Below are positions 1 to 64,000 of a stretch of 64,000 nt of DNA, piece by piece (position 1 is the first letter of the stretch; each line of letters starts with the position of its first letter). The stretch lies in NCBI GenBank assembly GCA_023823795.1, contig CP085710.1, positions 3,870,001-3,934,000 of the forward strand, in the 5' to 3' direction. Under the pieces are notes generated by a model. That model had not been told where the DNA came from and did not search any database. It saw nothing but the letters and a program-made list of their open reading frames with translations. This stretch comes from Bacillus sp. F19 (lineage in GTDB: Bacteria; Bacillota; Bacilli; Bacillales; Bacillaceae). A program made the translations under genes and the position numbers.

Positions 1-125
1 ATTTCTTCCCAGTTATTATATTTCGTCACCAGTTCAAAAATGGTCAAAAACACAACAATGCATAAGATGACTACGCTAAAATACGCTGCTGTCTGAACGA
101 ATTCATTCTCCCAAAATTGATTCAT
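1..125 (-). CDS. yshE: DUF350-type membrane protein, N-terminal part (YshE-like)
   Basis: Only the first 41 codons lie in the window; the gene runs off the left edge. The start is an ATG at 125, preceded by GGGAG, 22 bp downstream of the mutS2 stop. The peptide begins MNQFWENEF and is followed by a strongly hydrophobic stretch (about residues 15-32), then ELVTKYNNWEE. That pattern and the place right after mutS2 match YshE of Bacillus subtilis, a small DUF350 inner-membrane protein of unknown function. It is probably co-transcribed with mutS2. The assignment rests on a short N-terminus plus synteny. Confidence 0.7.
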   Translation of the reverse strand, partial: MNQFWENEFVQTAAYFSVVILCIVVFLTIFELVTKYNNWEE

Positions 126-146
126 TTCTAATCTCCCATATTTCGA

Positions 147-2504
147 TTATTTTAATTCAACAATCGTAACGCCTGAACCGCCCTCGCCGGATTCCCCGTA
201 CCGGGTGCTCTTAACGTTTCTATGCTTTTTCAAGTATTCCTGCACTCCTGTTCGAAGTGCTCCAGTCCCTTTGCCGTGAATAATTGAAATTCTCGGATAG
301 CCGGCGAGCACAGCATCGTCCATATATTTTTCTACTCTGAGAAGAGCATTCTCATACCGTTCGCCTCTTAAATCAAGTTCGAGGGAGACATGATAATCCT
401 TGCCTTTTACCATTGCAAGAGGCTTGGTTTCAACAGGCTTAGGTCTGCTGATGTACTGCAGATCATCTTCTTTCACCTTCATTTTCAGAATGCCGATTTG
501 CACCTGCCATTCTTGGCCGCCTACTTTTGACAGCAGATGCCCTTTTTGGTTGAAGCTGATGACTTTCACTTCATCGCCCTCTGCATACTGATGCTTCTGC
601 GGCTTGCTTTTTGGCTGCTTGCTGCTTTTTTCAAACTCAGGCACCGCTTCTTCAAGACGTTTTTTGGCTTCGATTAATTCATGTTCTTTAATACCTGTCC
701 GGTTTTCTTTTTGCATCTTTCTTAATTCGCGGATAATGGAGTCTGCTTCCGCTTTTGCAGCTTCCACTTTTTCTGCCGCTTTCTTTTCTGCCTGTTCGTA
801 AAGCTTATCGCGCTCTTCGTTAAAAGAAAGAATTTGATTTTGCAGCTCTGAATGAAGCTTTTCTGCATCTTTGCGCAGCTGTTCTGCTTCAGTAAGCTCT
901 GTGTCAGAGCGTTTTTTGCTCTCTTCAAGCGAAGCAATCATTGAATCTACTTCATTGCTCTCTGCACTCATATGAGATTTTGCTCGGTCTATGACAGTTT
1001 GCATAAGACCTAGCCGCTTTGAAATTTCAAATGCATTGCTTCGGCCGGGAACGCCGATTAAAAGCTTATATGTGGGGCTTAATGTTTCAATATTGAATTC
1101 AACACTTGCATTGACAACACCTTCACGGTTATATCCGTATGCTTTCAGTTCAGGATAATGCGTTGTGGCGATCACTCTTGCCCCGCGATGATGAACTTCA
1201 TCCAAAATGGAGATAGCAAGTGCAGCTCCTTCCTGCGGATCTGTTCCTGCACCCAGCTCATCGAATAGGACGAGGCTGTTATTGTCAACGCGTTTTAAAA
1301 TATCAACAATGTTTACCATGTGAGAAGAAAACGTACTTAAGCTTTGTTCAATTGACTGTTCGTCTCCGATATCAGCATATACATTTTCAAATACAGCCAT
1401 TTCAGAACCGTCAAGAGATGGAATCTGCAGGCCGGATTGCGCCATCAATGTAAATAGACCGACCGTTTTAAGGGTTACTGTTTTTCCGCCTGTATTCGGA
1501 CCTGTTATAACAATTGTCGTAAATTCACTGCCAAGTTCAATGTCATTTGCGACAACTTCCTCGGCATTCAAAAGCGGATGTCTTGCTTTAAACAGCTTAA
1601 TTCTTCCGCTGTTATTCATTTCTGGCTTTGAAGCTTTTATTTTTTTTGCGTACGCTGCTTTCGTAAACATAAAATCCATTTCGCTCAGCGCTTCCACATT
1701 AATATAAAGGGGATCAGCTTCTTCAGCCACTTTCACAGTAATTTCTGTTAAAATGCGGTCAATTTCGATTTTCTCTTTCATGCGCGCCTGCTGAAGCGTG
1801 TTGTTTAAGTCAACCACTGCCTGAGGCTCGATGAATAAGGTTGCTCCTGATGAAGACTGATCATGGACAATACCTCCGTATGCTGAACGGTATTCCTGCT
1901 TAACAGGAATCACATACCTGTCATTACGTATGGTAATAATCGCGTCAGAAAGCATTTTTTGAGCAGATGAGGACCGGATCATCGACTCAAGCTTTTCTCT
2001 AACCCTGGACTCTGTTGTTCTTAATGATGTCCGGATTGATCGAAGAGCATCGCTTGCTCCGTCCAGAACCTCTCCATTATCACCAATACAGTGAAGAATG
2101 TGCTGTTCTAACTCCTGCAGTGGCTGAATTTCAGCCGCGAATCCGTCCAAATGAGGGATGTCAATTCCATTTTCCACCATGTCCTCAATAAACCGTTTCA
2201 TGTGCTTGCCTGCATAAAGAGTTCCGGCAATCTCCATCAGCTCATGCGGATTCAGCATTCCGCCGATTTGAGACCGTTTAATGCTTTGGCGAATATCAAC
2301 GAGACCGCCTAGGGGAGCATTGCCTTTCAGCCTTAGGACTTTTGCAGCCTCATCAGTCTGCTCCTGCCATTTCCTTACCTCATCATAATCAGTGGATGGA
2401 ACAAGCTTCTCCACTTTTCCCTTTGCTAAAGAAGAAGATATATGCTTTAGAAGCTGTTCTTTAACTTTATTTAATTCTAATACTTTAAACACACGCTGCT
2501 GCAC
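147..2504 (-). CDS. mutS2: Endonuclease MutS2 / ribosome-rescue ATPase (MutSB, RqcU)
   Basis: MutS2 lacks the mismatch-recognition domain of MutS. It joins a MutS-type ATPase to a C-terminal Smr nuclease domain, and in Bacillus it is linked to recombination control and rescue of collided ribosomes. Walker A GPNTGGKT is near residues 335-342, followed by the [12 protein letters not shown] Walker B/signature region. A charged coiled coil spans about 510-630, and an Smr domain with [11 protein letters not shown] and HGKGTGALR closes the protein. I start at GTG 2504 because AAGGAGG lies 9 nt upstream and gives 785 aa, the length I recall for the B. subtilis protein; an ATG at 2528 would put the ribosome site inside the gene. 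It lies 29 bp after polX. Confidence 0.95.
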
Positions 2505-2533
2505 GGTATACAGCCTCCTTGCTGTCATTTAGG

Positions 2534-4255
2534 CTATTTATTATGCCTGTTAAAAAAGGATTGCAGTTGATTCAGATCCCAAGTATTGATTACGTTCTCT
2601 GCTTTCACCCATCCTTTAATTGCTGTTGAAACACCTGTTTTCATATCTTCAAGCATGTCTATATTATGTGCATCTGTATTAATTGCAAGTTTTACACCTG
2701 ATTCATGTGCTTTTTTAATGTGCTCAGCACTCAAATCCAATCTGTTCGGATTTGCATTCAGCTCTAAAACAGTATTCGTTTCTTTTGCAAGCTGAATCAG
2801 CATCTCAACATCCGGCTCATATCCGTTTCTCTTGCCTATTAGTCTGCCTGTAGGGTGTGCGATCATATCCACATGATGACTTTCAAGAGCCGTCTTCAGG
2901 CGCTGCATAATGATCTCCTGTGATTGAGAAAAGCTGGAATGAATGGATGCAATGACAAAGTCCATGCCTTCTAATACTTCATCATCATAATCAAGAGTGC
3001 CATCCGGCAGAATGTCCATTTCAACTCCTGCAAAGATTTTAAAATCCTCATATTGTTCATTTAATTTGTCAATCTCATCCCGCTGAGCTTTCAATCGTTC
3101 AGGAGTCAGGCCATTTGCCACTTTAAGATACTGGGAATGATCCGTAATAGCCATATACTCATACCCGCGCATTCTGCACGCTTCTGCCATTTCACTGATT
3201 GTAAAAGCTCCATCGCTCCAAGTTGAGTGCATATGAAGATCGCCTTTTATATCATCGGCAGATATCAGCTTGGTCTCCTTCAGGTATTTTTCTACTTCTG
3301 TTCCGTCTTCTCGGATTTCAGGCGGAAAGAAAGGAAGATCAAAGTGAGCGTAAAATTCTTCTTCTGTTGAAAAAGTTGTGATTTCACCTGTCTCACTATT
3401 TTCCACACCATATTCGCTTATTTTTTCGCCGCGTTCCTTTGCAAGCTGCCGCATTTTTACGTTGTGATCCTTTGAACCGGTAAAATGATGAAGTGTGGTA
3501 GCAAATTCATCAAGAGTAACTAAACGAAAATCTACACCGATTTCATATTCATATTGCAGCTGAACAGAGACCTTTGTGTCTCCGTTTGCAATGATTTCAG
3601 AGAGATTAGGGATTTTTATGAGCTGATCTCTGACATACTGGGGGTGTTCCGTTGCGATAATAAAATCCAAATCTTTGACGGTCTCTCTCATTCGTCTGAG
3701 ACTGCCTGCCCTGCTGTACTTTTGAACCTCTTCACACGATTCCAAATACGTCTCAATTTCCTCTGCAATCGGCAGAGCAAATGATAACGGCAGCCTTTCA
3801 GGACGCGTTCCAATTTCAGCAATCGCAGCAAGAATTTTTTCTTCTGTTTTTTTCCCGAATCCGGCAAGACTCTGAACCTTTTCTTCAAGACAAGCTTTTT
3901 TTAGAGATTCAACGTCCGTTACCCCAAGCTCTTTATAGAGCTTTGCAATTTTTTTGCCGCCAAGTCCTGGGAGTTTCAACAATGGAATCAGCCCTTGCGG
4001 AACTTCTGACTGAAGCTGCTCAAGAGTTTCAGATTTGCCTGTTTGAATAAACCCAGTGATAACCGCAGCTGTTCCTTTTCCGATTCCTGCGATTTTTGTA
4101 AAATCCTCAATTGAAGACAAGCTCCGCTCATCTGTTTCGAGTGCATTGGCAGCTTTGCGGAAAGCAGCAATCTTAAATGGATTTTCTCCTTTTAGTTCCA
4201 TGTGTACAGCTATATATTCAAGTAATTTAATCACATCTTTTTTATGTACGCACAT
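2534..4255 (-). CDS. polX: DNA polymerase/3'-5' exonuclease PolX
   Basis: Bacterial family X DNA polymerase for gap filling and base-excision repair. Helix-hairpin-helix motifs GIGKG (about 57) and GLGGKK (about 97) precede a nucleotidyltransferase core with GSLRR and the DLDF metal-binding pair near 195-197. The C-terminal PHP domain starts at DLHMHSTWSD (about 339-348) and ends with NTDAHNIDML; it carries the 3'-5' exonuclease. I start at ATG 4255 (573 aa, MCVHKKD), which follows GAGGTGAAGGA; an upstream frame extension lacks family similarity. A terminator (4368-4392) separates it from cvpA, so it may have its own promoter. Confidence 0.94.
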   Translation of the reverse strand: MCVHKKDVIKLLEYIAVHMELKGENPFKIAAFRKAANALETDERSLSSIEDFTKIAGIGKGTAAVITGFIQTGKSETLEQLQSEVPQGLIPLLKLPGLGGKKIAKLYKELGVTDVESLKKACLEEKVQSLAGFGKKTEEKILAAIAEIGTRPERLPLSFALPIAEEIETYLESCEEVQKYSRAGSLRRMRETVKDLDFIIATEHPQYVRDQLIKIPNLSEIIANGDTKVSVQLQYEYEIGVDFRLVTLDEFATTLHHFTGSKDHNVKMRQLAKERGEKISEYGVENSETGEITTFSTEEEFYAHFDLPFFPPEIREDGTEVEKYLKETKLISADDIKGDLHMHSTWSDGAFTISEMAEACRMRGYEYMAITDHSQYLKVANGLTPERLKAQRDEIDKLNEQYEDFKIFAGVEMDILPDGTLDYDDEVLEGMDFVIASIHSSFSQSQEIIMQRLKTALESHHVDMIAHPTGRLIGKRNGYEPDVEMLIQLAKETNTVLELNANPNRLDLSAEHIKKAHESGVKLAINTDAHNIDMLEDMKTGVSTAIKGWVKAENVINTWDLNQLQSFFNRHNK

Positions 4256-4367
4256 TGTTCCTTCACCTCGGGTCAAGTCGTTTTTCCATCTATCTTGGTT
4301 CATTTAAAATGATACAAATTTTTTCAGCAAAAGTACAACAGAAGAGATAAAGGGCTTTTTACCAAAA

Positions 4368-4392
4368 AAACTTCTCCTAATTGGAGGAGAAG
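4368..4392 (-). terminator. Rho-independent terminator after cvpA
   Basis: Reading the minus strand, AACTTCTCCT pairs with AGGAGAAGTT across a short loop and is followed by a run of T. It begins right after the cvpA stop and divides zapA-cvpA from polX-mutS2. Confidence 0.8.
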
Positions 4393-4935
4393 TTAATTCG
4401 GTGCGTATTGCAGCCATAATTCCTGAACTTTATCAGAAAAATACGGCGTGTGATGAACGATTACTTTTGCAAGTCCTGAATCCCCCATTGCTGACTGTAC
4501 TTCCGGAACCGGAAGCAGCCCGCCAATAAACAGCAAGATAAAAAGAATTAAATAGATTTCAAGAAATCCCAAAATGGCGCCAGCCCATTTATTCAGCTGT
4601 TTAAGGATTGGAAGGTATGTAACAAAATCAAGCATAGATCCTACTACTTGCATCAAGATCTTTGTGCCGATAAATAAAATGACAAACGCTACGGCTCTAT
4701 AGTAGGCATCTTCAAGATTTCCGCCTGTAAAAAAGGAAATAGCCGATCCGCTCTCGCCAAGCGTTGGGTATGGAACCCACAGCTCTAACTTTGGCGCCAA
4801 AACACCAAAGTATTTATATGCTACAATATAGGCGATGATAAACCCAGTAAGATGTATGAATTGAAGAATAAAGCCGCGTTTTATTCCGACTAATAGGCCC
4901 ATTGCCAGGATGATGAAAAGTGCAATATCAAGCAT
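4393..4935 (-). CDS. cvpA: CvpA family membrane protein (YshB)
   Basis: A 180-aa protein with four predicted membrane segments (about 1-20, 25-45, 80-105, 120-145). It begins MLDIALFIILAMGLLVGIKRGF, where the IKRGF after the first helix is typical of the CvpA/colicin-V-production family. It lies 8 bp downstream of zapA, the same pair as zapA-yshB in B. subtilis. The molecular function in Gram-positive bacteria is not settled. It is probably co-transcribed with zapA and ends at a clear terminator. Confidence 0.88.
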   Translation of the reverse strand: MLDIALFIILAMGLLVGIKRGFILQFIHLTGFIIAYIVAYKYFGVLAPKLELWVPYPTLGESGSAISFFTGGNLEDAYYRAVAFVILFIGTKILMQVVGSMLDFVTYLPILKQLNKWAGAILGFLEIYLILFILLFIGGLLPVPEVQSAMGDSGLAKVIVHHTPYFSDKVQELWLQYAPN

Positions 4936-4943
4936 TTACCGCG

Positions 4944-5201
4944 TCAATCCTTTTCTATGATTTGTTTCTCTAGTTTTTCAAATTCATCTCTTAATTTTAA
5001 ATAGTCATGCACAACATTCACTGCAGTTAAGACTGCCAGCTTATTAATATCAAGATTAGGACTTTTGCTGCTGATTTCACGCATTTTATCATCAACAATA
5101 GAAGCCACCAGGCGCACATGACTTGTGCTTTCCGTGCCTACTATTGAAAATTGCTGTCCATATATATCAACTGTCGTTTTCTTTTTTGAGTGGTTATCCA
5201 A
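4944..5201 (-). CDS. zapA: Cell division protein ZapA
   Basis: ZapA binds FtsZ and promotes bundling of the Z ring at midcell. The sequence shows [12 protein letters not shown], then DDKMREI and [20 protein letters not shown], the conserved ZapA core with its C-terminal coiled coil. I start at TTG 5201 (85 aa) because GGAGG lies 8 nt upstream; an ATG at 5216 overlaps that ribosome site and is unlikely. The gene is divergent from rnhC and shares a short promoter region with it. Confidence 0.92.
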
Positions 5202-5253
5202 CGAAAAATCCTCCATTCTTGAGAATCCTAATCTTTATCATAACATGATATCT

Positions 5254-5281
5254 AGTATAATGAAAAGATAATGCCGATCAA
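5254..5281 (-). promoter_or_regulatory. Predicted sigma-A promoter for zapA
   Basis: On the minus strand TTGATC (5281-5276), a 16-bp spacer and TATACT (5259-5254) precede zapA. The same interval holds a plus-strand TATAAT at 5256-5261 with a poor -35, which may serve rnhC. Confidence 0.5.
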
Positions 5282-5321
5282 TATCTAGTATCAATCATTA
5301 TTTTAAAAGAGGTGTCATCTC

Positions 5322-6257
5322 TTGTCCAATGCCGTTATTAAAATCGATCAGCCGACCATCCTGAAAATGAAATCCTACTACTCTTCGGATTTGGGCACAA
5401 AGCTCCCGCCGGGTGCAGTATTTACCGCTAAATCAAATGGATGTACCATTACTGCCTATAAGTCAGGAAAAGTTCTGTTTCAAGGTAATCTGGCAGCGGA
5501 AGAAGCAGAAAAGTGGTCTAAGCCTGAGCAAAAGACTACTAAGAAAACTTCGAAGCCACTTACTGTTTTTAGTCCGCCGGCCAACATATCCTCTCTCTCC
5601 ATCATAGGATCGGATGAAGTCGGAACCGGTGATTTCTTCGGCCCGATCACCGTGGTTGCAGCCTATGTGAAAAAAGAGCAGATTCCGCTGCTTCAGGAAT
5701 TAGGCGTAAAAGATTCGAAGCATTTAAATGATAAACAAATTACAGCCATTGCCAAAAATCTGCTGTCTATCGTACCCTACAGTCTGCTGGTCCTGCATAA
5801 TGAAAAATACAATCAGCTGCAGAGCACTGGTATGTCACAAGGGAAAATGAAGGCTATCCTTCATAATCAGGCAATCAACAAACTTTACGACAAAATTGAG
5901 CCGGAAGTGCCGGAAGCTGTGCTGATCGATCAATTTGCAGAGCCTTCCATCTATTTCAAGCATCTTAGCGGAAATTCCTACCGTAAAGAAAATACTTTTT
6001 TCAGCACAAAAGCAGAAGGAATACACCTTGCGGTTGCAGCTGCTTCTATTTTGGCAAGATACGCCTTCCTTAAGGAGATGGATCGTCTGTCTGAAAAAGC
6101 CGGCATGACACTTCCTAAAGGGGCTGGAGCGAAGGTTGACGAAGCTGCAGCAGCAATAATTGTGAAAAAAGGGGAAAGCACATTAAAAAGCTTAACAAAG
6201 TTTCATTTTGCCAATACAGACAAAGCAAAAAAATTGGCTGCAAGAAAAAAAGGATAG
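5322..6257 (+). CDS. rnhC: Ribonuclease HIII
   Basis: Type 2 RNase H that cleaves RNA in RNA-DNA hybrids and removes R-loops. An N-terminal TBP-like substrate-binding domain (about 1-85) is followed by the catalytic domain with SIIGSDEVGTGDFFGP, in which D98, E99 and D104 are the expected acidic residues. Length 311 aa is typical. The start is TTG at 5322, with GAGGTG 7 nt upstream. In B. subtilis rnhC sits next to pheT; here a biotin module separates them. Confidence 0.94.
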   Translation: MSNAVIKIDQPTILKMKSYYSSDLGTKLPPGAVFTAKSNGCTITAYKSGKVLFQGNLAAEEAEKWSKPEQKTTKKTSKPLTVFSPPANISSLSIIGSDEVGTGDFFGPITVVAAYVKKEQIPLLQELGVKDSKHLNDKQITAIAKNLLSIVPYSLLVLHNEKYNQLQSTGMSQGKMKAILHNQAINKLYDKIEPEVPEAVLIDQFAEPSIYFKHLSGNSYRKENTFFSTKAEGIHLAVAAASILARYAFLKEMDRLSEKAGMTLPKGAGAKVDEAAAAIIVKKGESTLKSLTKFHFANTDKAKKLAARKKG

Positions 6258-6269
6258 ATGAAACCTCAT

Positions 6270-6311
6270 AAAAACAGCGGCAAAATCTCAATGATTTTGC
6301 CGCTGTTTTTT
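6270..6311. terminator. Bidirectional terminator between rnhC and bioD
   Basis: AAAAACAGCGGCAAAATC pairs perfectly with GATTTTGCCGCTGTTTTT around a 5-nt loop, with A and T runs on the outside. It overlaps the last codons of bioD and serves both convergent genes. Confidence 0.9.
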
Positions 6312-7004
6312 CACGATTTGTTCCAAGGAAATAAGAGACTCTCTATTTAATAGACTTTCAAACTTTCCCTTCGAGTATGGAATTTTCCCAATCACAGGCA
6401 CCCCGCTCAAGATTTCAATCATCCGCACATTGTCCTGTTCCATTAAAGACTCTTCCTCAGACACATTGTTGATGATAAATCCAAGGATCGATATATCATT
6501 TTTCTTTGCATATTCTGCTGTCAGCAATGAATGATTTATCGTTCCAAGCGAGGGATGAGTGACAATCAGGACAGGAATGTCGAGCTCTTTAATTAGATCT
6601 TTCGTTAAATAGATTTCATCTTCATTTTCAGCAATAGGGACTGCGAGACCGCCTGCACCTTCTACGATCACAAGATCATTTTCCTTTTGAAGCTTGAGAT
6701 ATTGATTGACCAAACGGTTCTTATCGATTTTAACACCTGATATTTTTGCGGCTAAATGGGGTGACACGGGTTCTTCCAGACAGTATGTACAAAGCTCTTC
6801 TTGCTGGTAGGGCAGATTTGCAGCCAGACGATATTCTTCAATATCCTCTGCGACAAGAATACCCTCCTCCCGCCTTCCGCCACTTTGAACTGGTTTGTAC
6901 GGTACGGCTTTTATACCGGAACGCTGAAGAATTCCGAGTAAATACGCCGTTACAAACGTTTTGCCAATGCCTGTGTCTGTGCCTGTAACAAATACTCCGC
7001 TCAT
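6288..7004 (-). CDS. bioD: Dethiobiotin synthetase
   Basis: ATP-dependent closure of the ureido ring: 7,8-diaminopelargonate plus CO2 gives dethiobiotin. The N-terminus carries the P-loop variant GTDTGIGKT (residues 8-16), followed by YKPVQSG and, mid-protein, IVEGAGGLAVPI, all diagnostic for BioD. Length 238 aa is normal. The start overlaps the end of bioY by 4 bp (ATGA type), so the two are translationally coupled. Its substrate would be made by BioA, encoded divergently nearby. No bioB, bioF or bioW lies in the window. Confidence 0.95.
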   Translation of the reverse strand: MSGVFVTGTDTGIGKTFVTAYLLGILQRSGIKAVPYKPVQSGGRREEGILVAEDIEEYRLAANLPYQQEELCTYCLEEPVSPHLAAKISGVKIDKNRLVNQYLKLQKENDLVIVEGAGGLAVPIAENEDEIYLTKDLIKELDIPVLIVTHPSLGTINHSLLTAEYAKKNDISILGFIINNVSEEESLMEQDNVRMIEILSGVPVIGKIPYSKGKFESLLNRESLISLEQIVKKQRQNH

Positions 7005-7594
7005 CCTTTAGCTGCCCCAAAATAGGATACTTGACCTTTTTCTAACGGCCTGCGCACAGATTTATACAATCTTAATGCTAATAGCGATGCTCCAAAACAA
7101 AGAAGCAAGTCGCCGAATATACTCAGCAAAAAACCGCTGTAAAATGCTGCACCAAAAGAAATGCCTGTTCCAATCCAGGTGTTTAACGAGAGATATAAAT
7201 AGCCTACGCCGAACAAATACACAATGATAAGACCAGTAAAATGGGCGAACAGAAAATGCTTCAGCTTCGGCTGATTGCATCTCTCAAGGATATAGCCAAT
7301 GACAAAACTGGCGGCAGCAAATCCCATTAAATAACCGAATGTCGGCTGAAAAATATAGGAAAGCCCTCCACCGTTTGAAAATACCGGCAGTCCGGAAAGT
7401 CCGATTGCAATATAAAGACATTGACTCATTGATCCAAGCTTGCTGCCCAGCAGAGCACCTGCAAGGTAGACAAATAGAATCTGCAATGTAAATGGAATAA
7501 CAGGCATCGGTATTTTAATAAATGCTCCTACTGCTGTTAAAGCTGCAAACATTGATACAACTGAAATGGAATAAACCGACAGCGAACGCTTCAT
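7001..7594 (-). CDS. bioY: Biotin transporter BioY (ECF S-component)
   Basis: Substrate-binding membrane subunit of an energy-coupling-factor transporter for biotin. The 197-aa protein has about six hydrophobic segments and the family landmarks GAFIKIPMPVIPFTLQ near the N-terminus and GGGLSYIFQPTFGYLMG in the middle. It needs EcfA/T modules encoded elsewhere. It is first in the bioY-bioD operon, which starts at the BirA-type operator shared with bioA. Pairing an uptake gene with a synthetic gene under one operator suggests joint derepression in biotin shortage. Confidence 0.93.
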   Translation of the reverse strand: MKRSLSVYSISVVSMFAALTAVGAFIKIPMPVIPFTLQILFVYLAGALLGSKLGSMSQCLYIAIGLSGLPVFSNGGGLSYIFQPTFGYLMGFAAASFVIGYILERCNQPKLKHFLFAHFTGLIIVYLFGVGYLYLSLNTWIGTGISFGAAFYSGFLLSIFGDLLLCFGASLLALRLYKSVRRPLEKGQVSYFGAAKG

Positions 7595-7645
7595 CCTTTT
7601 TCTTCCTTTCCTTCTATTTGTCTTTATTTTATCTGCAGCAAAACA

Positions 7646-7682
7646 TATATGTCAACTTAATTATTTTTTTAGTTGACATATG
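7646..7682. promoter_or_regulatory. BirA-type biotin operator between bioY and bioA
   Basis: The inverted repeat ATATGTCAACTTAA (7647-7660) and TTAGTTGACATAT (7669-7681) has the arm-spacer-arm layout of BirA operators. Each arm contains the TTGACA -35 box of one divergent promoter: minus strand 7655-7650 toward bioY, plus strand 7673-7678 toward bioA with TATACG at 7695-7700. Bound BirA-biotinyl-AMP would therefore block both genes. The family assignment is inferred from the symmetry and the neighbouring genes. Confidence 0.82.
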
Positions 7683-7737
7683 TTGTTTGCGGTCTATACG
7701 ATAGAGTTATAACAATATTCTTAGAAGGGGGCAAACC

Positions 7738-9117
7738 ATGTATAAAAGTCCGGCACTCACTGAAATCACCTACGAAGAACTGGCAGCTAAGAACAAGCAA
7801 TATATTTGGCATCCTTTTACCCAAATGAAAGATTACATAGAGGATCAGCCTGTTATTATCGCTGAAGGAAAAGGCCTAAAACTAATTGACGTAAACGGCA
7901 AAGACTATTGGGATGGCGTCTCTTCCATCTGGTTAAATGTGCACGGCCACAATGTAAGAGAATTAAATGAAGCTATCACTCAGCAGCTGGATAAAGTAGC
8001 ACACTCCACCCTGCTTGGAATGGCCAATGTTCCTGCCATTCTTTTGGCTGAAAAAGTCATTAAACTTATGCCAGATGGCCTCAGCAAAGTGTTTTATTCA
8101 GACTCAGGTGCAACTTCTGTAGAGATTGCTGTTAAAATGGCCTTTCAATACTGGCAGCATAAAGGAAAAGAAACTAAGAGACAATTTATCACTATGAAGG
8201 AAGCTTATCATGGAGATACGATTGGCGCGGTTTCAGTGGGAGCCATCGACCTGTTTCATAAAGCCTATTCATCCCTGCTTTTTGACTGCATTAAAATTCC
8301 TTATCCAACGGTATACCGTTCACCATACGGCAATTCTGAAACAGTCATCGTTCATGAATTGTTAAAAGAGTTAGAGACTCTGTTGGCACAGCGTTCTGAT
8401 GAAATTGCTGCTCTGATTATTGAACCAATTGTACAAGGTGCAAGCGGAATTATTGTGATGCCTGAAGGTTATCTGAGAGGCGTGAGAGAGCTTTGTACCA
8501 AATATGAGGTTCTTATGATAGCGGATGAAGTCGCTACGGGGTTTGGCAGAACAGGGAAAATGTTTGCATGTGAGCACGAACATGTAACTCCTGATTTTTT
8601 AACAGCCGGAAAAGGATTGACAGGCGGATATCTCCCTGTCGCAATTACAGTTGCTTCTGAAGAGATTTACACTGCATTTTTAGGAGACTATGAGGAGCAA
8701 AAAACGTTTTTCCATGGCCACAGTTACACCGGAAACCCTTTAGGGTGTGCTGTTGCCATTGCAAATCTTGAATTAATAGAGAAGCGGAATTTAATACAGG
8801 AAGTGGAGATCATGTCAGAATATCTGGCAAGTCAATTAACAGCTTTTTCACAATTAGCCCACGTGGGTGATATTCGGCAAAAAGGATTTATGATCGGGAT
8901 AGAATTAGTAAGGGATAAGGATACAGCCGAGCCGTTTGATTGGAAGGACAGGGTGGGAGTTAAAGTCTGCAGACGTGCTAGAGAGCTCGGCATGCTCCTC
9001 AGACCACTGGGAAATGTCATTGTGTTTATGCCGCCGCTTGCAGCTGCAAAAGAGGAATTGGACGAGATGACTGACATACTTTATCAGTCTATCAGAGACG
9101 TTACTGAGAAAAACTGA
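7738..9117 (+). CDS. bioA: Adenosylmethionine/lysine-8-amino-7-oxononanoate transaminase
   Basis: PLP enzyme that converts 7-keto-8-aminopelargonate to 7,8-diaminopelargonate. The class III aminotransferase core is clear: SDSGATSVE (about 121-129), YHGDT (157-161), [12 protein letters not shown] (262-273) and the Schiff-base lysine in TAGKG (K292). It resembles the B. subtilis enzyme, reported to take lysine rather than S-adenosylmethionine as amino donor; the donor here is not decidable by eye. GAAGGGG precedes the ATG at 7738. Divergent from bioY-bioD across the shared operator. Confidence 0.93.
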
Positions 9118-9121
9118 ATGC

Positions 9122-9159
9122 AAAAAAGCAGTGAAATCTCATTAGATTTCACTGCTTTT
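9122..9159. terminator. Bidirectional terminator between bioA and pheT
   Basis: AAAAGCAGTGAAATCT pairs with AGATTTCACTGCTTTT around a short loop, with A and T runs outside. It serves the convergent genes bioA and pheT. Confidence 0.88.
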
Positions 9160-9170
9160 CACTTCATTCA

Positions 9171-11585
9171 TTAACCTCTCAGCACAGCTGCGTATTTCTC
9201 TTCAACTGCACGAAGCACTTTTTCATGAGCTTTCGTTACTTCTTCATCCGTTAATGTGCGCTCCGGGTCGAAATAGCGCAGAGAGAAGGCGAGAGACTTT
9301 TTATTTTCTTCCAGTTTATCGCCTTCATATAGATCGAATACAGACACTTCTTTTAGAAGCTTTCCGCCTGCTTCAGAAATCGTTTCTTTAAGATCGCCTG
9401 CGACAATTTCTCTGTCAACAACAAGGGCAATATCCCGTGTCATTGAAGGAAAGCGAGGGATCACAGAAAACTTTAATTCTTCCAGATTCGCCTCCAGCAG
9501 CTGCTGTAAAGCAAGTTCAAATACATATGTTTCAGTTAGATCCATTTGTTTTTGAAGCTTTGGATGAACTTGGCCGATGAATCCGGCAGTGATCCCATTT
9601 AGCAAGATTTCTGCCGTACGTCCAGGATGCAGCCCATCGCGCTTAGCTTGTTTGTATATGATTTGCTCTTTCAGCCCAAGGACATCAAACAATCCATCAA
9701 GAATTCCTTTTACTACATAGAAATCAACAGGCTTCTTTTCTCCCTGCCATTGATTTAAATGCCACAAACCAGTAATAGCACCGCTTAGTCGTTCTTTTTC
9801 AACAGGCTGTTCGCCTGCTCCATTTGAAATGAAAACCGAACTCATTTCATAAAGCGCTACTTGGTCATTTTGACGAGCAAGATTGTATTTCAGCGTTTCC
9901 AGCAAATGCGGAACCAAGCTTAAGCGGAGGACGCTTCGCTCTTCGCTCATCGGCATAGCAAGACGAGTATAATCTGATGCTTCAAGAGCAAATTGAGATG
10001 CTTTTTCTTCACTTGTTAAAGAATACGTAATCGCCTGGTACAAGCCTGCTCCTTCCAGATAACGGCGTGCTTTGCGGCGGTTTGACTGATATTCAGTCAG
10101 TCTGCCTGGTGAAGAAGCGCTGACCGGGAATGTTGATGGAATATTATCATAGCCATACAGTCTTGCTACTTCTTCAATTAAATCTTCTTCAATCGTAATG
10201 TCTCCGCGTCTTGTCGGAACAGTAACCGTAAACGTTCCGTTATCTTCCTTTACTTCAAAGCCAAGACGAGTGAAGATCGACTGAATTTCATTTACTGAAA
10301 TGTTCATGCCGAGCACTTTGTTGATTTTATCCGCATGAATGCTGACAACAGCAGGCTCTGCTTCTAAGTAGTTCACTTCTGAAGATCCATTTAATACTTC
10401 TCCGCCTGCAAGCTCCATCATTAATTGTGCTGCACGTTCTGCTGCAGCGCGGACACGGTTTGGATCAACGCCCTTTTCAAAACGTGCACTAGCTTCACTG
10501 CGCAGCCCATGATCCTTGGAAGCTTTGCGGACGGTTTGACCGTTGAAGTACGCAGACTCAAGCAGGATCGTTGTTGTATCTGAATGAACTTCAGAATTTT
10601 CTCCACCCATCACGCCTGCTAGAGCAACAGGCTCTTTCCCATTTGTTATCACAAGGTGTTCAGGAGTAAGAACACGTTTCTGTCCATCTAATGTAATGAT
10701 TTCTTCCCCTGCTTCAGCAAGGCGAACAAGAATTTCTTTTGAACCTAAGCGGTCATAGTCAAAGGCATGCAAAGGCTGACCGTATTCGATTAATACATAG
10801 TTGGTAATATCCACAACATTATTGTGCGGACGAATTCCTGCAGCCATTAACCTTGTTTGAAGCCAAAGAGGTGATGGAGCAATTCGTACATTGCGGATCA
10901 CTTTAGCAACATATAAAGGATTCTCTTCTTTGGCCTTTACGGTTACAGAAATAAAATCTGATGCCTTTTCAGAAGCTTCCTCATGTGTAAGATCAGGATA
11001 TGTGACACTTCTTCCTAAAATCGCAGCTACCTCATGTGCAACACCAAGCATGCTTAAGCAATCTGAACGGTTCGGAGTTAACCCCAGTTCAAGAATCTGA
11101 TCATCACGGCTCAGCTCAGCTAGAGCATCTGCACCTGGCTGAACGTCATTCGGGAAAACAAAAATCCCTTCAGAAAATTCTTTTGCCACAAGCTTCGACT
11201 CAATTCCGAGCTCCTGAAGAGAACAAATCATTCCGTTTGATTCTTCACCGCGCAGCTTAGCTTTTTTAATCTTAAAGTTTCCAGGAAGAACTGCACCCAC
11301 AGTTGCAACTGCTACTTTTTGGCCTTTATCGACATTTGCAGCACCGCAAATGATTTGTACAGGCAGTTCTCCCCCGACATCGACTAAACATTTGTTCAGT
11401 TTATCTGCATTAGGGTGTTGTTCTTTTTCAAGAACTTGACCGATGACAACACCGCTCATACCCTCGTTCAGTGCTTCAACTCCTTCTACTTCAATCCCGC
11501 TTCTAGTGATTTTTTCTGCCAGTTCTTCTGCTGATATTCCGCTGAGATCAACGTAATTCTGCAGCCATTTATATGAAACAAACAT
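9171..11585 (-). CDS. pheT: Phenylalanyl-tRNA synthetase beta subunit
   Basis: Beta chain of the alpha2-beta2 enzyme that charges tRNA-Phe. At 804 aa it is full length. It starts [14 protein letters not shown], then an EMAP/OB tRNA-binding domain (about 40-155, with EQHPNADKL and CGAANV), B3/B4 editing region (about 210-380, with [12 protein letters not shown]), B5 domain, and a C-terminal ferredoxin-like anticodon-binding domain ([13 protein letters not shown]). It lies 14 bp after pheS under the same T-box control. Confidence 0.97.
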
Positions 11586-11599
11586 CGGTAAACCTCCTT

Positions 11600-12634
11600 T
11601 TATGCTCTTTTAAATTGTTTTAAGAATCGTACATCATTTGTGTAATAGTGGCGAATATCGTCAATGCCGTATTTCAGCATGGCAATGCGCTCAGGTCCCA
11701 TTCCAAATGCAAATCCGCTGTATTTTTTCGAGTCAAATCCAGCCATTTCAAGCACGTTCGGATGAACCATTCCTGCACCTAAAATTTCAATCCAGCCAGT
11801 GCCCTTACATACATTGCATCCATGTCCTCCGCATGCAAAGCATGAAACATCAATCTCGACTGAAGGCTCTGTAAATGGGAAGAAACTTGGGCGCAAACGA
11901 ATTTCTCTGTCCTCACCAAACATCTTTTTAGCAAAGGCTTCCAGTGTTCCTTTTAAATCGCTCATGCTGATGTTTTCATCAATCACTAACCCTTCAATTT
12001 GAGTGAATTGATGAGAATGTGTCGCATCGTCGTTGTCGCGGCGGTACACTTTACCCGGACAAATAATTTTAACAGGACCTTGCCCTTTATACTTTTGCAT
12101 CGTTCTAGCCTGAACAGGGGATGTGTGTGTACGAAGCAGCGTTTCATCTGTAATGTAGAATGAATCCTGCATATCCCGGGCAGGATGTCCTTTAGGAAGG
12201 TTCAATGCTTCAAAGTTAAAATAATCCGTTTCAACTTCAGGGCCTTCTTCTACTGAATAGCCCATTCCGAGGAAAAGATCTTCAATTTCCTCAATAACAG
12301 CTGTGATAGGATGATGGTTTCCAGATCGGACCGGGCGTCCAGGAAGAGTTACATCGATTGTTTCTGCTGCCAATTTTTCCTCAACCGCAGCTTCCTCCAG
12401 TCCCTCCTGTTTTGCTGCAATGCTTGTTGCAATGCTTTCGCGGACCTCATTTGCAAGGGCACCCATTAACGGACGCTCTTCTGCAGATAGTTTTCCCATA
12501 CCGCGAAGCGCTTCTGTAATCGGTCCTTTTTTGCCTAAGTATGAGACACGGATGTCATTCAGGCTTTTTAAATCATTAGCAGTTTGTATTTTTTCAAGTG
12601 CTTCTAACTGAAGCTGTTTCAGTTGCTCCTGCAT
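11600..12634 (-). CDS. pheS: Phenylalanyl-tRNA synthetase alpha subunit
   Basis: Catalytic subunit of PheRS (344 aa). An N-terminal coiled coil (about 1-85) precedes the class II core: [12 protein letters not shown], then [32 protein letters not shown] (motif 2) and [17 protein letters not shown] (motif 3). It is the first gene of pheST, with a GGAGG site upstream of ATG 12634. Expression is predicted to answer to uncharged tRNA-Phe through the leader at 12665-12951. Confidence 0.97.
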
Positions 12635-12664
12635 GCTGTTTCCTCCTTTATTTCAAATGATTGC

Positions 12665-12951
12665 TCATTTTTTTCCAAAATAAAAAACCCGCCCCAAAAA
12701 GGGACGAGTTGAATATCGCGGTACCACCCTTGTTAACAGCCCAAAAAGAAACAGCTGTTCACTTCGTTCTAAGATAACGGAATTGATCCGGAACATCTTT
12801 ACATTCAAAAACCGAATGGTCCTGATGCCAGCTAAAGAGGTGAATTCATTTACTGCTGTCAAAAAAATGCTCTCAGTCACCGGCATTTTCTCCCTGATTG
12901 ACGCTCCCGTAAACTACTCTTCTCTATCATCGCTGTTAGAGTATGTAACTG
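12665..12951 (-). promoter_or_regulatory. T-box leader, phenylalanine-specific (pheST)
   Basis: On the minus strand the conserved T-box AAGGGTGGTACCGCG lies at 12731-12717. It is followed by a terminator in which ACTCGTCCC pairs with GGGGCGGGT before a T run (12709-12682). Upstream, the specifier loop carries GAATTCACC, placing codon TTC (Phe) at 12844-12842. Uncharged tRNA-Phe should stabilise the antiterminator and allow pheST transcription. Confidence 0.93.
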
Positions 12952-12957
12952 TATCTT

Positions 12958-12986
12958 ATTATAATGAAAAGAATATGTTCATGCAA
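12958..12986 (-). promoter_or_regulatory. Sigma-A promoter of the pheST T-box operon
   Basis: TTGCAT (12986-12981), a 17-bp spacer and TATAAT (12963-12958) on the minus strand. The -35 lies directly beside the first hairpin repeat unit at 12991. Confidence 0.78.
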
Positions 12987-12990
12987 CACC

Positions 12991-13474
12991 GAAAAGCGGA
13001 ACCGACTGATCAGACCCGACAGACAGATAAGAAATCACCCGAAAAGTCCGGGTTTGACTTTTTGGGGGATTTTGTTCTGGCCGAGGGGCTAGGAGGTGAA
13101 GCTGGACATCTCGAAAAGCGGAATCGCCGTTTAGCTCCGACAGACAGATAAGGATCCGACAGAAAAGGCGCTTTTTGACTTTACTGGCGGATCCGTTCTG
13201 GCCGAGGAGCTGGGTGATGGAGCTGGACAACACCGAAAAGCGGAACCGACTGATCAGACTCGGGCAGACAGATAAGAAATCACCCGAAAAGTCCGGGTTT
13301 GACTTTTTGGGGGATTTTGTTCTGGCCGAGGGGCTAGGAGGTGAAGCTGGACATCTCGAAAAGCGGAATCGCCGTTTAGCTCCGACAGACAGATAAGGAT
13401 CCGACAGAAAAGGCGCTTTTTGACTTTACTGGCGGATCCTTTCTGGCCGAGGAGTTGGGCGATGGAACTGGACA
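12991..13474 (+). repeat. Four-unit array of the 122-bp hairpin element, A-B-A-B order
   Basis: Units begin with GAAAAGCGGAA at 12991, 13113, 13235 and 13358, a period of 122-123 bp. Units 1 and 3 (type A) carry an inner stem with AAAAGTC/GACTTTT. Units 2 and 4 (type B) carry GGATCCGACAG/CTGGCGGATCC. All end with a TTCTGGCCGAGG block and a GCTGGACA-like segment. Units 1 and 3 are nearly identical, as are 2 and 4, so the array probably arose by duplication of an A-B dimer. A fragment of a fifth unit starts at 13482. Confidence 0.95.
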
Positions 13475-13547
13475 AAACCGCGAAAAGCGGCATGCCATCT
13501 AAAATCTCTAATATAACTGCCAATTCAGCTCAGATTGGGATGAACAA

Positions 13548-13733
13548 TTAGCCGAATTTGGAGTTTTATTAGCCAAAACTTCATATTTTCTAGCGGAAAT
13601 TCCGTTTTATTTAGCGGATTTTGGAGTTATTTTAGCCGTTCATTTTTTTGATGCAGCCTATTTTTTATTAATTCATCCGTTTTGTTTTAAATTTAGCAAA
13701 AAGGCTGATTTATTAGCCGGACCCGCCGCAATA
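13548..13733 (+). repeat. Degenerate tandem repeat with exact 21-bp phase
   Basis: TTAGC or CTAGC cores start at 13548, 13569, 13590, 13611 and 13632, each 21 bp apart. Units look like TTAGCCGAATTTGGAGTTTTA with several substitutions. Weaker cores follow near 13693 and 13713. The stretch is AT-rich and contains no open frame of note. It lies between the GC-rich hairpin array and the methyltransferase gene. Confidence 0.8.
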
Positions 13734-13759
13734 TATTAGGAGTTGATAAAATCCCGTTC

Positions 13760-14518
13760 TTATTGATCCCCTATACAATGATACAAAAGAATGCCTGCTG
13801 CAATTCCTGCATTTAAGGATTCTGCTTTTCCTAGAATCGGAATGTACAGATTTTGATCAGTGAGCTGTAGATATTCTTTATTTACTCCGCTTCCCTCATT
13901 GCCAATAAGCAGACCAAATGAAGCTGCTGCTTCGGTTTTGCGGTAATCAACACCATTTTGAAGCGAGGTTCCGTATATAGAGACATTTTGCAGTTTAAGC
14001 TCTGAGATTGCCTCATTCAATTTTCTTTTTACAATTGGAATATGAAAAATTGATCCCTGACTGGAACGGACAACCTTTGAATTGTATGCATCCACAGTTC
14101 CGTCTCCAAGAATGACTCCATCCATCCCTGCTGCATCTGCAGTCCTGATGATTGTTCCCAGATTGCCCGGGTCCTGAATGGCATCTATCAGCACGACCTT
14201 TTTCCAGGCACTGATTTCGTGCTTTTCTGATTGAAAACAGACTGCAGCTGCACCCTGTGGCGATTCTGTTTCAGAGATAGCTTTCATGATTTCTTTCGTT
14301 ACATATATAATCGGCAGATCATCCGCATTCCAATGAGATGGAATGGATGCTTCTTCTGAAATGATCAATTCTTTAATCACTGATTTATCTTTTAAGGCTT
14401 CTTCTACTAAATGCAAGCCTTCAATTAAAAATGTATTCGTTGTGTCTCGTTCTTTTTTGGTATGTAATTTACGCCACTGCTTTACCTTTTGATTTTGTAC
14501 AGATTCAATTCGTTTCAC
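13760..14518 (-). CDS. ysgA: SpoU-family RNA 2'-O-methyltransferase (YsgA)
   Basis: SPOUT-class methyltransferase expected to modify rRNA or tRNA ribose with SAM. The N-terminal substrate-binding domain contains KKERDTTNTFLIEGLHLVEEAL. The knot domain shows motif 1 QDPGNLGTIIRTADAAG, motif 2 IGNEGSGV and motif 3 IPILGKAESLNAGIAAGILL. I start at GTG 14518 (252 aa), 8 nt after AAAGGAG; an ATG at 14548 lies upstream of that ribosome site. The exact target nucleotide is not deducible here. Confidence 0.9.
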   Translation of the reverse strand: MKRIESVQNQKVKQWRKLHTKKERDTTNTFLIEGLHLVEEALKDKSVIKELIISEEASIPSHWNADDLPIIYVTKEIMKAISETESPQGAAAVCFQSEKHEISAWKKVVLIDAIQDPGNLGTIIRTADAAGMDGVILGDGTVDAYNSKVVRSSQGSIFHIPIVKRKLNEAISELKLQNVSIYGTSLQNGVDYRKTEAAASFGLLIGNEGSGVNKEYLQLTDQNLYIPILGKAESLNAGIAAGILLYHCIGDQ

Positions 14519-14590
14519 GAGTACTGCTCCTTTATAGCTGCTTTTCATCTATTTAATTATTGGATCTTTTAATATTCTGCTTTTATCTTT

Positions 14591-14695
14591 TGTCCAGCTG
14601 CACTGCCAAAAGACTTCGCCATAAAAGTCATAACCGGGCTTTTATAGCTGAGCTTTATCTATCTGTCTGAGTTAAACGGGCGATATCACTTTTCT
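14591..14695 (-). repeat. Diverged single copy of the hairpin element
   Basis: Read on the minus strand it runs from AAAAGTGATATCGCCCG through GACAGATAGATAAAG to GCAGCTGGACAAAAG. It keeps the left arm, spacer and right-end GCTGGACA-like block but has lost most of GGCCGAGG. Confidence 0.65.
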
Positions 14696-14779
14696 TTATT
14701 ATATCTTATAAAACATACATAAAAAACACAAACTAACACAGGATATAGATAGGTAAATATTATATGATGTGGAGTGATT

Positions 14780-14995
14780 ATGTTGGATTTAAATCTAAGA
14801 AATGCCATTATCTCAAATGTATCAGGCAATGACCAAGGTCAGCTTGAGGATACGATTGTAGATGCGATTCAAAACGGCGAAGAAAAAATGCTTCCTGGCT
14901 TAGGCGTTCTGTTCGAAGTGATCTGGCAGAATTCCAGCGAAGATGAGAAAAATGAAATGCTGACGATTCTTGAAGAAGGTTTAAAGAAGAAATAA
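14780..14995 (+). CDS. sspI: Small acid-soluble spore protein SspI
   Basis: Minor forespore SASP of about 71 aa with no alpha/beta-type motif. The sequence [10 protein letters not shown], then [20 protein letters not shown] and FEVIW, matches the SspI family closely. ATG 14780 follows GTGGAG with 5 nt spacing; a GTG two codons upstream is possible. In B. subtilis it is forespore-specific (sigma-G); I could not identify a convincing sigma-G box by eye. A bidirectional terminator follows. Confidence 0.92.
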
Positions 14996-15022
14996 ATGCT
15001 GGGCAGACTGCCCAGCATTTTT
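14995..15022. terminator. Bidirectional terminator, sspI / ysdC
   Basis: AATGCTGGGCAG pairs with CTGCCCAGCATT almost without a loop and is followed by T on the plus strand and A-rich sequence on the other side. Confidence 0.85.
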
Positions 15023-15029
15023 ATGTTAT

Positions 15030-16115
15030 TTAATCAAAGGTAATCGTTTTAACGGTGTCTTCGTCTAAACGTTTAATAACCTCAGTAATTAATTTCACTG
15101 CATTTTCATAATCATCCCGATGCAGCATGGCAGCATGAGAGTGGATATATCTAGTAGCAATCGTAATGGAAAGAGCAGGAACACCATTCGCTGTCATATG
15201 GATTGCGCCTGAATCTGTTCCTCCGCCTGCAATCGCGTCAAATTGATATGGGATGCTGAGTTCATCGGCAACACCGACAACAAAATCACGCAATCCTTTA
15301 TGAGACACCATTGATGCGTCATAAAGAATAATTTGCGGACCTTCACCCATTTTACTTGATGCTTCTTTCTCTGAAATTCCTGGTGTATCACCAGCGATTC
15401 CAACATCAACGCCAAATCCAATATCAGGCTGTATCGCATGTGCCGACGTACGTGCTCCGCGAAGCCCTACTTCTTCTTGAATCGTACCCACACCATATAC
15501 AACGTTTGGATGTTCAGCATCTTTCAGTCCTTTTAGGACATCAATTGCAATTGCACAGCCGATGCGGTTATCCCACGCTTTCGCAAGCAGCATCTTTTGA
15601 TTGTTCATAACCGTAAATTCAAAATACGGGACGATTTGATCTCCAGGCAAGACACCGAACTCCATTGCTTCTTCACGGCTTGATGCCCCTATATCAATAA
15701 ACATATCTTTAATGTCGACCGGTTTTTTTCTCACTTCAGGAGGAAGGATGTGCGGCGGTTTAGAACCGATAACACCTGTAACATCCCCTTTTTTTGTAGT
15801 GATCGTCACACGCTGTGCAAGCATAACCTGTGACCACCATCCGCCTACCGTCTGAAAACGAAGAAATCCTTTATCATCAATTTGCGTGACCATAAAGCCA
15901 ACTTCATCTAAGTGGCCGGCAACCATAATTTTCGGGCCGCCTTCTTTGCCTGTTTTTTTGGCGATTAAGCTCCCAAGACCATCTGTCGTAACCTCATCGG
16001 CATATGCCGTTATGTATTTCTTCATGACTTCTCTCGGCTCTCTTTCATTGCCGGGAATGCCTTTTGCATCTGTTAAATCTTTCAGCATCTGCAGTGTTTC
16101 ATCTAATTTCGCCAT
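15030..16115 (-). CDS. ysdC: M42-family glutamyl/leucyl aminopeptidase (YsdC)
   Basis: Dinuclear-metal cytosolic aminopeptidase, 361 aa. The metal ligands expected in M42 are visible: His in AGHLDEVGF, Asp in KAWDNRIGC, the Glu pair in [11 protein letters not shown], Asp in GVDVGIAGD and His in [10 protein letters not shown]. Family members form large tetrahedral assemblies that trim short peptides. GGGAGG precedes ATG 16115. A promoter in the 62-bp gap to the dUTPase gene suggests independent transcription. Confidence 0.92.
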
Positions 16116-16144
16116 TCATTTACCTCCCTCTTTTACTATTTCCT

Positions 16145-16173
16145 ATTATACTAAACGCTGGAAAGTAATTCAA
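16145..16173 (-). promoter_or_regulatory. Sigma-A promoter for ysdC
   Basis: TTGAAT (16173-16168), 17-bp spacer, TATAAT (16150-16145) on the minus strand, 30 bp before the ysdC start. Confidence 0.7.
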
Positions 16174-16177
16174 AATC

Positions 16178-16666
16178 TTAATAGCCCTGTTTTTGACGAT
16201 CATGGTTTACTTCATTCTTTTTAACATAAGCAGTCTCAACTTCTTCAGCCGAAAATCCAAGAACTTTTCCAAGCAAAAGGTACTGCTGAAACATTTCAAG
16301 ATAGTGTGCTTCAGAATGGCTTTTTTCAAACTGCGCTATCTTTTCATATACATGAACAAAATGTGCTGTTAAAGAAATTTCCTCATCGAGCAATTCAAAT
16401 TCATACCCCTCTGTCATGCCAATCTCAATTCCAAGCGATAAAATGAAATGTATGCCATCTACATACTCCTCAAGAATGACGCTTGTTTCAGCTGGAGGTT
16501 TTAAACTCCAAAATTTAAAGCACCTTGTTTCATTGGCAAGTTCGCCAACTTCAACTAGCAAAGCTAAAATTTTCTTTTCAAGCAGCGGTTCCTCTTCCAG
16601 GCCGTGCTGTTTTTCAATTTTCAAATCAAGGTTCTTCTGCATCTCAAACAATTTCAAAAAATTCAC
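16178..16666 (-). CDS. Dimeric dUTPase-like protein (dUTPase_2 / all-alpha NTP pyrophosphatase)
   Basis: A 162-aa all-alpha protein with the MazG/dUTPase_2 metal-binding pattern: LLVEVGELANETR (about 35-47), then EEYVDGIHF (about 66-74), where acidic residues hold Mg2+. Members hydrolyse dUTP to dUMP and limit uracil in DNA. The start is GTG 16666, 9 nt after AGGAG. It lies upstream of ysdC on the same strand. Specificity for dUTP rather than another NTP is inferred from family resemblance only. Confidence 0.82.
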   Translation of the reverse strand: MNFLKLFEMQKNLDLKIEKQHGLEEEPLLEKKILALLVEVGELANETRCFKFWSLKPPAETSVILEEYVDGIHFILSLGIEIGMTEGYEFELLDEEISLTAHFVHVYEKIAQFEKSHSEAHYLEMFQQYLLLGKVLGFSAEEVETAYVKKNEVNHDRQKQGY

Positions 16667-16746
16667 TGTTCATCACTCCTATACTCCGCCAAGTTTACCA
16701 CTTACACTTGTTTACTTCAAAAAAATTTAATCATACATAAAAAAAC

Positions 16747-16773
16747 TGAAACCTTATGAATGCTTCAATCGTA
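16747..16773 (+). promoter_or_regulatory. Sigma-W promoter of ysdB
   Basis: TGAAAC (16747-16752), a 17-bp spacer and CGTA (16770-16773) match the extracytoplasmic sigma-W consensus. B. subtilis ysdB belongs to the sigma-W regulon, so both sequence and gene agree. Confidence 0.88.
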
Positions 16774-16804
16774 TTGTAACAAAATACGTTTGGGAGGCAC
16801 TGCC

Positions 16805-17200
16805 ATGATAGTAATCCTGTTACGATTACTTTTGCTTGTTCTTTTTGTCTTTGTCCTATATTCCCTTGCAAAATATGTGCTGAATCCCAAGCGGAGGCTT
16901 GAGCTTGCACAAGAAAAAAAGCAGTTTTTTCTGCTTGATGAACGTGACAACGTGCGCAAAAACTTCTTGTTAACTTACAAGGGTGTTTTGTTCGAAGGCG
17001 AGAAATACCTTGGAACAACAGATCAGGCGTTTGAGGTTGTATCCATCTTTATTTGGACCGGCACCCTAAGTAAACTTCAAGGGCTCTCCCTCTCTGATTT
17101 TGAATTTGTAGAAGAAAAAGTGAGGGAACGATATCCTCATGCTGCTCTTAATTGGAAAAGTCCCGTGAAAGAATTCTTGTTAAAAAGCCAAAAGCCGTGA
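16805..17200 (+). CDS. ysdB: Sigma-W-regulated membrane-anchored protein YsdB
   Basis: A 131-aa protein of unknown biochemical role. One N-terminal membrane helix (about 3-22) is followed by a soluble part with PKRRLELAQ, VRKNFLLTYKGVLFEGEKYLG and a C-terminal RYPHAALNW, matching B. subtilis YsdB. GGGAGG lies 7 nt before ATG 16805; upstream in-frame codons precede the ribosome site. The sigma-W promoter about 30 bp upstream suggests a role in cell-envelope stress. Confidence 0.88.
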   Translation: MIVILLRLLLLVLFVFVLYSLAKYVLNPKRRLELAQEKKQFFLLDERDNVRKNFLLTYKGVLFEGEKYLGTTDQAFEVVSIFIWTGTLSKLQGLSLSDFEFVEEKVRERYPHAALNWKSPVKEFLLKSQKP

Positions 17201-17217
17201 CAGAGGTCACGGCTTTT
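17190..17217. terminator. Bidirectional terminator, ysdB / VTT protein
   Basis: AAAAGCCGTGAC pairs with GTCACGGCTTTT around a 4-nt loop. It overlaps the last codons of both convergent genes. Confidence 0.87.
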
Positions 17218-17815
17218 GCATGGTTTTTGCAAAAAAATCATGCCATTTAATAATTACTCTTTTTTCTCTCAGCAAATAGACAAATAAAATCAGCGTTCCA
17301 ATTAATACAATTGTTGTAACAAGAGAGAATTTCCCAAAGTATGCCCCGAAGGATGTAAAACAAAAAGCTGCAGGTATATGAGTCCAAAAAGAAAGCTTTG
17401 CGTAGTCTTTAAATGAAGTCGACCGATCAAGGATACATAACGATAAAATGGAAAAGTTAACGAACGGGATCATTCTGAGAACAATAATTTGCCCTACAGA
17501 AAGTCTTGTATAGTTTCCAAGCCATTTTTTCTTTAACCCTGAAAAACGCTCCAAAAAAGAAGGAAATTGTTTTGATAGGGTATAAAAACTTATGCTTGCG
17601 ACAGTAAGGCCAATAATGGAATAAAAGGTCCCAAATTGAGTGCCGAATAAAATTCCGCCAATGATGCAGATGACAACTACAGGAATGAATAAAAATTGCC
17701 TTAAAATGTGCATAAAGATAAAAAAAAGCGGGGCTAGAAAGCCTGTTGACTGAACCGTTGAAACGACTGCAGAAGTTGCAAGATCGATTGTCCTCACCTC
17801 TTTCGTGCAGTTCAT
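17207..17815 (-). CDS. TVP38/TMEM64 (VTT-domain) membrane protein
   Basis: A 202-aa polytopic protein of the DedA/VTT superfamily. The signature GGILFGTQFGTFYSIIGLTVAS (about 53-74, read as two short blocks) and RMIPFVNFSILSL (about 113-125) are typical. Related proteins act in lipid flipping. About six membrane segments are visible. The start is uncertain: ATG 17815 lacks a clear ribosome site, and GTG six codons later is an option. B. subtilis YtxB is a relative, but orthology is not established here. Confidence 0.8.
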   Translation of the reverse strand: MNCTKEVRTIDLATSAVVSTVQSTGFLAPLFFIFMHILRQFLFIPVVVICIIGGILFGTQFGTFYSIIGLTVASISFYTLSKQFPSFLERFSGLKKKWLGNYTRLSVGQIIVLRMIPFVNFSILSLCILDRSTSFKDYAKLSFWTHIPAAFCFTSFGAYFGKFSLVTTIVLIGTLILFVYLLREKRVIIKWHDFFAKTMQKP

Positions 17816-17871
17816 AAGATGACTTTTTGTGAGAATCGTGTGTACTAAATTGTATCTAATTCAATGGAGGA

Positions 17872-18141
17872 TTATGACATCTTATATAAAAAATAGCCGA
17901 ACAGGACGAGATGAATAATCATTAAAGCAGGCAGACCGACAACAAAAGATTGATGCTTCGTTTTGTGCCTGAACGCGTTCATTCCAATTGTCAGCCCGAC
18001 CGCTCCCCCAATGAAGCCAATAAGCCAAAGATTGCTTTCTTTAATTCTCCATTGTCCCTTTTTAGCTTTATTTTTATCTGCTCCCATTAAATAAAAGCCG
18101 TAAATATTCAGCAAGATGTAATAACTGATCAAAAGCGCCAT
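17872..18141 (-). CDS. ysdA: DUF1294 membrane protein YsdA
   Basis: A small membrane protein of about 89 aa with three hydrophobic segments and the DUF1294 core ADKNKAKKGQWRI, then FIGGAVGLTIGMNAFRHKTKH. Function unknown. Four consecutive ATG codons follow GAAAGG; I chose the fourth for spacing, but any of the last three would serve. Position beside rplT matches B. subtilis ysdA. Confidence 0.85.
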   Translation of the reverse strand: MALLISYYILLNIYGFYLMGADKNKAKKGQWRIKESNLWLIGFIGGAVGLTIGMNAFRHKTKHQSFVVGLPALMIIHLVLFGYFLYKMS

Positions 18142-18161
18142 CATCATCATCCTTTCTATAA

Positions 18162-18293
18162 GAAAAGTGCAAGTGCTTGTTTAGCTCTGGCATGACAGAT
18201 CAGCAGCAAAGTCCGATTTTGACTATTTTGACGGATTTGTTCTGGCCGAGGATCTAGGCTTGCCATCAATGCTTAAAATTATATACTTTCTTA
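18162..18293 (+). repeat. Diverged hairpin element with extended 3' tail
   Basis: It starts GAAAAGTGCAAGTGC and keeps AAAGTCCGATTTTGACT and TTCTGGCCGAGGAT. A tail with CTTGCCATCAA then ends at CTTTCTTA (18286-18293). The same tail type follows the copies at 23143 and 59181. Confidence 0.75.
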
Positions 18294-18312
18294 TCTTCTT
18301 TAAAATAATGAG

Positions 18313-18349
18313 AAAAAAGGCCATTCTCAAACGGTGAGAATGACCTTTC
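18313..18349 (-). terminator. Terminator of the infC-rpmI-rplT operon
   Basis: Minus strand AAGGTCATTCTCACC pairs with GAGAATGGCCTT followed by T6, 10 bp after the rplT stop. Confidence 0.85.
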
Positions 18350-18357
18350 TGAAGCGA

Positions 18358-18717
18358 TTAGCTGTTTAATTTTGCTTTAGCAGCGTCTGCTAATTGAGCG
18401 AATGCTTGAGCATCAGTTACAGCAAGCTCAGCAAGCATTTTGCGGTTTACTTCGATGCCAGCAAGCTTTAAACCATGCATTAAACGGCTGTAAGAAAGAC
18501 CATTCAAGCGAGCAGCTGCGTTGATACGAGTAATCCAAAGCTGACGGAAATCGCGTTTTTTCTGACGGCGATCGCGGTAAGCATACATTAATGATTTCAT
18601 TACTTGCTGGTTAGCAACTTTGTATAATGTATGTTTTGAACCGTAATAACCTTTAGCTAATTTAAGAACTTTTTTACGTCTTTGACGTGAGACAGTACCG
18701 CCTTTTACTCTTGGCAT
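18358..18717 (-). CDS. rplT: 50S ribosomal protein L20
   Basis: Early-assembly 23S rRNA-binding protein, 119 aa, starting [16 protein letters not shown] with the long basic N-terminal extension typical of L20 and [16 protein letters not shown] in the globular part. In B. subtilis L20 also represses its own operon by binding the infC leader. Last gene of infC-rpmI-rplT. Confidence 0.98.
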
Positions 18718-18744
18718 GTCAATTCCCTCCTATGTGAAAACGAA

Positions 18745-18945
18745 TTATTTAATATTATCTAATAAATGACGGATGCGTTTGAAGTCGCCTTTGCTTACTA
18801 AAGTGCCTTTGCGAAGTTTGCGTTTTGCTTTTGTAGATTTGTTAGCAAATAAATGGCTAGTGTAAGCGTGTGAACGTTTTAATTTACCTGATCCAGTCTT
18901 TTTGAAACGCTTTGCAGCGCCGCGATGAGTTTTCATTTTTGGCAT
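18745..18945 (-). CDS. rpmI: 50S ribosomal protein L35
   Basis: A 66-aa basic protein starting [20 protein letters not shown], the standard L35 N-terminus. It sits 27 bp upstream of rplT and 21 bp after infC, with a GGAGG ribosome site. Confidence 0.98.
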
Positions 18946-18966
18946 AAGGTATTCCTCCTCGTATCT

Positions 18967-19485
18967 TTACTTTTCTACTTTAGGTGCTAGAACCAAGAAC
19001 ATGCTGCGTCCATCCATTTTCGGATGAGACTCAATTGTACTTAAATCTTCACAAGCTTTAGAAAAACGGTCTAAAACACGTTGACCAATTTCTTTATGAG
19101 TGATTGCACGGCCTTTAAAACGGATAGAAGCTTTCACTTTGTCTCCTTTTTCTAGGAACTTGCGTGCATTCTTAAGTTTTGTGTTAAAATCATGCTCATC
19201 AATTGTCGGGCTGAAGCGAACCTCTTTAATACTGATGATCTTTTGATTTTTACGTGCTTCTTTATCTTTCTTTTGCTGCTCAAAACGGAATTTGCCGTAG
19301 TCCATAATACGACATACAGGTGGTTTCGCGTTTGCAGCAACTAAAACTAAATCAAGATTCGATCTGGCAGCAATCTCAAGCGCCTCTTGGCGAGATTTAA
19401 TTCCAAGCTGGTCGCCATTTGCACCAATCAGACGAACCTCACGAGCGCGAATTCCATCGTTTACCATCATGTCTTTGCTAATAAT
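18967..19485 (-). CDS. infC: Translation initiation factor IF-3, AUU start
   Basis: IF-3 binds the 30S subunit and discriminates start codons. The 172-aa protein has the N-domain ([14 protein letters not shown]), linker ([10 protein letters not shown]) and C-domain ([18 protein letters not shown]). No ATG is well placed: GGAGG lies 6 nt before ATT 19485, which begins ATT-ATT-AGC-AAA-GAC (MISKD), the N-terminus I recall from B. subtilis. infC is known for rare AUU starts used in autoregulation. ATG 19470 or 19467 would be too far from the ribosome site. Confidence 0.95.
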
Positions 19486-19553
19486 TAGCCACCTCCAAGG
19501 ATTTTTAACTGAACAGATGAATTGTTTGTGCTACACTTTCTTGAAAAACAAAA

Positions 19554-19692
19554 AAGTGTGGGCGCACAAAACACCCACACTACGATTTAGTATACTAAGT
19601 ATATATAGTCGTAAACCTGCAGACTGCAATGATGCGTCGATCAGGTGAGAAGCGGGTGCTTCTGCTTGCAAGACAAACTTCTATTCAATTAC
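19554..19692 (-). promoter_or_regulatory. L20-type leader and attenuator of infC-rpmI-rplT
   Basis: The roughly 200-nt untranslated leader holds a strong terminator at 19581-19554: AGTGTGGGTG pairs with CGCCCACACT before a T6 run. Downstream GTGTAGC could compete for pairing. In B. subtilis L20 binds this leader and favours termination. The L20 site itself was not folded in detail. Confidence 0.8.
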
Positions 19693-19699
19693 CCTGCAA

Positions 19700-19729
19700 A
19701 TTATATCACGAAAAAATTTCCGCTGTCAA
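19700..19729 (-). promoter_or_regulatory. Sigma-A promoter of infC operon
   Basis: Perfect TTGACA (19729-19724) and TATAAT (19705-19700) separated by 18 bp on the minus strand. Confidence 0.88.
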
Positions 19730-19807
19730 GTCATGCTGGTTTTATTGCAACAAAATGAATTGTATCAAACATTTACTGGATGTGCAATACTTTTTTTCTA
19801 GAAGATT

Positions 19808-21739
19808 TTATCTCTTCACTTCTTTTACGATTCCTTCGATAAATTCTTTAAGAGCAATTGTCTCTGATTTTTGTTCTCCGTATTTGCGGACATTAACGGC
19901 AGATTCAGCCGCTTCATTGTCACCGACAACAAGCATATAAGGTGTTTTCTGAATTTGCGCCTCTCGGATTTTATAGCCGATCTTTTCATCGCGTGCGTCA
20001 AGCTCTACGCGGATTCCTTCAGCCTGCAGCAGTTCTTGAACTTTTTTTGCATAATCAAGGTGCACAGAAGGTGAAACTGGAATCACCTGCACTTGTGTCG
20101 GAGCGAGCCAAGTCGGGAAAGCCCCTTTGTATTCTTCAATCAAGAATGCAACAAAGCGTTCCATTGTTGATACTACCCCGCGGTGAATAACAACTGGGCG
20201 GTGCTGTTTGCCGTCCTCGCCGACATAATTTAAATCAAAACGCTCCGGCAATAAGAAGTCAAGCTGAACAGTAGAAAGCGTTTCATCTTTTCCAAGCGCT
20301 GTGCGGACTTGTACATCAAGCTTTGGACCATAAAAAGCTGCTTCGCCGTCTGCTTCAAAATAATCAAGCTGAAGCTCATCCATTGCTGACTTCAGCATGC
20401 TTTGAGCTTTTTCCCACATCGCATCATCATCAAAGTATTTTTCCTTATCCTCTGGATCGCGGTAAGAAAGACGGAATGAATAATCATCGATTCCAAAATC
20501 TTTATATACTTCTTCAATCAATCTCACAACTCGGATAAACTCGTCTTTAATTTGATCCGGACGGACAAAGATATGTGCATCATTAAGTGTCATCGCACGC
20601 ACGCGCTGAAGCCCGCTGAGTGCACCTGACATTTCATAGCGGTGCATTGTACCCAGCTCGGCTACACGGATTGGAAGCTCGCGGTAACTGTGAATATCAT
20701 GCTTGTAAACCATCATGTGATGCGGACAGTTCATTGGACGAAGAACTAAATCCTCATTATCCATAGACATTGCAGGGAACATGTCATCCTGGTAATGATC
20801 CCAGTGACCTGATGTTTTGTACAGCTCCACACTTCCCAGAACAGGAGTGTAAACGTGCTGATAGCCCAGGCGCTCTTCTTTATCCACAATGTAGCGCTCG
20901 ACGATGCGCCGGATTGTCGCACCTTTTGGAAGCCAGATCGGGAGACCCTGACCTACTTTTTGTGATGTAGTGAATAAGCTCAGTTCTTTTCCCAGCTTGC
21001 GGTGATCGCGCTCTTTCGCTTCTTCTAATAAACGAAGATGCTCATCTAAGTCAGCTTTTTTAATAAAAGCTGTGCCATAAATGCGCTGCAGCATTTTATT
21101 GTTGCTGTCTCCGCGCCAGTATGCACCCGCTACACTTAAAAGTTTAAACTCTTTTAATTTTCCAGTTGAAGGAACATGAATTCCGCGGCAAAGATCGAAA
21201 AATTCACCCTGCTCGTAGATTGTCACCTTTTCGCCTTCTGGGATAGCATCAAGCAGTTCTAGTTTCAGGTTATCGCCAATCTCTTCATAGATGGCTTTTG
21301 CTTCTTCCCGCGTTACTTCCTTGCGGACAACCTCAATGTTTTCATTGATGATTTTTTTCATTTCTTTTTCTATTGCCGGAAGATCTTCAACAGAAATCGA
21401 TTGGTCCATATCAATGTCATAATAGAATCCATTCTCGATAACCGGTCCAATTCCAAGCTTCACATCTTTGTAGATCCTTTTTATAGCCTGCGCGAGTACA
21501 TGTGCAGAACTGTGACGGATAATCTCTAATGCATCAGAACTGTCCAATGTGACAATTTCAATGCTGCCATCTTGATCGATTGGTGTTTTCAAGTCAATTA
21601 ATTCACCATTGAATTTACCTGCCAATGATTTTTTTCTAAGCCCCGGGCTGATGGATGCCGCAATATCTTCAGTTGTTGTGCCTGCCTGATATTCCTTTAC
21701 AGCTCCGTCCGGAAATGAAATTTTTACAGCGTCTGACAT
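19808..21739 (-). CDS. thrS: Threonyl-tRNA synthetase
   Basis: Class II synthetase that charges tRNA-Thr. At 643 aa it has the TGS domain (about 1-65), the second-additional editing domain with [10 protein letters not shown] and the YDID segment, the catalytic core with MNCPHH (zinc site), [12 protein letters not shown] and [17 protein letters not shown], and a C-terminal anticodon-binding domain (QVQVIPVS). ATG 21739 follows AAGGAGTGACAAGG; a GTG three codons earlier overlaps the ribosome site. Controlled by a T-box leader. Confidence 0.97.
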
Positions 21740-21776
21740 CCTTGTCACTCCTTAAATATAATTTTTAAAAAAATAA

Positions 21777-22036
21777 AAAACTCGTCCCTATAGTAAGGGA
21801 CGAGTGATTATTCGCCGTGGTTCCACCCTTGTTTCCATCCACAAAGTACAGTGAATGGCTCAAAAAAATCTGTAACGGGAATACCCGTCAGCAATTACTG
21901 GGCAGCATGCCTTTCAAAGCTGAAGTTTAGAGGTGGTAAGCGAGTTATTCATGCCAGGAAGCTCTCAGCCGTGACTTCCCTCTCTTTGCGCCGTGATAAC
22001 ACCCTCATGTCCTCATCGTAACTTATCATGTATTTA
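21777..22036 (-). promoter_or_regulatory. T-box leader, threonine-specific (thrS)
   Basis: T-box AAGGGTGGAACCACGG occupies 21831-21816 on the minus strand. It is followed by the terminator ACTCGTCCCT/AGGGACGAGT and a T run (21806-21775). The specifier loop reads CTTACCACCT, with Thr codon ACC at 21937-21935. Confidence 0.94.
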
Positions 22037-22042
22037 CTACGT

Positions 22043-22071
22043 ATTATAGAATCATTTCCTGGGGAAATCAA
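22043..22071 (-). promoter_or_regulatory. Sigma-A promoter of thrS
   Basis: TTGATT (22071-22066), 17-bp spacer, TATAAT (22048-22043) on the minus strand, just before the T-box leader. Confidence 0.78.
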
Positions 22072-22116
22072 GATTATTCAGCTTTTTTTTATAAGATAAG
22101 ATAGTATCCGCATTGG

Positions 22117-22234
22117 TGTCTGGCTCCGTCTCCCAACTCCTCGGCCAGAACAAATCCGCCAAAAAGTCAAACCCGGACTTTTCTGCCTGATTCTTATCTG
22201 TCATGCCTGAGCTAAACGGGCGTTTCCGCTTTTC
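22117..22234 (-). repeat. Full-length hairpin element abutting the ytxC stop
   Basis: On the minus strand it reads GAAAAGCGGAAACGCCCG ... AAAAGTCCGGGTTTGACTTTT ... GGCCGAGGAGTTGGGAG ... GCCAGACA, a type A unit. Its first base directly follows the ytxC TAA (22237-22235). Confidence 0.88.
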
Positions 22235-23059
22235 TTAAATACCGGCCATTATTCTGGGATAAATGTTTACCCGCTCCAAAAAAATATTCTGTATTGTCCG
22301 TACCATGCCAAAGTCTGGTGAATCGGTATATAAATGAATTTTGTTTGGAGCGATTGACACCAGCGGCGCCAAAAGCGAGGCATCAATGTACATAGGATGC
22401 TGATGAATAAAAGACCTGTCAATATACTTCATCAGCTCATCCTGGCTCAGTTCAGCAAAATGTTCATTGTAAACTGTCAGCTCTTTTTCATGCACGATGT
22501 GAAGCACGTTCACTTTCGTTTTCCTGTTCATGGCATAATCTCTTAAACTTTGAATAAATGTCTGATATTCCTGCTCGAGCTTGTACTCTTCGATCGCAAT
22601 CTCAATATATTTATTTAAACGCTCCACATACTGGTGAAGACGGAATTTTATAAAGGATGGAAGAGCAAAAGACAGATTAGGCCTGATGAAATCGGCCAGA
22701 GCTTCATAGATGGGAGTTTCCCTTAGCGGAAGCTGATCAACTTTCGGAATCTCGCTGCGTTCTCCTTCAATAATCGCCTCGGCAATATGTATTATTTGCT
22801 GCTGTTCCTCCGGCTCTTGAAAATAGAATTTGTCTTTGATGATGGACAGCATCAGGTGAGATTCTTTGTACTTCAGGATGTAGCGGACGATCACCGGAAT
22901 CAGAAGGACGTTAATCATCTCACCTGGATCATTGCTTACAATCTGGATTCCATGTTCCTTTATTCTAACAATCTCGGCTTTCCATTTATCACGCTCATGA
23001 TCAAGCATATTGTGGACTGTTTCTGCTTCATGCGGAGAATTGAAAAATATTTCGATCAT
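22235..23059 (-). CDS. ytxC: Sporulation-associated protein YtxC
   Basis: A 274-aa soluble protein, MIEIFFNSPHEAETVH at the start and a C-terminal part with IAPNKIHLYTDSPDFGMV and TIQNIFLERV. It matches the YtxC family, conserved in endospore formers near thrS; the biochemical role is unknown. No membrane segment is seen. A hairpin element follows the stop codon with no gap and may act as the transcript's 3' structure. Confidence 0.82.
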   Translation of the reverse strand: MIEIFFNSPHEAETVHNMLDHERDKWKAEIVRIKEHGIQIVSNDPGEMINVLLIPVIVRYILKYKESHLMLSIIKDKFYFQEPEEQQQIIHIAEAIIEGERSEIPKVDQLPLRETPIYEALADFIRPNLSFALPSFIKFRLHQYVERLNKYIEIAIEEYKLEQEYQTFIQSLRDYAMNRKTKVNVLHIVHEKELTVYNEHFAELSQDELMKYIDRSFIHQHPMYIDASLLAPLVSIAPNKIHLYTDSPDFGMVRTIQNIFLERVNIYPRIMAGI

Positions 23060-23142
23060 GGTTGTCCCCCCTTTTTAGCCAATACCTGATTTCATGTATA
23101 TGGCGGAGAACCGTTAAATAGAATCGTTTTTTAAAGGAATTA

Positions 23143-23224
23143 GAAAAGCGCAAGCGCCATTCCGGTCTGATCGAGGATCTGTGCGATCCGCCTGCCATCA
23201 AATCGCAGCATTTTTACTTTCTTA
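23143..23224 (+). repeat. Short hairpin element with the CTTTCTTA tail
   Basis: It begins GAAAAGCGCAAGCGCC, has GAGGATCT in place of the GGCCGAGG block, and ends with GCCATCAAATCG and CTTTCTTA (23217-23224). The middle stem found in long copies is missing. Confidence 0.65.
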
Positions 23225-23236
23225 AAAATAAATAAA

Positions 23237-23263
23237 AAACACAGTCCCTGTAGAACTGTGTCT
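23237..23263 (-). terminator. Terminator after dnaI
   Basis: Minus strand AGACACAGT and ACTGTGTTT flank a 9-nt loop, followed by T-rich sequence. Confidence 0.75.
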
Positions 23264-23275
23264 TGCACTGCTTAT

Positions 23276-24211
23276 TTATCTCTCCCGCCAATTTCGTCCT
23301 TTTAACTCATAAGGATCGGCAAGATATTTAATTCTCTCCATGATCCGCGCTGATTTGACAGGTTCTTCTTCCCCGCGCTGTGTAACACTTAAATGACTCT
23401 GCAGATCTTTCATGCTGAAGTTTGATGTGAAAAATGTCGGAAGATTTTCAAGCATGCGATATTGAAGAATAGAGCCTAATATATCATCCCGAATCCAGCT
23501 GGACATCGCTTCTGCGCCAATGTCATCGAGCATAAGCACTTTCACTTTTTTAACGGCATCAATCTTGTCTTCAAGTGAATTGTCATGGAGTGAGCTCTTC
23601 AGCTCTCTCATAAATTCGGGAACATAGACGAGCATGGAAGGGATTTTTTTCTTGGCGAGCTCGTTCGCAATGGCTCCAAGTATATAGGTTTTGCCGACTC
23701 CAAACGAACCGTATAGATACATTCCCTTTACATGTTTTCCTGCTTCATATTCTTCGCTGAAGCTAAGCACCATATTGACAACTCTTATTCTGCTGTCTTC
23801 TTTAAGGTCAATATCTTCAAGTTTCGCATTAAGAATATCACGGGGAATAAACATGGATTTAATTAAAGCCTGATGTTTTTTCCGTTCATCCTCCGCTTCC
23901 TTCATTGGACAAACCTCATATTTTAAATCAATCGTTTTTCCCTGAAGAATGAGCTGAGGATGATACCCCTCAACTAAATTCTTGCACTCTGACAGGCTTG
24001 GGCAATCTGCACACCGCTTGCTTTGGCCGATATATTCATACAGCTTGATTAGACTTCTGTTAATCATCTCATCGTTAATTTCTGTACGATGTTCACTCAG
24101 AAATTTTTGAATATCGGGATTCTTCATAATTTGTGCTTTCATCGCACTCATCCGTTTTTGAAAATCCTCACGGCCCGCAAGTCCGCTTAACGTTTTATTT
24201 ATCGATTCCAC
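23276..24211 (-). CDS. dnaI: Primosomal helicase loader DnaI
   Basis: AAA+ ATPase that loads the replicative helicase DnaC (DnaB-type) at oriC and restart sites. The 311-aa protein has an N-terminal helicase-binding zinc domain (CADCPSLSEC plus later Cys/His around residues 65-105). The ATPase domain carries Walker A GSFGVGKT (about 167-174) and Walker B VLMLDDIGAE. It lies 19 bp after dnaB with a GGAGG site, as in B. subtilis. Confidence 0.95.
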   Translation of the reverse strand: MESINKTLSGLAGREDFQKRMSAMKAQIMKNPDIQKFLSEHRTEINDEMINRSLIKLYEYIGQSKRCADCPSLSECKNLVEGYHPQLILQGKTIDLKYEVCPMKEAEDERKKHQALIKSMFIPRDILNAKLEDIDLKEDSRIRVVNMVLSFSEEYEAGKHVKGMYLYGSFGVGKTYILGAIANELAKKKIPSMLVYVPEFMRELKSSLHDNSLEDKIDAVKKVKVLMLDDIGAEAMSSWIRDDILGSILQYRMLENLPTFFTSNFSMKDLQSHLSVTQRGEEEPVKSARIMERIKYLADPYELKGRNWRER

Positions 24212-24230
24212 TTGGATTCACCTCCAATTG

Positions 24231-25640
24231 TTAATCTGACTGCTGCTGTCTGTATTGTTTTATTTTTTCTTCAAGCCTTTTCCGCTCAAGATCCACTTCT
24301 GTTTGGTTGATTTCTTCTTTTGGATCGGGTTTTTCCAGGTCTTCTTTAAGCCACTGAGGAAGCTTCTCTTTCCGTATCAGCTTTCTGCCTGTTTTAGAAA
24401 CGGTTTTCTTTTCGGCCCACTCCTGGTATTGGCGATGCTCCTGCTTTGCGAGCTCCATAGCTGATTTCACAGTGGATACTTGTTTTCTTGCCCAGTGACT
24501 TGCAATTTTTTGCACATACGTTTTCGATAGCTTCATATCTGTTTTTAACATAACATAGTAAATTAAAACATTGACGACGCCAGGATGAAGCTTTTGCTTA
24601 AACATCACTTCTTCAACGATCTGTAAATCTGCAGCTGCCGGCTCAATTCCGTCTGCCAGATCCATTAAAAATTGCTTTGGCGATATTGAATCCAGCTGTC
24701 TGATCAGCATTTCCTCCTGAGACAGTTCTTTTTTTGAGGAAGTATCAGATCTTAGTAAAACCGGCTGGGTTTTATCGGCAAGTGCAGGCAATTTTTCGCC
24801 GTGTTCAAACTGATACCAGTCTCTTGCAGCTTTTCTCAAACTGTCGATCTGGATTGTTTCATTTGCGTCAATTGCATTCATCACGACATTTTTCATTTCC
24901 ATTGCACCTATGCCATACAAGTAAGAAAGCTTTTTAATGGTTTCTTTCACTTTCTTTGTTATGGATTTTCTGGGAATGACAGCTTCAGACAAACCTGCAA
25001 AAAATAAATCAAAATCAAACACTTCATCTGTCATCTGAGGCGATGCGGCTTCTCCAGAATGATAAAATTCTGATCCTTTTTCAGGTTCAAGGTCTTCCTG
25101 CACCTCATCTGTAAGTCTGGAAATCATTTCACTCGGCTGAAGAGATTTAAATACCTCATTAAACGGCCTGGTAATCTGGACAAGATCAGAAGACAGACTG
25201 CTGTCTGCAAAAAACTTTTTCAGCTGATTGTATTTGTTTTTCCCTACGCGATTATATAAATAAATGTTTAATACCCCATCCTGAAAAAAATCAGCAGGCT
25301 TTAGGGGAGGCATTAATTCGTAGATGTACAGCTTTGTGTCACTTTGTTCCTTTTGATACGTTTTTAATAATCCTATGCCCTCAAGTTTAATCCGCTCTTC
25401 ATAGATTTCTCTCAGGTTGCTTTGCATGAGGGACATCAGTCCATGATGTGTCGTTTCTTCGCTCCACATCCGGTCCTGTTCAAGCTCCGCCCAAAGCGTC
25501 ATATAAAGACCATAGCATTTTGCACCTAATAGCGGCTGATAAAGCAGCGTCAAAACTTTCCTGTCAAAATCCTGCAGGACACCATTCATTTTGACCAAAT
25601 ACCGATCAACAGGCAATAACTGATTCCAATGCTTGTCCAT
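24231..25640 (-). CDS. dnaB: Replication initiation/membrane attachment protein DnaB
   Basis: Firmicute helicase co-loader, not the E. coli helicase. At 469 aa it shows the DnaB/DnaD-like N-domain (MNGVLQDFDRKVLTLLYQPL), a long variable linker, a second DnaB/D (DDBH2) domain with KLHPGVVNVLIYYVML, and a basic lysine-rich C-terminus. It recruits DnaI and helicase to the origin. Operon order nrdR-dnaB-dnaI matches B. subtilis. Confidence 0.93.
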   Translation of the reverse strand: MDKHWNQLLPVDRYLVKMNGVLQDFDRKVLTLLYQPLLGAKCYGLYMTLWAELEQDRMWSEETTHHGLMSLMQSNLREIYEERIKLEGIGLLKTYQKEQSDTKLYIYELMPPLKPADFFQDGVLNIYLYNRVGKNKYNQLKKFFADSSLSSDLVQITRPFNEVFKSLQPSEMISRLTDEVQEDLEPEKGSEFYHSGEAASPQMTDEVFDFDLFFAGLSEAVIPRKSITKKVKETIKKLSYLYGIGAMEMKNVVMNAIDANETIQIDSLRKAARDWYQFEHGEKLPALADKTQPVLLRSDTSSKKELSQEEMLIRQLDSISPKQFLMDLADGIEPAAADLQIVEEVMFKQKLHPGVVNVLIYYVMLKTDMKLSKTYVQKIASHWARKQVSTVKSAMELAKQEHRQYQEWAEKKTVSKTGRKLIRKEKLPQWLKEDLEKPDPKEEINQTEVDLERKRLEEKIKQYRQQQSD

Positions 25641-25665
25641 TACTTTCCCTCTATTTCATAAGTTG

Positions 25666-25703
25666 AAAAAAGAGCCTGAAGCGATTCCTTCACGAGCTCT
25701 TTA
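25666..25703 (-). terminator. Intercistronic terminator-like hairpin after nrdR
   Basis: Minus strand AAGAGC...TGAAG pairs with CTTCA...GCTCTT before T6. It may attenuate read-through into dnaB-dnaI. Confidence 0.62.
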
Positions 25704-26159
25704 TTTCACCTTTTTAATCAGCTCTGATAACTCTTGAATGAAAACATTGATATCTTTAAATTGACGGTAAACTGAAGCAAACCGGACGTATGCAACTTCA
25801 TCAACGTGCGCAAGTCTGTCCATTACCATCTCGCCAATATCTTCACTGTTTACTTCTGAGATTCCTTGATTTCTTAATTCCTTTTCAATATCCTGGACGA
25901 TTTCCTCTAAGTTCGTAAGAGGCACAGGGCGTTTTTCGCAAGCCTTAATCAAGCCCCGCAGAATTTTGTCCTTGCTGAACTCTTCTCTAACGCCTTCTTT
26001 TTTCACAACAATCAGAGGAATTTCTTCCACTTTTTCAAAGGTTGTGAACCGATATTGGCATTCCTCGCATTCACGTCGTCTTCGAATCGATTTCCCTTCA
26101 TCAACAGGCCGAGAGTCAAGCACTCTTGTTCCATTATGCTGACATGTTGGACATTTCAT
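25701..26159 (-). CDS. nrdR: Transcriptional repressor NrdR
   Basis: ATP-cone repressor of ribonucleotide reductase genes. The 152-aa protein begins [17 protein letters not shown], and its zinc ribbon has CPTC and CEEC pairs within the first 35 residues. The ATP-cone ([16 protein letters not shown]) occupies about 50-140. Located before dnaB-dnaI as in B. subtilis (formerly YtcG). No NrdR box was recognised in this window. Confidence 0.96.
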
Positions 26160-26234
26160 ACTACCAGCTCCAATCCAAAAGCATCAGGGTTGTTTCTTTA
26201 TTTTTTTATGAAAATAAATGACATGCTGCAAGAA

Positions 26235-26633
26235 TCACTTTGGATTCAGTCCGGTTCCTATAAACGGCAGTGCCTTGTTCAGCTTTTCATAGGCATCAAT
26301 AATCAGCTTTCGGCTGAATCCGAAATCGCTTGCCAATCTAGTGTCTGCTGATACATTAAAATCAATAGCTGTTTCATAAGGTCTCACCGAAACGATGGTT
26401 ATAATCATCAATGCTTTTTTCGGCTTGTCAATCACAATGCTGATTTCGCCTCGATCTTCTGAAACTGATGTAACCGTCGCACCGGGCTGTTTGCTGAATG
26501 TATTTTCAACAGCTTCAATTGCCTTTTTTGCAGTTGTTTTATAATAATGGCTTTTTAATGCGTCGTCATAATGATTTTCGGATGTTTCTTGATCTGTAGA
26601 AAGAAAAACCTTCATTTTTCGCAGCATGCTCAT
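26235..26633 (-). CDS. Conserved hypothetical cytosolic protein
   Basis: About 132 aa, soluble, no recognised catalytic motif. It contains HYDDALKSHYYKTTAKKAIEAVENTF (read as a charged helix) and then beta-rich stretches with EISIVIDKPKKALMI and RPYETAIDFNVSADTRL. I recall similar uncharacterised proteins between speD and nrdR in Bacillus relatives. The start is ATG 26633, although AAAGGAG is 13 nt away; ATG 26627 or 26615 is possible. An upstream frame extension to 26756 runs into the speD terminator and is rejected. Confidence 0.7.
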   Translation of the reverse strand: MSMLRKMKVFLSTDQETSENHYDDALKSHYYKTTAKKAIEAVENTFSKQPGATVTSVSEDRGEISIVIDKPKKALMIITIVSVRPYETAIDFNVSADTRLASDFGFSRKLIIDAYEKLNKALPFIGTGLNPK

Positions 26634-26734
26634 AGTCGAAGTAAAGCTCCTTTTATTGTTTTCTATATGTAAACTTGTAATTCTTAGACAAAAGTGCAGG
26701 TGTTTTATAATAAAATAGCATTTCTGAAACATAA

Positions 26735-26767
26735 GAAAAAAGAGGTGCAGCTGCACCTCTTTTATTT
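26735..26767 (-). terminator. Terminator after speD
   Basis: Perfect palindrome GAGGTGCAGCTGCACCTC flanked by A and T runs, 21 bp beyond the speD stop. Confidence 0.88.
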
Positions 26768-26787
26768 TACATTAAAATGATTCATCA

Positions 26788-27168
26788 TTAAAGAGCTTTT
26801 ACTTGAGCTTGTTTAACTTGTACAGGACCCATGCCGCGCGGAATTTCAATATTCTCGCGAGTTTGTGCTCCAAGAGCTTCTGCAATGTAGTCTGCAGCAA
26901 TATTTGGATTTAAGTCACCGCATGTGTAAACATCGATGCTTGCATATCCGTGCTCAGGGAAGCTGTGGATGGTTAAATGCGATTCAGAGATGATAACAAC
27001 TCCGCTTACACCTTGTGGAGCAAATTTATGAAAGGCAACCTCGCGTACTTCGGCACCTGATTTTAAAGCAGCATTTACAAACGTTTTTTCAATGTATTCC
27101 ATGTCGTTCAGCTTATCAAAGTCGCATCCCCATAATTCTGAGATAACGTGTCGTCCCATTGTTTCCAT
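26788..27168 (-). CDS. speD: S-adenosylmethionine decarboxylase proenzyme
   Basis: Makes decarboxylated SAM for spermidine synthesis. The 126-aa class 1B proenzyme contains [14 protein letters not shown]; self-cleavage before Ser63 creates the pyruvoyl group. METMGRHVI at the start and GPVQVKQAQ at the end match B. subtilis SpeD in length and sequence. ATG 27168 follows AAAGGGGG; an upstream extension to 27231 lies in the leader and is rejected. A sigma-A promoter lies about 150 bp upstream, leaving a leader of roughly 140 nt. Confidence 0.95.
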
Positions 27169-27232
27169 TTTTAATGGATCCCCCTTTAGCAAAATTAGTT
27201 TACATGAATTCTTCGCAAATGGTTTGTTCAAC

Positions 27233-27290
27233 TACCACGGGGGAAAGTTAGTCCAAAGAGGTCCTAACCCTTTAAGTAGCCACAAGGCCG
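27233..27290 (-). promoter_or_regulatory. Structured speD leader
   Basis: Within the roughly 140-nt leader GGGTTAG pairs with CTAACTTTCCC (bulged) around GACCTCTTTGGA, where ACC/GG pair again. It may be a regulatory element; no known riboswitch class was recognised. Confidence 0.35.
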
Positions 27291-27316
27291 TGCTTAGTAA
27301 GAAGTTCACGAAAAAT

Positions 27317-27345
27317 AGTATACTTCCTTTAGTTTCTTTTTGCAA
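27317..27345 (-). promoter_or_regulatory. Sigma-A promoter of speD
   Basis: TTGCAA (27345-27340), 17-bp spacer, TATACT (27322-27317) on the minus strand. Confidence 0.78.
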
Positions 27346-27594
27346 CAAACTTTTTTTAAAAAAACTGCAGCACAGTTTCTCACATGAACCGCAGAGCCCT
27401 CCAAAACTGATTTTAGAGAAGCCCATTTTTTCGAAATATCCTCTTTTTTTTGTTGTGATGGTTAAATTTATGAAACTGTGAACGTTTGTTTTAACCGCTT
27501 AATGCGGATTTATAACCTTATCTGGACGCATAGAGCTGCTTCACATTCGTTAATCCATCTATTCACATTCCCCAAGCTCAGGTTCATTAGACAT
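27346..27594. other. Intergenic stretch upstream of speD with no recognised feature
   Basis: About 250 bp between the speD promoter and the gapB terminator. It is AT-rich with a few A and T runs. I see no open frame with a ribosome site, RNA gene or copy of the hairpin repeat. Confidence 0.5.
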
Positions 27595-27627
27595 TAAAAA
27601 AAACAGGCTGTCAGCGCAGCCTGTTTC
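27595..27627 (-). terminator. Terminator after gapB
   Basis: Minus strand AAACAGGCTGCG pairs with the CAGCCTGTTT arm and runs into T8; 16 bp beyond the gapB stop. Confidence 0.88.
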
Positions 27628-27642
27628 CATCTTATCATCCTA

Positions 27643-28665
27643 TTAAACTGCAGACAGCCGCTTCATTTTTGAAGCAACAAACTGAACTAGGTCAACGACT
27701 CTGCAAGAATATCCCCATTCATTGTCATACCAGGCCAGCACTTTTATTTTTCGGCCCGCCATCACAATTGTTGATAAACCATCAATGATTGCAGAGTGGG
27801 GGTTTGTATTGAAATCTACAGAAACAAGCGGTTCTGTCGTGAAGTCCAGCACTCCTTGCAAAGGACCGCTTGCAGCAGTCATAAATGCAGAACTTACTTC
27901 TTCAACCGTTACATCCCTCTTGACATCCACCACAAGATCTACAAGCGAAACATTAGGTGTTGGCACTCTGAGCGCCATCCCATGCAGTTTTCCCTGAAGA
28001 TGCGGCAATACGAGTGACAGTGCCTTTGCTGCTCCTGTCGTTGTTGGAATTATGGACTGGCCGCAGGATCTTGCTCTGCGAAGGTCTTTATGAGGGTTAT
28101 CTATGTTTTTTTGATCATTTGTGTAAGCATGTACTGTCGTCATTAATCCGTTTTCAATTCCGAATTGCTCGTCAAGTACTTTTACAACTGGCGCGAGACA
28201 GTTTGTTGTGCAAGAAGCATTTGAAATAATGACGTGCTGATCATTATTGTAAGCCTCTTCATTTACTCCCATCACAATTGTTACATCTTCGTTTTTGCCG
28301 GGTGCCGTCAGGACTACTTTTTTAGCCCCTGCTTGTACATGGTACATGGCTTTTTCGCCGTCATTGAACTTACCTGTTGCTTCAATGACGATATCAATAT
28401 CCATCAATCCCCATGGCAAATCCCTGGGATCTCTGAAATTTAACAGCTGGATTTTTTGTCCATTTACAAGTAGATAATCATCGAATGGAATAACTTCTCC
28501 CTCGAATTTCCCGTGATTTGTATCATATTTTATCATGTGCGCCAACGTCTCAGCCGGATAACTGGCGTTAATCGCTACAATCGATAAATCCTCTTCAAAG
28601 ATTGCTTTTCTAAATACCATTCTCCCAATGCGACCAAAACCGTTAATGGCAATCTTCGCTTTCAT
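27643..28665 (-). CDS. gapB: Glyceraldehyde-3-phosphate dehydrogenase, gluconeogenic (GapB)
   Basis: The 340-aa enzyme has the Rossmann start INGFGRIGRMVFRKA and the catalytic cysteine in SNASCTTNCLAP (C152). In B. subtilis GapB works in the anabolic direction with NADP and is repressed by CcpN during glycolysis. The position between speD and coaE matches B. subtilis gapB. Two CcpN-type boxes lie immediately upstream, supporting the gluconeogenic assignment over GapA. Confidence 0.94.
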   Translation of the reverse strand: MKAKIAINGFGRIGRMVFRKAIFEEDLSIVAINASYPAETLAHMIKYDTNHGKFEGEVIPFDDYLLVNGQKIQLLNFRDPRDLPWGLMDIDIVIEATGKFNDGEKAMYHVQAGAKKVVLTAPGKNEDVTIVMGVNEEAYNNDQHVIISNASCTTNCLAPVVKVLDEQFGIENGLMTTVHAYTNDQKNIDNPHKDLRRARSCGQSIIPTTTGAAKALSLVLPHLQGKLHGMALRVPTPNVSLVDLVVDVKRDVTVEEVSSAFMTAASGPLQGVLDFTTEPLVSVDFNTNPHSAIIDGLSTIVMAGRKIKVLAWYDNEWGYSCRVVDLVQFVASKMKRLSAV

Positions 28666-28686
28666 ACCATTACCCCTTCCGGATTA

Positions 28687-28731
28687 TGTGATATACTAAT
28701 ATATGCTCAATTTCATAAATAGTATATCACA
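28687..28731. promoter_or_regulatory. Twin CcpN-type operators upstream of gapB
   Basis: TGTGATATACT occurs at 28687-28697 on the plus strand and again, inverted, at 28731-28721. Both match TRTGHYATAYW, the CcpN box as I recall it. Together they form a perfect 10-bp inverted repeat with a 23-bp gap. The distal box overlaps a TATACT -10-like hexamer. Confidence 0.82.
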
Positions 28732-28763
28732 TTTAACTAGTAATAGGATGATTAATTTCGTTT

Positions 28764-28800
28764 TTTTTCAAAAAAAAAGAATCAGGCTTCAAATAGAAGC
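28764..28800 (-). terminator. Possible terminator overlapping the coaE 3' end
   Basis: Minus strand GCTTC-TATTT-GAAGC includes the coaE stop. Seven bases later a T9 run follows. The stem is short and separated from the T run. Confidence 0.45.
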
Positions 28801-29394
28801 AAGATTCCATTTTTTCATTAACTCTTTAAATTGTCTTTTCGTAGACTGAAGCGAGCCATTGTTATCGATCACTTCATCTGCTTTGTCCTTCTTATCCTTC
28901 AGAGGCAGCTGTGACTGTATTCGCCACTCGGCTTCCTGTTTTGTCAATTGATTCCGGTTCATTAGACGCTCAAGCTGCACATGGGGATCAACATATACGA
29001 CAACTGTTACGTCTGCCATATGTGCTAAATTGCTTTCGAATAAGAGAGGAATATCGAGCACAACCGCAGGCTCATTTCTTCTTTCGGCATCCTCTTTTTG
29101 TTTCAGCATTTCCCTGCGGACTGCAGGATGAACGATGCCGTTCAATTTTTTTCGCTCTGTTTCATCTTGAAAGACGATGCTGCCTAACTTTTCACGGTCA
29201 ATTGCACCATCATCTTTTAAGATGCTGCGCCCAAATGTTTCTACCACTGAATGGTAAGCAGGTTCTCCTGCTTCCACTACTTGTTTGGCGATTACATCTG
29301 CATCTATTACCGGTATATTTGCATCCTTGAACATGTTTGAGACTGTGCTTTTTCCGCTGGCTATGCCTCCAGTCAATCCAATCGCCAATGTCAC
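28789..29394 (-). CDS. coaE: Dephospho-CoA kinase
   Basis: Last step of coenzyme A synthesis: dephospho-CoA plus ATP gives CoA. The 201-aa P-loop kinase starts with IGLTGGIASGKST (about 5-17) and has VIDADVIAKQVVE and VLDIPLLFES, the standard CoaE motifs. It lies 17 bp after ytaF and belongs to the polA-mutM-ytaF-coaE run seen in B. subtilis. Confidence 0.95.
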   Translation of the reverse strand: MTLAIGLTGGIASGKSTVSNMFKDANIPVIDADVIAKQVVEAGEPAYHSVVETFGRSILKDDGAIDREKLGSIVFQDETERKKLNGIVHPAVRREMLKQKEDAERRNEPAVVLDIPLLFESNLAHMADVTVVVYVDPHVQLERLMNRNQLTKQEAEWRIQSQLPLKDKKDKADEVIDNNGSLQSTKRQFKELMKKWNLASI

Positions 29395-29411
29395 TTTGAA
29401 TCCCCCTTCCC

Positions 29412-30047
29412 CTACAGCTTCCAGATGCCTAAAATAATCAGCAGGACACCTGGTAAAAAAGTGAGTTTATCCATCCAGGCAAACCGTGAAAAGAGATGGC
29501 CTGATTTTATCCCAAACGCTACAAACAATGAGCTCATAACAGCTACCAGCAAGCTTGTTAATATAGGCGAATATCCTAAAAGAGCAGCTCCAATTCCTGC
29601 TCCAAATGCATCAAGTGATAACGCAAAACCCAGCAGCAGGGCCTCTACTCCTGTAATGGTTCCTGATTTATCAATATCCGCCGCAGTAGGCCTGCTTAAT
29701 ATATTAATCACGATTCCGAACGTTTTAATCTCTAAGTTGAGCAGTGTTTTCTCCGATTCTTCCTGCGTCATTTCTTTTACCGGCCGGAAAAACTGATAAA
29801 GAACCCACGCTCCAATGGCAATTAGGATTATGCCTCCAAGTTTTCCAGTCAGGCTATGGGGGAGAAATGACGTAAGCAGATGACCTGCTCCCATCGCTAA
29901 AAGCAAAGTCACTGCCGAACAGCAGGCAATAATAACGATTGATTTAAACGGCATGCTCATTTTTCTTAATCCATAAGTAAACCCGACTGAAAAACTATCC
30001 AAACTTACTGCAAATGCCAATAAAAAGAGTGATGCAGCTGCAACCAT
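29412..30047 (-). CDS. ytaF: Sporulation membrane protein YtaF (MntP-like)
   Basis: A 211-aa polytopic protein with about six membrane segments. Two internally related halves start with FAVSLDSFSVGF (about 11-22) and FALSLDAFGAG (about 140-150); the paired Asp motifs resemble those of the manganese exporter MntP. YtaF is listed among sporulation proteins in Bacillus, role unknown. It sits between mutM and coaE. Confidence 0.88.
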   Translation of the reverse strand: MVAAASLFLLAFAVSLDSFSVGFTYGLRKMSMPFKSIVIIACCSAVTLLLAMGAGHLLTSFLPHSLTGKLGGIILIAIGAWVLYQFFRPVKEMTQEESEKTLLNLEIKTFGIVINILSRPTAADIDKSGTITGVEALLLGFALSLDAFGAGIGAALLGYSPILTSLLVAVMSSLFVAFGIKSGHLFSRFAWMDKLTFLPGVLLIILGIWKL

Positions 30048-30112
30048 AAACCATGCCCCTTCCGCAAAAAGCTACGGTAGTATATGACAATGGCCTATGA
30101 GTTGTTAAAGCC

Positions 30113-30937
30113 TCATCGCTGGCAATTTTCGCAATAGTGTGTTCCTCTGCCCCCTACAGCTGTTTTTATCAGCGTTTTTCCGCAAACTTTACACGGCTCA
30201 TTTGTTCTTCCGTAAACAAACAGTTCAAGCTGGAACATACCAATCTGCCCTTGTGTGTTGACGTAGGATCTTATGGTGCTGCCGCCTTTTTCAACCGCCT
30301 CACTTAAAGTAAGAATAATCTCATTGTGAAGCTTTACGATTTCCTCATCTGATAATTCGTTTGAAGGGCGTTCAGGATGAATGCCCGCCCGGAATAAAGC
30401 CTCATCAACATATATATTCCCAAGTCCAACCATCACTTTTTGATCCAGCAGGACAACTTTTATTTTCCGATTTGTTTTTTGGAGCTTTTCGCTTAGATAA
30501 CTCACAGTAAAATTCTCAGAAAAAGGCTCAGGTCCTAAATGAGATAAGGGAAGATAGAGTTCCTCCTCTCCCTTTTTGAAAAGATGCATTGTTCCAAACT
30601 TGCGTACATCCTTATATCTCAGTTCTGTACCGTCTGTCATCGCAAAAACAACATGTGTATGTTTATCAATCGGGTCAGAGTCCTTGTATAGACCGTATCT
30701 TCCTTCCATTCTCAGATGTGAAACGAGCACATAGTCATCAAGGAAAAATTTCAGGAACTTTCCCCTTCTCCCTACATCATGGATTGTCTGACCAACGACA
30801 GCATCCTGAAATTGCTCGGTCACTTCCGGTCTTTTAATGATTTTAGGCCAATGAATATAAACGGCTGCGATTGTTTTTCCTTTTACAAGTTCAATAAGTG
30901 TCCATCTTACGGTTTCAACCTCTGGCAGTTCAGGCAT
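30113..30937 (-). CDS. mutM: Formamidopyrimidine-DNA glycosylase
   Basis: Base-excision repair of 8-oxoguanine with AP-lyase activity. The 274-aa protein starts MPELPEVETVR, with the catalytic Pro2 and Glu3. GRRGKFLKF holds the conserved lysine, and the C-terminus has the zinc finger CKVCGK...HYCENC. It lies 12 bp downstream of polA, as in B. subtilis. Confidence 0.97.
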   Translation of the reverse strand: MPELPEVETVRWTLIELVKGKTIAAVYIHWPKIIKRPEVTEQFQDAVVGQTIHDVGRRGKFLKFFLDDYVLVSHLRMEGRYGLYKDSDPIDKHTHVVFAMTDGTELRYKDVRKFGTMHLFKKGEEELYLPLSHLGPEPFSENFTVSYLSEKLQKTNRKIKVVLLDQKVMVGLGNIYVDEALFRAGIHPERPSNELSDEEIVKLHNEIILTLSEAVEKGGSTIRSYVNTQGQIGMFQLELFVYGRTNEPCKVCGKTLIKTAVGGRGTHYCENCQR

Positions 30938-30949
30938 CCTATCACTTCC

Positions 30950-33580
30950 TTATTTTGCGTCATACCAAGATGATCCGAATGAATAATCAACTTTAAGCGG
31001 CACCTTTAGTTCAACGGCATGCTCCATCACTTGCGGAACCAACTTTTCAAGAATTTCGATTTCAGCTTTAGGCGCTTCAAAGATCAATTCATCATGCACC
31101 TGCAGCAATAATCGTGTTTTCAGGTTCTTTTCTTTCAGCTGTGCAGCCATATCAATCATCGCTTTTTTAATGATATCAGCGGCGCTTCCCTGTATCGGAG
31201 TATTCATAGCCGTTCTCTCGGCAAAACTGCGCACATTGAAATTTCTGCTTGTAATCTCTGGAATGTAACGGCGGCGCTGCAGCAGTGTTTTTACATAGCC
31301 ATTTTGCTTTGCTTCCTGAACGATTTCTTCCATATACTCTTTGACACCTTCGAAGCTTTCCAGGTAACGTTTAATAAATTCACCCGCTTCTTTACGAGTG
31401 ATATTTAAGCTTTGAGATAAACCATAATCACTTATGCCGTAAACAATACCAAAGTTTACGGCTTTTGCCTGTCTTCTCATATTTGAAGTCACGGCTTCCG
31501 CTTCAACATGAAACACATCCATTGCCGTTTTCGTATGAATGTCCAGATCATTTTGAAAGGCTTCAATTAAATTGATGTCACCTGCTATATGGGCAAGAAC
31601 TCTAAGCTCAATTTGAGAATAGTCTGCAGCAAACATCACCCAGTCTGGTTCAGAAGGGACAAAGGCCTGGCGGATTTTACGCCCTTCTTCTAACCGGATC
31701 GGTATGTTCTGCAGATTTGGATCTGTCGAGCTTAAACGCCCTGTCTGCGTTAATGTCTGAACATATCTTGTATGGACTTTATTTGTGTCGCGGTGAACAA
31801 CTTTCAGCAGCCCTTCAATATAAGTTGACTGCAGCTTCCCCAGCTGACGGTAATGGAGGATTTCCGTAACGATCTCATGCTTGTCTGCAAGTTTTTCAAG
31901 AACATCAGCAGAAGTAGAATATCCTGTTTTTGTCTTCTTTACGGCTGGAAGCTGAAGCTTATCAAATAAAATCACGCCGAGCTGCTTCGGAGAATTAATG
32001 TTGAACGCTTCCCCTGCTAATCGATGGATATTTTCTTCAAGAGTTTTTAACCGTTCAGTCAGCTGCTGGCCCATATCATTTAAACGGTTCACATCCACCG
32101 TTACACCTGTTGCTTCCATATCAGCCAAAATGATCGAAAGCGGCATTTCAAGATCCTGATAAAGCTCAAGCTGTTCATTCTCCTCCAGTTCAAGCTGAAG
32201 TTTTTCCCTGACTGTTTGAAGAGCTTTTCCTTTCCGAACCAGATGCTCTGCTAGCCTTTCAGTGTCCGGAATCCTCCGCTTGGCCCCTTTTCCATATACT
32301 GTATCATTAGACTGAACGATATGTATTCCTTTATGACGGGCAACACTTGCAGCATCATCAAACGTTTGAGAAGGATCGAGGATGTATGCCGCAAGCAAAA
32401 CATCAAATTCAACCGCATTCAGGTCAATTCCCTGCCAGTGAAGAGCCACAATCGATTGTTTAGCATCGTAGACGGTTTTGCGCTTCGTATCGTCTGATGC
32501 CCATTTTGAAAACTTTTCAGATTTTAAAGCAAGATCGGTCGGAACATAAAAGTTTCCGTTCTCATTTATAATCGCAAGACCGATAATGTCGCTGTTATGA
32601 TAATTCTCTTCCAATACTTCCACGATTAGAACAGCTTCATCTGTAAGGAGGTCATCTGTTATTTCTTCTGCCATTTCATATTGGACATCCTCGATTGGCT
32701 GTTCCTCAATGCCTGCCTCCGCTCCAAGCTTATCGAGCAGCGAATTGAATCCAAGCTCTTTGTATATCTCAATTACATTCTTTACATCGTATCCCCCGTA
32801 CTGCACATCAGCCAATGTGATTTCTACCGGTGCATCACAGTTGATTGTTGCAAGCTCCTTGCTCATAATGGCCTGGTCCTTATTTTCTTCGAGTTTCTCT
32901 TTTAACTTATTACCGGTCACCTGATCAAGAGATTCAAGGAGCCGCTCAAGCGTTTCGTACTCCTTAAGAAGCTTAATCGCCGTCTTCTCTCCCACTCCCG
33001 GAACTCCGGGGATATTATCCGAGCTATCACCCATTAACCCTTTCATATCCACAATCTGAGCCGGAACAAGTCCATATTTCTCCTGAACAAACTCCGGTGT
33101 ATAAGAATCAACGTCAGTAATTCCTTTTCTAGTAATATCAACAGTGATATGCTTTGAAACAAGCTGCGTTAAATCTTTATCGCCGGAGATGACTTTCACT
33201 TCAAATCCATCCTTCTCGGCTTGTCTTGATAGAGTTCCTATAATGTCATCTGCTTCAAAATTTGGAAGTTCATATCGTGATATGCTGTAGGCATCCAGCA
33301 GCTCGCGGATAAACGGAAACTGCTCCGACAGCTCAGGCGGTGTCTTTTGTCTGCCGCCCTTATATTCTTTATACGTTTCATGTCTGAAAGTAGTTTTCCC
33401 GGCATCAAATGCAACTAGAAGGTGGGAAGGTTTTTCATCCTCAAGAATTTTCATAAGTATCATTGTAAATCCATATATAGCATTGGTATGTACACCCTTA
33501 TCGTTATTCAGCAGCGGCAATGCAAAAAAAGCGCGATAGGCAATGCTGTTCCCGTCAATAAGAACGAGTTTTTTTGTCAT
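30950..33580 (-). CDS. polA: DNA polymerase I
   Basis: The 876-aa repair and Okazaki-processing polymerase. N-terminal 5'-3' exonuclease (about 1-290, with LIDGNSIAYRAFFALP and ISGDKDLTQLV). The central 3'-5' exonuclease-like domain looks degenerate, as usual in Bacillus. The polymerase domain has FAADYSQIELRVLAHIAGD (motif A), RRQAKAVNFGIVYG (motif B) and LLQVHDELIFEAP (motif C). First gene of polA-mutM-ytaF-coaE. Upstream is the terminator of hflKC. Confidence 0.98.
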   Translation of the reverse strand: MTKKLVLIDGNSIAYRAFFALPLLNNDKGVHTNAIYGFTMILMKILEDEKPSHLLVAFDAGKTTFRHETYKEYKGGRQKTPPELSEQFPFIRELLDAYSISRYELPNFEADDIIGTLSRQAEKDGFEVKVISGDKDLTQLVSKHITVDITRKGITDVDSYTPEFVQEKYGLVPAQIVDMKGLMGDSSDNIPGVPGVGEKTAIKLLKEYETLERLLESLDQVTGNKLKEKLEENKDQAIMSKELATINCDAPVEITLADVQYGGYDVKNVIEIYKELGFNSLLDKLGAEAGIEEQPIEDVQYEMAEEITDDLLTDEAVLIVEVLEENYHNSDIIGLAIINENGNFYVPTDLALKSEKFSKWASDDTKRKTVYDAKQSIVALHWQGIDLNAVEFDVLLAAYILDPSQTFDDAASVARHKGIHIVQSNDTVYGKGAKRRIPDTERLAEHLVRKGKALQTVREKLQLELEENEQLELYQDLEMPLSIILADMEATGVTVDVNRLNDMGQQLTERLKTLEENIHRLAGEAFNINSPKQLGVILFDKLQLPAVKKTKTGYSTSADVLEKLADKHEIVTEILHYRQLGKLQSTYIEGLLKVVHRDTNKVHTRYVQTLTQTGRLSSTDPNLQNIPIRLEEGRKIRQAFVPSEPDWVMFAADYSQIELRVLAHIAGDINLIEAFQNDLDIHTKTAMDVFHVEAEAVTSNMRRQAKAVNFGIVYGISDYGLSQSLNITRKEAGEFIKRYLESFEGVKEYMEEIVQEAKQNGYVKTLLQRRRYIPEITSRNFNVRSFAERTAMNTPIQGSAADIIKKAMIDMAAQLKEKNLKTRLLLQVHDELIFEAPKAEIEILEKLVPQVMEHAVELKVPLKVDYSFGSSWYDAK

Positions 33581-33633
33581 TCAAATGAACCTCCTGTATT
33601 AAAAAAATGCACCTATAAACTATGTTTTTTATA

Positions 33634-33701
33634 TAAAAAAACCCATGATTTATCTTTCTCTATTCTACCATGACAGGCAGATAGAAAGAAAATCAAGGGC
33701 T
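33634..33701 (-). terminator. Terminator after hflC
   Basis: On the minus strand CCC, GATTT and CTTTCTAT arms pair with ATAG, AAAG, AAATC and GGG in a long bulged stem, followed by T7. Confidence 0.68.
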
Positions 33702-33727
33702 TATTATTTCTATAAAGGTGTTAAAGA

Positions 33728-34663
33728 TTATTCCGTCCCGCCCATCAGTGTTTTTGCATACTCTGAGTCAAACGGCATAATGATGACTGTTTCATTGTCG
33801 ATAGTTTTCTTGTAGGATTCCAGAGTGCGGTACAGTTCATAGAATTCAGGATCTTTTGAATACGAACTGTTGTATACCTTACCTGCTTCCTTTTCACCTT
33901 GACTTCGAATGACGTCTGCGTCTGCAGCCGCTTTAGCAAGCATTTCTTTTACGTTCCGGTCTGTCTCTGCAATGATCGTATTTTTTCGGGCATCTCCCAT
34001 AGATAAATACTCCTGGGCTGTAGACTGACGTTCTGAGATCATTCTGGTGTAAACCGATTCCTCATTATCTTCAGGAAGATCTGTTCGTTTAATCCTGACG
34101 TCCGTTACACTGATGCCGTATCCATCTTTTTCAAGAAGTGAATTCACAATCTCTGTTACTTTATCGTTAATGCTTCCCCGGGAGGATTTTTCATCGTTGA
34201 TGATCTCATCATAGTTCAATTTCCCAAGTTCAGAACGAACAGTAGAGAACGTAAATTCAGCCATCTTTGTTTCAGCATTGACAAGTGTTCTTGCATTGGC
34301 AATCAATTTTTTTGGGTCATCTACTTTCCACACAGCATAGTTATCTATCAAAATGCGCTTTTTATCTTTTGTGTTAATTTCCGCCTCTTCTACATCAAAA
34401 GTCATTTGGTATTTCGGAATCGAAGATACCGTTTGTACAAATGGTATTTTTATGTGCAGGCCTGGTTTTTCAATGATTTTAACAACTTCCCCAAACTGGC
34501 GGATTACTTTGTACTCATTTTCTTTAACGACAAAAAGATTTGTCAGCAGCACAACAGCAAGGATCAGCGTTAAAATGAACCAGATCCCCGTGCGGATATA
34601 CTTCCGGTATCCGCTGAAATCTCTGCTCTTATCTTTCATTTTGACTAGATTATCATTGGCCAT
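33728..34663 (-). CDS. hflC: SPFH/Band 7 membrane protease modulator HflC
   Basis: The 311-aa protein has a basic N-terminus, one membrane helix (about 25-45) and a Band 7/SPFH domain (ENEYKVIRQFGEVVKIIEKPG). An ERQSTAQEYLSMGDARKN coiled region is typical of HflC. In proteobacteria HflKC forms a cage around FtsH; in Firmicutes the role is less clear. Starting at ATG 34663, it overlaps the hflK stop by 11 bp, so the two are coupled. This pair is not between polA and phoR in B. subtilis. Confidence 0.9.
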   Translation of the reverse strand: MANDNLVKMKDKSRDFSGYRKYIRTGIWFILTLILAVVLLTNLFVVKENEYKVIRQFGEVVKIIEKPGLHIKIPFVQTVSSIPKYQMTFDVEEAEINTKDKKRILIDNYAVWKVDDPKKLIANARTLVNAETKMAEFTFSTVRSELGKLNYDEIINDEKSSRGSINDKVTEIVNSLLEKDGYGISVTDVRIKRTDLPEDNEESVYTRMISERQSTAQEYLSMGDARKNTIIAETDRNVKEMLAKAAADADVIRSQGEKEAGKVYNSSYSKDPEFYELYRTLESYKKTIDNETVIIMPFDSEYAKTLMGGTE

Positions 34664-35633
34664 TTTTATCACTTCCTTTTTCATCTGCTGCTTTTGGCAT
34701 AGCCTCTGTTTGTTTTTGCATTTCTCCGATCGGGAAATACTTCATTGTGTTGCCGTCATCTTTCATGAAATAAATGCTTGCCCCCGGCAGTACTTGATCA
34801 ATGGTTTCAAGGATTAATCGTTTTTCAGTGATTCCCTTTGCATTCTGATACTCACCCAGAATGGCATTGAAAGTAGCCACCTCACCGCGTGCTTTCTCAA
34901 TTCTTGCGGTTTTATCCCCTTCAGCTTTTGAGATTAATGCATTTTTTTCTCCCTCTGCCTCTTGAGTACGCTGATTTGAATATTTCTTTGCTTCATTTAT
35001 TTTTGTATTCATCGTTTCACGGGCACTTGTTACATCTGTAAAGGCTTTGCGAACCTCATCATTCGGCAGATCAACATCCTGCAGTTTCACAGCAAGGACT
35101 GAAATACCGATATCATATTTTTCAACGAGGGAGATTAAAAGCTCCTGTACATCTTCCTCGATTTCAACTTTTCCGGATGTCAGTGCATCATCAATTATGG
35201 AACTTCCGATAATACTTCTTAATGATGCAGATGTAGCATCATATAAAATTTCCTGAGGATCCTCAGAGTTAAATAAATATTTTTCAGGATTGGTTATTTT
35301 CCATTGCACAACCATATCAGCCAAAACAATATTTTCATCACCAGTGATCATTTTTGTGTCTTTTGGGAATGACTTCACATCTCCATCCTTCTCTGTGTAG
35401 CCAAACTTAAGACTGAATGTTTCTTTTGACAGTTTTTCTACAGTTTGAATCGGCCACGGCATTTTAAAATGAAGTCCAGGTTCACTTATGCCTTCTTCCA
35501 CTTCACCAAAAGTAATAATAACAGCCTGATCCGATTCATCTACCGTATACCAGGTTGTAAAAGCGATAATAGCTAAAACAATAACTAATAAGACAGCTCC
35601 GATTATTGTATAAATGCGCTTGATGCTGATCAT
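34653..35633 (-). CDS. hflK: SPFH/Band 7 membrane protease modulator HflK
   Basis: The 326-aa partner of HflC. One N-terminal helix (about 8-30) precedes VDESDQAVIITFGEVEEGISEPG, the Band 7 core, and LQDVDLPNDEVRKAFTDV. A long alanine/glutamate-rich coiled coil follows. GGGGG lies about 7 nt before ATG 35633; an upstream extension to 35762 crosses the promoter and the phoR terminator and is rejected. A sigma-W promoter is the predicted start of the hflK-hflC operon. Confidence 0.9.
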   Translation of the reverse strand: MISIKRIYTIIGAVLLVIVLAIIAFTTWYTVDESDQAVIITFGEVEEGISEPGLHFKMPWPIQTVEKLSKETFSLKFGYTEKDGDVKSFPKDTKMITGDENIVLADMVVQWKITNPEKYLFNSEDPQEILYDATSASLRSIIGSSIIDDALTSGKVEIEEDVQELLISLVEKYDIGISVLAVKLQDVDLPNDEVRKAFTDVTSARETMNTKINEAKKYSNQRTQEAEGEKNALISKAEGDKTARIEKARGEVATFNAILGEYQNAKGITEKRLILETIDQVLPGASIYFMKDDGNTMKYFPIGEMQKQTEAMPKAADEKGSDKNGQ

Positions 35634-35665
35634 TTCTACGCCCCCTTTTTCCCTTCTCAAATATT

Positions 35666-35691
35666 TACGCAAATCCCAAGAAAAGGTTTCA
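35666..35691 (-). promoter_or_regulatory. Sigma-W promoter of hflK-hflC
   Basis: TGAAAC (35691-35686), a 16-bp spacer and CGTA (35669-35666) on the minus strand, 33 bp before the hflK start. Same hexamer and tetramer as the ysdB promoter at 16747. Confidence 0.83.
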
Positions 35692-35724
35692 CTTTTTTTG
35701 TAAGCATTTTTATCTAAATACGAA

Positions 35725-35760
35725 CAAAAAAAGGGACGAGAACAGGGAATGTTCTCGTCC
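35725..35760 (-). terminator. Terminator of phoPR
   Basis: Minus strand GGACGAGAAC pairs with GTTCTCGTCC around a 7-nt loop, then T7. It isolates phoPR from hflKC. Confidence 0.9.
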
Positions 35761-35854
35761 AAAAGATTGGCTCCTTGGATGAAGGGGTTTTCACTTATTA
35801 TATTAACAGCACTTTATTAAGCAAAATTAAATGTGATGTAAATATAATGTAAAC

Positions 35855-37615
35855 CTAATCTAAATGATTATTTTTATTGAGTTTTACTGTGAACGTCGTT
35901 CCTTCACCTACCGTGCTGTTTACAAAAATCTGGCCCTTATGCGCTTCAACCAAATGCTTCACAATAGCAAGCCCAAGGCCCGTTCCTCCCGAGTTCCGGC
36001 TTCTCGCTTTATCTACTCTGTAAAAACGTTCAAAAATCCTCGGAATCTCTTCTTTTTCAATTCCAATGCCTGTATCGCTGACAATAAAGGTTGCGTAACT
36101 TTCACCGTCTTTTAATGACACCTGAACTCTGCCGCCTTTAGGGGTATAGTTCAAAGCATTACTTATGAGATTAATAAAGATTTGCTTCAGACGGTACACA
36201 TCCCCATACACATAGAGTTCGCCGGAATTTACATGCAGTGATAACTCAATTTCTTTCTCATCTGCTTTGCTTTTAAGAATGATAATGACCTCTTCAAGGA
36301 TTTCCTTTGCATTGCAGTTTTGAAGATTGAGCTTGAAGCCCTGTTGTTCAATTTTCGATAAATCAAGCAAATCCTGAATCAGCGTTTGCAGTCTGTCGCT
36401 TTCTTTTAAAATGATTGATAGAAAATACTCCAGAGTCTGTTTGTCCTCAAGTGCACCATCAAGCAAGGTCTCAGTAAAGCCTTTTATGGATGTGATTGGC
36501 GTTTTCAGCTCATGAGATACATTTGCAACAAAGTCTTTTCTCATTTGCTCAAGCTTTTTCAGTTCCGTAATATCATGAAATACCAGAACGATGCCTTTCC
36601 ATTCATCGTTTGTGCCAATAATCGGCGCACCATAGACTTCAAAATGCCTGCGCTCTATTTTCAGCGGAAGATGCAGCTGTTTTCTCGCCTTAATTTCAGT
36701 CATAAAGATGTGCTCGACTAAATCCACAATTTCTTTATGCTGGAATGCTTCATAATACAGCTTATATAAAAAGTCGGTGGATTCAATATTGAATAATTCT
36801 TTGTATGCACGATTGACAAGATTGATATATCCTCTGCCATCAATCAAAATCAATCCGCTGCCCATGTTTTCTATTAGAGTCTGAAGACGATCCTGCTGCA
36901 TTTCCTGGGCACGGTTCATATCCTGAAGATTTCTTGCAAGTATATTTATTGATTGACTCAGCATGCCTGTTTCATCCAGATGATCTTCATACGTTCTCGC
37001 TTTATAGTTGCCTTTTGCAAGCTCCATGGCCACATTTGTTGCAGATTCAATTGGTCTTGTATAGCGCGACGTAATTCTTACCGCAAGCAGAAGAATAACG
37101 AGAAGAGCCAAACCAAGGCTTGCAATGAGAAGAAACCAGATCTGCTGATTGATTTTCTTAAAGGAGTTTTCTGTAGAGCTCAGGACAATGTATCCTTGCT
37201 TCACATCCTTTTCAATGTAAGGCAAACCGTAAAAATAAAGATTGTCTTCTTCAATATTGAGTTTGAATCCTTTATTGGTATTTCGGTGTTTCAGCAGAAT
37301 TTCTTTCGCAATGGCATCATGGTCTTGCAAAAAAGGCCCTGCATCCTTTAAAACGTTTCCGTTTCGATCATAAATTGTAATATGGGAATTGATTGTATCA
37401 CTGTAATGTTGAAGAAACGAATCGAAATCAGGAGACGTAAACCCTTTTTCCTGAATTAAAAGCTCAGTTATTTTTGCCTCTTCTTTTATCCGCTCCTGAA
37501 AAGAATTCATATAATAACTGCCGAATATTTGACCAAGAAGAAGCCCGAGACCAACTAAAACAGCAATAATCAGTGTGATAAGAGCAAATATCAGCCGTGA
37601 GCGAAACCTATTCAT
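35855..37615 (-). CDS. phoR: Phosphate-starvation sensor histidine kinase PhoR
   Basis: The 586-aa membrane kinase has TM1 (about 8-32), an extracytoplasmic PAS-like domain (35-155), TM2 (160-180), HAMP (180-235), a PAS domain (245-350), HisKA with NVSHELKTP (phospho-acceptor H368), and HATPase with SNALNYTPKG, DTGIGI and GTGLGLAIV. It autophosphorylates and passes phosphate to PhoP under phosphate limitation. It overlaps phoP by 8 bp. Confidence 0.94.
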   Translation of the reverse strand: MNRFRSRLIFALITLIIAVLVGLGLLLGQIFGSYYMNSFQERIKEEAKITELLIQEKGFTSPDFDSFLQHYSDTINSHITIYDRNGNVLKDAGPFLQDHDAIAKEILLKHRNTNKGFKLNIEEDNLYFYGLPYIEKDVKQGYIVLSSTENSFKKINQQIWFLLIASLGLALLVILLLAVRITSRYTRPIESATNVAMELAKGNYKARTYEDHLDETGMLSQSINILARNLQDMNRAQEMQQDRLQTLIENMGSGLILIDGRGYINLVNRAYKELFNIESTDFLYKLYYEAFQHKEIVDLVEHIFMTEIKARKQLHLPLKIERRHFEVYGAPIIGTNDEWKGIVLVFHDITELKKLEQMRKDFVANVSHELKTPITSIKGFTETLLDGALEDKQTLEYFLSIILKESDRLQTLIQDLLDLSKIEQQGFKLNLQNCNAKEILEEVIIILKSKADEKEIELSLHVNSGELYVYGDVYRLKQIFINLISNALNYTPKGGRVQVSLKDGESYATFIVSDTGIGIEKEEIPRIFERFYRVDKARSRNSGGTGLGLAIVKHLVEAHKGQIFVNSTVGEGTTFTVKLNKNNHLD

Positions 37616-38327
37616 CCATTCTAGGCTCCTCGAGCTTGTATCCTAGTCCCCTTATCGTTTTTATGTAAAGAGGTTTTTTTGTGTTTCGTTCAATTTTTTC
37701 ACGCAAGTGGCTGATATGAACATCAACGATTCGGGTATCTCCGGCGAAATCATAGTTCCATACTGCGCTCAGCAGCTGGTCCCTTGTAAGCACACGTCCC
37801 TTATGTCTGGCTAAATAAACAAGAAGTTCGAATTCTTTAGGCGTCAGCTCAAGACGTTCATCTCCGTAATATGCCTCATAATGTTCCGGGAGGATCTTCA
37901 GATCTCCAATCATCATTCTTTCAGAAGTATCAAGCTCCTTGATTTCTGTATCTGCTGAAGTCTGAGTTCTCCTTAAGATAGCCTTTACCCTCGCAACTAC
38001 TTCTCTTGGACTGAAAGGCTTTGTCATATAATCATCTGCGCCCAGTTCTAATCCCAAAACTTTATCAAATTCATCATCCTTAGCCGTCAGCATCAGAATC
38101 GGCACCATGATTTTCTTTTGTCTAAGCTGTTTGCATACCTCAATGCCGTCCATTTTAGGAAGCATGAGATCTAGCACCATTAAATCAGGCGATTCATTTA
38201 AACCCTTTTCAAGACCTTCTTCTCCATCGATTGCTGTAATGACTTCAAAACCCGCTTGAATAAGATTGTATTGAAGCAGGGTTAATATTGATTGTTCATC
38301 ATCTACGACCAGAATTTTCTTACTCAT
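37608..38327 (-). CDS. phoP: Phosphate response regulator PhoP
   Basis: OmpR-type regulator, 239 aa. The receiver has acidic pocket D9-D10, phospho-acceptor D53 in VLDLMLPKMDG and the LTAKDDE switch region. The C-terminal winged helix contains LTPKEFELLVYLARHKGRVLTR and DVHISHLREKIE. ATG 38327 follows GGTGGAGG; five upstream codons precede the ribosome site. Lies upstream of and overlaps phoR. Confidence 0.95.
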   Translation of the reverse strand: MSKKILVVDDEQSILTLLQYNLIQAGFEVITAIDGEEGLEKGLNESPDLMVLDLMLPKMDGIEVCKQLRQKKIMVPILMLTAKDDEFDKVLGLELGADDYMTKPFSPREVVARVKAILRRTQTSADTEIKELDTSERMMIGDLKILPEHYEAYYGDERLELTPKEFELLVYLARHKGRVLTRDQLLSAVWNYDFAGDTRIVDVHISHLREKIERNTKKPLYIKTIRGLGYKLEEPRMDE

Positions 38328-38392
38328 ATAAGCCTCCACCAAATAGTTTTACCCCAAACAATCCAAAACGCTTTATCTCTTTTTATATCTCC

Positions 38393-38420
38393 ATTATAGA
38401 GGATAGATGCAATTGAACAA
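38393..38420 (-). promoter_or_regulatory. Sigma-A promoter of phoPR with a weak cre-like half-site
   Basis: TTGTTC (38420-38415), 16-bp spacer, TATAAT (38398-38393) on the minus strand. GAAAACGTTTG overlaps the -35 and resembles one half of a CcpA cre site. PhoP boxes were not clearly seen. Confidence 0.6.
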
Positions 38421-38564
38421 ACGTTTTCTTTCAGATCGTGCAGATCCTGTTTTAAATAGATAGGTTACTATTCATTAGAATGACCAATAAAAAGCAGACA
38501 AATTCCTATTGGATTCATAAAGGAGAAGAACAAAAGTACATGTATCCTAATTGATATTTATTAA

Positions 38565-38599
38565 AATAAAATACCAGCATCCGAATAGGACGCTGGTAT
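38565..38599 (-). terminator. Terminator after the MaoC-like gene
   Basis: Minus strand ATACCAGCGTCC pairs with GGATGCTGGTAT and continues into TTTATTTT. Confidence 0.85.
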
Positions 38600-38606
38600 G
38601 GTAGGT

Positions 38607-39083
38607 TTAAAAGTTTTCAAGAGCATGTCCGTCCATTGAAGAAAGCTGAACTGGCGGTACGACAATGATCGTTCCTTCGATAACAGTCACTTCTTTTTCA
38701 TTTAGCGCTTCTACACGCAAGGTAATTTGATTTTCTGTTTTATTAACATCTGTGACTTCAAAGAAAAACTGAATCATGCTGTAATGATAGACTGGCAGGG
38801 GAAACGAGAGGTTCTGCTTCAGGATATGGCTTCCTGGTCCCGGCAAATATTTCGAAACTGCAGATGTAATAATTCCTGTCAGCATGATACTTGGTACAAT
38901 CGGTTTTTCATAAGGTGTTAAAGAGGCATAGTCATGCTGAATGTACAGCGGGTTTGCGTCATTTGTCAGTCCAAGATACAGGAGCAGATCTTTATCTTCA
39001 ATCTTTTCAGTAAGCGTTAATTTTTCGCCTGTTGTGATCTCTTCTATTTGTCTCCCAAGTTTTCTTTTTTTGCCAAGAAGCAT
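38607..39083 (-). CDS. MaoC-like hot-dog dehydratase
   Basis: A 158-aa single hot-dog protein with NDANPLYIQHDYA, the region that carries the R-hydratase catalytic Asp/His in this family (D and H both present), and YEKPIVPSIMLTGIIT. Such proteins hydrate 2-enoyl thioesters; the substrate is unknown. The neighbours are mdh and phoP. A near-perfect cre site 20 bp upstream suggests CcpA control, in line with a carbon or lipid metabolism role. Confidence 0.8.
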   Translation of the reverse strand: MLLGKKRKLGRQIEEITTGEKLTLTEKIEDKDLLLYLGLTNDANPLYIQHDYASLTPYEKPIVPSIMLTGIITSAVSKYLPGPGSHILKQNLSFPLPVYHYSMIQFFFEVTDVNKTENQITLRVEALNEKEVTVIEGTIIVVPPVQLSSMDGHALENF

Positions 39084-39102
39084 TTTCGGTCACCTCCAAA
39101 AT

Positions 39103-39116
39103 TGAAAACGTTTACA
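39103..39116 (-). promoter_or_regulatory. CcpA cre site before the MaoC-like gene
   Basis: TGAAAACGTTTACA (written on the plus strand) fits the cre consensus TGWAANCGNTNWCA at every position. It lies between mdh and the MaoC-like gene. Confidence 0.78.
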
Positions 39117-39162
39117 ATTCGTTTTGTAAAGAAGCTGGGGATCTCTCCCCAACTTCAGTTTA

Positions 39163-40101
39163 TTACGAAAGAACTTTCATTACGCTTTTTACAGAGTCCG
39201 CAGACTTTGTTAAAGCTTCTTTTTCGTCATTTGTTAATTCAAGTTCAATAATTTGCTCAAGCCCGTTACCGCCAAGGATAGTTGGCACGCCCAGGTAAAT
39301 TCCTTCATAGCCATACTCGCCTTCTAAGTAGACAATCGCAGGGATTACGCGGCGCTGATCTTTAAGGATCGCTTCTGACATTTCAACTAATGAAGCTGCT
39401 GGAGCGTAATACGCGCTGCCATTGCCTAATAAGTTAACAATCTCTCCGCCGCCTTTGCGTGTTCTCTCAACGATTGCTTCTAAACGGTCTTTCGGGATCA
39501 GTGTTTCAAGCGGAATACCGCCGGCATATGAGTAGCGTACAAGCGGCACCATATCGTCTCCGTGTCCGCCTAGTACAAAACCTGTTACATCCTTCACAGA
39601 AAGATTCAGCTCTTGAGCAACGAATGTACGGAAGCGCGCTGTATCAAGTACTCCTGATTGTCCGATAACACGGCTTTTCGGGAATCCTGATTCTTTATAC
39701 ACAGTGTATGTCATTGCATCAACAGGATTTGTTAATACGATAATAATTGTATTTGGAGAGTATTTTACAATTTCTTGTGAAACACTCTTCATAATTTTTT
39801 GGTTTGTTTGAACTAGATCATCGCGGCTCATTCCAGGTTTGCGGGCGATGCCTGCTGTAATGATGACAATATCAGAATCAGCTGTATCGGCATAATCGCT
39901 TGTTCCGATAATATTTGCATCAAACCCTTGAACAGGGCTTGCTTCAAGCATATCTAAAGCTTTTCCTTTAGTAGGATTCTCAAGTTGCGGAATATCGACT
40001 AATACAACATCTGAAAGTTCTTTTTGAGCTAACAAAAATGCCGTAGTCGCACCAGTAAAGCCAGCACCTATGACTGATACCTTTTTACGTTTCATTCCCA
40101 A
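39163..40101 (-). CDS. mdh: Malate dehydrogenase
   Basis: LDH-like malate dehydrogenase (NAD), 312 aa. [18 protein letters not shown] is the Rossmann start, [13 protein letters not shown] carries the substrate-binding arginines, and [12 protein letters not shown] holds the catalytic His. I keep TTG 40101 (MGMKRKK), which gives the B. subtilis length; ATG 40095 is an alternative. Last gene of citZ-icd-mdh. A perfect hairpin lies in the icd-mdh gap. Confidence 0.96.
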
Positions 40102-40130
40102 TCAAAACATCCCCTTTACTATACATGATA

Positions 40131-40160
40131 AGGCTATTTTTCTTAAAAGAAAAATAGCCT
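40131..40160. promoter_or_regulatory. Perfect intercistronic hairpin between icd and mdh
   Basis: AGGCTATTTTTCTT and AAGAAAAATAGCCT are exact complements with a 2-nt loop. No T run follows on the minus strand, so it is not a standard terminator. It could stabilise or process the citZ-icd-mdh transcript. Confidence 0.7.
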
Positions 40161-40172
40161 GAACTTGTTTAC

Positions 40173-41441
40173 TTACATTTTGCTGATTAAAGCATCAGCG
40201 AACTCAGAGCATTTTACTTCTTTAGCGCCGTCCATCAAACGGGCAAAGTCATACGTAACTACTTTATCTGAGATTGATTTTTCCATTGCGTCAACAACTA
40301 ATTTAGCTGCTTCATTCCAGCCTAAGTGCTCAAGCATTAACACACCTGACAGAATAACAGATGATGGATTTACTTTATCAAGTCCCGCATATTTAGGAGC
40401 TGTGCCATGAGTAGCTTCGAAGATAGCATGTCCAGTTTCATAGTTGATATTTGCTCCAGGAGCAATACCGATTCCGCCAACTTGAGCAGCAAGGGCATCA
40501 GAAATGTAATCTCCGTTTAAGTTCATTGTTGCAACTACGTCAAATTCACGCGGACGAGTTAAGATCTGCTGTAGGAAGATATCTGCAATCGAATCTTTTA
40601 CGATGATTTTGCCTGCAGCTTCTGCATCCTGCTGTGCTTTGTCTGCAGCATCCTTGCCGTCTTTTTCTACGATGCGGTCGTATTCAGCCCAAGTAAATAC
40701 TTGATCTCCGAATTCTTTTTCAGCCAGTTCATAGCCCCAGTTCTTGAAAGCACCTTCAGTATATTTCATGATGTTTCCTTTATGAACGAGTGTAACTGAT
40801 TTGCGGCCTTCTTTAATTGCATAATTGATTGCTGCACGCACCAGACGCTGAGTTCCCTCTTCAGAAACAGGTTTAATGCCGATGCCTGAAGTTTCAGGGA
40901 AACGGATTTTATTAACGCCTAACTCATTTTTAAGGAAAGAAATCAATTTTTCTACTTCTTCTGATCCTTTAGCATACTCAATTCCAGCATAGATATCTTC
41001 CGTATTTTCACGGAAAATCACCATGTCTGTATCTTCAGGGCGCTTAATCGGAGAAGGAACTCCATTAAAATAGCGTACAGGACGAAGACAAGTGAACAAG
41101 TCAAGCTCTTGACGAAGAGCAACGTTCAATGAGCGGATTCCTCCGCCTACTGGAGTAGTTAAAGGTCCTTTAATAGCAATGAAATATTCGCGGATTACTT
41201 CAAGTGTTTCTTCAGGAAGCCATTCTCCAGTTTTGTTAAATGCTTTTTCTCCAGCTAAAACTTCTTTCCACTCAATTTTCTTTTCGCCATTATATGCTTT
41301 ATCAACTGCTGCCTCTAAAACGCGTGAAGCAGCCGCCCAGATATCAGGACCAATTCCGTCCCCTTCGATAAATGGGATGATAGGATTGTTAGGTACGTTT
41401 AATACTCCATCTGCAACTGTAATTTTTTGTCCTTGTGTCAA
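40173..41441 (-). CDS. icd: Isocitrate dehydrogenase (NADP)
   Basis: Oxidative decarboxylation of isocitrate to 2-oxoglutarate. The 422-aa protein has GDGIGPDIW near residue 30, [19 protein letters not shown] (substrate Ser and Arg), [14 protein letters not shown] and GTAPKYAG. The phosphate-binding serine region and length fit Bacillus Icd. It lies between citZ and mdh. A hairpin repeat unit sits 27 bp upstream, inside the citZ-icd intergenic region. Confidence 0.97.
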
Positions 41442-41468
41442 AATAATGACCTCCTGTTATGTAATTTA

Positions 41469-41587
41469 GAAAAGCGGAATCGCCTGGTCAGCTCCGACAG
41501 ACAGATCAGAAATCACCCCAAAAGTCCATTTTTGACTTTTTGGGGGATTTTATTCTGGCCGAGGAGTCAGGCAGTGGGCTTTACTTG
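41469..41587 (+). repeat. Full hairpin element in the citZ-icd intergenic region
   Basis: GAAAAGCGGAATCGCCTGG at the left, an inner stem CACCCCAAAAGTC / GACTTTTTGGGGG, and GGCCGAGGAGTCAGGC at the right. It is a type A unit, oriented opposite to the operon. Confidence 0.92.
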
Positions 41588-41674
41588 AAAAGCTAAAACT
41601 GCGGGCTTCTGATTCTTCAATAAGTGGCCGTTTCAGTTTCACCTGAAAAGGGCCTCTTGTGTGATTAAGGGAGA

Positions 41675-42793
41675 TCAGCCCCGCTGGTCCATTGGCACGT
41701 ATTTCTGCATATTCGGTCCTGTGTAATCTGCACGCGGGCGAATCAGACGGTTGTTCTCATATTGCTCGAGAATATGAGCGAGCCATCCTGATACACGGCT
41801 CACAGCAAAGATAGGCGTGAATAAATCATGATCAATGCCTAAGCTGTGGTACATGGATGCAGAATAGAAATCTACGTTTGGCGGAATGGATTTTTCACTT
41901 GTTACAACTTCTTCAATTTTAGTAGAAATTTCAAACCATTTTGGCTCACCTGTAAGATTCGTCAATTTTTCAGACATTTCCTTCAGATGTTTCGCTCTCG
42001 GATCTCCCTGGCGATACACACGGTGTCCAAAGCCCATAATTTTTTCTTTTCTGGAGAATTTTTCATGCAAGTATGACTCAACGTTATTAATGTCTCCAAT
42101 TTCTTTGAGCATTTTCATTACCGCTTCATTTGCTCCGCCATGCAAAGGTCCCTTAAGAGCGCCGATTGCTGCAGTTACGCCAGAATAAACATCTGATAAT
42201 GTTGCTACACACACGCGTGCTGTAAATGTAGATGCATTCAGTTCATGATCGGCATGAAGGACTAATGCTTTATTAAAAGCTTCCACTGCAACACTGCTCG
42301 GCTCTTCTCCAGTTAAAGTATACAGGAAATTCACTGCTAAACTAGCATCTGATTTTGGTTTAATAGGCTCAAGTCCTTTGCGGATACGGGCGAATGCTGA
42401 AACAATTGTCGGCAGCTTTGCCTGAAGACGGATCGCTTTGCGGTAGTTAGCTTCCGGATCCATTACATCTGCTTCACTGTCAAATAAGCCAAGAAGAGAA
42501 ACAGCTGTACGGAGAGCTGCCATCGGATGCACAGATTTTAGATCGTATGATTTAAAGTGATCGACAACCTCCTGCGGTATTTCTGCATTTTCAGCAAGCT
42601 CTTTTTTAATTTCTGCAAGCTGGTCTTTCGTAGGAAGCTTTCTATGCCACAATAAATAAACGACCTCTTCGAAACTAGCATTCTCTGCTAAATCATCGAT
42701 ATTATACCCCGCATATGTAAGAGTATCATCAATAATCGAACTTACAGATGAAGTAGTAGCAACTACTCCTTCTAGACCCCGTGTTGTTGTCAT
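41675..42793 (-). CDS. citZ: Citrate synthase II
   Basis: Condenses acetyl-CoA and oxaloacetate. The 372-aa protein (MTTTRGLEGVVATTSS) has GPLHGGANEAVMKML and MGFGHRVYRQGDPRA with catalytic histidines, and NVDFYSASMYHSLGI with the catalytic Asp. ATG 42793 follows AAAGGAG and gives the B. subtilis CitZ length; an upstream extension to 42847 lies in the leader. First gene of citZ-icd-mdh. Confidence 0.97.
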   Translation of the reverse strand: MTTTRGLEGVVATTSSVSSIIDDTLTYAGYNIDDLAENASFEEVVYLLWHRKLPTKDQLAEIKKELAENAEIPQEVVDHFKSYDLKSVHPMAALRTAVSLLGLFDSEADVMDPEANYRKAIRLQAKLPTIVSAFARIRKGLEPIKPKSDASLAVNFLYTLTGEEPSSVAVEAFNKALVLHADHELNASTFTARVCVATLSDVYSGVTAAIGALKGPLHGGANEAVMKMLKEIGDINNVESYLHEKFSRKEKIMGFGHRVYRQGDPRAKHLKEMSEKLTNLTGEPKWFEISTKIEEVVTSEKSIPPNVDFYSASMYHSLGIDHDLFTPIFAVSRVSGWLAHILEQYENNRLIRPRADYTGPNMQKYVPMDQRG

Positions 42794-42951
42794 GTAAATC
42801 TCTCCTTTGCAAAAATATCCCCATTGATCCGCTCTTCTCGTCAACAATAAAAGATAGCATTCTACAAACTGGTCTTTTTCTTTTTATTTGCCCAATCTTC
42901 CAATCGTTTAAACGACCGAGCGCTTGCTCAATACACAAGCATTTATTAAAA

Positions 42952-42965
42952 AGAAAATGCTTACA
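42952..42965 (-). promoter_or_regulatory. Candidate cre site just downstream of the citZ start point
   Basis: Minus strand TGTAAGCATTTTCT differs from the cre consensus at two positions. It would lie at about +6 to +19, where CcpA could block elongation. Confidence 0.5.
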
Positions 42966-42977
42966 TTTACAGCTAAT

Positions 42978-43006
42978 ATAATAGCCACATCGAATGTTAT
43001 CTTCAA
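42978..43006 (-). promoter_or_regulatory. Sigma-A promoter of citZ
   Basis: TTGAAG (43006-43001), 17-bp spacer, TATTAT (42983-42978) on the minus strand; leader about 178 nt. Confidence 0.72.
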
Positions 43007-43186
43007 TTGTGACTTTAATTAATAAGAAGGCGGAATTAAACTGCCTATACCCATTATAAACAATTATCTGATTTTTGTGAACGAAAAGAATTTCCAGTAC
43101 CAAAAAATTTGTCAGAAAAATGATATTAAAGAAGAATAATGAGTTTTTAGGGCGCCTTCTCACTTATTGTATCAGAATTTATTATA
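43007..43186. other. Intergenic stretch between citZ promoter and ytwI, nothing recognised
   Basis: AT-rich, about 180 bp. It may hold CcpC or CcpA sites for citZ, but I see no clear dyad, open frame or terminator. Confidence 0.4.
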
Positions 43187-43645
43187 TTAACCAAAAAATT
43201 TAACTGTTTGCATCACTAAATAGGCAATACCCGCTCCAATCAGCGGACCGACTGCAACTCCCCCAAATAAAGACACCGCTAAAATAGTTCCGAAGACAAG
43301 AGCTGTTGTTATATGGGGATCTTCAGAAAGAAGCGTCAAGCCATTTTTGGCTATAAGGGCAACAGCAATTCCGGCTCCTAAAGCGATCCATGCATAGGAT
43401 GATCTCATTGCCTCTGTCAGCTGCTTAAATCCAATATCACCGGTCGCAATCGGCACCAAAACGGCAATCATAATAACCGTTACGCCCCAATTGATTCCTT
43501 TTGCCTGGATATGCGGGAACAATTTAGTATCAAGGCCGGTCAGTTTGATAAAAAGTAAAAAGCCGACTGCAAACATTAATGATTGATTTTTGGCAAGAAA
43601 TCCAACGATCAATAATATGATTAAAAATAGGACAGGTTGATTCAT
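43187..43645 (-). CDS. ytwI: DUF441 membrane protein YtwI
   Basis: A 152-aa protein with four hydrophobic segments, starting MNQPVLFLIILLIVGFLAKN, and containing GTILAVSLFGGVAVGPLIGAG near the end; this matches the DUF441 family. Function unknown. AAAGGA lies 9 nt before ATG 43645. It is divergent from ytvI. A four-unit hairpin array fills the space between the two genes. Confidence 0.88.
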   Translation of the reverse strand: MNQPVLFLIILLIVGFLAKNQSLMFAVGFLLFIKLTGLDTKLFPHIQAKGINWGVTVIMIAVLVPIATGDIGFKQLTEAMRSSYAWIALGAGIAVALIAKNGLTLLSEDPHITTALVFGTILAVSLFGGVAVGPLIGAGIAYLVMQTVKFFG

Positions 43646-43679
43646 TCTCTTACATCCTTTCAAAACATGTTTCTACTAA

Positions 43680-44163
43680 GAAAAGCGGAACCGCCTGGTC
43701 AGCTCCGACAGACAGATAAGGATCCGACAGAAAAGGCGCTTTTTGCCTTTGCTGGCGGAGCCGTTCTGGCCGAGGAGTTAGGCGGTGGAGCTGGAAAACT
43801 TGAAAAGCGGAACCGCCTGGTCAGCTCCGACAGACAGATAAGGATCCGACAGAAAAGGCGCTTTTTGCCTTTGCTGGCGGAGCCGTTCTGGCCGAGGAGT
43901 TAGGCGGTGGAGCTGGACAACTTGAAAAGCGGAACCGCCTGGTCAGCTCCGGCAGACAGATAAGGATCCGACAGAAAAGGCGCTTTTTGCCTTTGCTGGC
44001 GGAGCCGTTCTGGCCGAGGAGTTAGGCGGTGGAGCTGGACAACTTGAAAAGCGGAACCGCCTGGTCAGCTCCGGCAGATAGATAAGGATCCGACAGAAAA
44101 GGCGCTTTTTGCCTTTGCTGGCGGAGCCGTTCTGGCCGAGGAGTTAGGCGGTGGAGCTGGACA
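43680..44163 (+). repeat. Four-unit tandem array of the 122-bp hairpin element
   Basis: Units start with GAAAAGCGGAACCGCCTGG at 43680, 43802, 43924 and 44046, a constant 122-bp period. They differ by only a few bases (for example CTCCGACAG against CTCCGGCAG). Each has the inner arms GGATCCGACAG and CTGGCGGAGCC around AAAAGGCGCTTTTTGCCTTT and ends GGCCGAGGAGTTAGGCGG then TGGAGCTGGACA. The last copy is followed by a tail ending CTTTCTTA at 44191. Near-identity implies recent amplification. Confidence 0.97.
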
Positions 44164-44228
44164 CGAGTACGGAAATTTATATCCTTTCTTACTATAAAAA
44201 TTCCGAATGAAAAACAGGAGGGAAACAT

Positions 44229-45338
44229 TTGAATGCATATTTAGTACAAGTTGCTGCCAGAGCACTTGCTGTTGCATGTATCATTGCCGCCGCTCTAGCC
44301 TCTGTTTATTATGTCTCGGCTCTTACTTACCCGTTTATTATAGGTCTCATTCTTGCGATTCTTATTAATCCAATGGTCAATCTGCTTGAAACAAAAATGG
44401 TCCGAAGTGCTGCTGTTTTTATTTCAATCGCATTCCTGTTTGTCATTTTCGCAGGAATCATAACTTTGCTTATCACAGAACTCGTAACGGGAACAACCTA
44501 CCTGGCGTCGTCCGTTCCTGAGCATTTCAAAACTCTGGTTGTTTATATTGAGACATTCATTGGGGATCGTGTGCTTCCCATCTATGAAGATATTGCTGCT
44601 TTATTTAATACGCTTGATTCAAGTCAGCAGGCTACGATACTTGCCAACATTCAAAATGCAGGTGAACAAATCGGATCGAATGCAGCCGATTTTTTAAAAG
44701 GGCTGCTTGAGAATATTCCTCTGTTTATCAGCTGGCTGCCGAACGCCGCAACAGTGACGATTTTCTCCTTGCTGGCTGCTTTTTTTATCAGCAAAGACTG
44801 GTACAAATTTCAAAAGCTGCTGCGCAAGTATCTTCCTCTTAAAGCAAGAAAAAGCGGGAGAACGGTGGTTGATGATCTAAAAAAAGCTTTGCTTGGATTT
44901 ATTAAAGCGCAGCTGATTTTAATCAGCATTACAACGATTATCGTATTAATAGGGTTACTCTTCCTGAGGGTGGATTATGCAATAACGATTGCTTTGTTAA
45001 TTGGAACAGTTGATTTGCTTCCCTATCTCGGAACAGGCCTGGTTTTTGTTCCATGGATTGTTTATTCGGCATTCAGCGGCGATCTGCCATTTGCTATTGG
45101 TTTAGGTGTCTTATATCTGATTATATTGATTCAGCGTCAAATGATGGAGCCCAAGATTTTATCCTCAACGATTGGGCTTGATCCTCTTGCTACTCTGATT
45201 TCATTATTTGTTGGATTCAAACTGATTGGATTTCTCGGTTTAATTGTGGGGCCTGTGGCTTTAGTCATTTTTAATGCCCTTCATAATGCAAGAGTATTTG
45301 AAGATATTTGGACATTTATCACTGCTAAGAAATCGTGA
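44229..45338 (+). CDS. ytvI: Sporulation integral membrane protein YtvI (AI-2E family)
   Basis: The 369-aa AI-2E/PerM-type transporter homologue has about eight membrane segments. YPFIIGLILAILINPMVNLLE lies near the N-terminus; GTVDLLPYLGTGLVFVPW and MMEPKILSSTIGLDPLATLISL near the C-terminus are family signatures. YtvI is annotated as a sporulation membrane protein; substrate unknown. The start is TTG 44229, 6 nt after GGAGGG. Confidence 0.88.
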   Translation: MNAYLVQVAARALAVACIIAAALASVYYVSALTYPFIIGLILAILINPMVNLLETKMVRSAAVFISIAFLFVIFAGIITLLITELVTGTTYLASSVPEHFKTLVVYIETFIGDRVLPIYEDIAALFNTLDSSQQATILANIQNAGEQIGSNAADFLKGLLENIPLFISWLPNAATVTIFSLLAAFFISKDWYKFQKLLRKYLPLKARKSGRTVVDDLKKALLGFIKAQLILISITTIIVLIGLLFLRVDYAITIALLIGTVDLLPYLGTGLVFVPWIVYSAFSGDLPFAIGLGVLYLIILIQRQMMEPKILSSTIGLDPLATLISLFVGFKLIGFLGLIVGPVALVIFNALHNARVFEDIWTFITAKKS

Positions 45339-45346
45339 TAGCAAGC

Positions 45347-45382
45347 GAAAAAAAACCGCTGATGCAATATGCTCAAGCGGCT
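45347..45382 (-). terminator. Terminator after fxsA
   Basis: Minus strand GCCGCTTGAGC / GCATCAGCGGT forms a stem followed by T8, directly after the fxsA stop. It also lies just after ytvI. Confidence 0.65.
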
Positions 45383-45769
45383 CTATCGTATGATCGTAAA
45401 TCGATTTTGGTCAATCAGCCTGCTGATCCATTTTTGGAGAAGCGGCTTTACGAATTTCCTTGTTGCCGGTATTAATAAAACAAACCCAGTTAAATCTGTC
45501 AGGAAACCGGGTGATAATAGAAGCAAGCCCCCGACAAGTACACAAAGACCATCGATTATGGCATCACCAGGTATATTCCCAAAGCTTATTTCCCGCTGAA
45601 CTTTTCGGATCGCTTCCATTCCCTGCTTCTTTGCAAGCCATGCTCCAGCTATTCCTGTAGCTATGATCATAAGGATAGTTGGAATGATTCCGATGGTTTT
45701 ACCAGAGAAAAGCAGGATGCCGATTTCACAAGCTGGGATGATAATTAAAAACGGCAGTAAATATCTCAT
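45383..45769 (-). CDS. fxsA: FxsA family membrane protein
   Basis: A 128-aa protein starting MRYLLPFLIIIPACEIGILL, with GIAGAWLAKKQGMEAIRKVQ and DGLCVLVGGLLLLSPGFLTDL; the last block is the FxsA hallmark. Three to four membrane helices and a basic tail. In E. coli its overproduction relieves F-plasmid exclusion of phage T7; the role in Bacillus is unknown. Located between pyk and ytvI. Confidence 0.9.
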   Translation of the reverse strand: MRYLLPFLIIIPACEIGILLFSGKTIGIIPTILMIIATGIAGAWLAKKQGMEAIRKVQREISFGNIPGDAIIDGLCVLVGGLLLLSPGFLTDLTGFVLLIPATRKFVKPLLQKWISRLIDQNRFTIIR

Positions 45770-45817
45770 CTAATGCACCTCATTTTGTCGTATATAAAGA
45801 TTATATGGAATGCATGC

Positions 45818-45851
45818 AAAAAAGAGAAGGAAAAGCCCTTCTCTTTTTTAA
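45818..45851. terminator. Terminator after pyk
   Basis: AAAAAGAGAAGG and CCTTCTCTTTTT pair around a short loop with A and T runs on both sides. Confidence 0.88.
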
Positions 45852-45860
45852 TGTATTTTC

Positions 45861-47621
45861 TTAAAGAACACTTGCATGTCCTTGATAGATGGCACCGCGT
45901 GATCCATCAACTGTAATTTCCTGGCCATCTTTCAGGATAGAAGTTGCACCTTCAACTCCTACAATAACCGGAATTCCAAGGCTCAGGCCAACTACAGCAG
46001 CATGACTTGTTAATCCGCCTTCTTCAGTAATTAATGCTGAAGCTTTCTCTAATGCACCCATCATATCGCGATCTGTACTTTGAGAAACTAAAATAGCACC
46101 CTGAGTCATTTTTGATTCAGCATCAGAAGCTGAGCTTGCTACAACAACTTTGCCAAACGCTGTTTTGCGTCCGATTCCCTGCCCTTTAGCAATCACATCG
46201 CCAACAACATGAACTTTCATTAAGTTCGTTGTGCCAGTTTCGCCGATCGGAATGCCTGCAGTGATGACTATTAAATCACCATGTTTAACAATTCCTGACT
46301 CTAATGACTCTTCTACTGCCTGATCAAGCATTTCATCTGTTGATGTCGCTTTCTCACCATTACGCGGGTAGACTCCCCAAACAAGAGCAAGCTTGCGAGA
46401 TACTGACTCACATGAAGTAACGGCAACGATCGGAGCTTTAGGGCGGTATTTAGAAATCATGCGGGCAGTATGACCGCTCTCAGTTGTTGCTACAATAGCA
46501 GAAGCCTGCAAGTTAAGGCCTGTATGCGCAACCGATTGTCCAATTGAATCCGTAATTGTCATATCAGCCTGTTCACTGCGTTTCGCAAGAATTTGCTTAT
46601 AATCAAGCGCCTGTTCTGCACGTGAAGCAATGTTATTCATTGTTTGAACAGCTTCAACCGGATAAGAACCTGCAGCCGTTTCACCTGATAACATGATCGC
46701 ATCTGTACCGTCAAAAATAGCATTTGCAACGTCACTTGCTTCTGCCCGCGTTGGACGCGGATTGCGCTGCATGCTGTCCAGCATTTGCGTAGCTGTAATG
46801 ACCGGTTTGCCTAAAGCATTGCACTTTTTAATTAGTTCTTTTTGAACCAATGGCACTTCTTCAGCAGGAATTTCAACACCCAAGTCACCGCGTGCAACCA
46901 TTAAACCATCTGAAACCTCAAGAATCTCGTCGATGTTGTCGACACCTTCCTGGTTTTCAATTTTAGGAATGATTTGAATATGGCCTGCATCGTGCTTTTC
47001 AAGCAATTCACGAATTTCAAGAACATCTGCTGCACGCCGTACGAATGACGCAGCGATGAAGTCTACTCCCTGCTCGATTCCAAAAACAATATCATTTGCA
47101 TCTTTTTCTGTGATTCCTGGAAGCTTAACGCTTACGCCTGGAACGTTAACGCCTTTTTTATTTTTTAATGTTCCTGTGTTTAAAACCTTTGTTCTTATTT
47201 CTTTCGCTTCTTTATTCATTTCAAGAACTTCAAGTCCAATCAGTCCATCATCAAGCAAAATGATTGAGCCTGCATGTACATCATTAATTAATCCTTCGTA
47301 TGAGATAGAGAACTTATCAGCAGTTCCAAGCACCTCAGTCATTGAAACGATCACTTCTGATCCTGCAACAAGCTCGATTGCACCTTCCTGCATGGAATGT
47401 GTGCGGATTTCAGGTCCTTTAGTATCCAAAAGGATTGCGATATCCTTATTAAGCTTTCCTGAAGCCTCGCGGATGTTTTTGATTCGTGCTCCGTGCTCTT
47501 CGAAATCTCCGTGTGAGAAGTTTAAGCGTGAAACGTTCATTCCGGCTTCCATTAATTGCGTAAGTTTTTCAACACTTTCACTTGCAGGGCCGATCGTACA
47601 GACTATTTTCGTTTTTCTCAT
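45861..47621 (-). CDS. pyk: Pyruvate kinase with C-terminal PEP-utiliser domain
   Basis: PEP plus ADP to pyruvate plus ATP. The 586-aa protein starts [14 protein letters not shown] and contains [30 protein letters not shown] and [14 protein letters not shown]. After the allosteric C-domain there is an extra PEP-utiliser-type domain ([21 protein letters not shown]) typical of Bacillus/Geobacillus enzymes. ATG 47621 follows GGAGG. 53 bp after pfkA; likely one operon. Confidence 0.97.
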
Positions 47622-47674
47622 TCGATATATTCCTCCTGTTAATAGGTATGAAAACGATACCAAACAGATATCAT

Positions 47675-48892
<1,218 letters not shown>

Positions 48893-48936
48893 AAAAAGAA
48901 ACGTGCTGCCTTCCTGGTTCGAAGGCTACACGTTAA
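48893..48936 (-). terminator. Terminator after accA
   Basis: Minus strand AACGTG..GCCTTC pairs with GAAGGC..CACGTT and is followed by T7. Confidence 0.85.
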
Positions 48937-48937
48937 T

Positions 48938-49915
48938 CTATTTTACCCCAAGTATTTCTCCTGCAAACGAAACTTGACCGATTCTTTTAAACTTTTCATA
49001 ACGATGCTGAACTAATTGAGGTCCATCCAGCTTTAACAATTCTTTAAGGGATGCATGAATGACTTTATCAATATTTTTTGCCTGTTCAGATACATCCCTG
49101 TGTGCGCCGCCTTTGACTTCATTGATAATATGATCGATGACGCCCAGCTTCTTCAGATCAGGTGCTGTGATTTTCATTGTTTCCGCGGCTTTTTTTGCCA
49201 GCCCTGCATCCTTCCATAAAAGAGCAGCTGCTCCTTCTGGCGATATAACAGAGTAAGTGGAGTTCTCAAGCATATGAATATGATTTCCTACTCCCAGCGC
49301 CAGCGCACCGCCGCTGCCGCCTTCCCCAATTACAATACAGATAACCGGAACAGATAATCCAGCCATTTCAAATAAGTTTTTGGCGATGGCTTCGCTTTGG
49401 CCCCGTTCTTCTGCTGCCTTACCGGGATAAGCCCCTTTTGTATCAATAAAGCAGATAATCGGACGGTTGAATTTTTCAGCCTGATGCATTAACCGCAAAG
49501 CTTTGCGGTAGCCTTCCGGATGAGGCATTCCGAAGTTCCGGCGAATATTCTCTTTCGTATCCTTGCCGCGCTGGTGGCCTATTACCGTTACTGGAAGCCC
49601 GTCGTACTTTGCGATGCCCCCTACAATAGCTTCATCGTCGCCGTAGTAGCGGTCACCATGAATTTCAAAGAAATTCGTAAAAAGTTTTTCAATATAATCC
49701 AAAGTTGTCGGGCGGTTAGGATGTCTTGCAATTTGCACTCGATCCCAAGGCTGCAAATTGGTATAAATATCTTTTTCAAGCTTTTCAAGACGGCCCTCAA
49801 GCTTCACAATCTCAGCTGAAAGGTCTACATCGGTATTTTTTGTAAATTCTTTAAGCTCTGAAATTTTCCCTCTTAACTCTGTTACAGGTTTTTCAAACTC
49901 CAGTTCTCCTACCAT
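48938..49915 (-). CDS. accA: Acetyl-CoA carboxylase carboxyltransferase subunit alpha
   Basis: With AccD it transfers CO2 from biotin-BCCP to acetyl-CoA, giving malonyl-CoA. The 325-aa protein contains [35 protein letters not shown] and [15 protein letters not shown], all AccA signatures. It overlaps the accD 3' end by 7 bp, so translation is coupled for 1:1 stoichiometry. Confidence 0.97.
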
Positions 49916-50772
49916 GATGATCCACCGCCTGACGTATGAAGTTCGAGGATGTTTGAAAGAGTGTCCTTCATATCCAATCGATTAATAACGGCATCAAGCT
50001 GGCCGTGTTTTAAAAGAAATTCTGCCGTCTGAAAATCTTCAGGCAGGTCTTCTCTGATTGTCTGTTCAATAATTCTTCTTCCTGCAAACCCAATCAATGC
50101 ACGGGGTTCTGCAAAATTGTAATCGCCAAGAGAAGCAAAGCTCGCTGAAACTCCGCCTGTCGTCGGATGTGTCATAACAGAGATGATCAAACCTCCGTTA
50201 TTGCTGAACATTTTTAGTGCAGAGCTCGTCTTGGCCATTTGCATTAAACTGAGAACACCTTCCTGCATTCTTGCACCGCCCGAAGCTGTAAAGATGATAA
50301 ATGGCAGCTCACGGTCATTTGCACGCTCTATCGCTCTAGTAATCTTTTCGCCGACAACCGATCCCATGCTGCCCATTCTGAAGCTTGCATCCATGATGGC
50401 AACGACTGTGTGATTGCCGTTTATCGTGCCTTCTCCGGTCACAACCGCTTCATTTAAATTTGTTTTTTTGCGGTCTTTTTCTACTTTTTCCATATAACCT
50501 GGAAAATTAAGCGGATTTTCTGAAACCATTTCTTTATCGAACTCTGTAAATGAATGTTCATCAAATAAGCTTTTAATTCTTTCTCTGGCATTCATGGTGT
50601 GATGATGGCCGCAATTCATGCACACTCTCAAGTTTTTATTCAATTCTTTAGAATACATAATCTTTTTACAGCTAGGACACTTTGTCATTATTCCTTCTGG
50701 AACATCATACTTTGCCTGCTCAGAGGGAATGGATGCATATTTCTTCTTTTTCGAAAATAAATCCTTTAACAA
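49909..50772 (-). CDS. accD: Acetyl-CoA carboxylase carboxyltransferase subunit beta
   Basis: The 287-aa partner of AccA. Near the N-terminus is a four-cysteine zinc ribbon (CPSCKK and CMNCGHH). The crotonase-like core has [19 protein letters not shown] and [12 protein letters not shown]. Operon order accD-accA as in B. subtilis. GGAGGC lies upstream of TTG/ATG; ATG 50772 is kept. Confidence 0.97.
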
Positions 50773-50960
50773 AACGTTGCCTCCTTTTCTATGAAAATAA
50801 TTCGGTGTCTTTAGAAAGATCGTCTGACTGATTAGAAATGATCTCTTTTAGCCATATCTATCTACTTTAACGAACCATCTTCAATTTTTTTGTAAAAAGG
50901 TGTCATGTCCTATTCGACATTTTCTTTAAACGATCGGAATTCATATTAATTCCAGCATCT

Positions 50961-51037
50961 ATGTCAGCTACAGCGCCTAACTCCTCGGTCAGAGCTTTTT
51001 CTGCCTGTCGGAGCTTGACAAGGCGCTTGCGTTTTTC
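50961..51037 (-). repeat. Truncated hairpin element fused into the regulator 3' end
   Basis: On the minus strand it reads AAAAACGCAAGCGCCTTG ... CTCCGACAGGCAGAAAAAG ... GACCGAGGAGTTAGGCG ... GCTGACAT. The first part is translated as the tail of the GntR protein; the rest is untranslated. Confidence 0.82.
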
Positions 51038-51651
51038 TTATTTGTTAGAGTGTAAAAAGATTCAAAAACCATCTTTTCATCTTTTGAAGCAAGTCCGTCA
51101 ATTATTTTCTCATAAACGATGTCGCTGCCTGAGCCTGAATGATGATCTGTCTGTATTACTTTTAAATACTCATTCAGAACAGACCATATCCGGAGTAAAA
51201 GATAGTTGTCCGACAGCTGCATGAACTTAGCCATAATGTCCATATGTCCCAGGTTCTGCTCCTGAATAGCGATGGCGAGATTCTTTAACTCTTCTTCATT
51301 ATTATCTTTCTCAAGCAATAGCTTTAATGCATTTGATTCCAAAAGAACATTCATTTCAATTAAATCTGCGATAGCATTCTTATCCTGTAAAATAAACGTT
51401 CCGAGAATTTCAACAAGACCATGTTCGCGGAAATTCTTAATATACGTTCCTTCACCGCGTCTTGTTTCAATCATCCCAAGCAGCTCGAGCGCCCGAAGTG
51501 CTTCTCTGACAGATGATCTCCCTGCATTTAAGCGTTCTGCGAGCTCTCGTTCAGATGGTATTTTATCTCCTGCTGATAGACCGTCTTCGTGGATAATGGA
51601 CCTGATTTGACGAAGTATCTCAATATATACTTTCGACTTCGGTTCACTCAC
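50989..51651 (-). CDS. FadR-type GntR transcriptional regulator
   Basis: The 220-aa protein has an N-terminal winged helix (KIPSERELAERLNAGRSSVREALRALELLG, in pieces about 27-56; RRGEGTYI wing). The C-terminal alpha-helical FCD effector domain carries the metal-ligand pattern less clearly. The start is GTG 51651, 11 bp after the malic enzyme stop. The last 16 residues come from a hairpin repeat, so the native C-terminus may have been replaced. A GntR-type palindrome precedes the upstream malic gene, suggesting autoregulation. Confidence 0.88.
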   Translation of the reverse strand: MSEPKSKVYIEILRQIRSIIHEDGLSAGDKIPSERELAERLNAGRSSVREALRALELLGMIETRRGEGTYIKNFREHGLVEILGTFILQDKNAIADLIEMNVLLESNALKLLLEKDNNEEELKNLAIAIQEQNLGHMDIMAKFMQLSDNYLLLRIWSVLNEYLKVIQTDHHSGSGSDIVYEKIIDGLASKDEKMVFESFYTLTNKKNASALSSSDRQKKL

Positions 51652-51661
51652 TGTACACCAC

Positions 51662-52897
51662 TCACTTTGTTTCGATGATCGCTAACTGTTTAGTCTTCTC
51701 AGCTATTTCATTTGGGTCAGCCTTTAATCTTGCCACACCAGTTTCCATCGCCGCTGTAGCTACTGCTGCAGCTACAGCAGGAGCAACACGTGCATCGAAT
51801 GGAGCTGGAATGACATAGTCAGCGGATAATTCTTCTGCGCTTATTAATGAAGCAATCGCTTCTACAGCGGCAATTTTCATTTGCTCGTTAATATGTGTAG
51901 CACGCACATCAAGTGCACCTCGGAAAATTCCCGGGAACGCAAGAACATTGTTGACTTGGTTTGGGAAATCTGAACGGCCGGTGCCAATAACCATCGCTCC
52001 TGCTTCTTTTGCATCACTTGGCATGATTTCCGGTACTGGATTCGCCATCGCGAAAATGATTGGATCGCTTTTCATCGTAGCAATCATTTCTTTTGTTAAC
52101 GCACCCTCAACTGAAACGCCAATAAATACGTCCGCATCTTTAATGACATCTGCCAATGAGCCTTCAGCACGGTCACGGTTCGTAAATTTCGCTACTTCCG
52201 CCTTCACGTTATTCATGCCAAATGAACGTCCTTCAAAGATCGCCCCTTTTGAATCGCACATAATAATATCACGCACGCCATAGCGGTATAAAAGCTTGAT
52301 AATTGCTATTCCTGCTGCACCTGCTCCATTTGCAACCACTTTAATGTTAGACATTTGTTTTCCTGTAAACTTAAGTGCATTCACAAGTCCTGCAACAGTA
52401 ACAATAGCAGTTCCGTGCTGATCATCATGAAAAACAGGAATGTTTGTTTCTTTCTTCAATCTCTCTTCAATAACAAAACAATTTGGTGCTGCAATATCTT
52501 CAAGATTGATGCCTCCGAATGTAGGCTCAAGCAATTTGACCGTTTCTACAATTTTATCCACATCTGTCGTATTCAAACAAATCGGAAATGCATCAACTCC
52601 CGCAAAGCTTTTGAACAGTACCGCTTTGCCTTCCATTACAGGGAGTGCTGCCTCCGGCCCGATATTTCCAAGGCCAAGCACGGCAGTGCCATCTGATACT
52701 ACTGCCACCATGTTGCCTTTCATTGTATAATCGTACACTTTATTTTTGTCGTCATATATTGCCTTACAAGGTTCAGCGACCCCTGGAGAATAAGCTAAGC
52801 TTAAGTCTTTAGCATTTCTGACTGGTACTTTTGATTTTGATTCTAGCTTTCCTTTATGAATTAGATGCATATGTAATGCTTCTTCTCGCAATGACAT
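51662..52897 (-). CDS. ytsJ: NAD(P)-dependent malic enzyme (YtsJ-like)
   Basis: Decarboxylates malate to pyruvate. The 411-aa short-form enzyme has [32 protein letters not shown] (metal site), [13 protein letters not shown] (dinucleotide fold) and [13 protein letters not shown] 52897 follows AAGGAGTGAGAAG; the upstream extension to 52918 crosses the ribosome site. Position before dnaE and after accD matches ytsJ. Followed by a GntR regulator gene that B. subtilis lacks here as far as I recall. Confidence 0.93.
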
Positions 52898-52925
52898 CTT
52901 CTCACTCCTTAGGGTCATATTGGAG

Positions 52926-52938
52926 GTGGTCTGACCAC
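52926..52938. promoter_or_regulatory. GntR/FadR-type operator before the malic enzyme gene
   Basis: GTGGTC-T-GACCAC is a perfect inverted repeat of the form NTGGTNNNACCAN used by FadR-subfamily regulators. It lies about 10-20 bp after the predicted transcription start. Confidence 0.72.
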
Positions 52939-52953
52939 TCCAGCCAATAATAA

Positions 52954-52981
52954 ATCATAACATATTTTTAGTTATTGTAAA
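52954..52981 (-). promoter_or_regulatory. Sigma-A promoter of the malic enzyme-gntR operon
   Basis: TTTACA (52981-52976), 16-bp spacer, TATGAT (52959-52954) on the minus strand. Confidence 0.65.
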
Positions 52982-53020
52982 GTCTTGTATTTTTTAACTT
53001 ACCGTTTAAATGTGCCGAAT

Positions 53021-56000
53021 CTAATCTTTCACTGCAATATTCTGATTGCCCAAAAGGTCTTTCAGCTCCGATAAACATCGGTCATTCGCATCCACAAAGT
53101 AGTCTCTTGGCAGCTGGACGGTTCTTTTGTCCTTCTCGTAATAAAGAAAAACAGGTGTGCTGCCGCGATGACGTTTGAGAGTATCTTGTACAGTCTGCAG
53201 TTTCCCTTCAGCCAGATGAGTCTCTTCGATTTTAAGGAATAGTGTTTTCGTTCTTTTCTCGAGATCCTGGGTGGTCTCTGCATCAGATATAATCAGCTGC
53301 ATCCGATCGTTGCGATTCTCAATCTTCCCGCTTAGTACAGCGACTTTACCTTGAGAAAAAATATCCCCTGCTTTAGTATAAACAGACGGAAAAGCGACCG
53401 CTTCAAGTTCCCCGCTCTCATCACTTAATGCAAGAAAAGCCATAACTTCGCCTTTTTTTGTCCGGATTGTGCGTATCGCTGTAATAAATACCCCTACCTT
53501 TACCTTTTGATGAAGCAATTGCCGGGCATCACTGATTTTTACAATCCCAAACCGATTAAATAAGTATGAGTGCGCTGATGCAGGATGACTTGAAAAGTAA
53601 AATCCCAGTGCTTCCTTTTCGAATTTAAGCATTTCTTCAATTTTGAACGGTTCAACTTCTATATATTTCGGCTTTATACTGAATTCTTCCTCTTCTAAAA
53701 ATAAATCATATTGATTTTCATCATCTGAAGAAAAAAGGGCAGCATGCTCGATAGCTAAATCAAGACTTGCAAGGAGCGTAGATCTTTCCACCTCAAACTC
53801 ATCCATTGCTCCGGAAAAGACAAGAGATTCCATCACTTTTCGGTTGACGATTTTCGTTGATACCCTCACACAAAAATCAAATAGATCGGTAAATTCCCTT
53901 TTCTTTCTTGCCTGATATATTTCTTTAACAGCATTTGTTCCTACATTTTTAATTGCATTCAGACTAAACCGGATGCTGCCTTTTTCTACAATAAAAGGAT
54001 ATTCGCTCTTGTTAATAGACGGCGGCAAAACAGCCACACCGTGCTGCTTGGCCTCTCTAATATATTGAGCCACTTTTTCATCATTGCCGATCACACTTGT
54101 TAAAAGCGCCGCCATAAAATAAACAGGGTAATGGGCTTTCAAATAAGCAAGCTGAAACGAAATCATGCTGTAGGCAACTGCGTGGCTCCTGTTAAATCCG
54201 TAGTTGGCAAATTTAACAATTAAATCATAAATACTGTTTGCAGAGGCTTCATCATAGCCGTTATCTATGCAGCCTGATACAAAATGCTCTCTTTCCTGAT
54301 CAAGCATTTCTTTAATTTTTTTCCCTACTGCTCTTCTCAATAAATCAGCTTCACCCAAAGAAAACCCAGCCATTTTCGAAGCTATTTCCATGATCTGCTC
54401 CTGATACACGATGACGCCATTGGTTGTCTTTAAGATAGGCTCTAAAGCAGGGTGCGGGTATTCGATCTTTTCTCTGTGATGCTTCCGATTTATAAATAGA
54501 GGAATATTTTCCATTGGACCCGGGCGAAAAAGGGCATTTACGGCCACTATATCCTCAAGATCCGTTGGTTTCAGCCTTCTAAGAACGCTCCGCATTCCAT
54601 CAGACTCCAGCTGAAAGACCCCAGTTGTATCTCCTTGTCCGAGCAGTTCAAATGTTTTTTCATCCTTATATGAAATTTGGGAGAAATCGATTTTCTTTTT
54701 CTCATTCCGTTCAATAAGATTTGTTATTTTTTCGATCAGCGTCAAGTTTCTCAATCCAAGAAAATCCATTTTCAGCAATCCAAGGTCTTCAAGATAATCC
54801 ATCGAAAACTGAGTTAAATAAATCCCATTATGCCCATCCTGTATGGGAATGATGTCCGTTAACGGCTCGCTGCTTAGCACTACCCCGGCAGCATGTGTGG
54901 ATGTATGGCGCGGAAGCCCTTCTATCTTCATGGCCGTTCCATAAATTTTCTTATAAAGATCCGACTCCGAAAGAAGGTTTTGCAGATCTTTGGACTCTGA
55001 ATAAGCCTGCTTTAAAGTCGTACCTGGTTTAGAAGGAATGAGCTTGGCCAGTACATCTGCTTCTTTTGCTGATGCTCCCATGACTCTTCCGACATCCCGA
55101 AGTGACGCTTTAGCTGCAAGCGTTCCGAATGTCACAATTTGAGCAACATGCATGGACCCGTATTTTTCTGCAACATAGGCAATCATTTCATCCCGTTTTG
55201 TATCTGGAAAATCAATATCTATATCGGGCATGTTGATTCGTTCCGGATTTAAAAACCGTTCAAATAAAAGATGGTGCTCTATCGGATCTACATCTGTAAT
55301 CTTTAATACGTACGCTACAAGGGATCCTGCAGCAGACCCCCTCCCAGGCCCCGTCAAAATGTGATGATCGTGGGCATACTTCATAAAGTCCCAAACAATT
55401 AAGAAATAATCACTGAACTTCATTTGTTTAATAACATCCAGTTCATACTCGAGCCTTTTAAAATATGTATCCTTCGCTTCTGAAAAACGGTGTTTCAATC
55501 CTTGCAGGCAGAGTCTCTCCAAATATTCATCAGCGGATTGGCCGCCTGGTGCAGGGTATTTTGGAAGCTGTGTTTTTCCAAGCTCAAGTGATACATTACA
55601 TTCATTTGCAATCTTCAGCGTGTTCTCCAAGGCTTCAGGACAATCTTGAAAAAGTTCAGCCATTTCAGACGGTGATTTAAAGTAATACTGATTCGAAGGC
55701 AATGCATAATCGCTGTCATCTTCCATTTTCGAACCATTTTTAATAGACAGCAAACAATTATGTGCAAAGGCATCCTCTTTTTCTATATAATGAACATCAT
55801 TTGCTGCTACAAGCGGAAGGCCTGTCTGATTGCTTATTTGGAGCAGCTCTTCAGCCATTTTAAGATCCTCTTGAAGGAAATGCTTTTGAACAGATAAATA
55901 AAAGTCTCCTTCATTAAAAAGGCTTCTATATATCTTTAAAATCCTGACTGCTTCTTCACTGTTTCCCTCTTGTATATACTTTTCAGCTAGCCCAGTTCTA

Positions 56001-56383
56001 CCAGGGGTAAAAGCCATTAAACCGCCGCTGTATGATTTCAGCCATCTGCTCTTAATTCCTTCAGGCGATTTTGTTTGAAGAACACTGCTGATTTTCAATA
56101 GATTCCGGTAGCCATCGTTATTTTTCGCAAGCAATACCAGCGGATACCCTGTACTTTCACCGGTCTCTTCTAAGATGACTGAAGCCGTCAGTCCGATAAT
56201 CGGCTTTATGCCGTGTTTTTTGCATTGTTTATAAAAAGCAACCGCTCCATACATCGTGTGAAAATCTGTAATAGCGAGAGCCTTTAATTGAAATGATTCA
56301 GCTTTTTCAATTAACTTGTTAATTCTTGCTGAACTATTCAGCAGACTGTAGGCACTTTGAACTTGAAGGTGAACAAATGGCAA
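53021..56383 (-). CDS. dnaE: DNA polymerase III alpha subunit DnaE
   Basis: Essential second replicative polymerase of Firmicutes, extending RNA primers on the lagging strand. At 1120 aa it has the PHP domain (HLQVQSAYSLLNSS, LAITDFHTMYG), the Pol C catalytic core with GPGRGSAAGSLVAY and PDIDIDFPDTKRDEM (catalytic Asp triad region), the thumb and fingers (FRPGPMENIPLF, YQEQIMEIASKMAGFSLGEA), a helix-hairpin-helix and a C-terminal OB domain. No intein or frameshift is seen. Confidence 0.97.
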   Translation of the reverse strand: MPFVHLQVQSAYSLLNSSARINKLIEKAESFQLKALAITDFHTMYGAVAFYKQCKKHGIKPIIGLTASVILEETGESTGYPLVLLAKNNDGYRNLLKISSVLQTKSPEGIKSRWLKSYSGGLMAFTPGRTGLAEKYIQEGNSEEAVRILKIYRSLFNEGDFYLSVQKHFLQEDLKMAEELLQISNQTGLPLVAANDVHYIEKEDAFAHNCLLSIKNGSKMEDDSDYALPSNQYYFKSPSEMAELFQDCPEALENTLKIANECNVSLELGKTQLPKYPAPGGQSADEYLERLCLQGLKHRFSEAKDTYFKRLEYELDVIKQMKFSDYFLIVWDFMKYAHDHHILTGPGRGSAAGSLVAYVLKITDVDPIEHHLLFERFLNPERINMPDIDIDFPDTKRDEMIAYVAEKYGSMHVAQIVTFGTLAAKASLRDVGRVMGASAKEADVLAKLIPSKPGTTLKQAYSESKDLQNLLSESDLYKKIYGTAMKIEGLPRHTSTHAAGVVLSSEPLTDIIPIQDGHNGIYLTQFSMDYLEDLGLLKMDFLGLRNLTLIEKITNLIERNEKKKIDFSQISYKDEKTFELLGQGDTTGVFQLESDGMRSVLRRLKPTDLEDIVAVNALFRPGPMENIPLFINRKHHREKIEYPHPALEPILKTTNGVIVYQEQIMEIASKMAGFSLGEADLLRRAVGKKIKEMLDQEREHFVSGCIDNGYDEASANSIYDLIVKFANYGFNRSHAVAYSMISFQLAYLKAHYPVYFMAALLTSVIGNDEKVAQYIREAKQHGVAVLPPSINKSEYPFIVEKGSIRFSLNAIKNVGTNAVKEIYQARKKREFTDLFDFCVRVSTKIVNRKVMESLVFSGAMDEFEVERSTLLASLDLAIEHAALFSSDDENQYDLFLEEEEFSIKPKYIEVEPFKIEEMLKFEKEALGFYFSSHPASAHSYLFNRFGIVKISDARQLLHQKVKVGVFITAIRTIRTKKGEVMAFLALSDESGELEAVAFPSVYTKAGDIFSQGKVAVLSGKIENRNDRMQLIISDAETTQDLEKRTKTLFLKIEETHLAEGKLQTVQDTLKRHRGSTPVFLYYEKDKRTVQLPRDYFVDANDRCLSELKDLLGNQNIAVKD

Positions 56384-56438
56384 TCTATGTTCCCATCCTT
56401 TCTGACAGCTGTATATTGTATAAAATTTTGTTCATCTA

Positions 56439-56488
56439 TGTCTAGCTCCACCGCCTGATTCCTCGGGTCAGATCGGCTCCGCTTTTCT
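56439..56488 (-). repeat. Short hairpin element upstream of dnaE
   Basis: Minus strand GAAAAGCGGAGCCGATCTGA joined directly to CCGAGGAATCAGGCGGTGG and AGCTAGACA. Both terminal arms are kept and the middle is missing. Confidence 0.75.
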
Positions 56489-56603
56489 TACAATCTCATA
56501 GTAATATTATATTCCTGTTTGAAAAGTGACACAAATTGAAGATTTCTCATCACATACTTCCCTCTGTTTGTCCATATACATGTTAGTAAGGGGATGATGA
56601 AAA

Positions 56604-56942
56604 ATGGAGGTTAAAGAAGCTTTTATACCAGCCTTTATTAATAGTTATTTTATAGCGCTCGGAGTAATCTTAGGCGGTTCAATCATCGGCGGCGTAGGAG
56701 CATACTTAGCCGGAGAGCCTCCTCTGTCAACGATTTACAGTCTTGCAAACAGATTGAAAATTTGGGCGCTTGTCGCTGCTATCGGCGGTACGTTTGATAC
56801 GTTTTACAGCTTTGAAAGAGGATTTTTTGAAGGTGAAACACGTGATGTCATCAAACAGATTCTGCTTATTATCTCAGCAATGGGCGGGGCACAGACAGGC
56901 TGGCTTCTTATTTCATGGCTGACTCAGGAGCAGCCGCAATGA
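56604..56942 (+). CDS. ytrH: Sporulation membrane protein YtrH
   Basis: A 112-aa protein with two to three membrane segments (AFINSYFIALGVILGGSIIGG at the start, IKQILLIISAMGGAQTGWLL at the end) and GTFDTFYSFERGFFEGE between. It matches B. subtilis YtrH, a sigma-E mother-cell protein needed for efficient sporulation. The next gene overlaps by 4 bp. A CATATACAT sequence about 25 bp upstream could be a sigma-E -10, but I see no good -35. Confidence 0.88.
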   Translation: MEVKEAFIPAFINSYFIALGVILGGSIIGGVGAYLAGEPPLSTIYSLANRLKIWALVAAIGGTFDTFYSFERGFFEGETRDVIKQILLIISAMGGAQTGWLLISWLTQEQPQ

Positions 56943-57442
56943 GAATACCGCCTTTATACAAAAGACCTTCCTGGCAGCGACTATTCGCAGGAATGGTTCT
57001 CGGCGCCGTCGTCAGCTGGTGTATCTTTCTCTACATTTACGGTGAATGGCAGGAAGAGCTTATTACCAAGATTGAAGATCAGGCATATACAATTGAGGAA
57101 TTAAAAAAAACAAATATAAGCTATAAAGAAGAAATTGAGACTCTCAATAAAATCAATCAGGAAAAACTAAGAGTCCAAAACATCCATGTGACACTGATCA
57201 ATGGGGAAAGGTATCAATTCACGTCACTTATGACCTATATGATCCAAGATCATGTAAAAGAGGATATTTCTGATGTCATTGCAAAGGATTTGGAAAGTGT
57301 ATATAAAAGCCGGAAGCTGATGAAAAAAGCCATTGAAAATAAGGTATATAAAATTGATGACAAGCAATACAAGGTGGAAATTGAGGAAATGTTCATATAC
57401 ACCACCCTATTCATCGAGCTTAAAGTAGCATTCGCAAAGTAG
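56939..57442 (+). CDS. ytrI: Sporulation membrane protein YtrI
   Basis: A 167-aa protein with one N-terminal membrane segment (GMVLGAVVSWCIFLYIYG, about 20-37), a coiled coil (about 40-80) and a soluble C-terminal domain outside. ATG 56939 overlaps the ytrH TGA (ATGA), giving the B. subtilis YtrI length. The ytrH-ytrI pair acts together in sporulation; molecular role unknown. Confidence 0.87.
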   Translation: MRIPPLYKRPSWQRLFAGMVLGAVVSWCIFLYIYGEWQEELITKIEDQAYTIEELKKTNISYKEEIETLNKINQEKLRVQNIHVTLINGERYQFTSLMTYMIQDHVKEDISDVIAKDLESVYKSRKLMKKAIENKVYKIDDKQYKVEIEEMFIYTTLFIELKVAFAK

Positions 57443-57609
57443 AAACCGGGACTTACGAACCGAACAGATGGATCCTGTATAAGCATATCTAAATAAATTG
57501 AATTATTTTTTGAAATTTCAATTAATTAAATCGCACTCCCTCGCGTCTTTGGGGTAAAATGGTGATAGCATCAGACCCGATCACCCACTATAAAGAAGGA
57601 GGGAATGTG

Positions 57610-57792
57610 ATGTATGTATTAAATCACAAAAAGATGGCCCGCGAAAAAGCAGAACGGCTGAAAGAAGGTTTCTCCGCTTATGCAGAGTCTGCGGAGCTCG
57701 CTTCATTAATTAAAAAAGAACTGCTTGCACAAAAACTGACCTTCCATGAAGATTCAACAGAATTTGGATATTGGTTTATTCCTGTAAAATAA
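57610..57792 (+). CDS. Small conserved hypothetical protein (60 aa)
   Basis: A 60-residue basic N-terminal peptide, MYVLNHKKMAREKAERLKEG, followed by SLIKKELLAQKL and an aromatic tail FGYWFIPVK. GGAGG lies 7 nt before ATG 57610. B. subtilis has a small gene (ytzJ) near nrnA that could be the counterpart, but I cannot confirm it. It converges with nrnA with 5 bp between stops and no visible terminator. Confidence 0.7.
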   Translation: MYVLNHKKMAREKAERLKEGFSAYAESAELASLIKKELLAQKLTFHEDSTEFGYWFIPVK

Positions 57793-57797
57793 AGCGA

Positions 57798-58733
57798 TTA
57801 ACCCTGACACACCTTTTCAAGATCTGCTAGAACCTGCTCTGCTTCTTCCCAGTTATAGATCGATGCCCCTGAAGCAAGCGGGTGCCCTCCGCCGCGATAT
57901 TTCTTTGCCAATTCATTGATAATCGGCCCTTTAGATCTTAAGCGCACTCTAATTTGATCGGATTCCTCTACAAAGAAGACCCATGCCCGAAGACCTTCAA
58001 TATTGCCAAGCATTCCAACCAATTGAGAAGCCTCAGATGCACTTACTTCAAATTTTTCAAGAATTTCTTTTGTAAGGATCATCGATGCAGCACCCGAAGA
58101 TGACAGTTTAAAATTTTGCAGAACGTATCCGCTCAGCTTTGCTGCATTCACCTTTGTCTTATATAACCCATCATAAATTTCTGTGAAAGCAAAGTTATAC
58201 TCAACTAGCTCACTTGCGTATCTCAGCGTTTTTTTCGTCGTGCTCGGAAAAAGAAAACGGCCTGTATCTCCCACTATGCCTGCATAAATAAGCTGAGCTG
58301 CTTTATCAGGCAAAACGAGTCCATCTTCTTTCCCTGAAAGGTAAAATTCATAAATCATTTCACTGACAGAACTTGCATTAGTATCAACCCATAAGAAATC
58401 TCCATACGGATCTTCATTAGGATGATGATCAATCTTAATTAATTTAGCGCCTTTATGGTAGCGCTGATCGCAAATACGCTCCTGATTGGCTGTATCACAG
58501 ACAATCACTAAAGCGCCCTCAAAATCCTGGTCTGTTACGGTGTCCATCTTATACAAAAATTCAAGAGTCGGCTCCCCAAGTCCCGCAAGTAAAACTTTTT
58601 TATCAGGAAATGATGCTTTAATGATTTCAGCTAATCCGCACTGTGATCCGTATGCATCCGGATCAGGCCGCACATGCCGGTGAATAATGATCGATTGATA
58701 TTCTTTTATGGCTGACAGTATTTCACTTTTCAT
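57798..58733 (-). CDS. nrnA: Oligoribonuclease / pAp phosphatase NrnA
   Basis: The 311-aa DHH-DHHA1 phosphoesterase degrades nanoRNA and 3'-phosphoadenosine 5'-phosphate. Manganese motifs are HRHVRPDPDAYGSQ (about 21-34), VIVCDTANQERI and KIDHHPNEDPYGD; the DHHA1 end has KYRGGGHPLASGA. ATG 58733 follows GGAG with 7 nt spacing. Same place as ytqI in B. subtilis. Confidence 0.95.
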   Translation of the reverse strand: MKSEILSAIKEYQSIIIHRHVRPDPDAYGSQCGLAEIIKASFPDKKVLLAGLGEPTLEFLYKMDTVTDQDFEGALVIVCDTANQERICDQRYHKGAKLIKIDHHPNEDPYGDFLWVDTNASSVSEMIYEFYLSGKEDGLVLPDKAAQLIYAGIVGDTGRFLFPSTTKKTLRYASELVEYNFAFTEIYDGLYKTKVNAAKLSGYVLQNFKLSSSGAASMILTKEILEKFEVSASEASQLVGMLGNIEGLRAWVFFVEESDQIRVRLRSKGPIINELAKKYRGGGHPLASGASIYNWEEAEQVLADLEKVCQG

Positions 58734-58880
58734 ATGTAATCTCCTTTGCATACCTGCTTATAGACTAATTAAATCATAAAAACCACCGTGCAGAAAAGCG
58801 AATCTTCTCTTTGGTTATGGCAATTCACTTCAAGAATGATTAAAATAGAGGATGTAAGTTTAATATGGAGGTTATACTTA

Positions 58881-59177
58881 ATGCCTGTACTCGTAATTCT
58901 GATTATCTTTGCATTTTCCTTTTATCTCTTCTATAAAGTGAAATTCTACAGAACAAAAAAACCTATGGAGAAGCAGTGGCTCTCTGCAAAATCAAGCATT
59001 GCACTTGGAATTTTCGTCTTTTTCTTTGGACTCAATCAATTATTTCTTTTTCATTCAACTGTATCATTAGTCGTTGGAATCATTTTTATGATCGTCGGAA
59101 TCGCCAGCAGCTGGGCAGGATATAAAGCTTATAAACATTATTTGCCTTTTGCCGTTAAGGAATCCAAACAAGGCTGA
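58881..59177 (+). CDS. ytpI: YtpI-like membrane protein
   Basis: A 98-aa protein with three hydrophobic segments (MPVLVILIIFAFSFYLFYKV; SIALGIFVFFFGLNQLFLF; VVGIIFMIVGIASS) and a short basic tail. GGAGG lies 9 nt before ATG 58881. Position between nrnA and ytoI matches ytpI. Function unknown. The hairpin element starts 3 bp after its stop. Confidence 0.83.
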   Translation: MPVLVILIIFAFSFYLFYKVKFYRTKKPMEKQWLSAKSSIALGIFVFFFGLNQLFLFHSTVSLVVGIIFMIVGIASSWAGYKAYKHYLPFAVKESKQG

Positions 59178-59180
59178 TTA

Positions 59181-59291
59181 GAAAGCGGAAGCACCTTGGT
59201 CAGCGCAGGCATGGCGGATCTGCTCTGACCGAGGTGCTGGGAGCTGGGAGCTGCCACTTGCCATCCATACGCAAAATGTTATCCTTTCTTA
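59181..59291 (+). repeat. Diverged hairpin element with CTTTCTTA tail
   Basis: GAAAGCGGAAGCACCTTGGT at the left, GACCGAGGTGCTGGGAGCTG at the right, then CTTGCCATCCATACG and CCTTTCTTA (59283-59291). The middle stem is shortened. It starts 3 bp after the ytpI stop. Confidence 0.72.
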
Positions 59292-59303
59292 TTGCTTAAA
59301 AAA

Positions 59304-59332
59304 GAAAAAGGACGGCTCTCCGTCCTTTTTTA
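59304..59332. terminator. Bidirectional terminator, ytpI / ytoI
   Basis: AAAAAGGACGG pairs with CCGTCCTTTTT around a 5-nt loop. Confidence 0.88.
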
Positions 59333-59342
59333 TATTCCTGCA

Positions 59343-60662
59343 TTAACTTCTCTCAATAAGCTGGACCATCATCATTGCTTTTCCAACAACAACGCCATTG
59401 CTGAACACTTCAACATCTATTTTTCCAAACTTGCGTCCGACTTCAAGTATTTTCGGATGAATCTCAAGTATACTATCCATCTGAACAGGTTTCATGAAAT
59501 AAATGGTTATATTCTCAACAACAATTTCGCCTTTTTTTTGTGCTCGCAAATAGCGGTTGGTTGCTTCTGTGACGACTATTGTAAACACTCCATAAGAAAT
59601 CGTGCCAAGATGATTGGTCATTTGGGGACTGACCTGAAAGCGATACACATTTGCCTTTTTTGCATCCTCGGCAATCACCACAAATTGGTTTGTCACAATA
59701 TCATCCAGTTTTTCGCCGATTTGAGGTTGTCTTTGAATCATCTGCAGCGCCTGGAGCACGTCCTGACGGCTGATCATTCCTTCAAGACGATTGTTCTGAT
59801 CGACAACCGGCAATACTTCGATGCCTTCCCAGACCATCATTTGTGCTGAAGATGCTACGGATGTTTTTCCGATAACGGTAATCGGGTTTTTCGTCATCAC
59901 TTTTTCTACAAGGACATGGCGATCATACCCCATCACATCTTTAGATGTAACCATTCCCTGTACTTTTAAATTATGATCGACAACAGGAAAACGGCCGTGG
60001 CCTGTTTTATAATTATGCTGATACCATTCCTCAATTGGATCGGTTGTTTTCAGGCATACAGTCTTATCCAGCGATGTTAAGATGTCCTCTACAAGAACAA
60101 TTTCTTTTTTAATAAGCTGATCGTAAATGGCCCTGTTGATCATGGTTGCAACAGTAAAGGTGTCATAGCTCGTTGAAATAATCGGAAGCTCTGCCTCATC
60201 GGCAATTTTTTTTACATGCTCGTCTGTGTCAAAGCCGCCTGTTATCAGCACGGCGGCACCCGCCTCAATTGCAAGCTGATGGGCATTCGTGCGGTTCCCT
60301 ACAATCAGCAGGTTGCCTGCGCCTGTATAACGCATCATTGCTTCTAATTTCATTGCGCCGATGACAAACTTATTCAGCGTTTTATGAAGTCCCGCACGAC
60401 CTCCAAGTACTTGTCCATCAACAATATTTACAACCTCAGCATAAGTGAGTTTTTCGATGTTTTCTTTTTTCTTTTTTTCAATGCGTATTGTTCCAACCCG
60501 CTCTATCGTGCTGACATACCCTTTGTTTTCTGCTTCTTTTATCGCACGATAAGCTGTACCCTCGCTCACACTCATATCTTTTGCAATCTGCCGGACCGAG
60601 ATCTTTTCTCCGATCGGGAGGGAATCAATACGCTGCAGTATTTGTTCATGCTTCGTTGCCAA
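59343..60662 (-). CDS. ytoI: DRTGG-CBS-MaoC domain regulator-like protein YtoI
   Basis: The 439-aa multidomain protein starts with a GntR-like winged helix (GEKISVRQIAKDMSVSEGTAYR, about 17-38), then DRTGG (about 75-185, NRTNAHQLAIEAGAA), two CBS repeats (about 190-315, RFPVVDHNLKVQGMVTSKD) and a C-terminal hot-dog/MaoC-like domain. It matches B. subtilis YtoI. CBS repeats often bind adenine nucleotides; the ligand and target genes are unknown. Confidence 0.9.
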   Translation of the reverse strand: MATKHEQILQRIDSLPIGEKISVRQIAKDMSVSEGTAYRAIKEAENKGYVSTIERVGTIRIEKKKKENIEKLTYAEVVNIVDGQVLGGRAGLHKTLNKFVIGAMKLEAMMRYTGAGNLLIVGNRTNAHQLAIEAGAAVLITGGFDTDEHVKKIADEAELPIISTSYDTFTVATMINRAIYDQLIKKEIVLVEDILTSLDKTVCLKTTDPIEEWYQHNYKTGHGRFPVVDHNLKVQGMVTSKDVMGYDRHVLVEKVMTKNPITVIGKTSVASSAQMMVWEGIEVLPVVDQNNRLEGMISRQDVLQALQMIQRQPQIGEKLDDIVTNQFVVIAEDAKKANVYRFQVSPQMTNHLGTISYGVFTIVVTEATNRYLRAQKKGEIVVENITIYFMKPVQMDSILEIHPKILEVGRKFGKIDVEVFSNGVVVGKAMMMVQLIERS

Positions 60663-60731
60663 GCTTCTTCACCCTTTTTCATCAGCCATTCTAATCTTCC
60701 AATTTCATTATAAGGGTGTGAACGCTTTATA

Positions 60732-60974
60732 TCAACGAGCGGCTGCACGCTGCTTTGTTTTTGCCTGGTATTTACGCACAGCTGAATGTTTTGTTAAACG
60801 TTTTTTAGGAGTATAAATCAGTCCCGTCATATTGCCGCCTATCACAAATAAAGCAAATATCAGCCAAACGAGAGAAAATAAGCTTTCAAGTGAACTGCTG
60901 CTTGAAAAATCCAGACGGGGCAAGGCAAAATACACAACAGCTCCCGCAAGTAAGATATAAAGAATACGCATCAT
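60732..60974 (-). CDS. Small two-helix membrane protein, unknown
   Basis: About 80 aa: helix 1 (MMRILYILLAGAVVYFALP), a serine run (SSSSSLES), helix 2 (LVWLIFALFVIGGNMTGLIY) and a very basic tail ending KTKQRAAAR. AAAGGAG lies 7 nt before ATG 60974. It sits between ytkL and ytoI. I do not recognise a family. Confidence 0.72.
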   Translation of the reverse strand: MMRILYILLAGAVVYFALPRLDFSSSSSLESLFSLVWLIFALFVIGGNMTGLIYTPKKRLTKHSAVRKYQAKTKQRAAAR

Positions 60975-61070
60975 TGACCAACTCCTTTTTACAGCTTGTT
61001 TCATTTTATGCGCTGGTGCTCTCATTCATGCGAAAACACCTGGGATATAAGAGAAGAAAAATAGACATAG

Positions 61071-61096
61071 AAAAAAGCGGAGGAATAACCCCCGCC
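61071..61096 (-). terminator. Terminator after ytkL
   Basis: Minus strand GCGGGGG pairs with CCTCCGC (one wobble) around TTATT, followed by T6. Confidence 0.78.
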
Positions 61097-61103
61097 TGCG
61101 TTT

Positions 61104-61784
61104 TTACAGTTTAATAGATTCTCCAGCTTCCATGACTTTTCCGGTTTTGCCTGAGAGCCTGCTGACAAATTCTTTTGGATCCTGTTCAATGACAGGAAAC
61201 GTATTATAATGTATTGGAACTACGGTCTTTGCTTTAATCCACTTTGCTGCAATCGCCGCATCCTCAGGACCCATTGTAAAATTATCCCCGATTGGCAAAA
61301 AGGCAAGGTCTATATCTTCAAATTCGCCAAGAAGTTTCATGTCTGAATAGAGAGCTGTATCCCCTGCATGGTAAACCGTTTTCCCCTCTTTTTTAAAGAG
61401 AATTCCGGCTGGCATGCCTGTATAAATGATTTTTTGTTCCTCTTCCTCATAGCTAGAACCATGAAATGCCTGTGTTAATTTAACCGTTCCAAATTCAAAT
61501 TTGTGCGATCCGCCAATGTGCATAGGATGAACATTTAATCCTTTCCATCCTAAATATGTAGCAAGTTCAAAAGGAGCAACAACCAGGGCATTGTTTTGTT
61601 TCGCAAGCTGAATGGTATCGCCGACGTGGTCATTATGACCATGCGTCAGTAAAATAACATCAACTTTCAAATCTTCAACCTTCAAGTCTGTCTGGCCATT
61701 TCCATTTATAAATGGATCAATGACAATCGTATGTTTATCCGTTTGAATTTTTACAACTGAATGTCCATGGTATGAAACCTTCAT
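61104..61784 (-). CDS. ytkL: Metallo-beta-lactamase-fold hydrolase YtkL (UPF0173)
   Basis: A 226-aa L-ascorbate-6-phosphate-lactonase-like hydrolase. Zn motif [12 protein letters not shown] (about 50-61) and later [12 protein letters not shown] and [10 protein letters not shown] give the remaining metal ligands. Substrate unknown. It matches UPF0173/YtkL in length. Its upstream region is close to IS110-related DNA, so its promoter context may have been altered. Confidence 0.92.
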
Positions 61785-61888
61785 TTTCTCACTCCTAATC
61801 CTTTGATAATTTTATCGTACTAGATATGACCATTGATGTCACATTATAACCTCCCATAAAAATAGGAAACTAGAATATCCTTAAAAAC

Positions 61889-62066
61889 TTGGCTCGAAGG
61901 CAAAGCGTTGACGGTGGTATACATACTGATATGCGTGGGTTGGCTACCACATTTCATTCCATCCGTCATGGAGCTGCCTCGGACTAACGGCGCACGTTCA
62001 GTTCTTCGACCTAGTGCATAGTTGAACATGAGGGTTCTCCTTCCCGGGGATTTGCCTCCGAGCCAA
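61889..62066 (-). ncRNA. Candidate structured RNA downstream of the IS110 transposase (bridge-RNA-like)
   Basis: A 178-bp segment is closed by inverted repeats TTGGCTCGAAGGCAAA (61889-61904) and TTTGCCTCCGAGCCAA (62051-62066), complementary except at one position, where G-U pairing is possible. Inside, on the transposase strand, GTTCA/TGAAC, GTGGTA/TACCAC and CATA/TATG can form further stems. Length and position recall the non-coding ends of IS110-family elements. A 79-codon frame over it looks incidental. No fold was computed. Confidence 0.4.
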
Positions 62067-62139
62067 ATCTTCAATCTCATCATAAATACCTAATTGGAAA
62101 AATTAACAGTCAGATTTACGCAGGGTAACATTAATTTAC

Positions 62140-63266
62140 TTAAGCAACTTTCGATTCACTTACTTGTTTATTTTCAATGGCACAACCAATAGCCCAAATA
62201 AATCCAAGCAACTCTCTAGCAACAGCTACGACAGCTACTTTTCCACCTTTTCCTTTAGCAGAGATGCGATGATATTTCATATGAAGACGGTGTTGAGCCT
62301 TCCAAGAAATACGTTTTGCCTCTGGATCTTGACCTTCTTGACGTTTAAGCAATTCACCTTTAAGAGATGGTCGATGACGATATGACCAACAAACTTCTAC
62401 TATAGATCGTCTAATCTGAGCGTTTCCCGTTTTAGTAATAGAACCTTGCCAACGATTGGACCCACTAGAGTACTCTTTAAGAACGAGACCAGCGTATGAC
62501 ATCAGTTGCCTTGGATTTGAAAAGCGAGAAAACTGCCCAATTTCAGCGACCAAAGTAACGGCTGTGACTTCTGCGACTCCTCTCAATGTTTGAAGGCTTG
62601 AATGACCGGAGCATGTTCACTTTGAATAGCTTCTTCATGAATTTGAGTTTCTAGTCGTTTCATACGCTCCTCAACCTCATAGATGGCATGAAGATATTCT
62701 TGAAAGACAATCCGTTGTGAAGGTCTATCAAAAGTTAATTTATTTAACCATTCTCGATGTTTTACCGTCCAATTACGAAGTCCTTGCGGAAAACGTATTT
62801 CATGGCGAAGTAAAAAGTGTACAAGTCTCTGACGAGAACTTTGTAAATCTTCTCGAGCATCATGACGAGCACGGATTAAATCACGCAGAGCTTCATGATC
62901 TTCATCTGGAACCCAAACAGAAGTAAGCTCTCCAGCACGAAGTAGCTGGGCCAATCGAATAGAATCTCTTTTATCTGTTTTCACACGGTCGCCCGAGCGC
63001 TTTGGGAAAAGGGAAGGTGCCACAACTATACATTCAATGTCCATAGATAGAAGTAATCGATAAATTCCATATCCAGAGAATCGGGCTTCATAACAAACTA
63101 GTAGATTTTCAGGATTTCCTACCTTTTTCATTAGTTTGCATATGTTTTCTGGATTATTTTGAATGGTCCCATGAAATCTAGGTTCGCCACGACCTGAATC
63201 TGCAATCGCAACAGCAATAGTATCTTTAGATACGTCAAACCAACAAATTTTTGTACATCCTTCATA
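62140..63266 (-). pseudogene. IS110-family transposase, disrupted by two frameshifts
   Basis: DEDD-type recombinase of the IS110 family. The pieces are: a start ATG 63266 (MKDVQK) joined, after a frame change in the A5 run at 63253-63249, to ICWFDVSKDTIAVAIADSG; then the long middle part with YEARFSGYGIYR and VKTDKRDSIRLAQLL (DEDD residues); then, after a second frame change near 62590, TLRGVAEVTAVTLVAEIGQF and the Transposase_20 domain to the stop at 62140. Adding one A and one C restores a single frame, so the gene is a recent pseudogene unless these are sequencing errors. Confidence 0.85.
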
Positions 63267-63400
63267 GTAATCGGCTCCTTTTCGCGTGTAGCTCTACACT
63301 TGGGTTTTTATTTTGGTAGTAACATTATGACCAAGTGCAATCTACGTTAAGCGATGGGGCCGTTTCGTTCATTATGACTAACTGAGAATCTAATATAAAT
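62140..63400 (-). mobile_element. IS110-family element remnant (ends not located)
   Basis: The transposase remnant plus its 5' side. Upstream of the gene, CACTTGG/CCAAGTG and GTGTAG/CTACAC can form small stems (63275-63335). IS110 elements lack classic terminal inverted repeats and make no clear target duplication, so I cannot fix the borders. The element may extend left to about 61.86 kb. Confidence 0.6.
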
Positions 63401-63479
63401 AGAGAAAAAGGATGACTAAAAAAATGTGTTATGTGCAACCTTTTAAGCCATCATCTTAATAAACTAACAGTGTGAAAAT

Positions 63480-63908
63480 TTAAATTGGTACAATTTTACC
63501 TCTAATTTCACCTGATGGATTTTGTTCAGTATGAGCATTAGTATAAGTTAATTCTTGTTCCATGAATTTTAATAAATCTTCTACAGTTTCTATACCTACG
63601 TCATTTTCTACAATATCGTCATCCGTAATAGTTCCTGTAACAACGCCTCTTCTTGTCGTTATACCATTTTGCTCCTCAAGCGTTTCTAAGTCAGCACCAA
63701 AAAGGAACACTACTACAGGTCCATTTTCACCACGTTCACCAAAGTGGATGTGTGCTTGAACAAAGTTTTCAATGTTTTCAACTTCTAGTGCAAACTTTAT
63801 CTTAGTTCTTTTTTTATTAGCTACAAATTTTGCAAAACCAAAAGCATTAGTTTCAACAGGAGGGACTTCATTTTCACCCTTTAATCTTGCTTTAAAGAAT
63901 TTTAGCAT
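63480..63908 (-). CDS. CHRD-domain protein
   Basis: A 142-aa protein with a CHRD (chordin) domain: FKARLKGENEVPPVETNAFG at the start, QAHIHFGERGENGPVVVFLFG in the middle, and NPSGEIRGKIVPI at the end. No signal peptide is visible, so it is probably cytosolic or spore/cell associated. ATG 63908 is chosen; GTG 63917 is close to the AAAGAG site and also possible. Function unknown. It lies beyond the IS110 remnant, outside the conserved synteny. Confidence 0.85.
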   Translation of the reverse strand: MLKFFKARLKGENEVPPVETNAFGFAKFVANKKRTKIKFALEVENIENFVQAHIHFGERGENGPVVVFLFGADLETLEEQNGITTRRGVVTGTITDDDIVENDVGIETVEDLLKFMEQELTYTNAHTEQNPSGEIRGKIVPI

Positions 63909-64000
63909 GTTAATCACATCTCTTTCATATAATTAATACAGTCTATGTAAGGTAATATTGATTTGTATAGGTTGGGTAACTAAAGAATTTTTAGTTTAAA

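Follow-up and report, generated by a model that had tools for sequence, protein, structure and literature searches.

The window, i.e. the whole stretch of 64,000 nucleotides from Bacillus sp. F19 that was analysed here, carries a repeat family whose fold appears to be under selection, in RNA or in single-stranded DNA; comparison of the copies supports this strongly. Beyond what a preliminary description of the window could see, the family is spread across the order, its copies insert at sites that are empty in relatives, and their orientation is set by replication.

The repeat family in the window

All of the ten loci claimed in the preliminary description carry the repeat (10/10), and, as it had stated, both strands are used: plus at 12991, 18162, 23143, 41469, 43680 and 59181, minus at 14591, 22117, 50961 and 56439. 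The ten loci hold 16 units, since 12991 and 43680 are tandem arrays with four units of about 122 bp each. The first array (12991..13480, plus strand) has the order A-B-A-B, with unit starts at 12991, 13113, 13235 and 13358, and is followed at about 13484 by a short partial unit that starts with GAAAAGCGG. The second (43678..44167, plus strand) consists of four near-identical B units starting at 43680, 43802, 43924 and 44046, with a period of 122 and the junction spacer ACTT. A single unit at 41467..41590 (plus strand) lies between the ORFs 40173-41441 and 41675-42847; the number and type of units at this site vary by species, i.e. G006 has two, G007 one plus a part, and G001 a part only.

Two long-tailed single copies, one at 18160..18293 (plus strand, 3' tail ending in ACTTTCTTATC) and one at 22090..22237 (minus strand), occupy sites that are empty in the relatives G001, G007 and G003. 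The latter copy starts at the TAA that stops the same-sense upstream ORF 22235-23059. The site of a short deletion derivative at 56434..56492 (minus strand) is empty in the same three genomes, and those of two short internally deleted copies, at 23141..23225 (plus strand, long tail) and 50955..51042 (minus strand), are empty in G001 and G007. At 14590..14697 (minus strand) there is a single diverged copy, with a deletion derivative at the same site in G001 and G007. The short, long-tailed copy at 59178..59293 (plus strand) begins directly after the TGA stop of ORF 58788-59177, and its site is filled in G002, G006 and G007 and looks empty in G001. The short derivatives at 23143, 56439 and 59181 are absent from the match list of the profile search; the first two are confirmed by their alleles, which are filled in G002 and G006 and empty in G001 and G007.

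Fold and covariation

The host unit is about 118 nt long and has the ends GAAAAGCG and GGAGCTRGACA. It folds as a single long interrupted hairpin, i.e. an AGC/GCT base with a GGA/GGA loop, above which lie P2 (7 bp), a bulge of 4-5 nt on the 5' side, P3 (6 bp) and a variable inner hairpin. The arm pairs named in the preliminary description were correct overall, with two corrections of one mismatch each: in the B units at 13112 and 13357 the inner stem AAAAGGC stands opposite GACTTT, the full partner GCCTTT being found in the 43680 array, and in that array GGATCC stands opposite GGAGCC.

The same description had held that the two arms change together and had proposed covariation above background as the check. 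This was calculated with a tree-based null of our own, built on the idea of R-scape, from full-length copies above the score cut-off (162 unique of 175). The claim was borne out, at a level far beyond chance: helix pairs (50-74, 42-82 and 57-67) take the first three places among 5,995 column pairs, no null pair was as high in 100 simulations, and just these three pass E 0.05. Ranks 4-12 contain the helix pairs 17-101 (E 0.23), 45-79 (E 0.61), 47-77 (E 2.7) and 44-80 (E 3.7) and the non-helix pairs 60-72, 61-72, 59-72, 57-61 and 15-104. RNAalifold predicted 20 pairs from 63 full-length copies, nine of them with changes on both sides that keep the pair. A.G mismatches are common within the genus, and three pairs account for 270 of the 359 G.U cells. 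The stability excess of the top strand is mostly due to composition (shuffles -6.6 vs -8.2 kcal/mol); the idea that energy alone reveals the folding strand was dropped, as comparison with the shuffles does not support it.

Spread across the order

Spread was judged by the head-to-tail junction of two units, a pattern whose control gave zero. Such junctions occur in 162 of the 397 sampled genomes of the order (235 are without one) and in 63 of 135 sampled genera; for G296, 24 of 38 junctions are listed. Matches of the R1 model outside the family were left unused as evidence of spread, because some of them look like evenly spaced chance matches or like matches linked to rRNA.

The units of ten GTDB families have one architecture, and their stem letters differ yet are complementary. 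Because these units were chosen by their end letters, the constancy of their ends and of the AGC/GCT base follows by construction; this does not apply to the arms. Among the 51 distinct arm sets kept out of 55 units there are 33 distinct P2 5' arms. P2 forms 5.98 of 7 pairs with its own arm as compared to 3.24 with the arm of another family, and none of 5,000 permutations reaches the observed pairing. The 5'-side bulge of 4-5 nt is found in 48 of the 50 units having at least 5/6 P3 pairs, with ties in its placement resolved towards 4.5, and a tandem G.A variant of P2 recurs in several families. The pairing of P2 with its own arm, and the single architecture with differing letters, argue that the fold is selected. 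In other words, the layout and the complementary stems across ten GTDB families strongly support the suggestion that the fold is conserved and that the copies are not neutral debris.

Orientation and replication

The host, a soil bacterium related to Metabacillus, has well over 100 copies scattered along its chromosome and scarce near the terminus. The 150 scored matches all fall on the chromosome; the 507-kb second contig has none. Relative to replication, 115 of 131 arrays have the same direction and 16 the opposite one; the multi-copy arrays, examined with overlap filtering and a simple gene caller of our own, all agree (26/26). The fork, and not the neighbouring genes, decides orientation, because arrays with both neighbour genes on the lagging strand run with the genes (6/6), whereas those with both on the leading strand mostly run against them (65/71; both counts omit arrays inside an ORF or at the end of a stretch). 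A 655-kb block of G001 has 45 of 47 copies in one orientation. The rule fails in family f13, where 0 of 7 loci in G297 and 6 of 14 in G356 conform, polarity in this family, as in f11, f29, f37 and f41, being taken from a midpoint split with contigs assumed to start at the origin. In G297, G356 and G394 the f13 units that were read share the sense of nearby rRNA genes, and one f13 unit, likewise in rRNA sense, is located in the 16S-23S spacer. The idea that reversed copies survive through a lower fold asymmetry is not supported, as no difference was found (10 vs 107 full-length copies, p = 0.92).

Insertion sites and array ends

The existence of empty sites in relatives means that the copies insert, and they do so mostly in intergenic DNA adjoining TA or TAA. 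Where the upstream gene has the same sense, 27 of 35 arrays begin at most 12 nt from its stop codon. Units are both gained and lost in the arrays. Of the 106 better-scoring arrays, 104 have an intact 5' end and 85 an intact 3' end, and the last unit is truncated in 11 of 26 multi-copy arrays. Within an array the junction spacer stays the same (14 of 18 adjacent pairs); it is the exact 5' flank in 4 of 25 arrays, as compared to 1.9% of comparisons with the flanks of other arrays, and differs from the flank in 21. By a loose pattern, 54 of 131 arrays are of the tail type. Only the long-tailed form has short imperfect TAAGAAAAG/CTTTCTTA-like ends, which may be terminal inverted repeats, and an apparent target duplication of about 3 bp (TAA), judged by eye against diverged empty sites, was seen at 18162, 22117, 50961, C1:3413021 and 3496314.

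Searches and known repeats

The Y1 (RAYT/IS200-type) transposase PF01797 had no match in the host, the one genome searched; control matches occur in 5 of 14. RVT_1 matches were found in G000, G002, G006 and G007 and none in G001, G003, G004 and G005, each with at least 60 copies of the repeat, which weakens reverse transcriptase as a required partner. A mobilising enzyme was not found by the searches for Y1 in the host or RVT_1 in G000-G007. With Rfam 15 at gathering score the window gives a T-box and an L20 leader only, with no match to the repeat, and array 43600-44300 gives nothing close to threshold. Window positions 43802-44045 have no blastn match in phage and plasmid records; viral contigs account for four stretches in the whole collection. 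The repeat is undescribed among the matches listed in the accessible literature (titles and abstract openings; for the end sequences as text, the best 25 of 119).

As described in the accessible parts of PMC2817692, PMC3116915 and PMC3733652, REP, BIME and REPIN sequences with RAYT are likewise short, folding, intergenic, high-copy and non-autonomous repeats, often in composite arrays. The REP-type units alternate, however, whereas ours are about 118 nt and stand head to tail. REP/REPIN sequences as a rule carry a GTAG or CGTC tag on one side (PMC3733652, same parts); the copies read here have the ends given above and no such tag. Moreover, the host genome is without the Y1 transposase and the present orientation is set by replication. 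bcr1 of the Bacillus cereus group, set beside our repeat by description only, is likewise an interspersed Bacillus repeat of similar size (147-167 in a table of a paper that cites it) with mobile-element features, and is group-specific according to its cited title. Bhal-1 and Bant-1 (PMC2267715), intergenic stem-loop families of Bacillus of 72-74 nt, were also compared by description; the main text of that paper has no occurrence of the words replication or orientation, and the two may or may not be relatives of our repeat. MITEs are likewise small non-coding insertions, and our long-tailed form may resemble them in its ends and in seeming to duplicate its target, but arrays and a constant layout are unusual for them. 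We know of no parent transposon for this repeat.

Origin of the arrays

The explanation that we prefer, with belief and doubt about equal, is that the repeat is mobile but non-autonomous, that its folding strand corresponds in sense to the nascent lagging strand, and that it expands in tandem while the DNA is replicated. Folding of this strand would bring the 3' end of the unit back beside its 5' end, where it could re-prime so that units are recopied head to tail; the first insertion would need a putative enzyme supplied in trans. We count for this reading the covariation, the empty sites, the orientation by the fork, the state of the array ends and the spacers, and also that the bulge and the tandem G.A variant were kept rather than perfected. 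Against it we count the 16 reversed arrays, the f13 exceptions, the 21 of 25 spacers unlike the flank and the missing enzyme, and also the equal fold asymmetry of reversed copies, the composition-driven stability and the concentration of G.U cells.

A functional cis-acting RNA element, i.e. an mRNA 3' end, processing or regulatory structure repeated by chance, is unlikely, though it would explain a selected fold, the starts close to stop codons and the f13 unit in the 16S-23S spacer: 65 arrays between leading-strand genes are antisense to both, sites are empty in relatives, and Rfam has no match. There is a small chance of a SINE-like retroelement, with bottom-strand RNA copied onto nascent lagging 3' ends, which would keep the 5' end fixed, place units head to tail and leave the last one truncated. 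The array ends and the nascent-lagging sense are as such copying predicts; four repeat-rich genomes are nevertheless without an RVT_1 match, and the mismatches point to folding of the other strand. Template switching during replication corrects imperfect palindromes, according to the accessible part of PMC3820800, and in arrays that gain and lose units it could copy arm onto arm, making paired changes without selection. Such neutral correction, to which we give a slight probability, should however erase bulges and mismatches, yet several families share the 5' bulge and the tandem G.A variant, and the genus has many A.G mismatches. Least probable are orientation-selected polar sites that organise the chromosome, like KOPS or the SpoIIIE recognition sequences: replichore polarity is strong and the second contig has no matches, but the stem sequences vary freely, few copies lie near the terminus and site occupancy is polymorphic.

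Returning to the mobile repeat, we tentatively raise a bolder possibility, one that we consider rather unlikely: the family may be a class of structured repeats found on chromosomes throughout the order and copied by the replisome of the host. A hairpin that is strand-specific and has fixed ends would make the nascent lagging strand re-prime upstream. The fold would be selected because the unit replicates by it, and fork direction would set orientation.

Significance

The family would warn against taking covariation in repeats as a sign of regulatory RNA. It is found in 63 of 135 sampled genera, and in it natural variation reveals the fold and chromosome position the orientation, which makes a general question on structure-forming repeats testable, namely whether they multiply by replication-fork slippage, with strand-specific folding selected for. 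The family would also supply intergenic annotation for many Bacillales genomes.

Distribution of the repeat

The preliminary description had placed the repeat family at ten loci of the window. All ten carry it, with 16 units in total, and two of them are four-unit arrays with a period near 122 bp. The window spans positions 3,870,001-3,934,000 of contig C1. All scored model matches, at least 150, are on the 5,085,462-bp contig C1 (150 of 2,308 candidates were scored, i.e. the value is a lower bound); the host genome comprises 5.59 Mb in two contigs. We call the host a Metabacillus relative because, among the named records found for one locus (the protein encoded at 44229-45338), the nearest, each at 95%, come from Metabacillus idriensis and from an entry labelled Peribacillus frigoritolerans F-D2. 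The window also contains two ordinary leaders on the - strand, a T-box leader at 12697-12939 (RF00230) and a ribosomal L20 leader at 19544-19673 (RF00558).

Head-to-tail units were sought by their junction pattern, GGAGCTRGACA followed by 0-6 bases and GAAAAGCG. The pattern is present in 162 of the 397 genomes sampled across the order and in 63 of 135 genera, and the same pattern read backwards gave zero matches among the genomes listed. It was absent from all ten sampled genomes of g6, a genus of the host's own family. No Rfam family was found for the repeat in the window or in the array at 43600-44300, and blastn with a window unit matched none of 50,697 phage and 72,556 plasmid records. The host genome contains no Y1 transposase, and a search for RVT_1 in eight genomes (G000-G007) gave no steady link between reverse transcriptase and the repeat.

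Ends and mobility

The sequences flanking the window loci showed whether each site is filled or empty in relatives. All ten sites are filled in two close relatives (97-98% at 41675-42847); sites 18162, 22117, 23143, 50961 and 56439 are empty in the more distant G001 and G007 (93%). In a 655-kb block of G001 further sites lack the repeat, contain just the beginning of a unit or differ in unit number. At the G001 site matching C1:3728868 the long-tailed element is reduced to a minimal form, its two outer ends, which suggests an internal deletion.

The 5' end of the unit is sharply defined by GAAAAGC, which in most cases is preceded by TA or TAA. The 3' end is of two kinds: a long tail near CATCAATGCGCAAAATTTTATACTTTCTTA, or the array kind, where the next unit starts 0-6 bases past GGAGCTRGACA, with a last unit cut short at a variable point. 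Of 35 arrays whose upstream gene has the same sense, 27 start at most 12 nt from the stop codon of that gene.

In relatives, another interspersed hairpin family (..CTTTCCGCGGGGAG....CCCGCAGGAGTCAAGT.., about 150-200 bp) occupies the same intergenic sites, i.e. 14591 in G004 and G005, 50961 in G003 and 59181 in G007, mostly without the first family there. Within a repeat unit of genome G072, Bacillaceae-1 RNA (RF01690, 67 bits) was matched at L249:1419-1485 on the - strand and interrupts the stem, which looks like the insertion of one repeat into another; a second, weak match is at L261:1570-1638. PMC4333381 describes the strand of Bacillaceae-1 as uncertain.

Conservation of the fold

The layout is constant in 55 units around junctions from ten GTDB families, despite differing stems: the 51 distinct arm sets contain 33 different 5' arms of the 7-bp stem P2. 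Within units, P2 pairs at 5.98 of 7 positions and the 6-bp stem P3 at 5.49 of 6, versus 3.24 and 3.27, respectively, for arms taken from two different families; the observed means were never reached in 5,000 permutations. Anoxybacillus thermarum (L128, about 9720-9893) has a 173-nt relative that shares the ends but is longer in its inner part.

For 63 full-length copies RNAalifold predicted a single hairpin, with changes on both sides kept in 9 of 20 pairs; pair 53-79, for example, is A-U in 29 copies, C-G in 18, G-C in 10 and U-A in 5. Covariation was then evaluated on 162 unique copies, taken from the host and its genus as well as from some genomes outside it, against a null in which the substitutions of each branch were randomly re-placed 100 times along the tree. 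Of the 5,995 column pairs, three scored above all nulls, each of them a helix pair, a result that is not final by itself, as the tree may be wrong if copies recombine; below these ranks helix and non-helix pairs are mixed. With the covariation test and the order-wide arm pairing, the earlier claim that changes in paired arms reflect a selected fold rather than neutral debris stands and gains strength; the folded molecule may be RNA or single-stranded DNA.

A palindrome could also be perfected by simple template switching, and certain recurring imperfections argue against this. Of the 50 units having at least 5 of 6 P3 pairs, 48 have an unpaired 4- or 5-nt bulge on the 5' side, and a P2 variant with tandem G.A (CGACT/AGGAG) occurs in eight units from families f1, f13, f29, f37 and f41. 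At the tandem positions of the 162-copy set, 47 copies have G-A/G-A and 87 two standard pairs. Since the mismatches would read C.T and C.A on the opposite strand, they suggest that the selected fold forms on the top strand; the energy difference between the strands is nearly matched by shuffled sequences and is no proof of this.

Orientation relative to replication

The replichores were divided at dnaA (C1:334) and at C1:2,486,815, where one sequence differs by two mismatches from the B. subtilis dif site; with this division the leading strand holds 78% of 1,413 script-called genes. The top strand is in the nascent-lagging-strand sense in 115 of 131 arrays, within 1.55 Mb that were chosen around strong matches and are not a random sample. 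This is true of all 26 multi-copy arrays, and of 36/37 arrays with a second unit start versus 79/94 of the others (p = 0.04). Gene direction does not explain the orientation, because all six arrays between two lagging-strand genes follow the fork and thus run with the genes, and the fork is also followed by 26/30 arrays between convergent and 15/19 between divergent genes.

By inspection of the matches listed, the picture is similar in G008 and G016, two genomes of the sister genus, with a few exceptions, whereas G022 is mixed. For nine other genomes, which were split at contig midpoints on the assumption that contigs start at the origin (and with G296 represented by 24 of 38 junctions), 67 of 93 loci conform, or 56 of 67 without the three genomes of family f13 (G297 0/7, G356 6/14, G394 5/5). 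The f13 units read in G297 are in the 16S-23S rRNA spacer (L241, about 1398-1635) in the rRNA sense, and those read in G356 and G394 are near rRNA genes in the same sense. rRNA genes usually run with the replication fork; if they do so here, these f13 units, including those of G394, would oppose the host's rule. Units also have rRNA or tRNA neighbourhoods in stretches L240, L243 and L246.

Formation of the arrays

Junction spacers are usually identical within an array (14 of 18 neighbours). The first spacer is identical to the host sequence immediately ahead of the first unit in 4 of 25 arrays, an equality seen in 1.9% of comparisons with the flanks of other arrays; the other 21 show a partial match or none. 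Constant spacers that repeat the flank would be expected if copying began a second time from a point a few bases upstream. The fold would bring both unit ends together, the orientation would put the folding strand in the nascent-lagging-strand sense, and the restarted round would add units head to tail. On the basis of the spacers, the ends joined by the fold and the nascent-lagging orientation, we infer that the arrays most likely arose by re-priming during replication.
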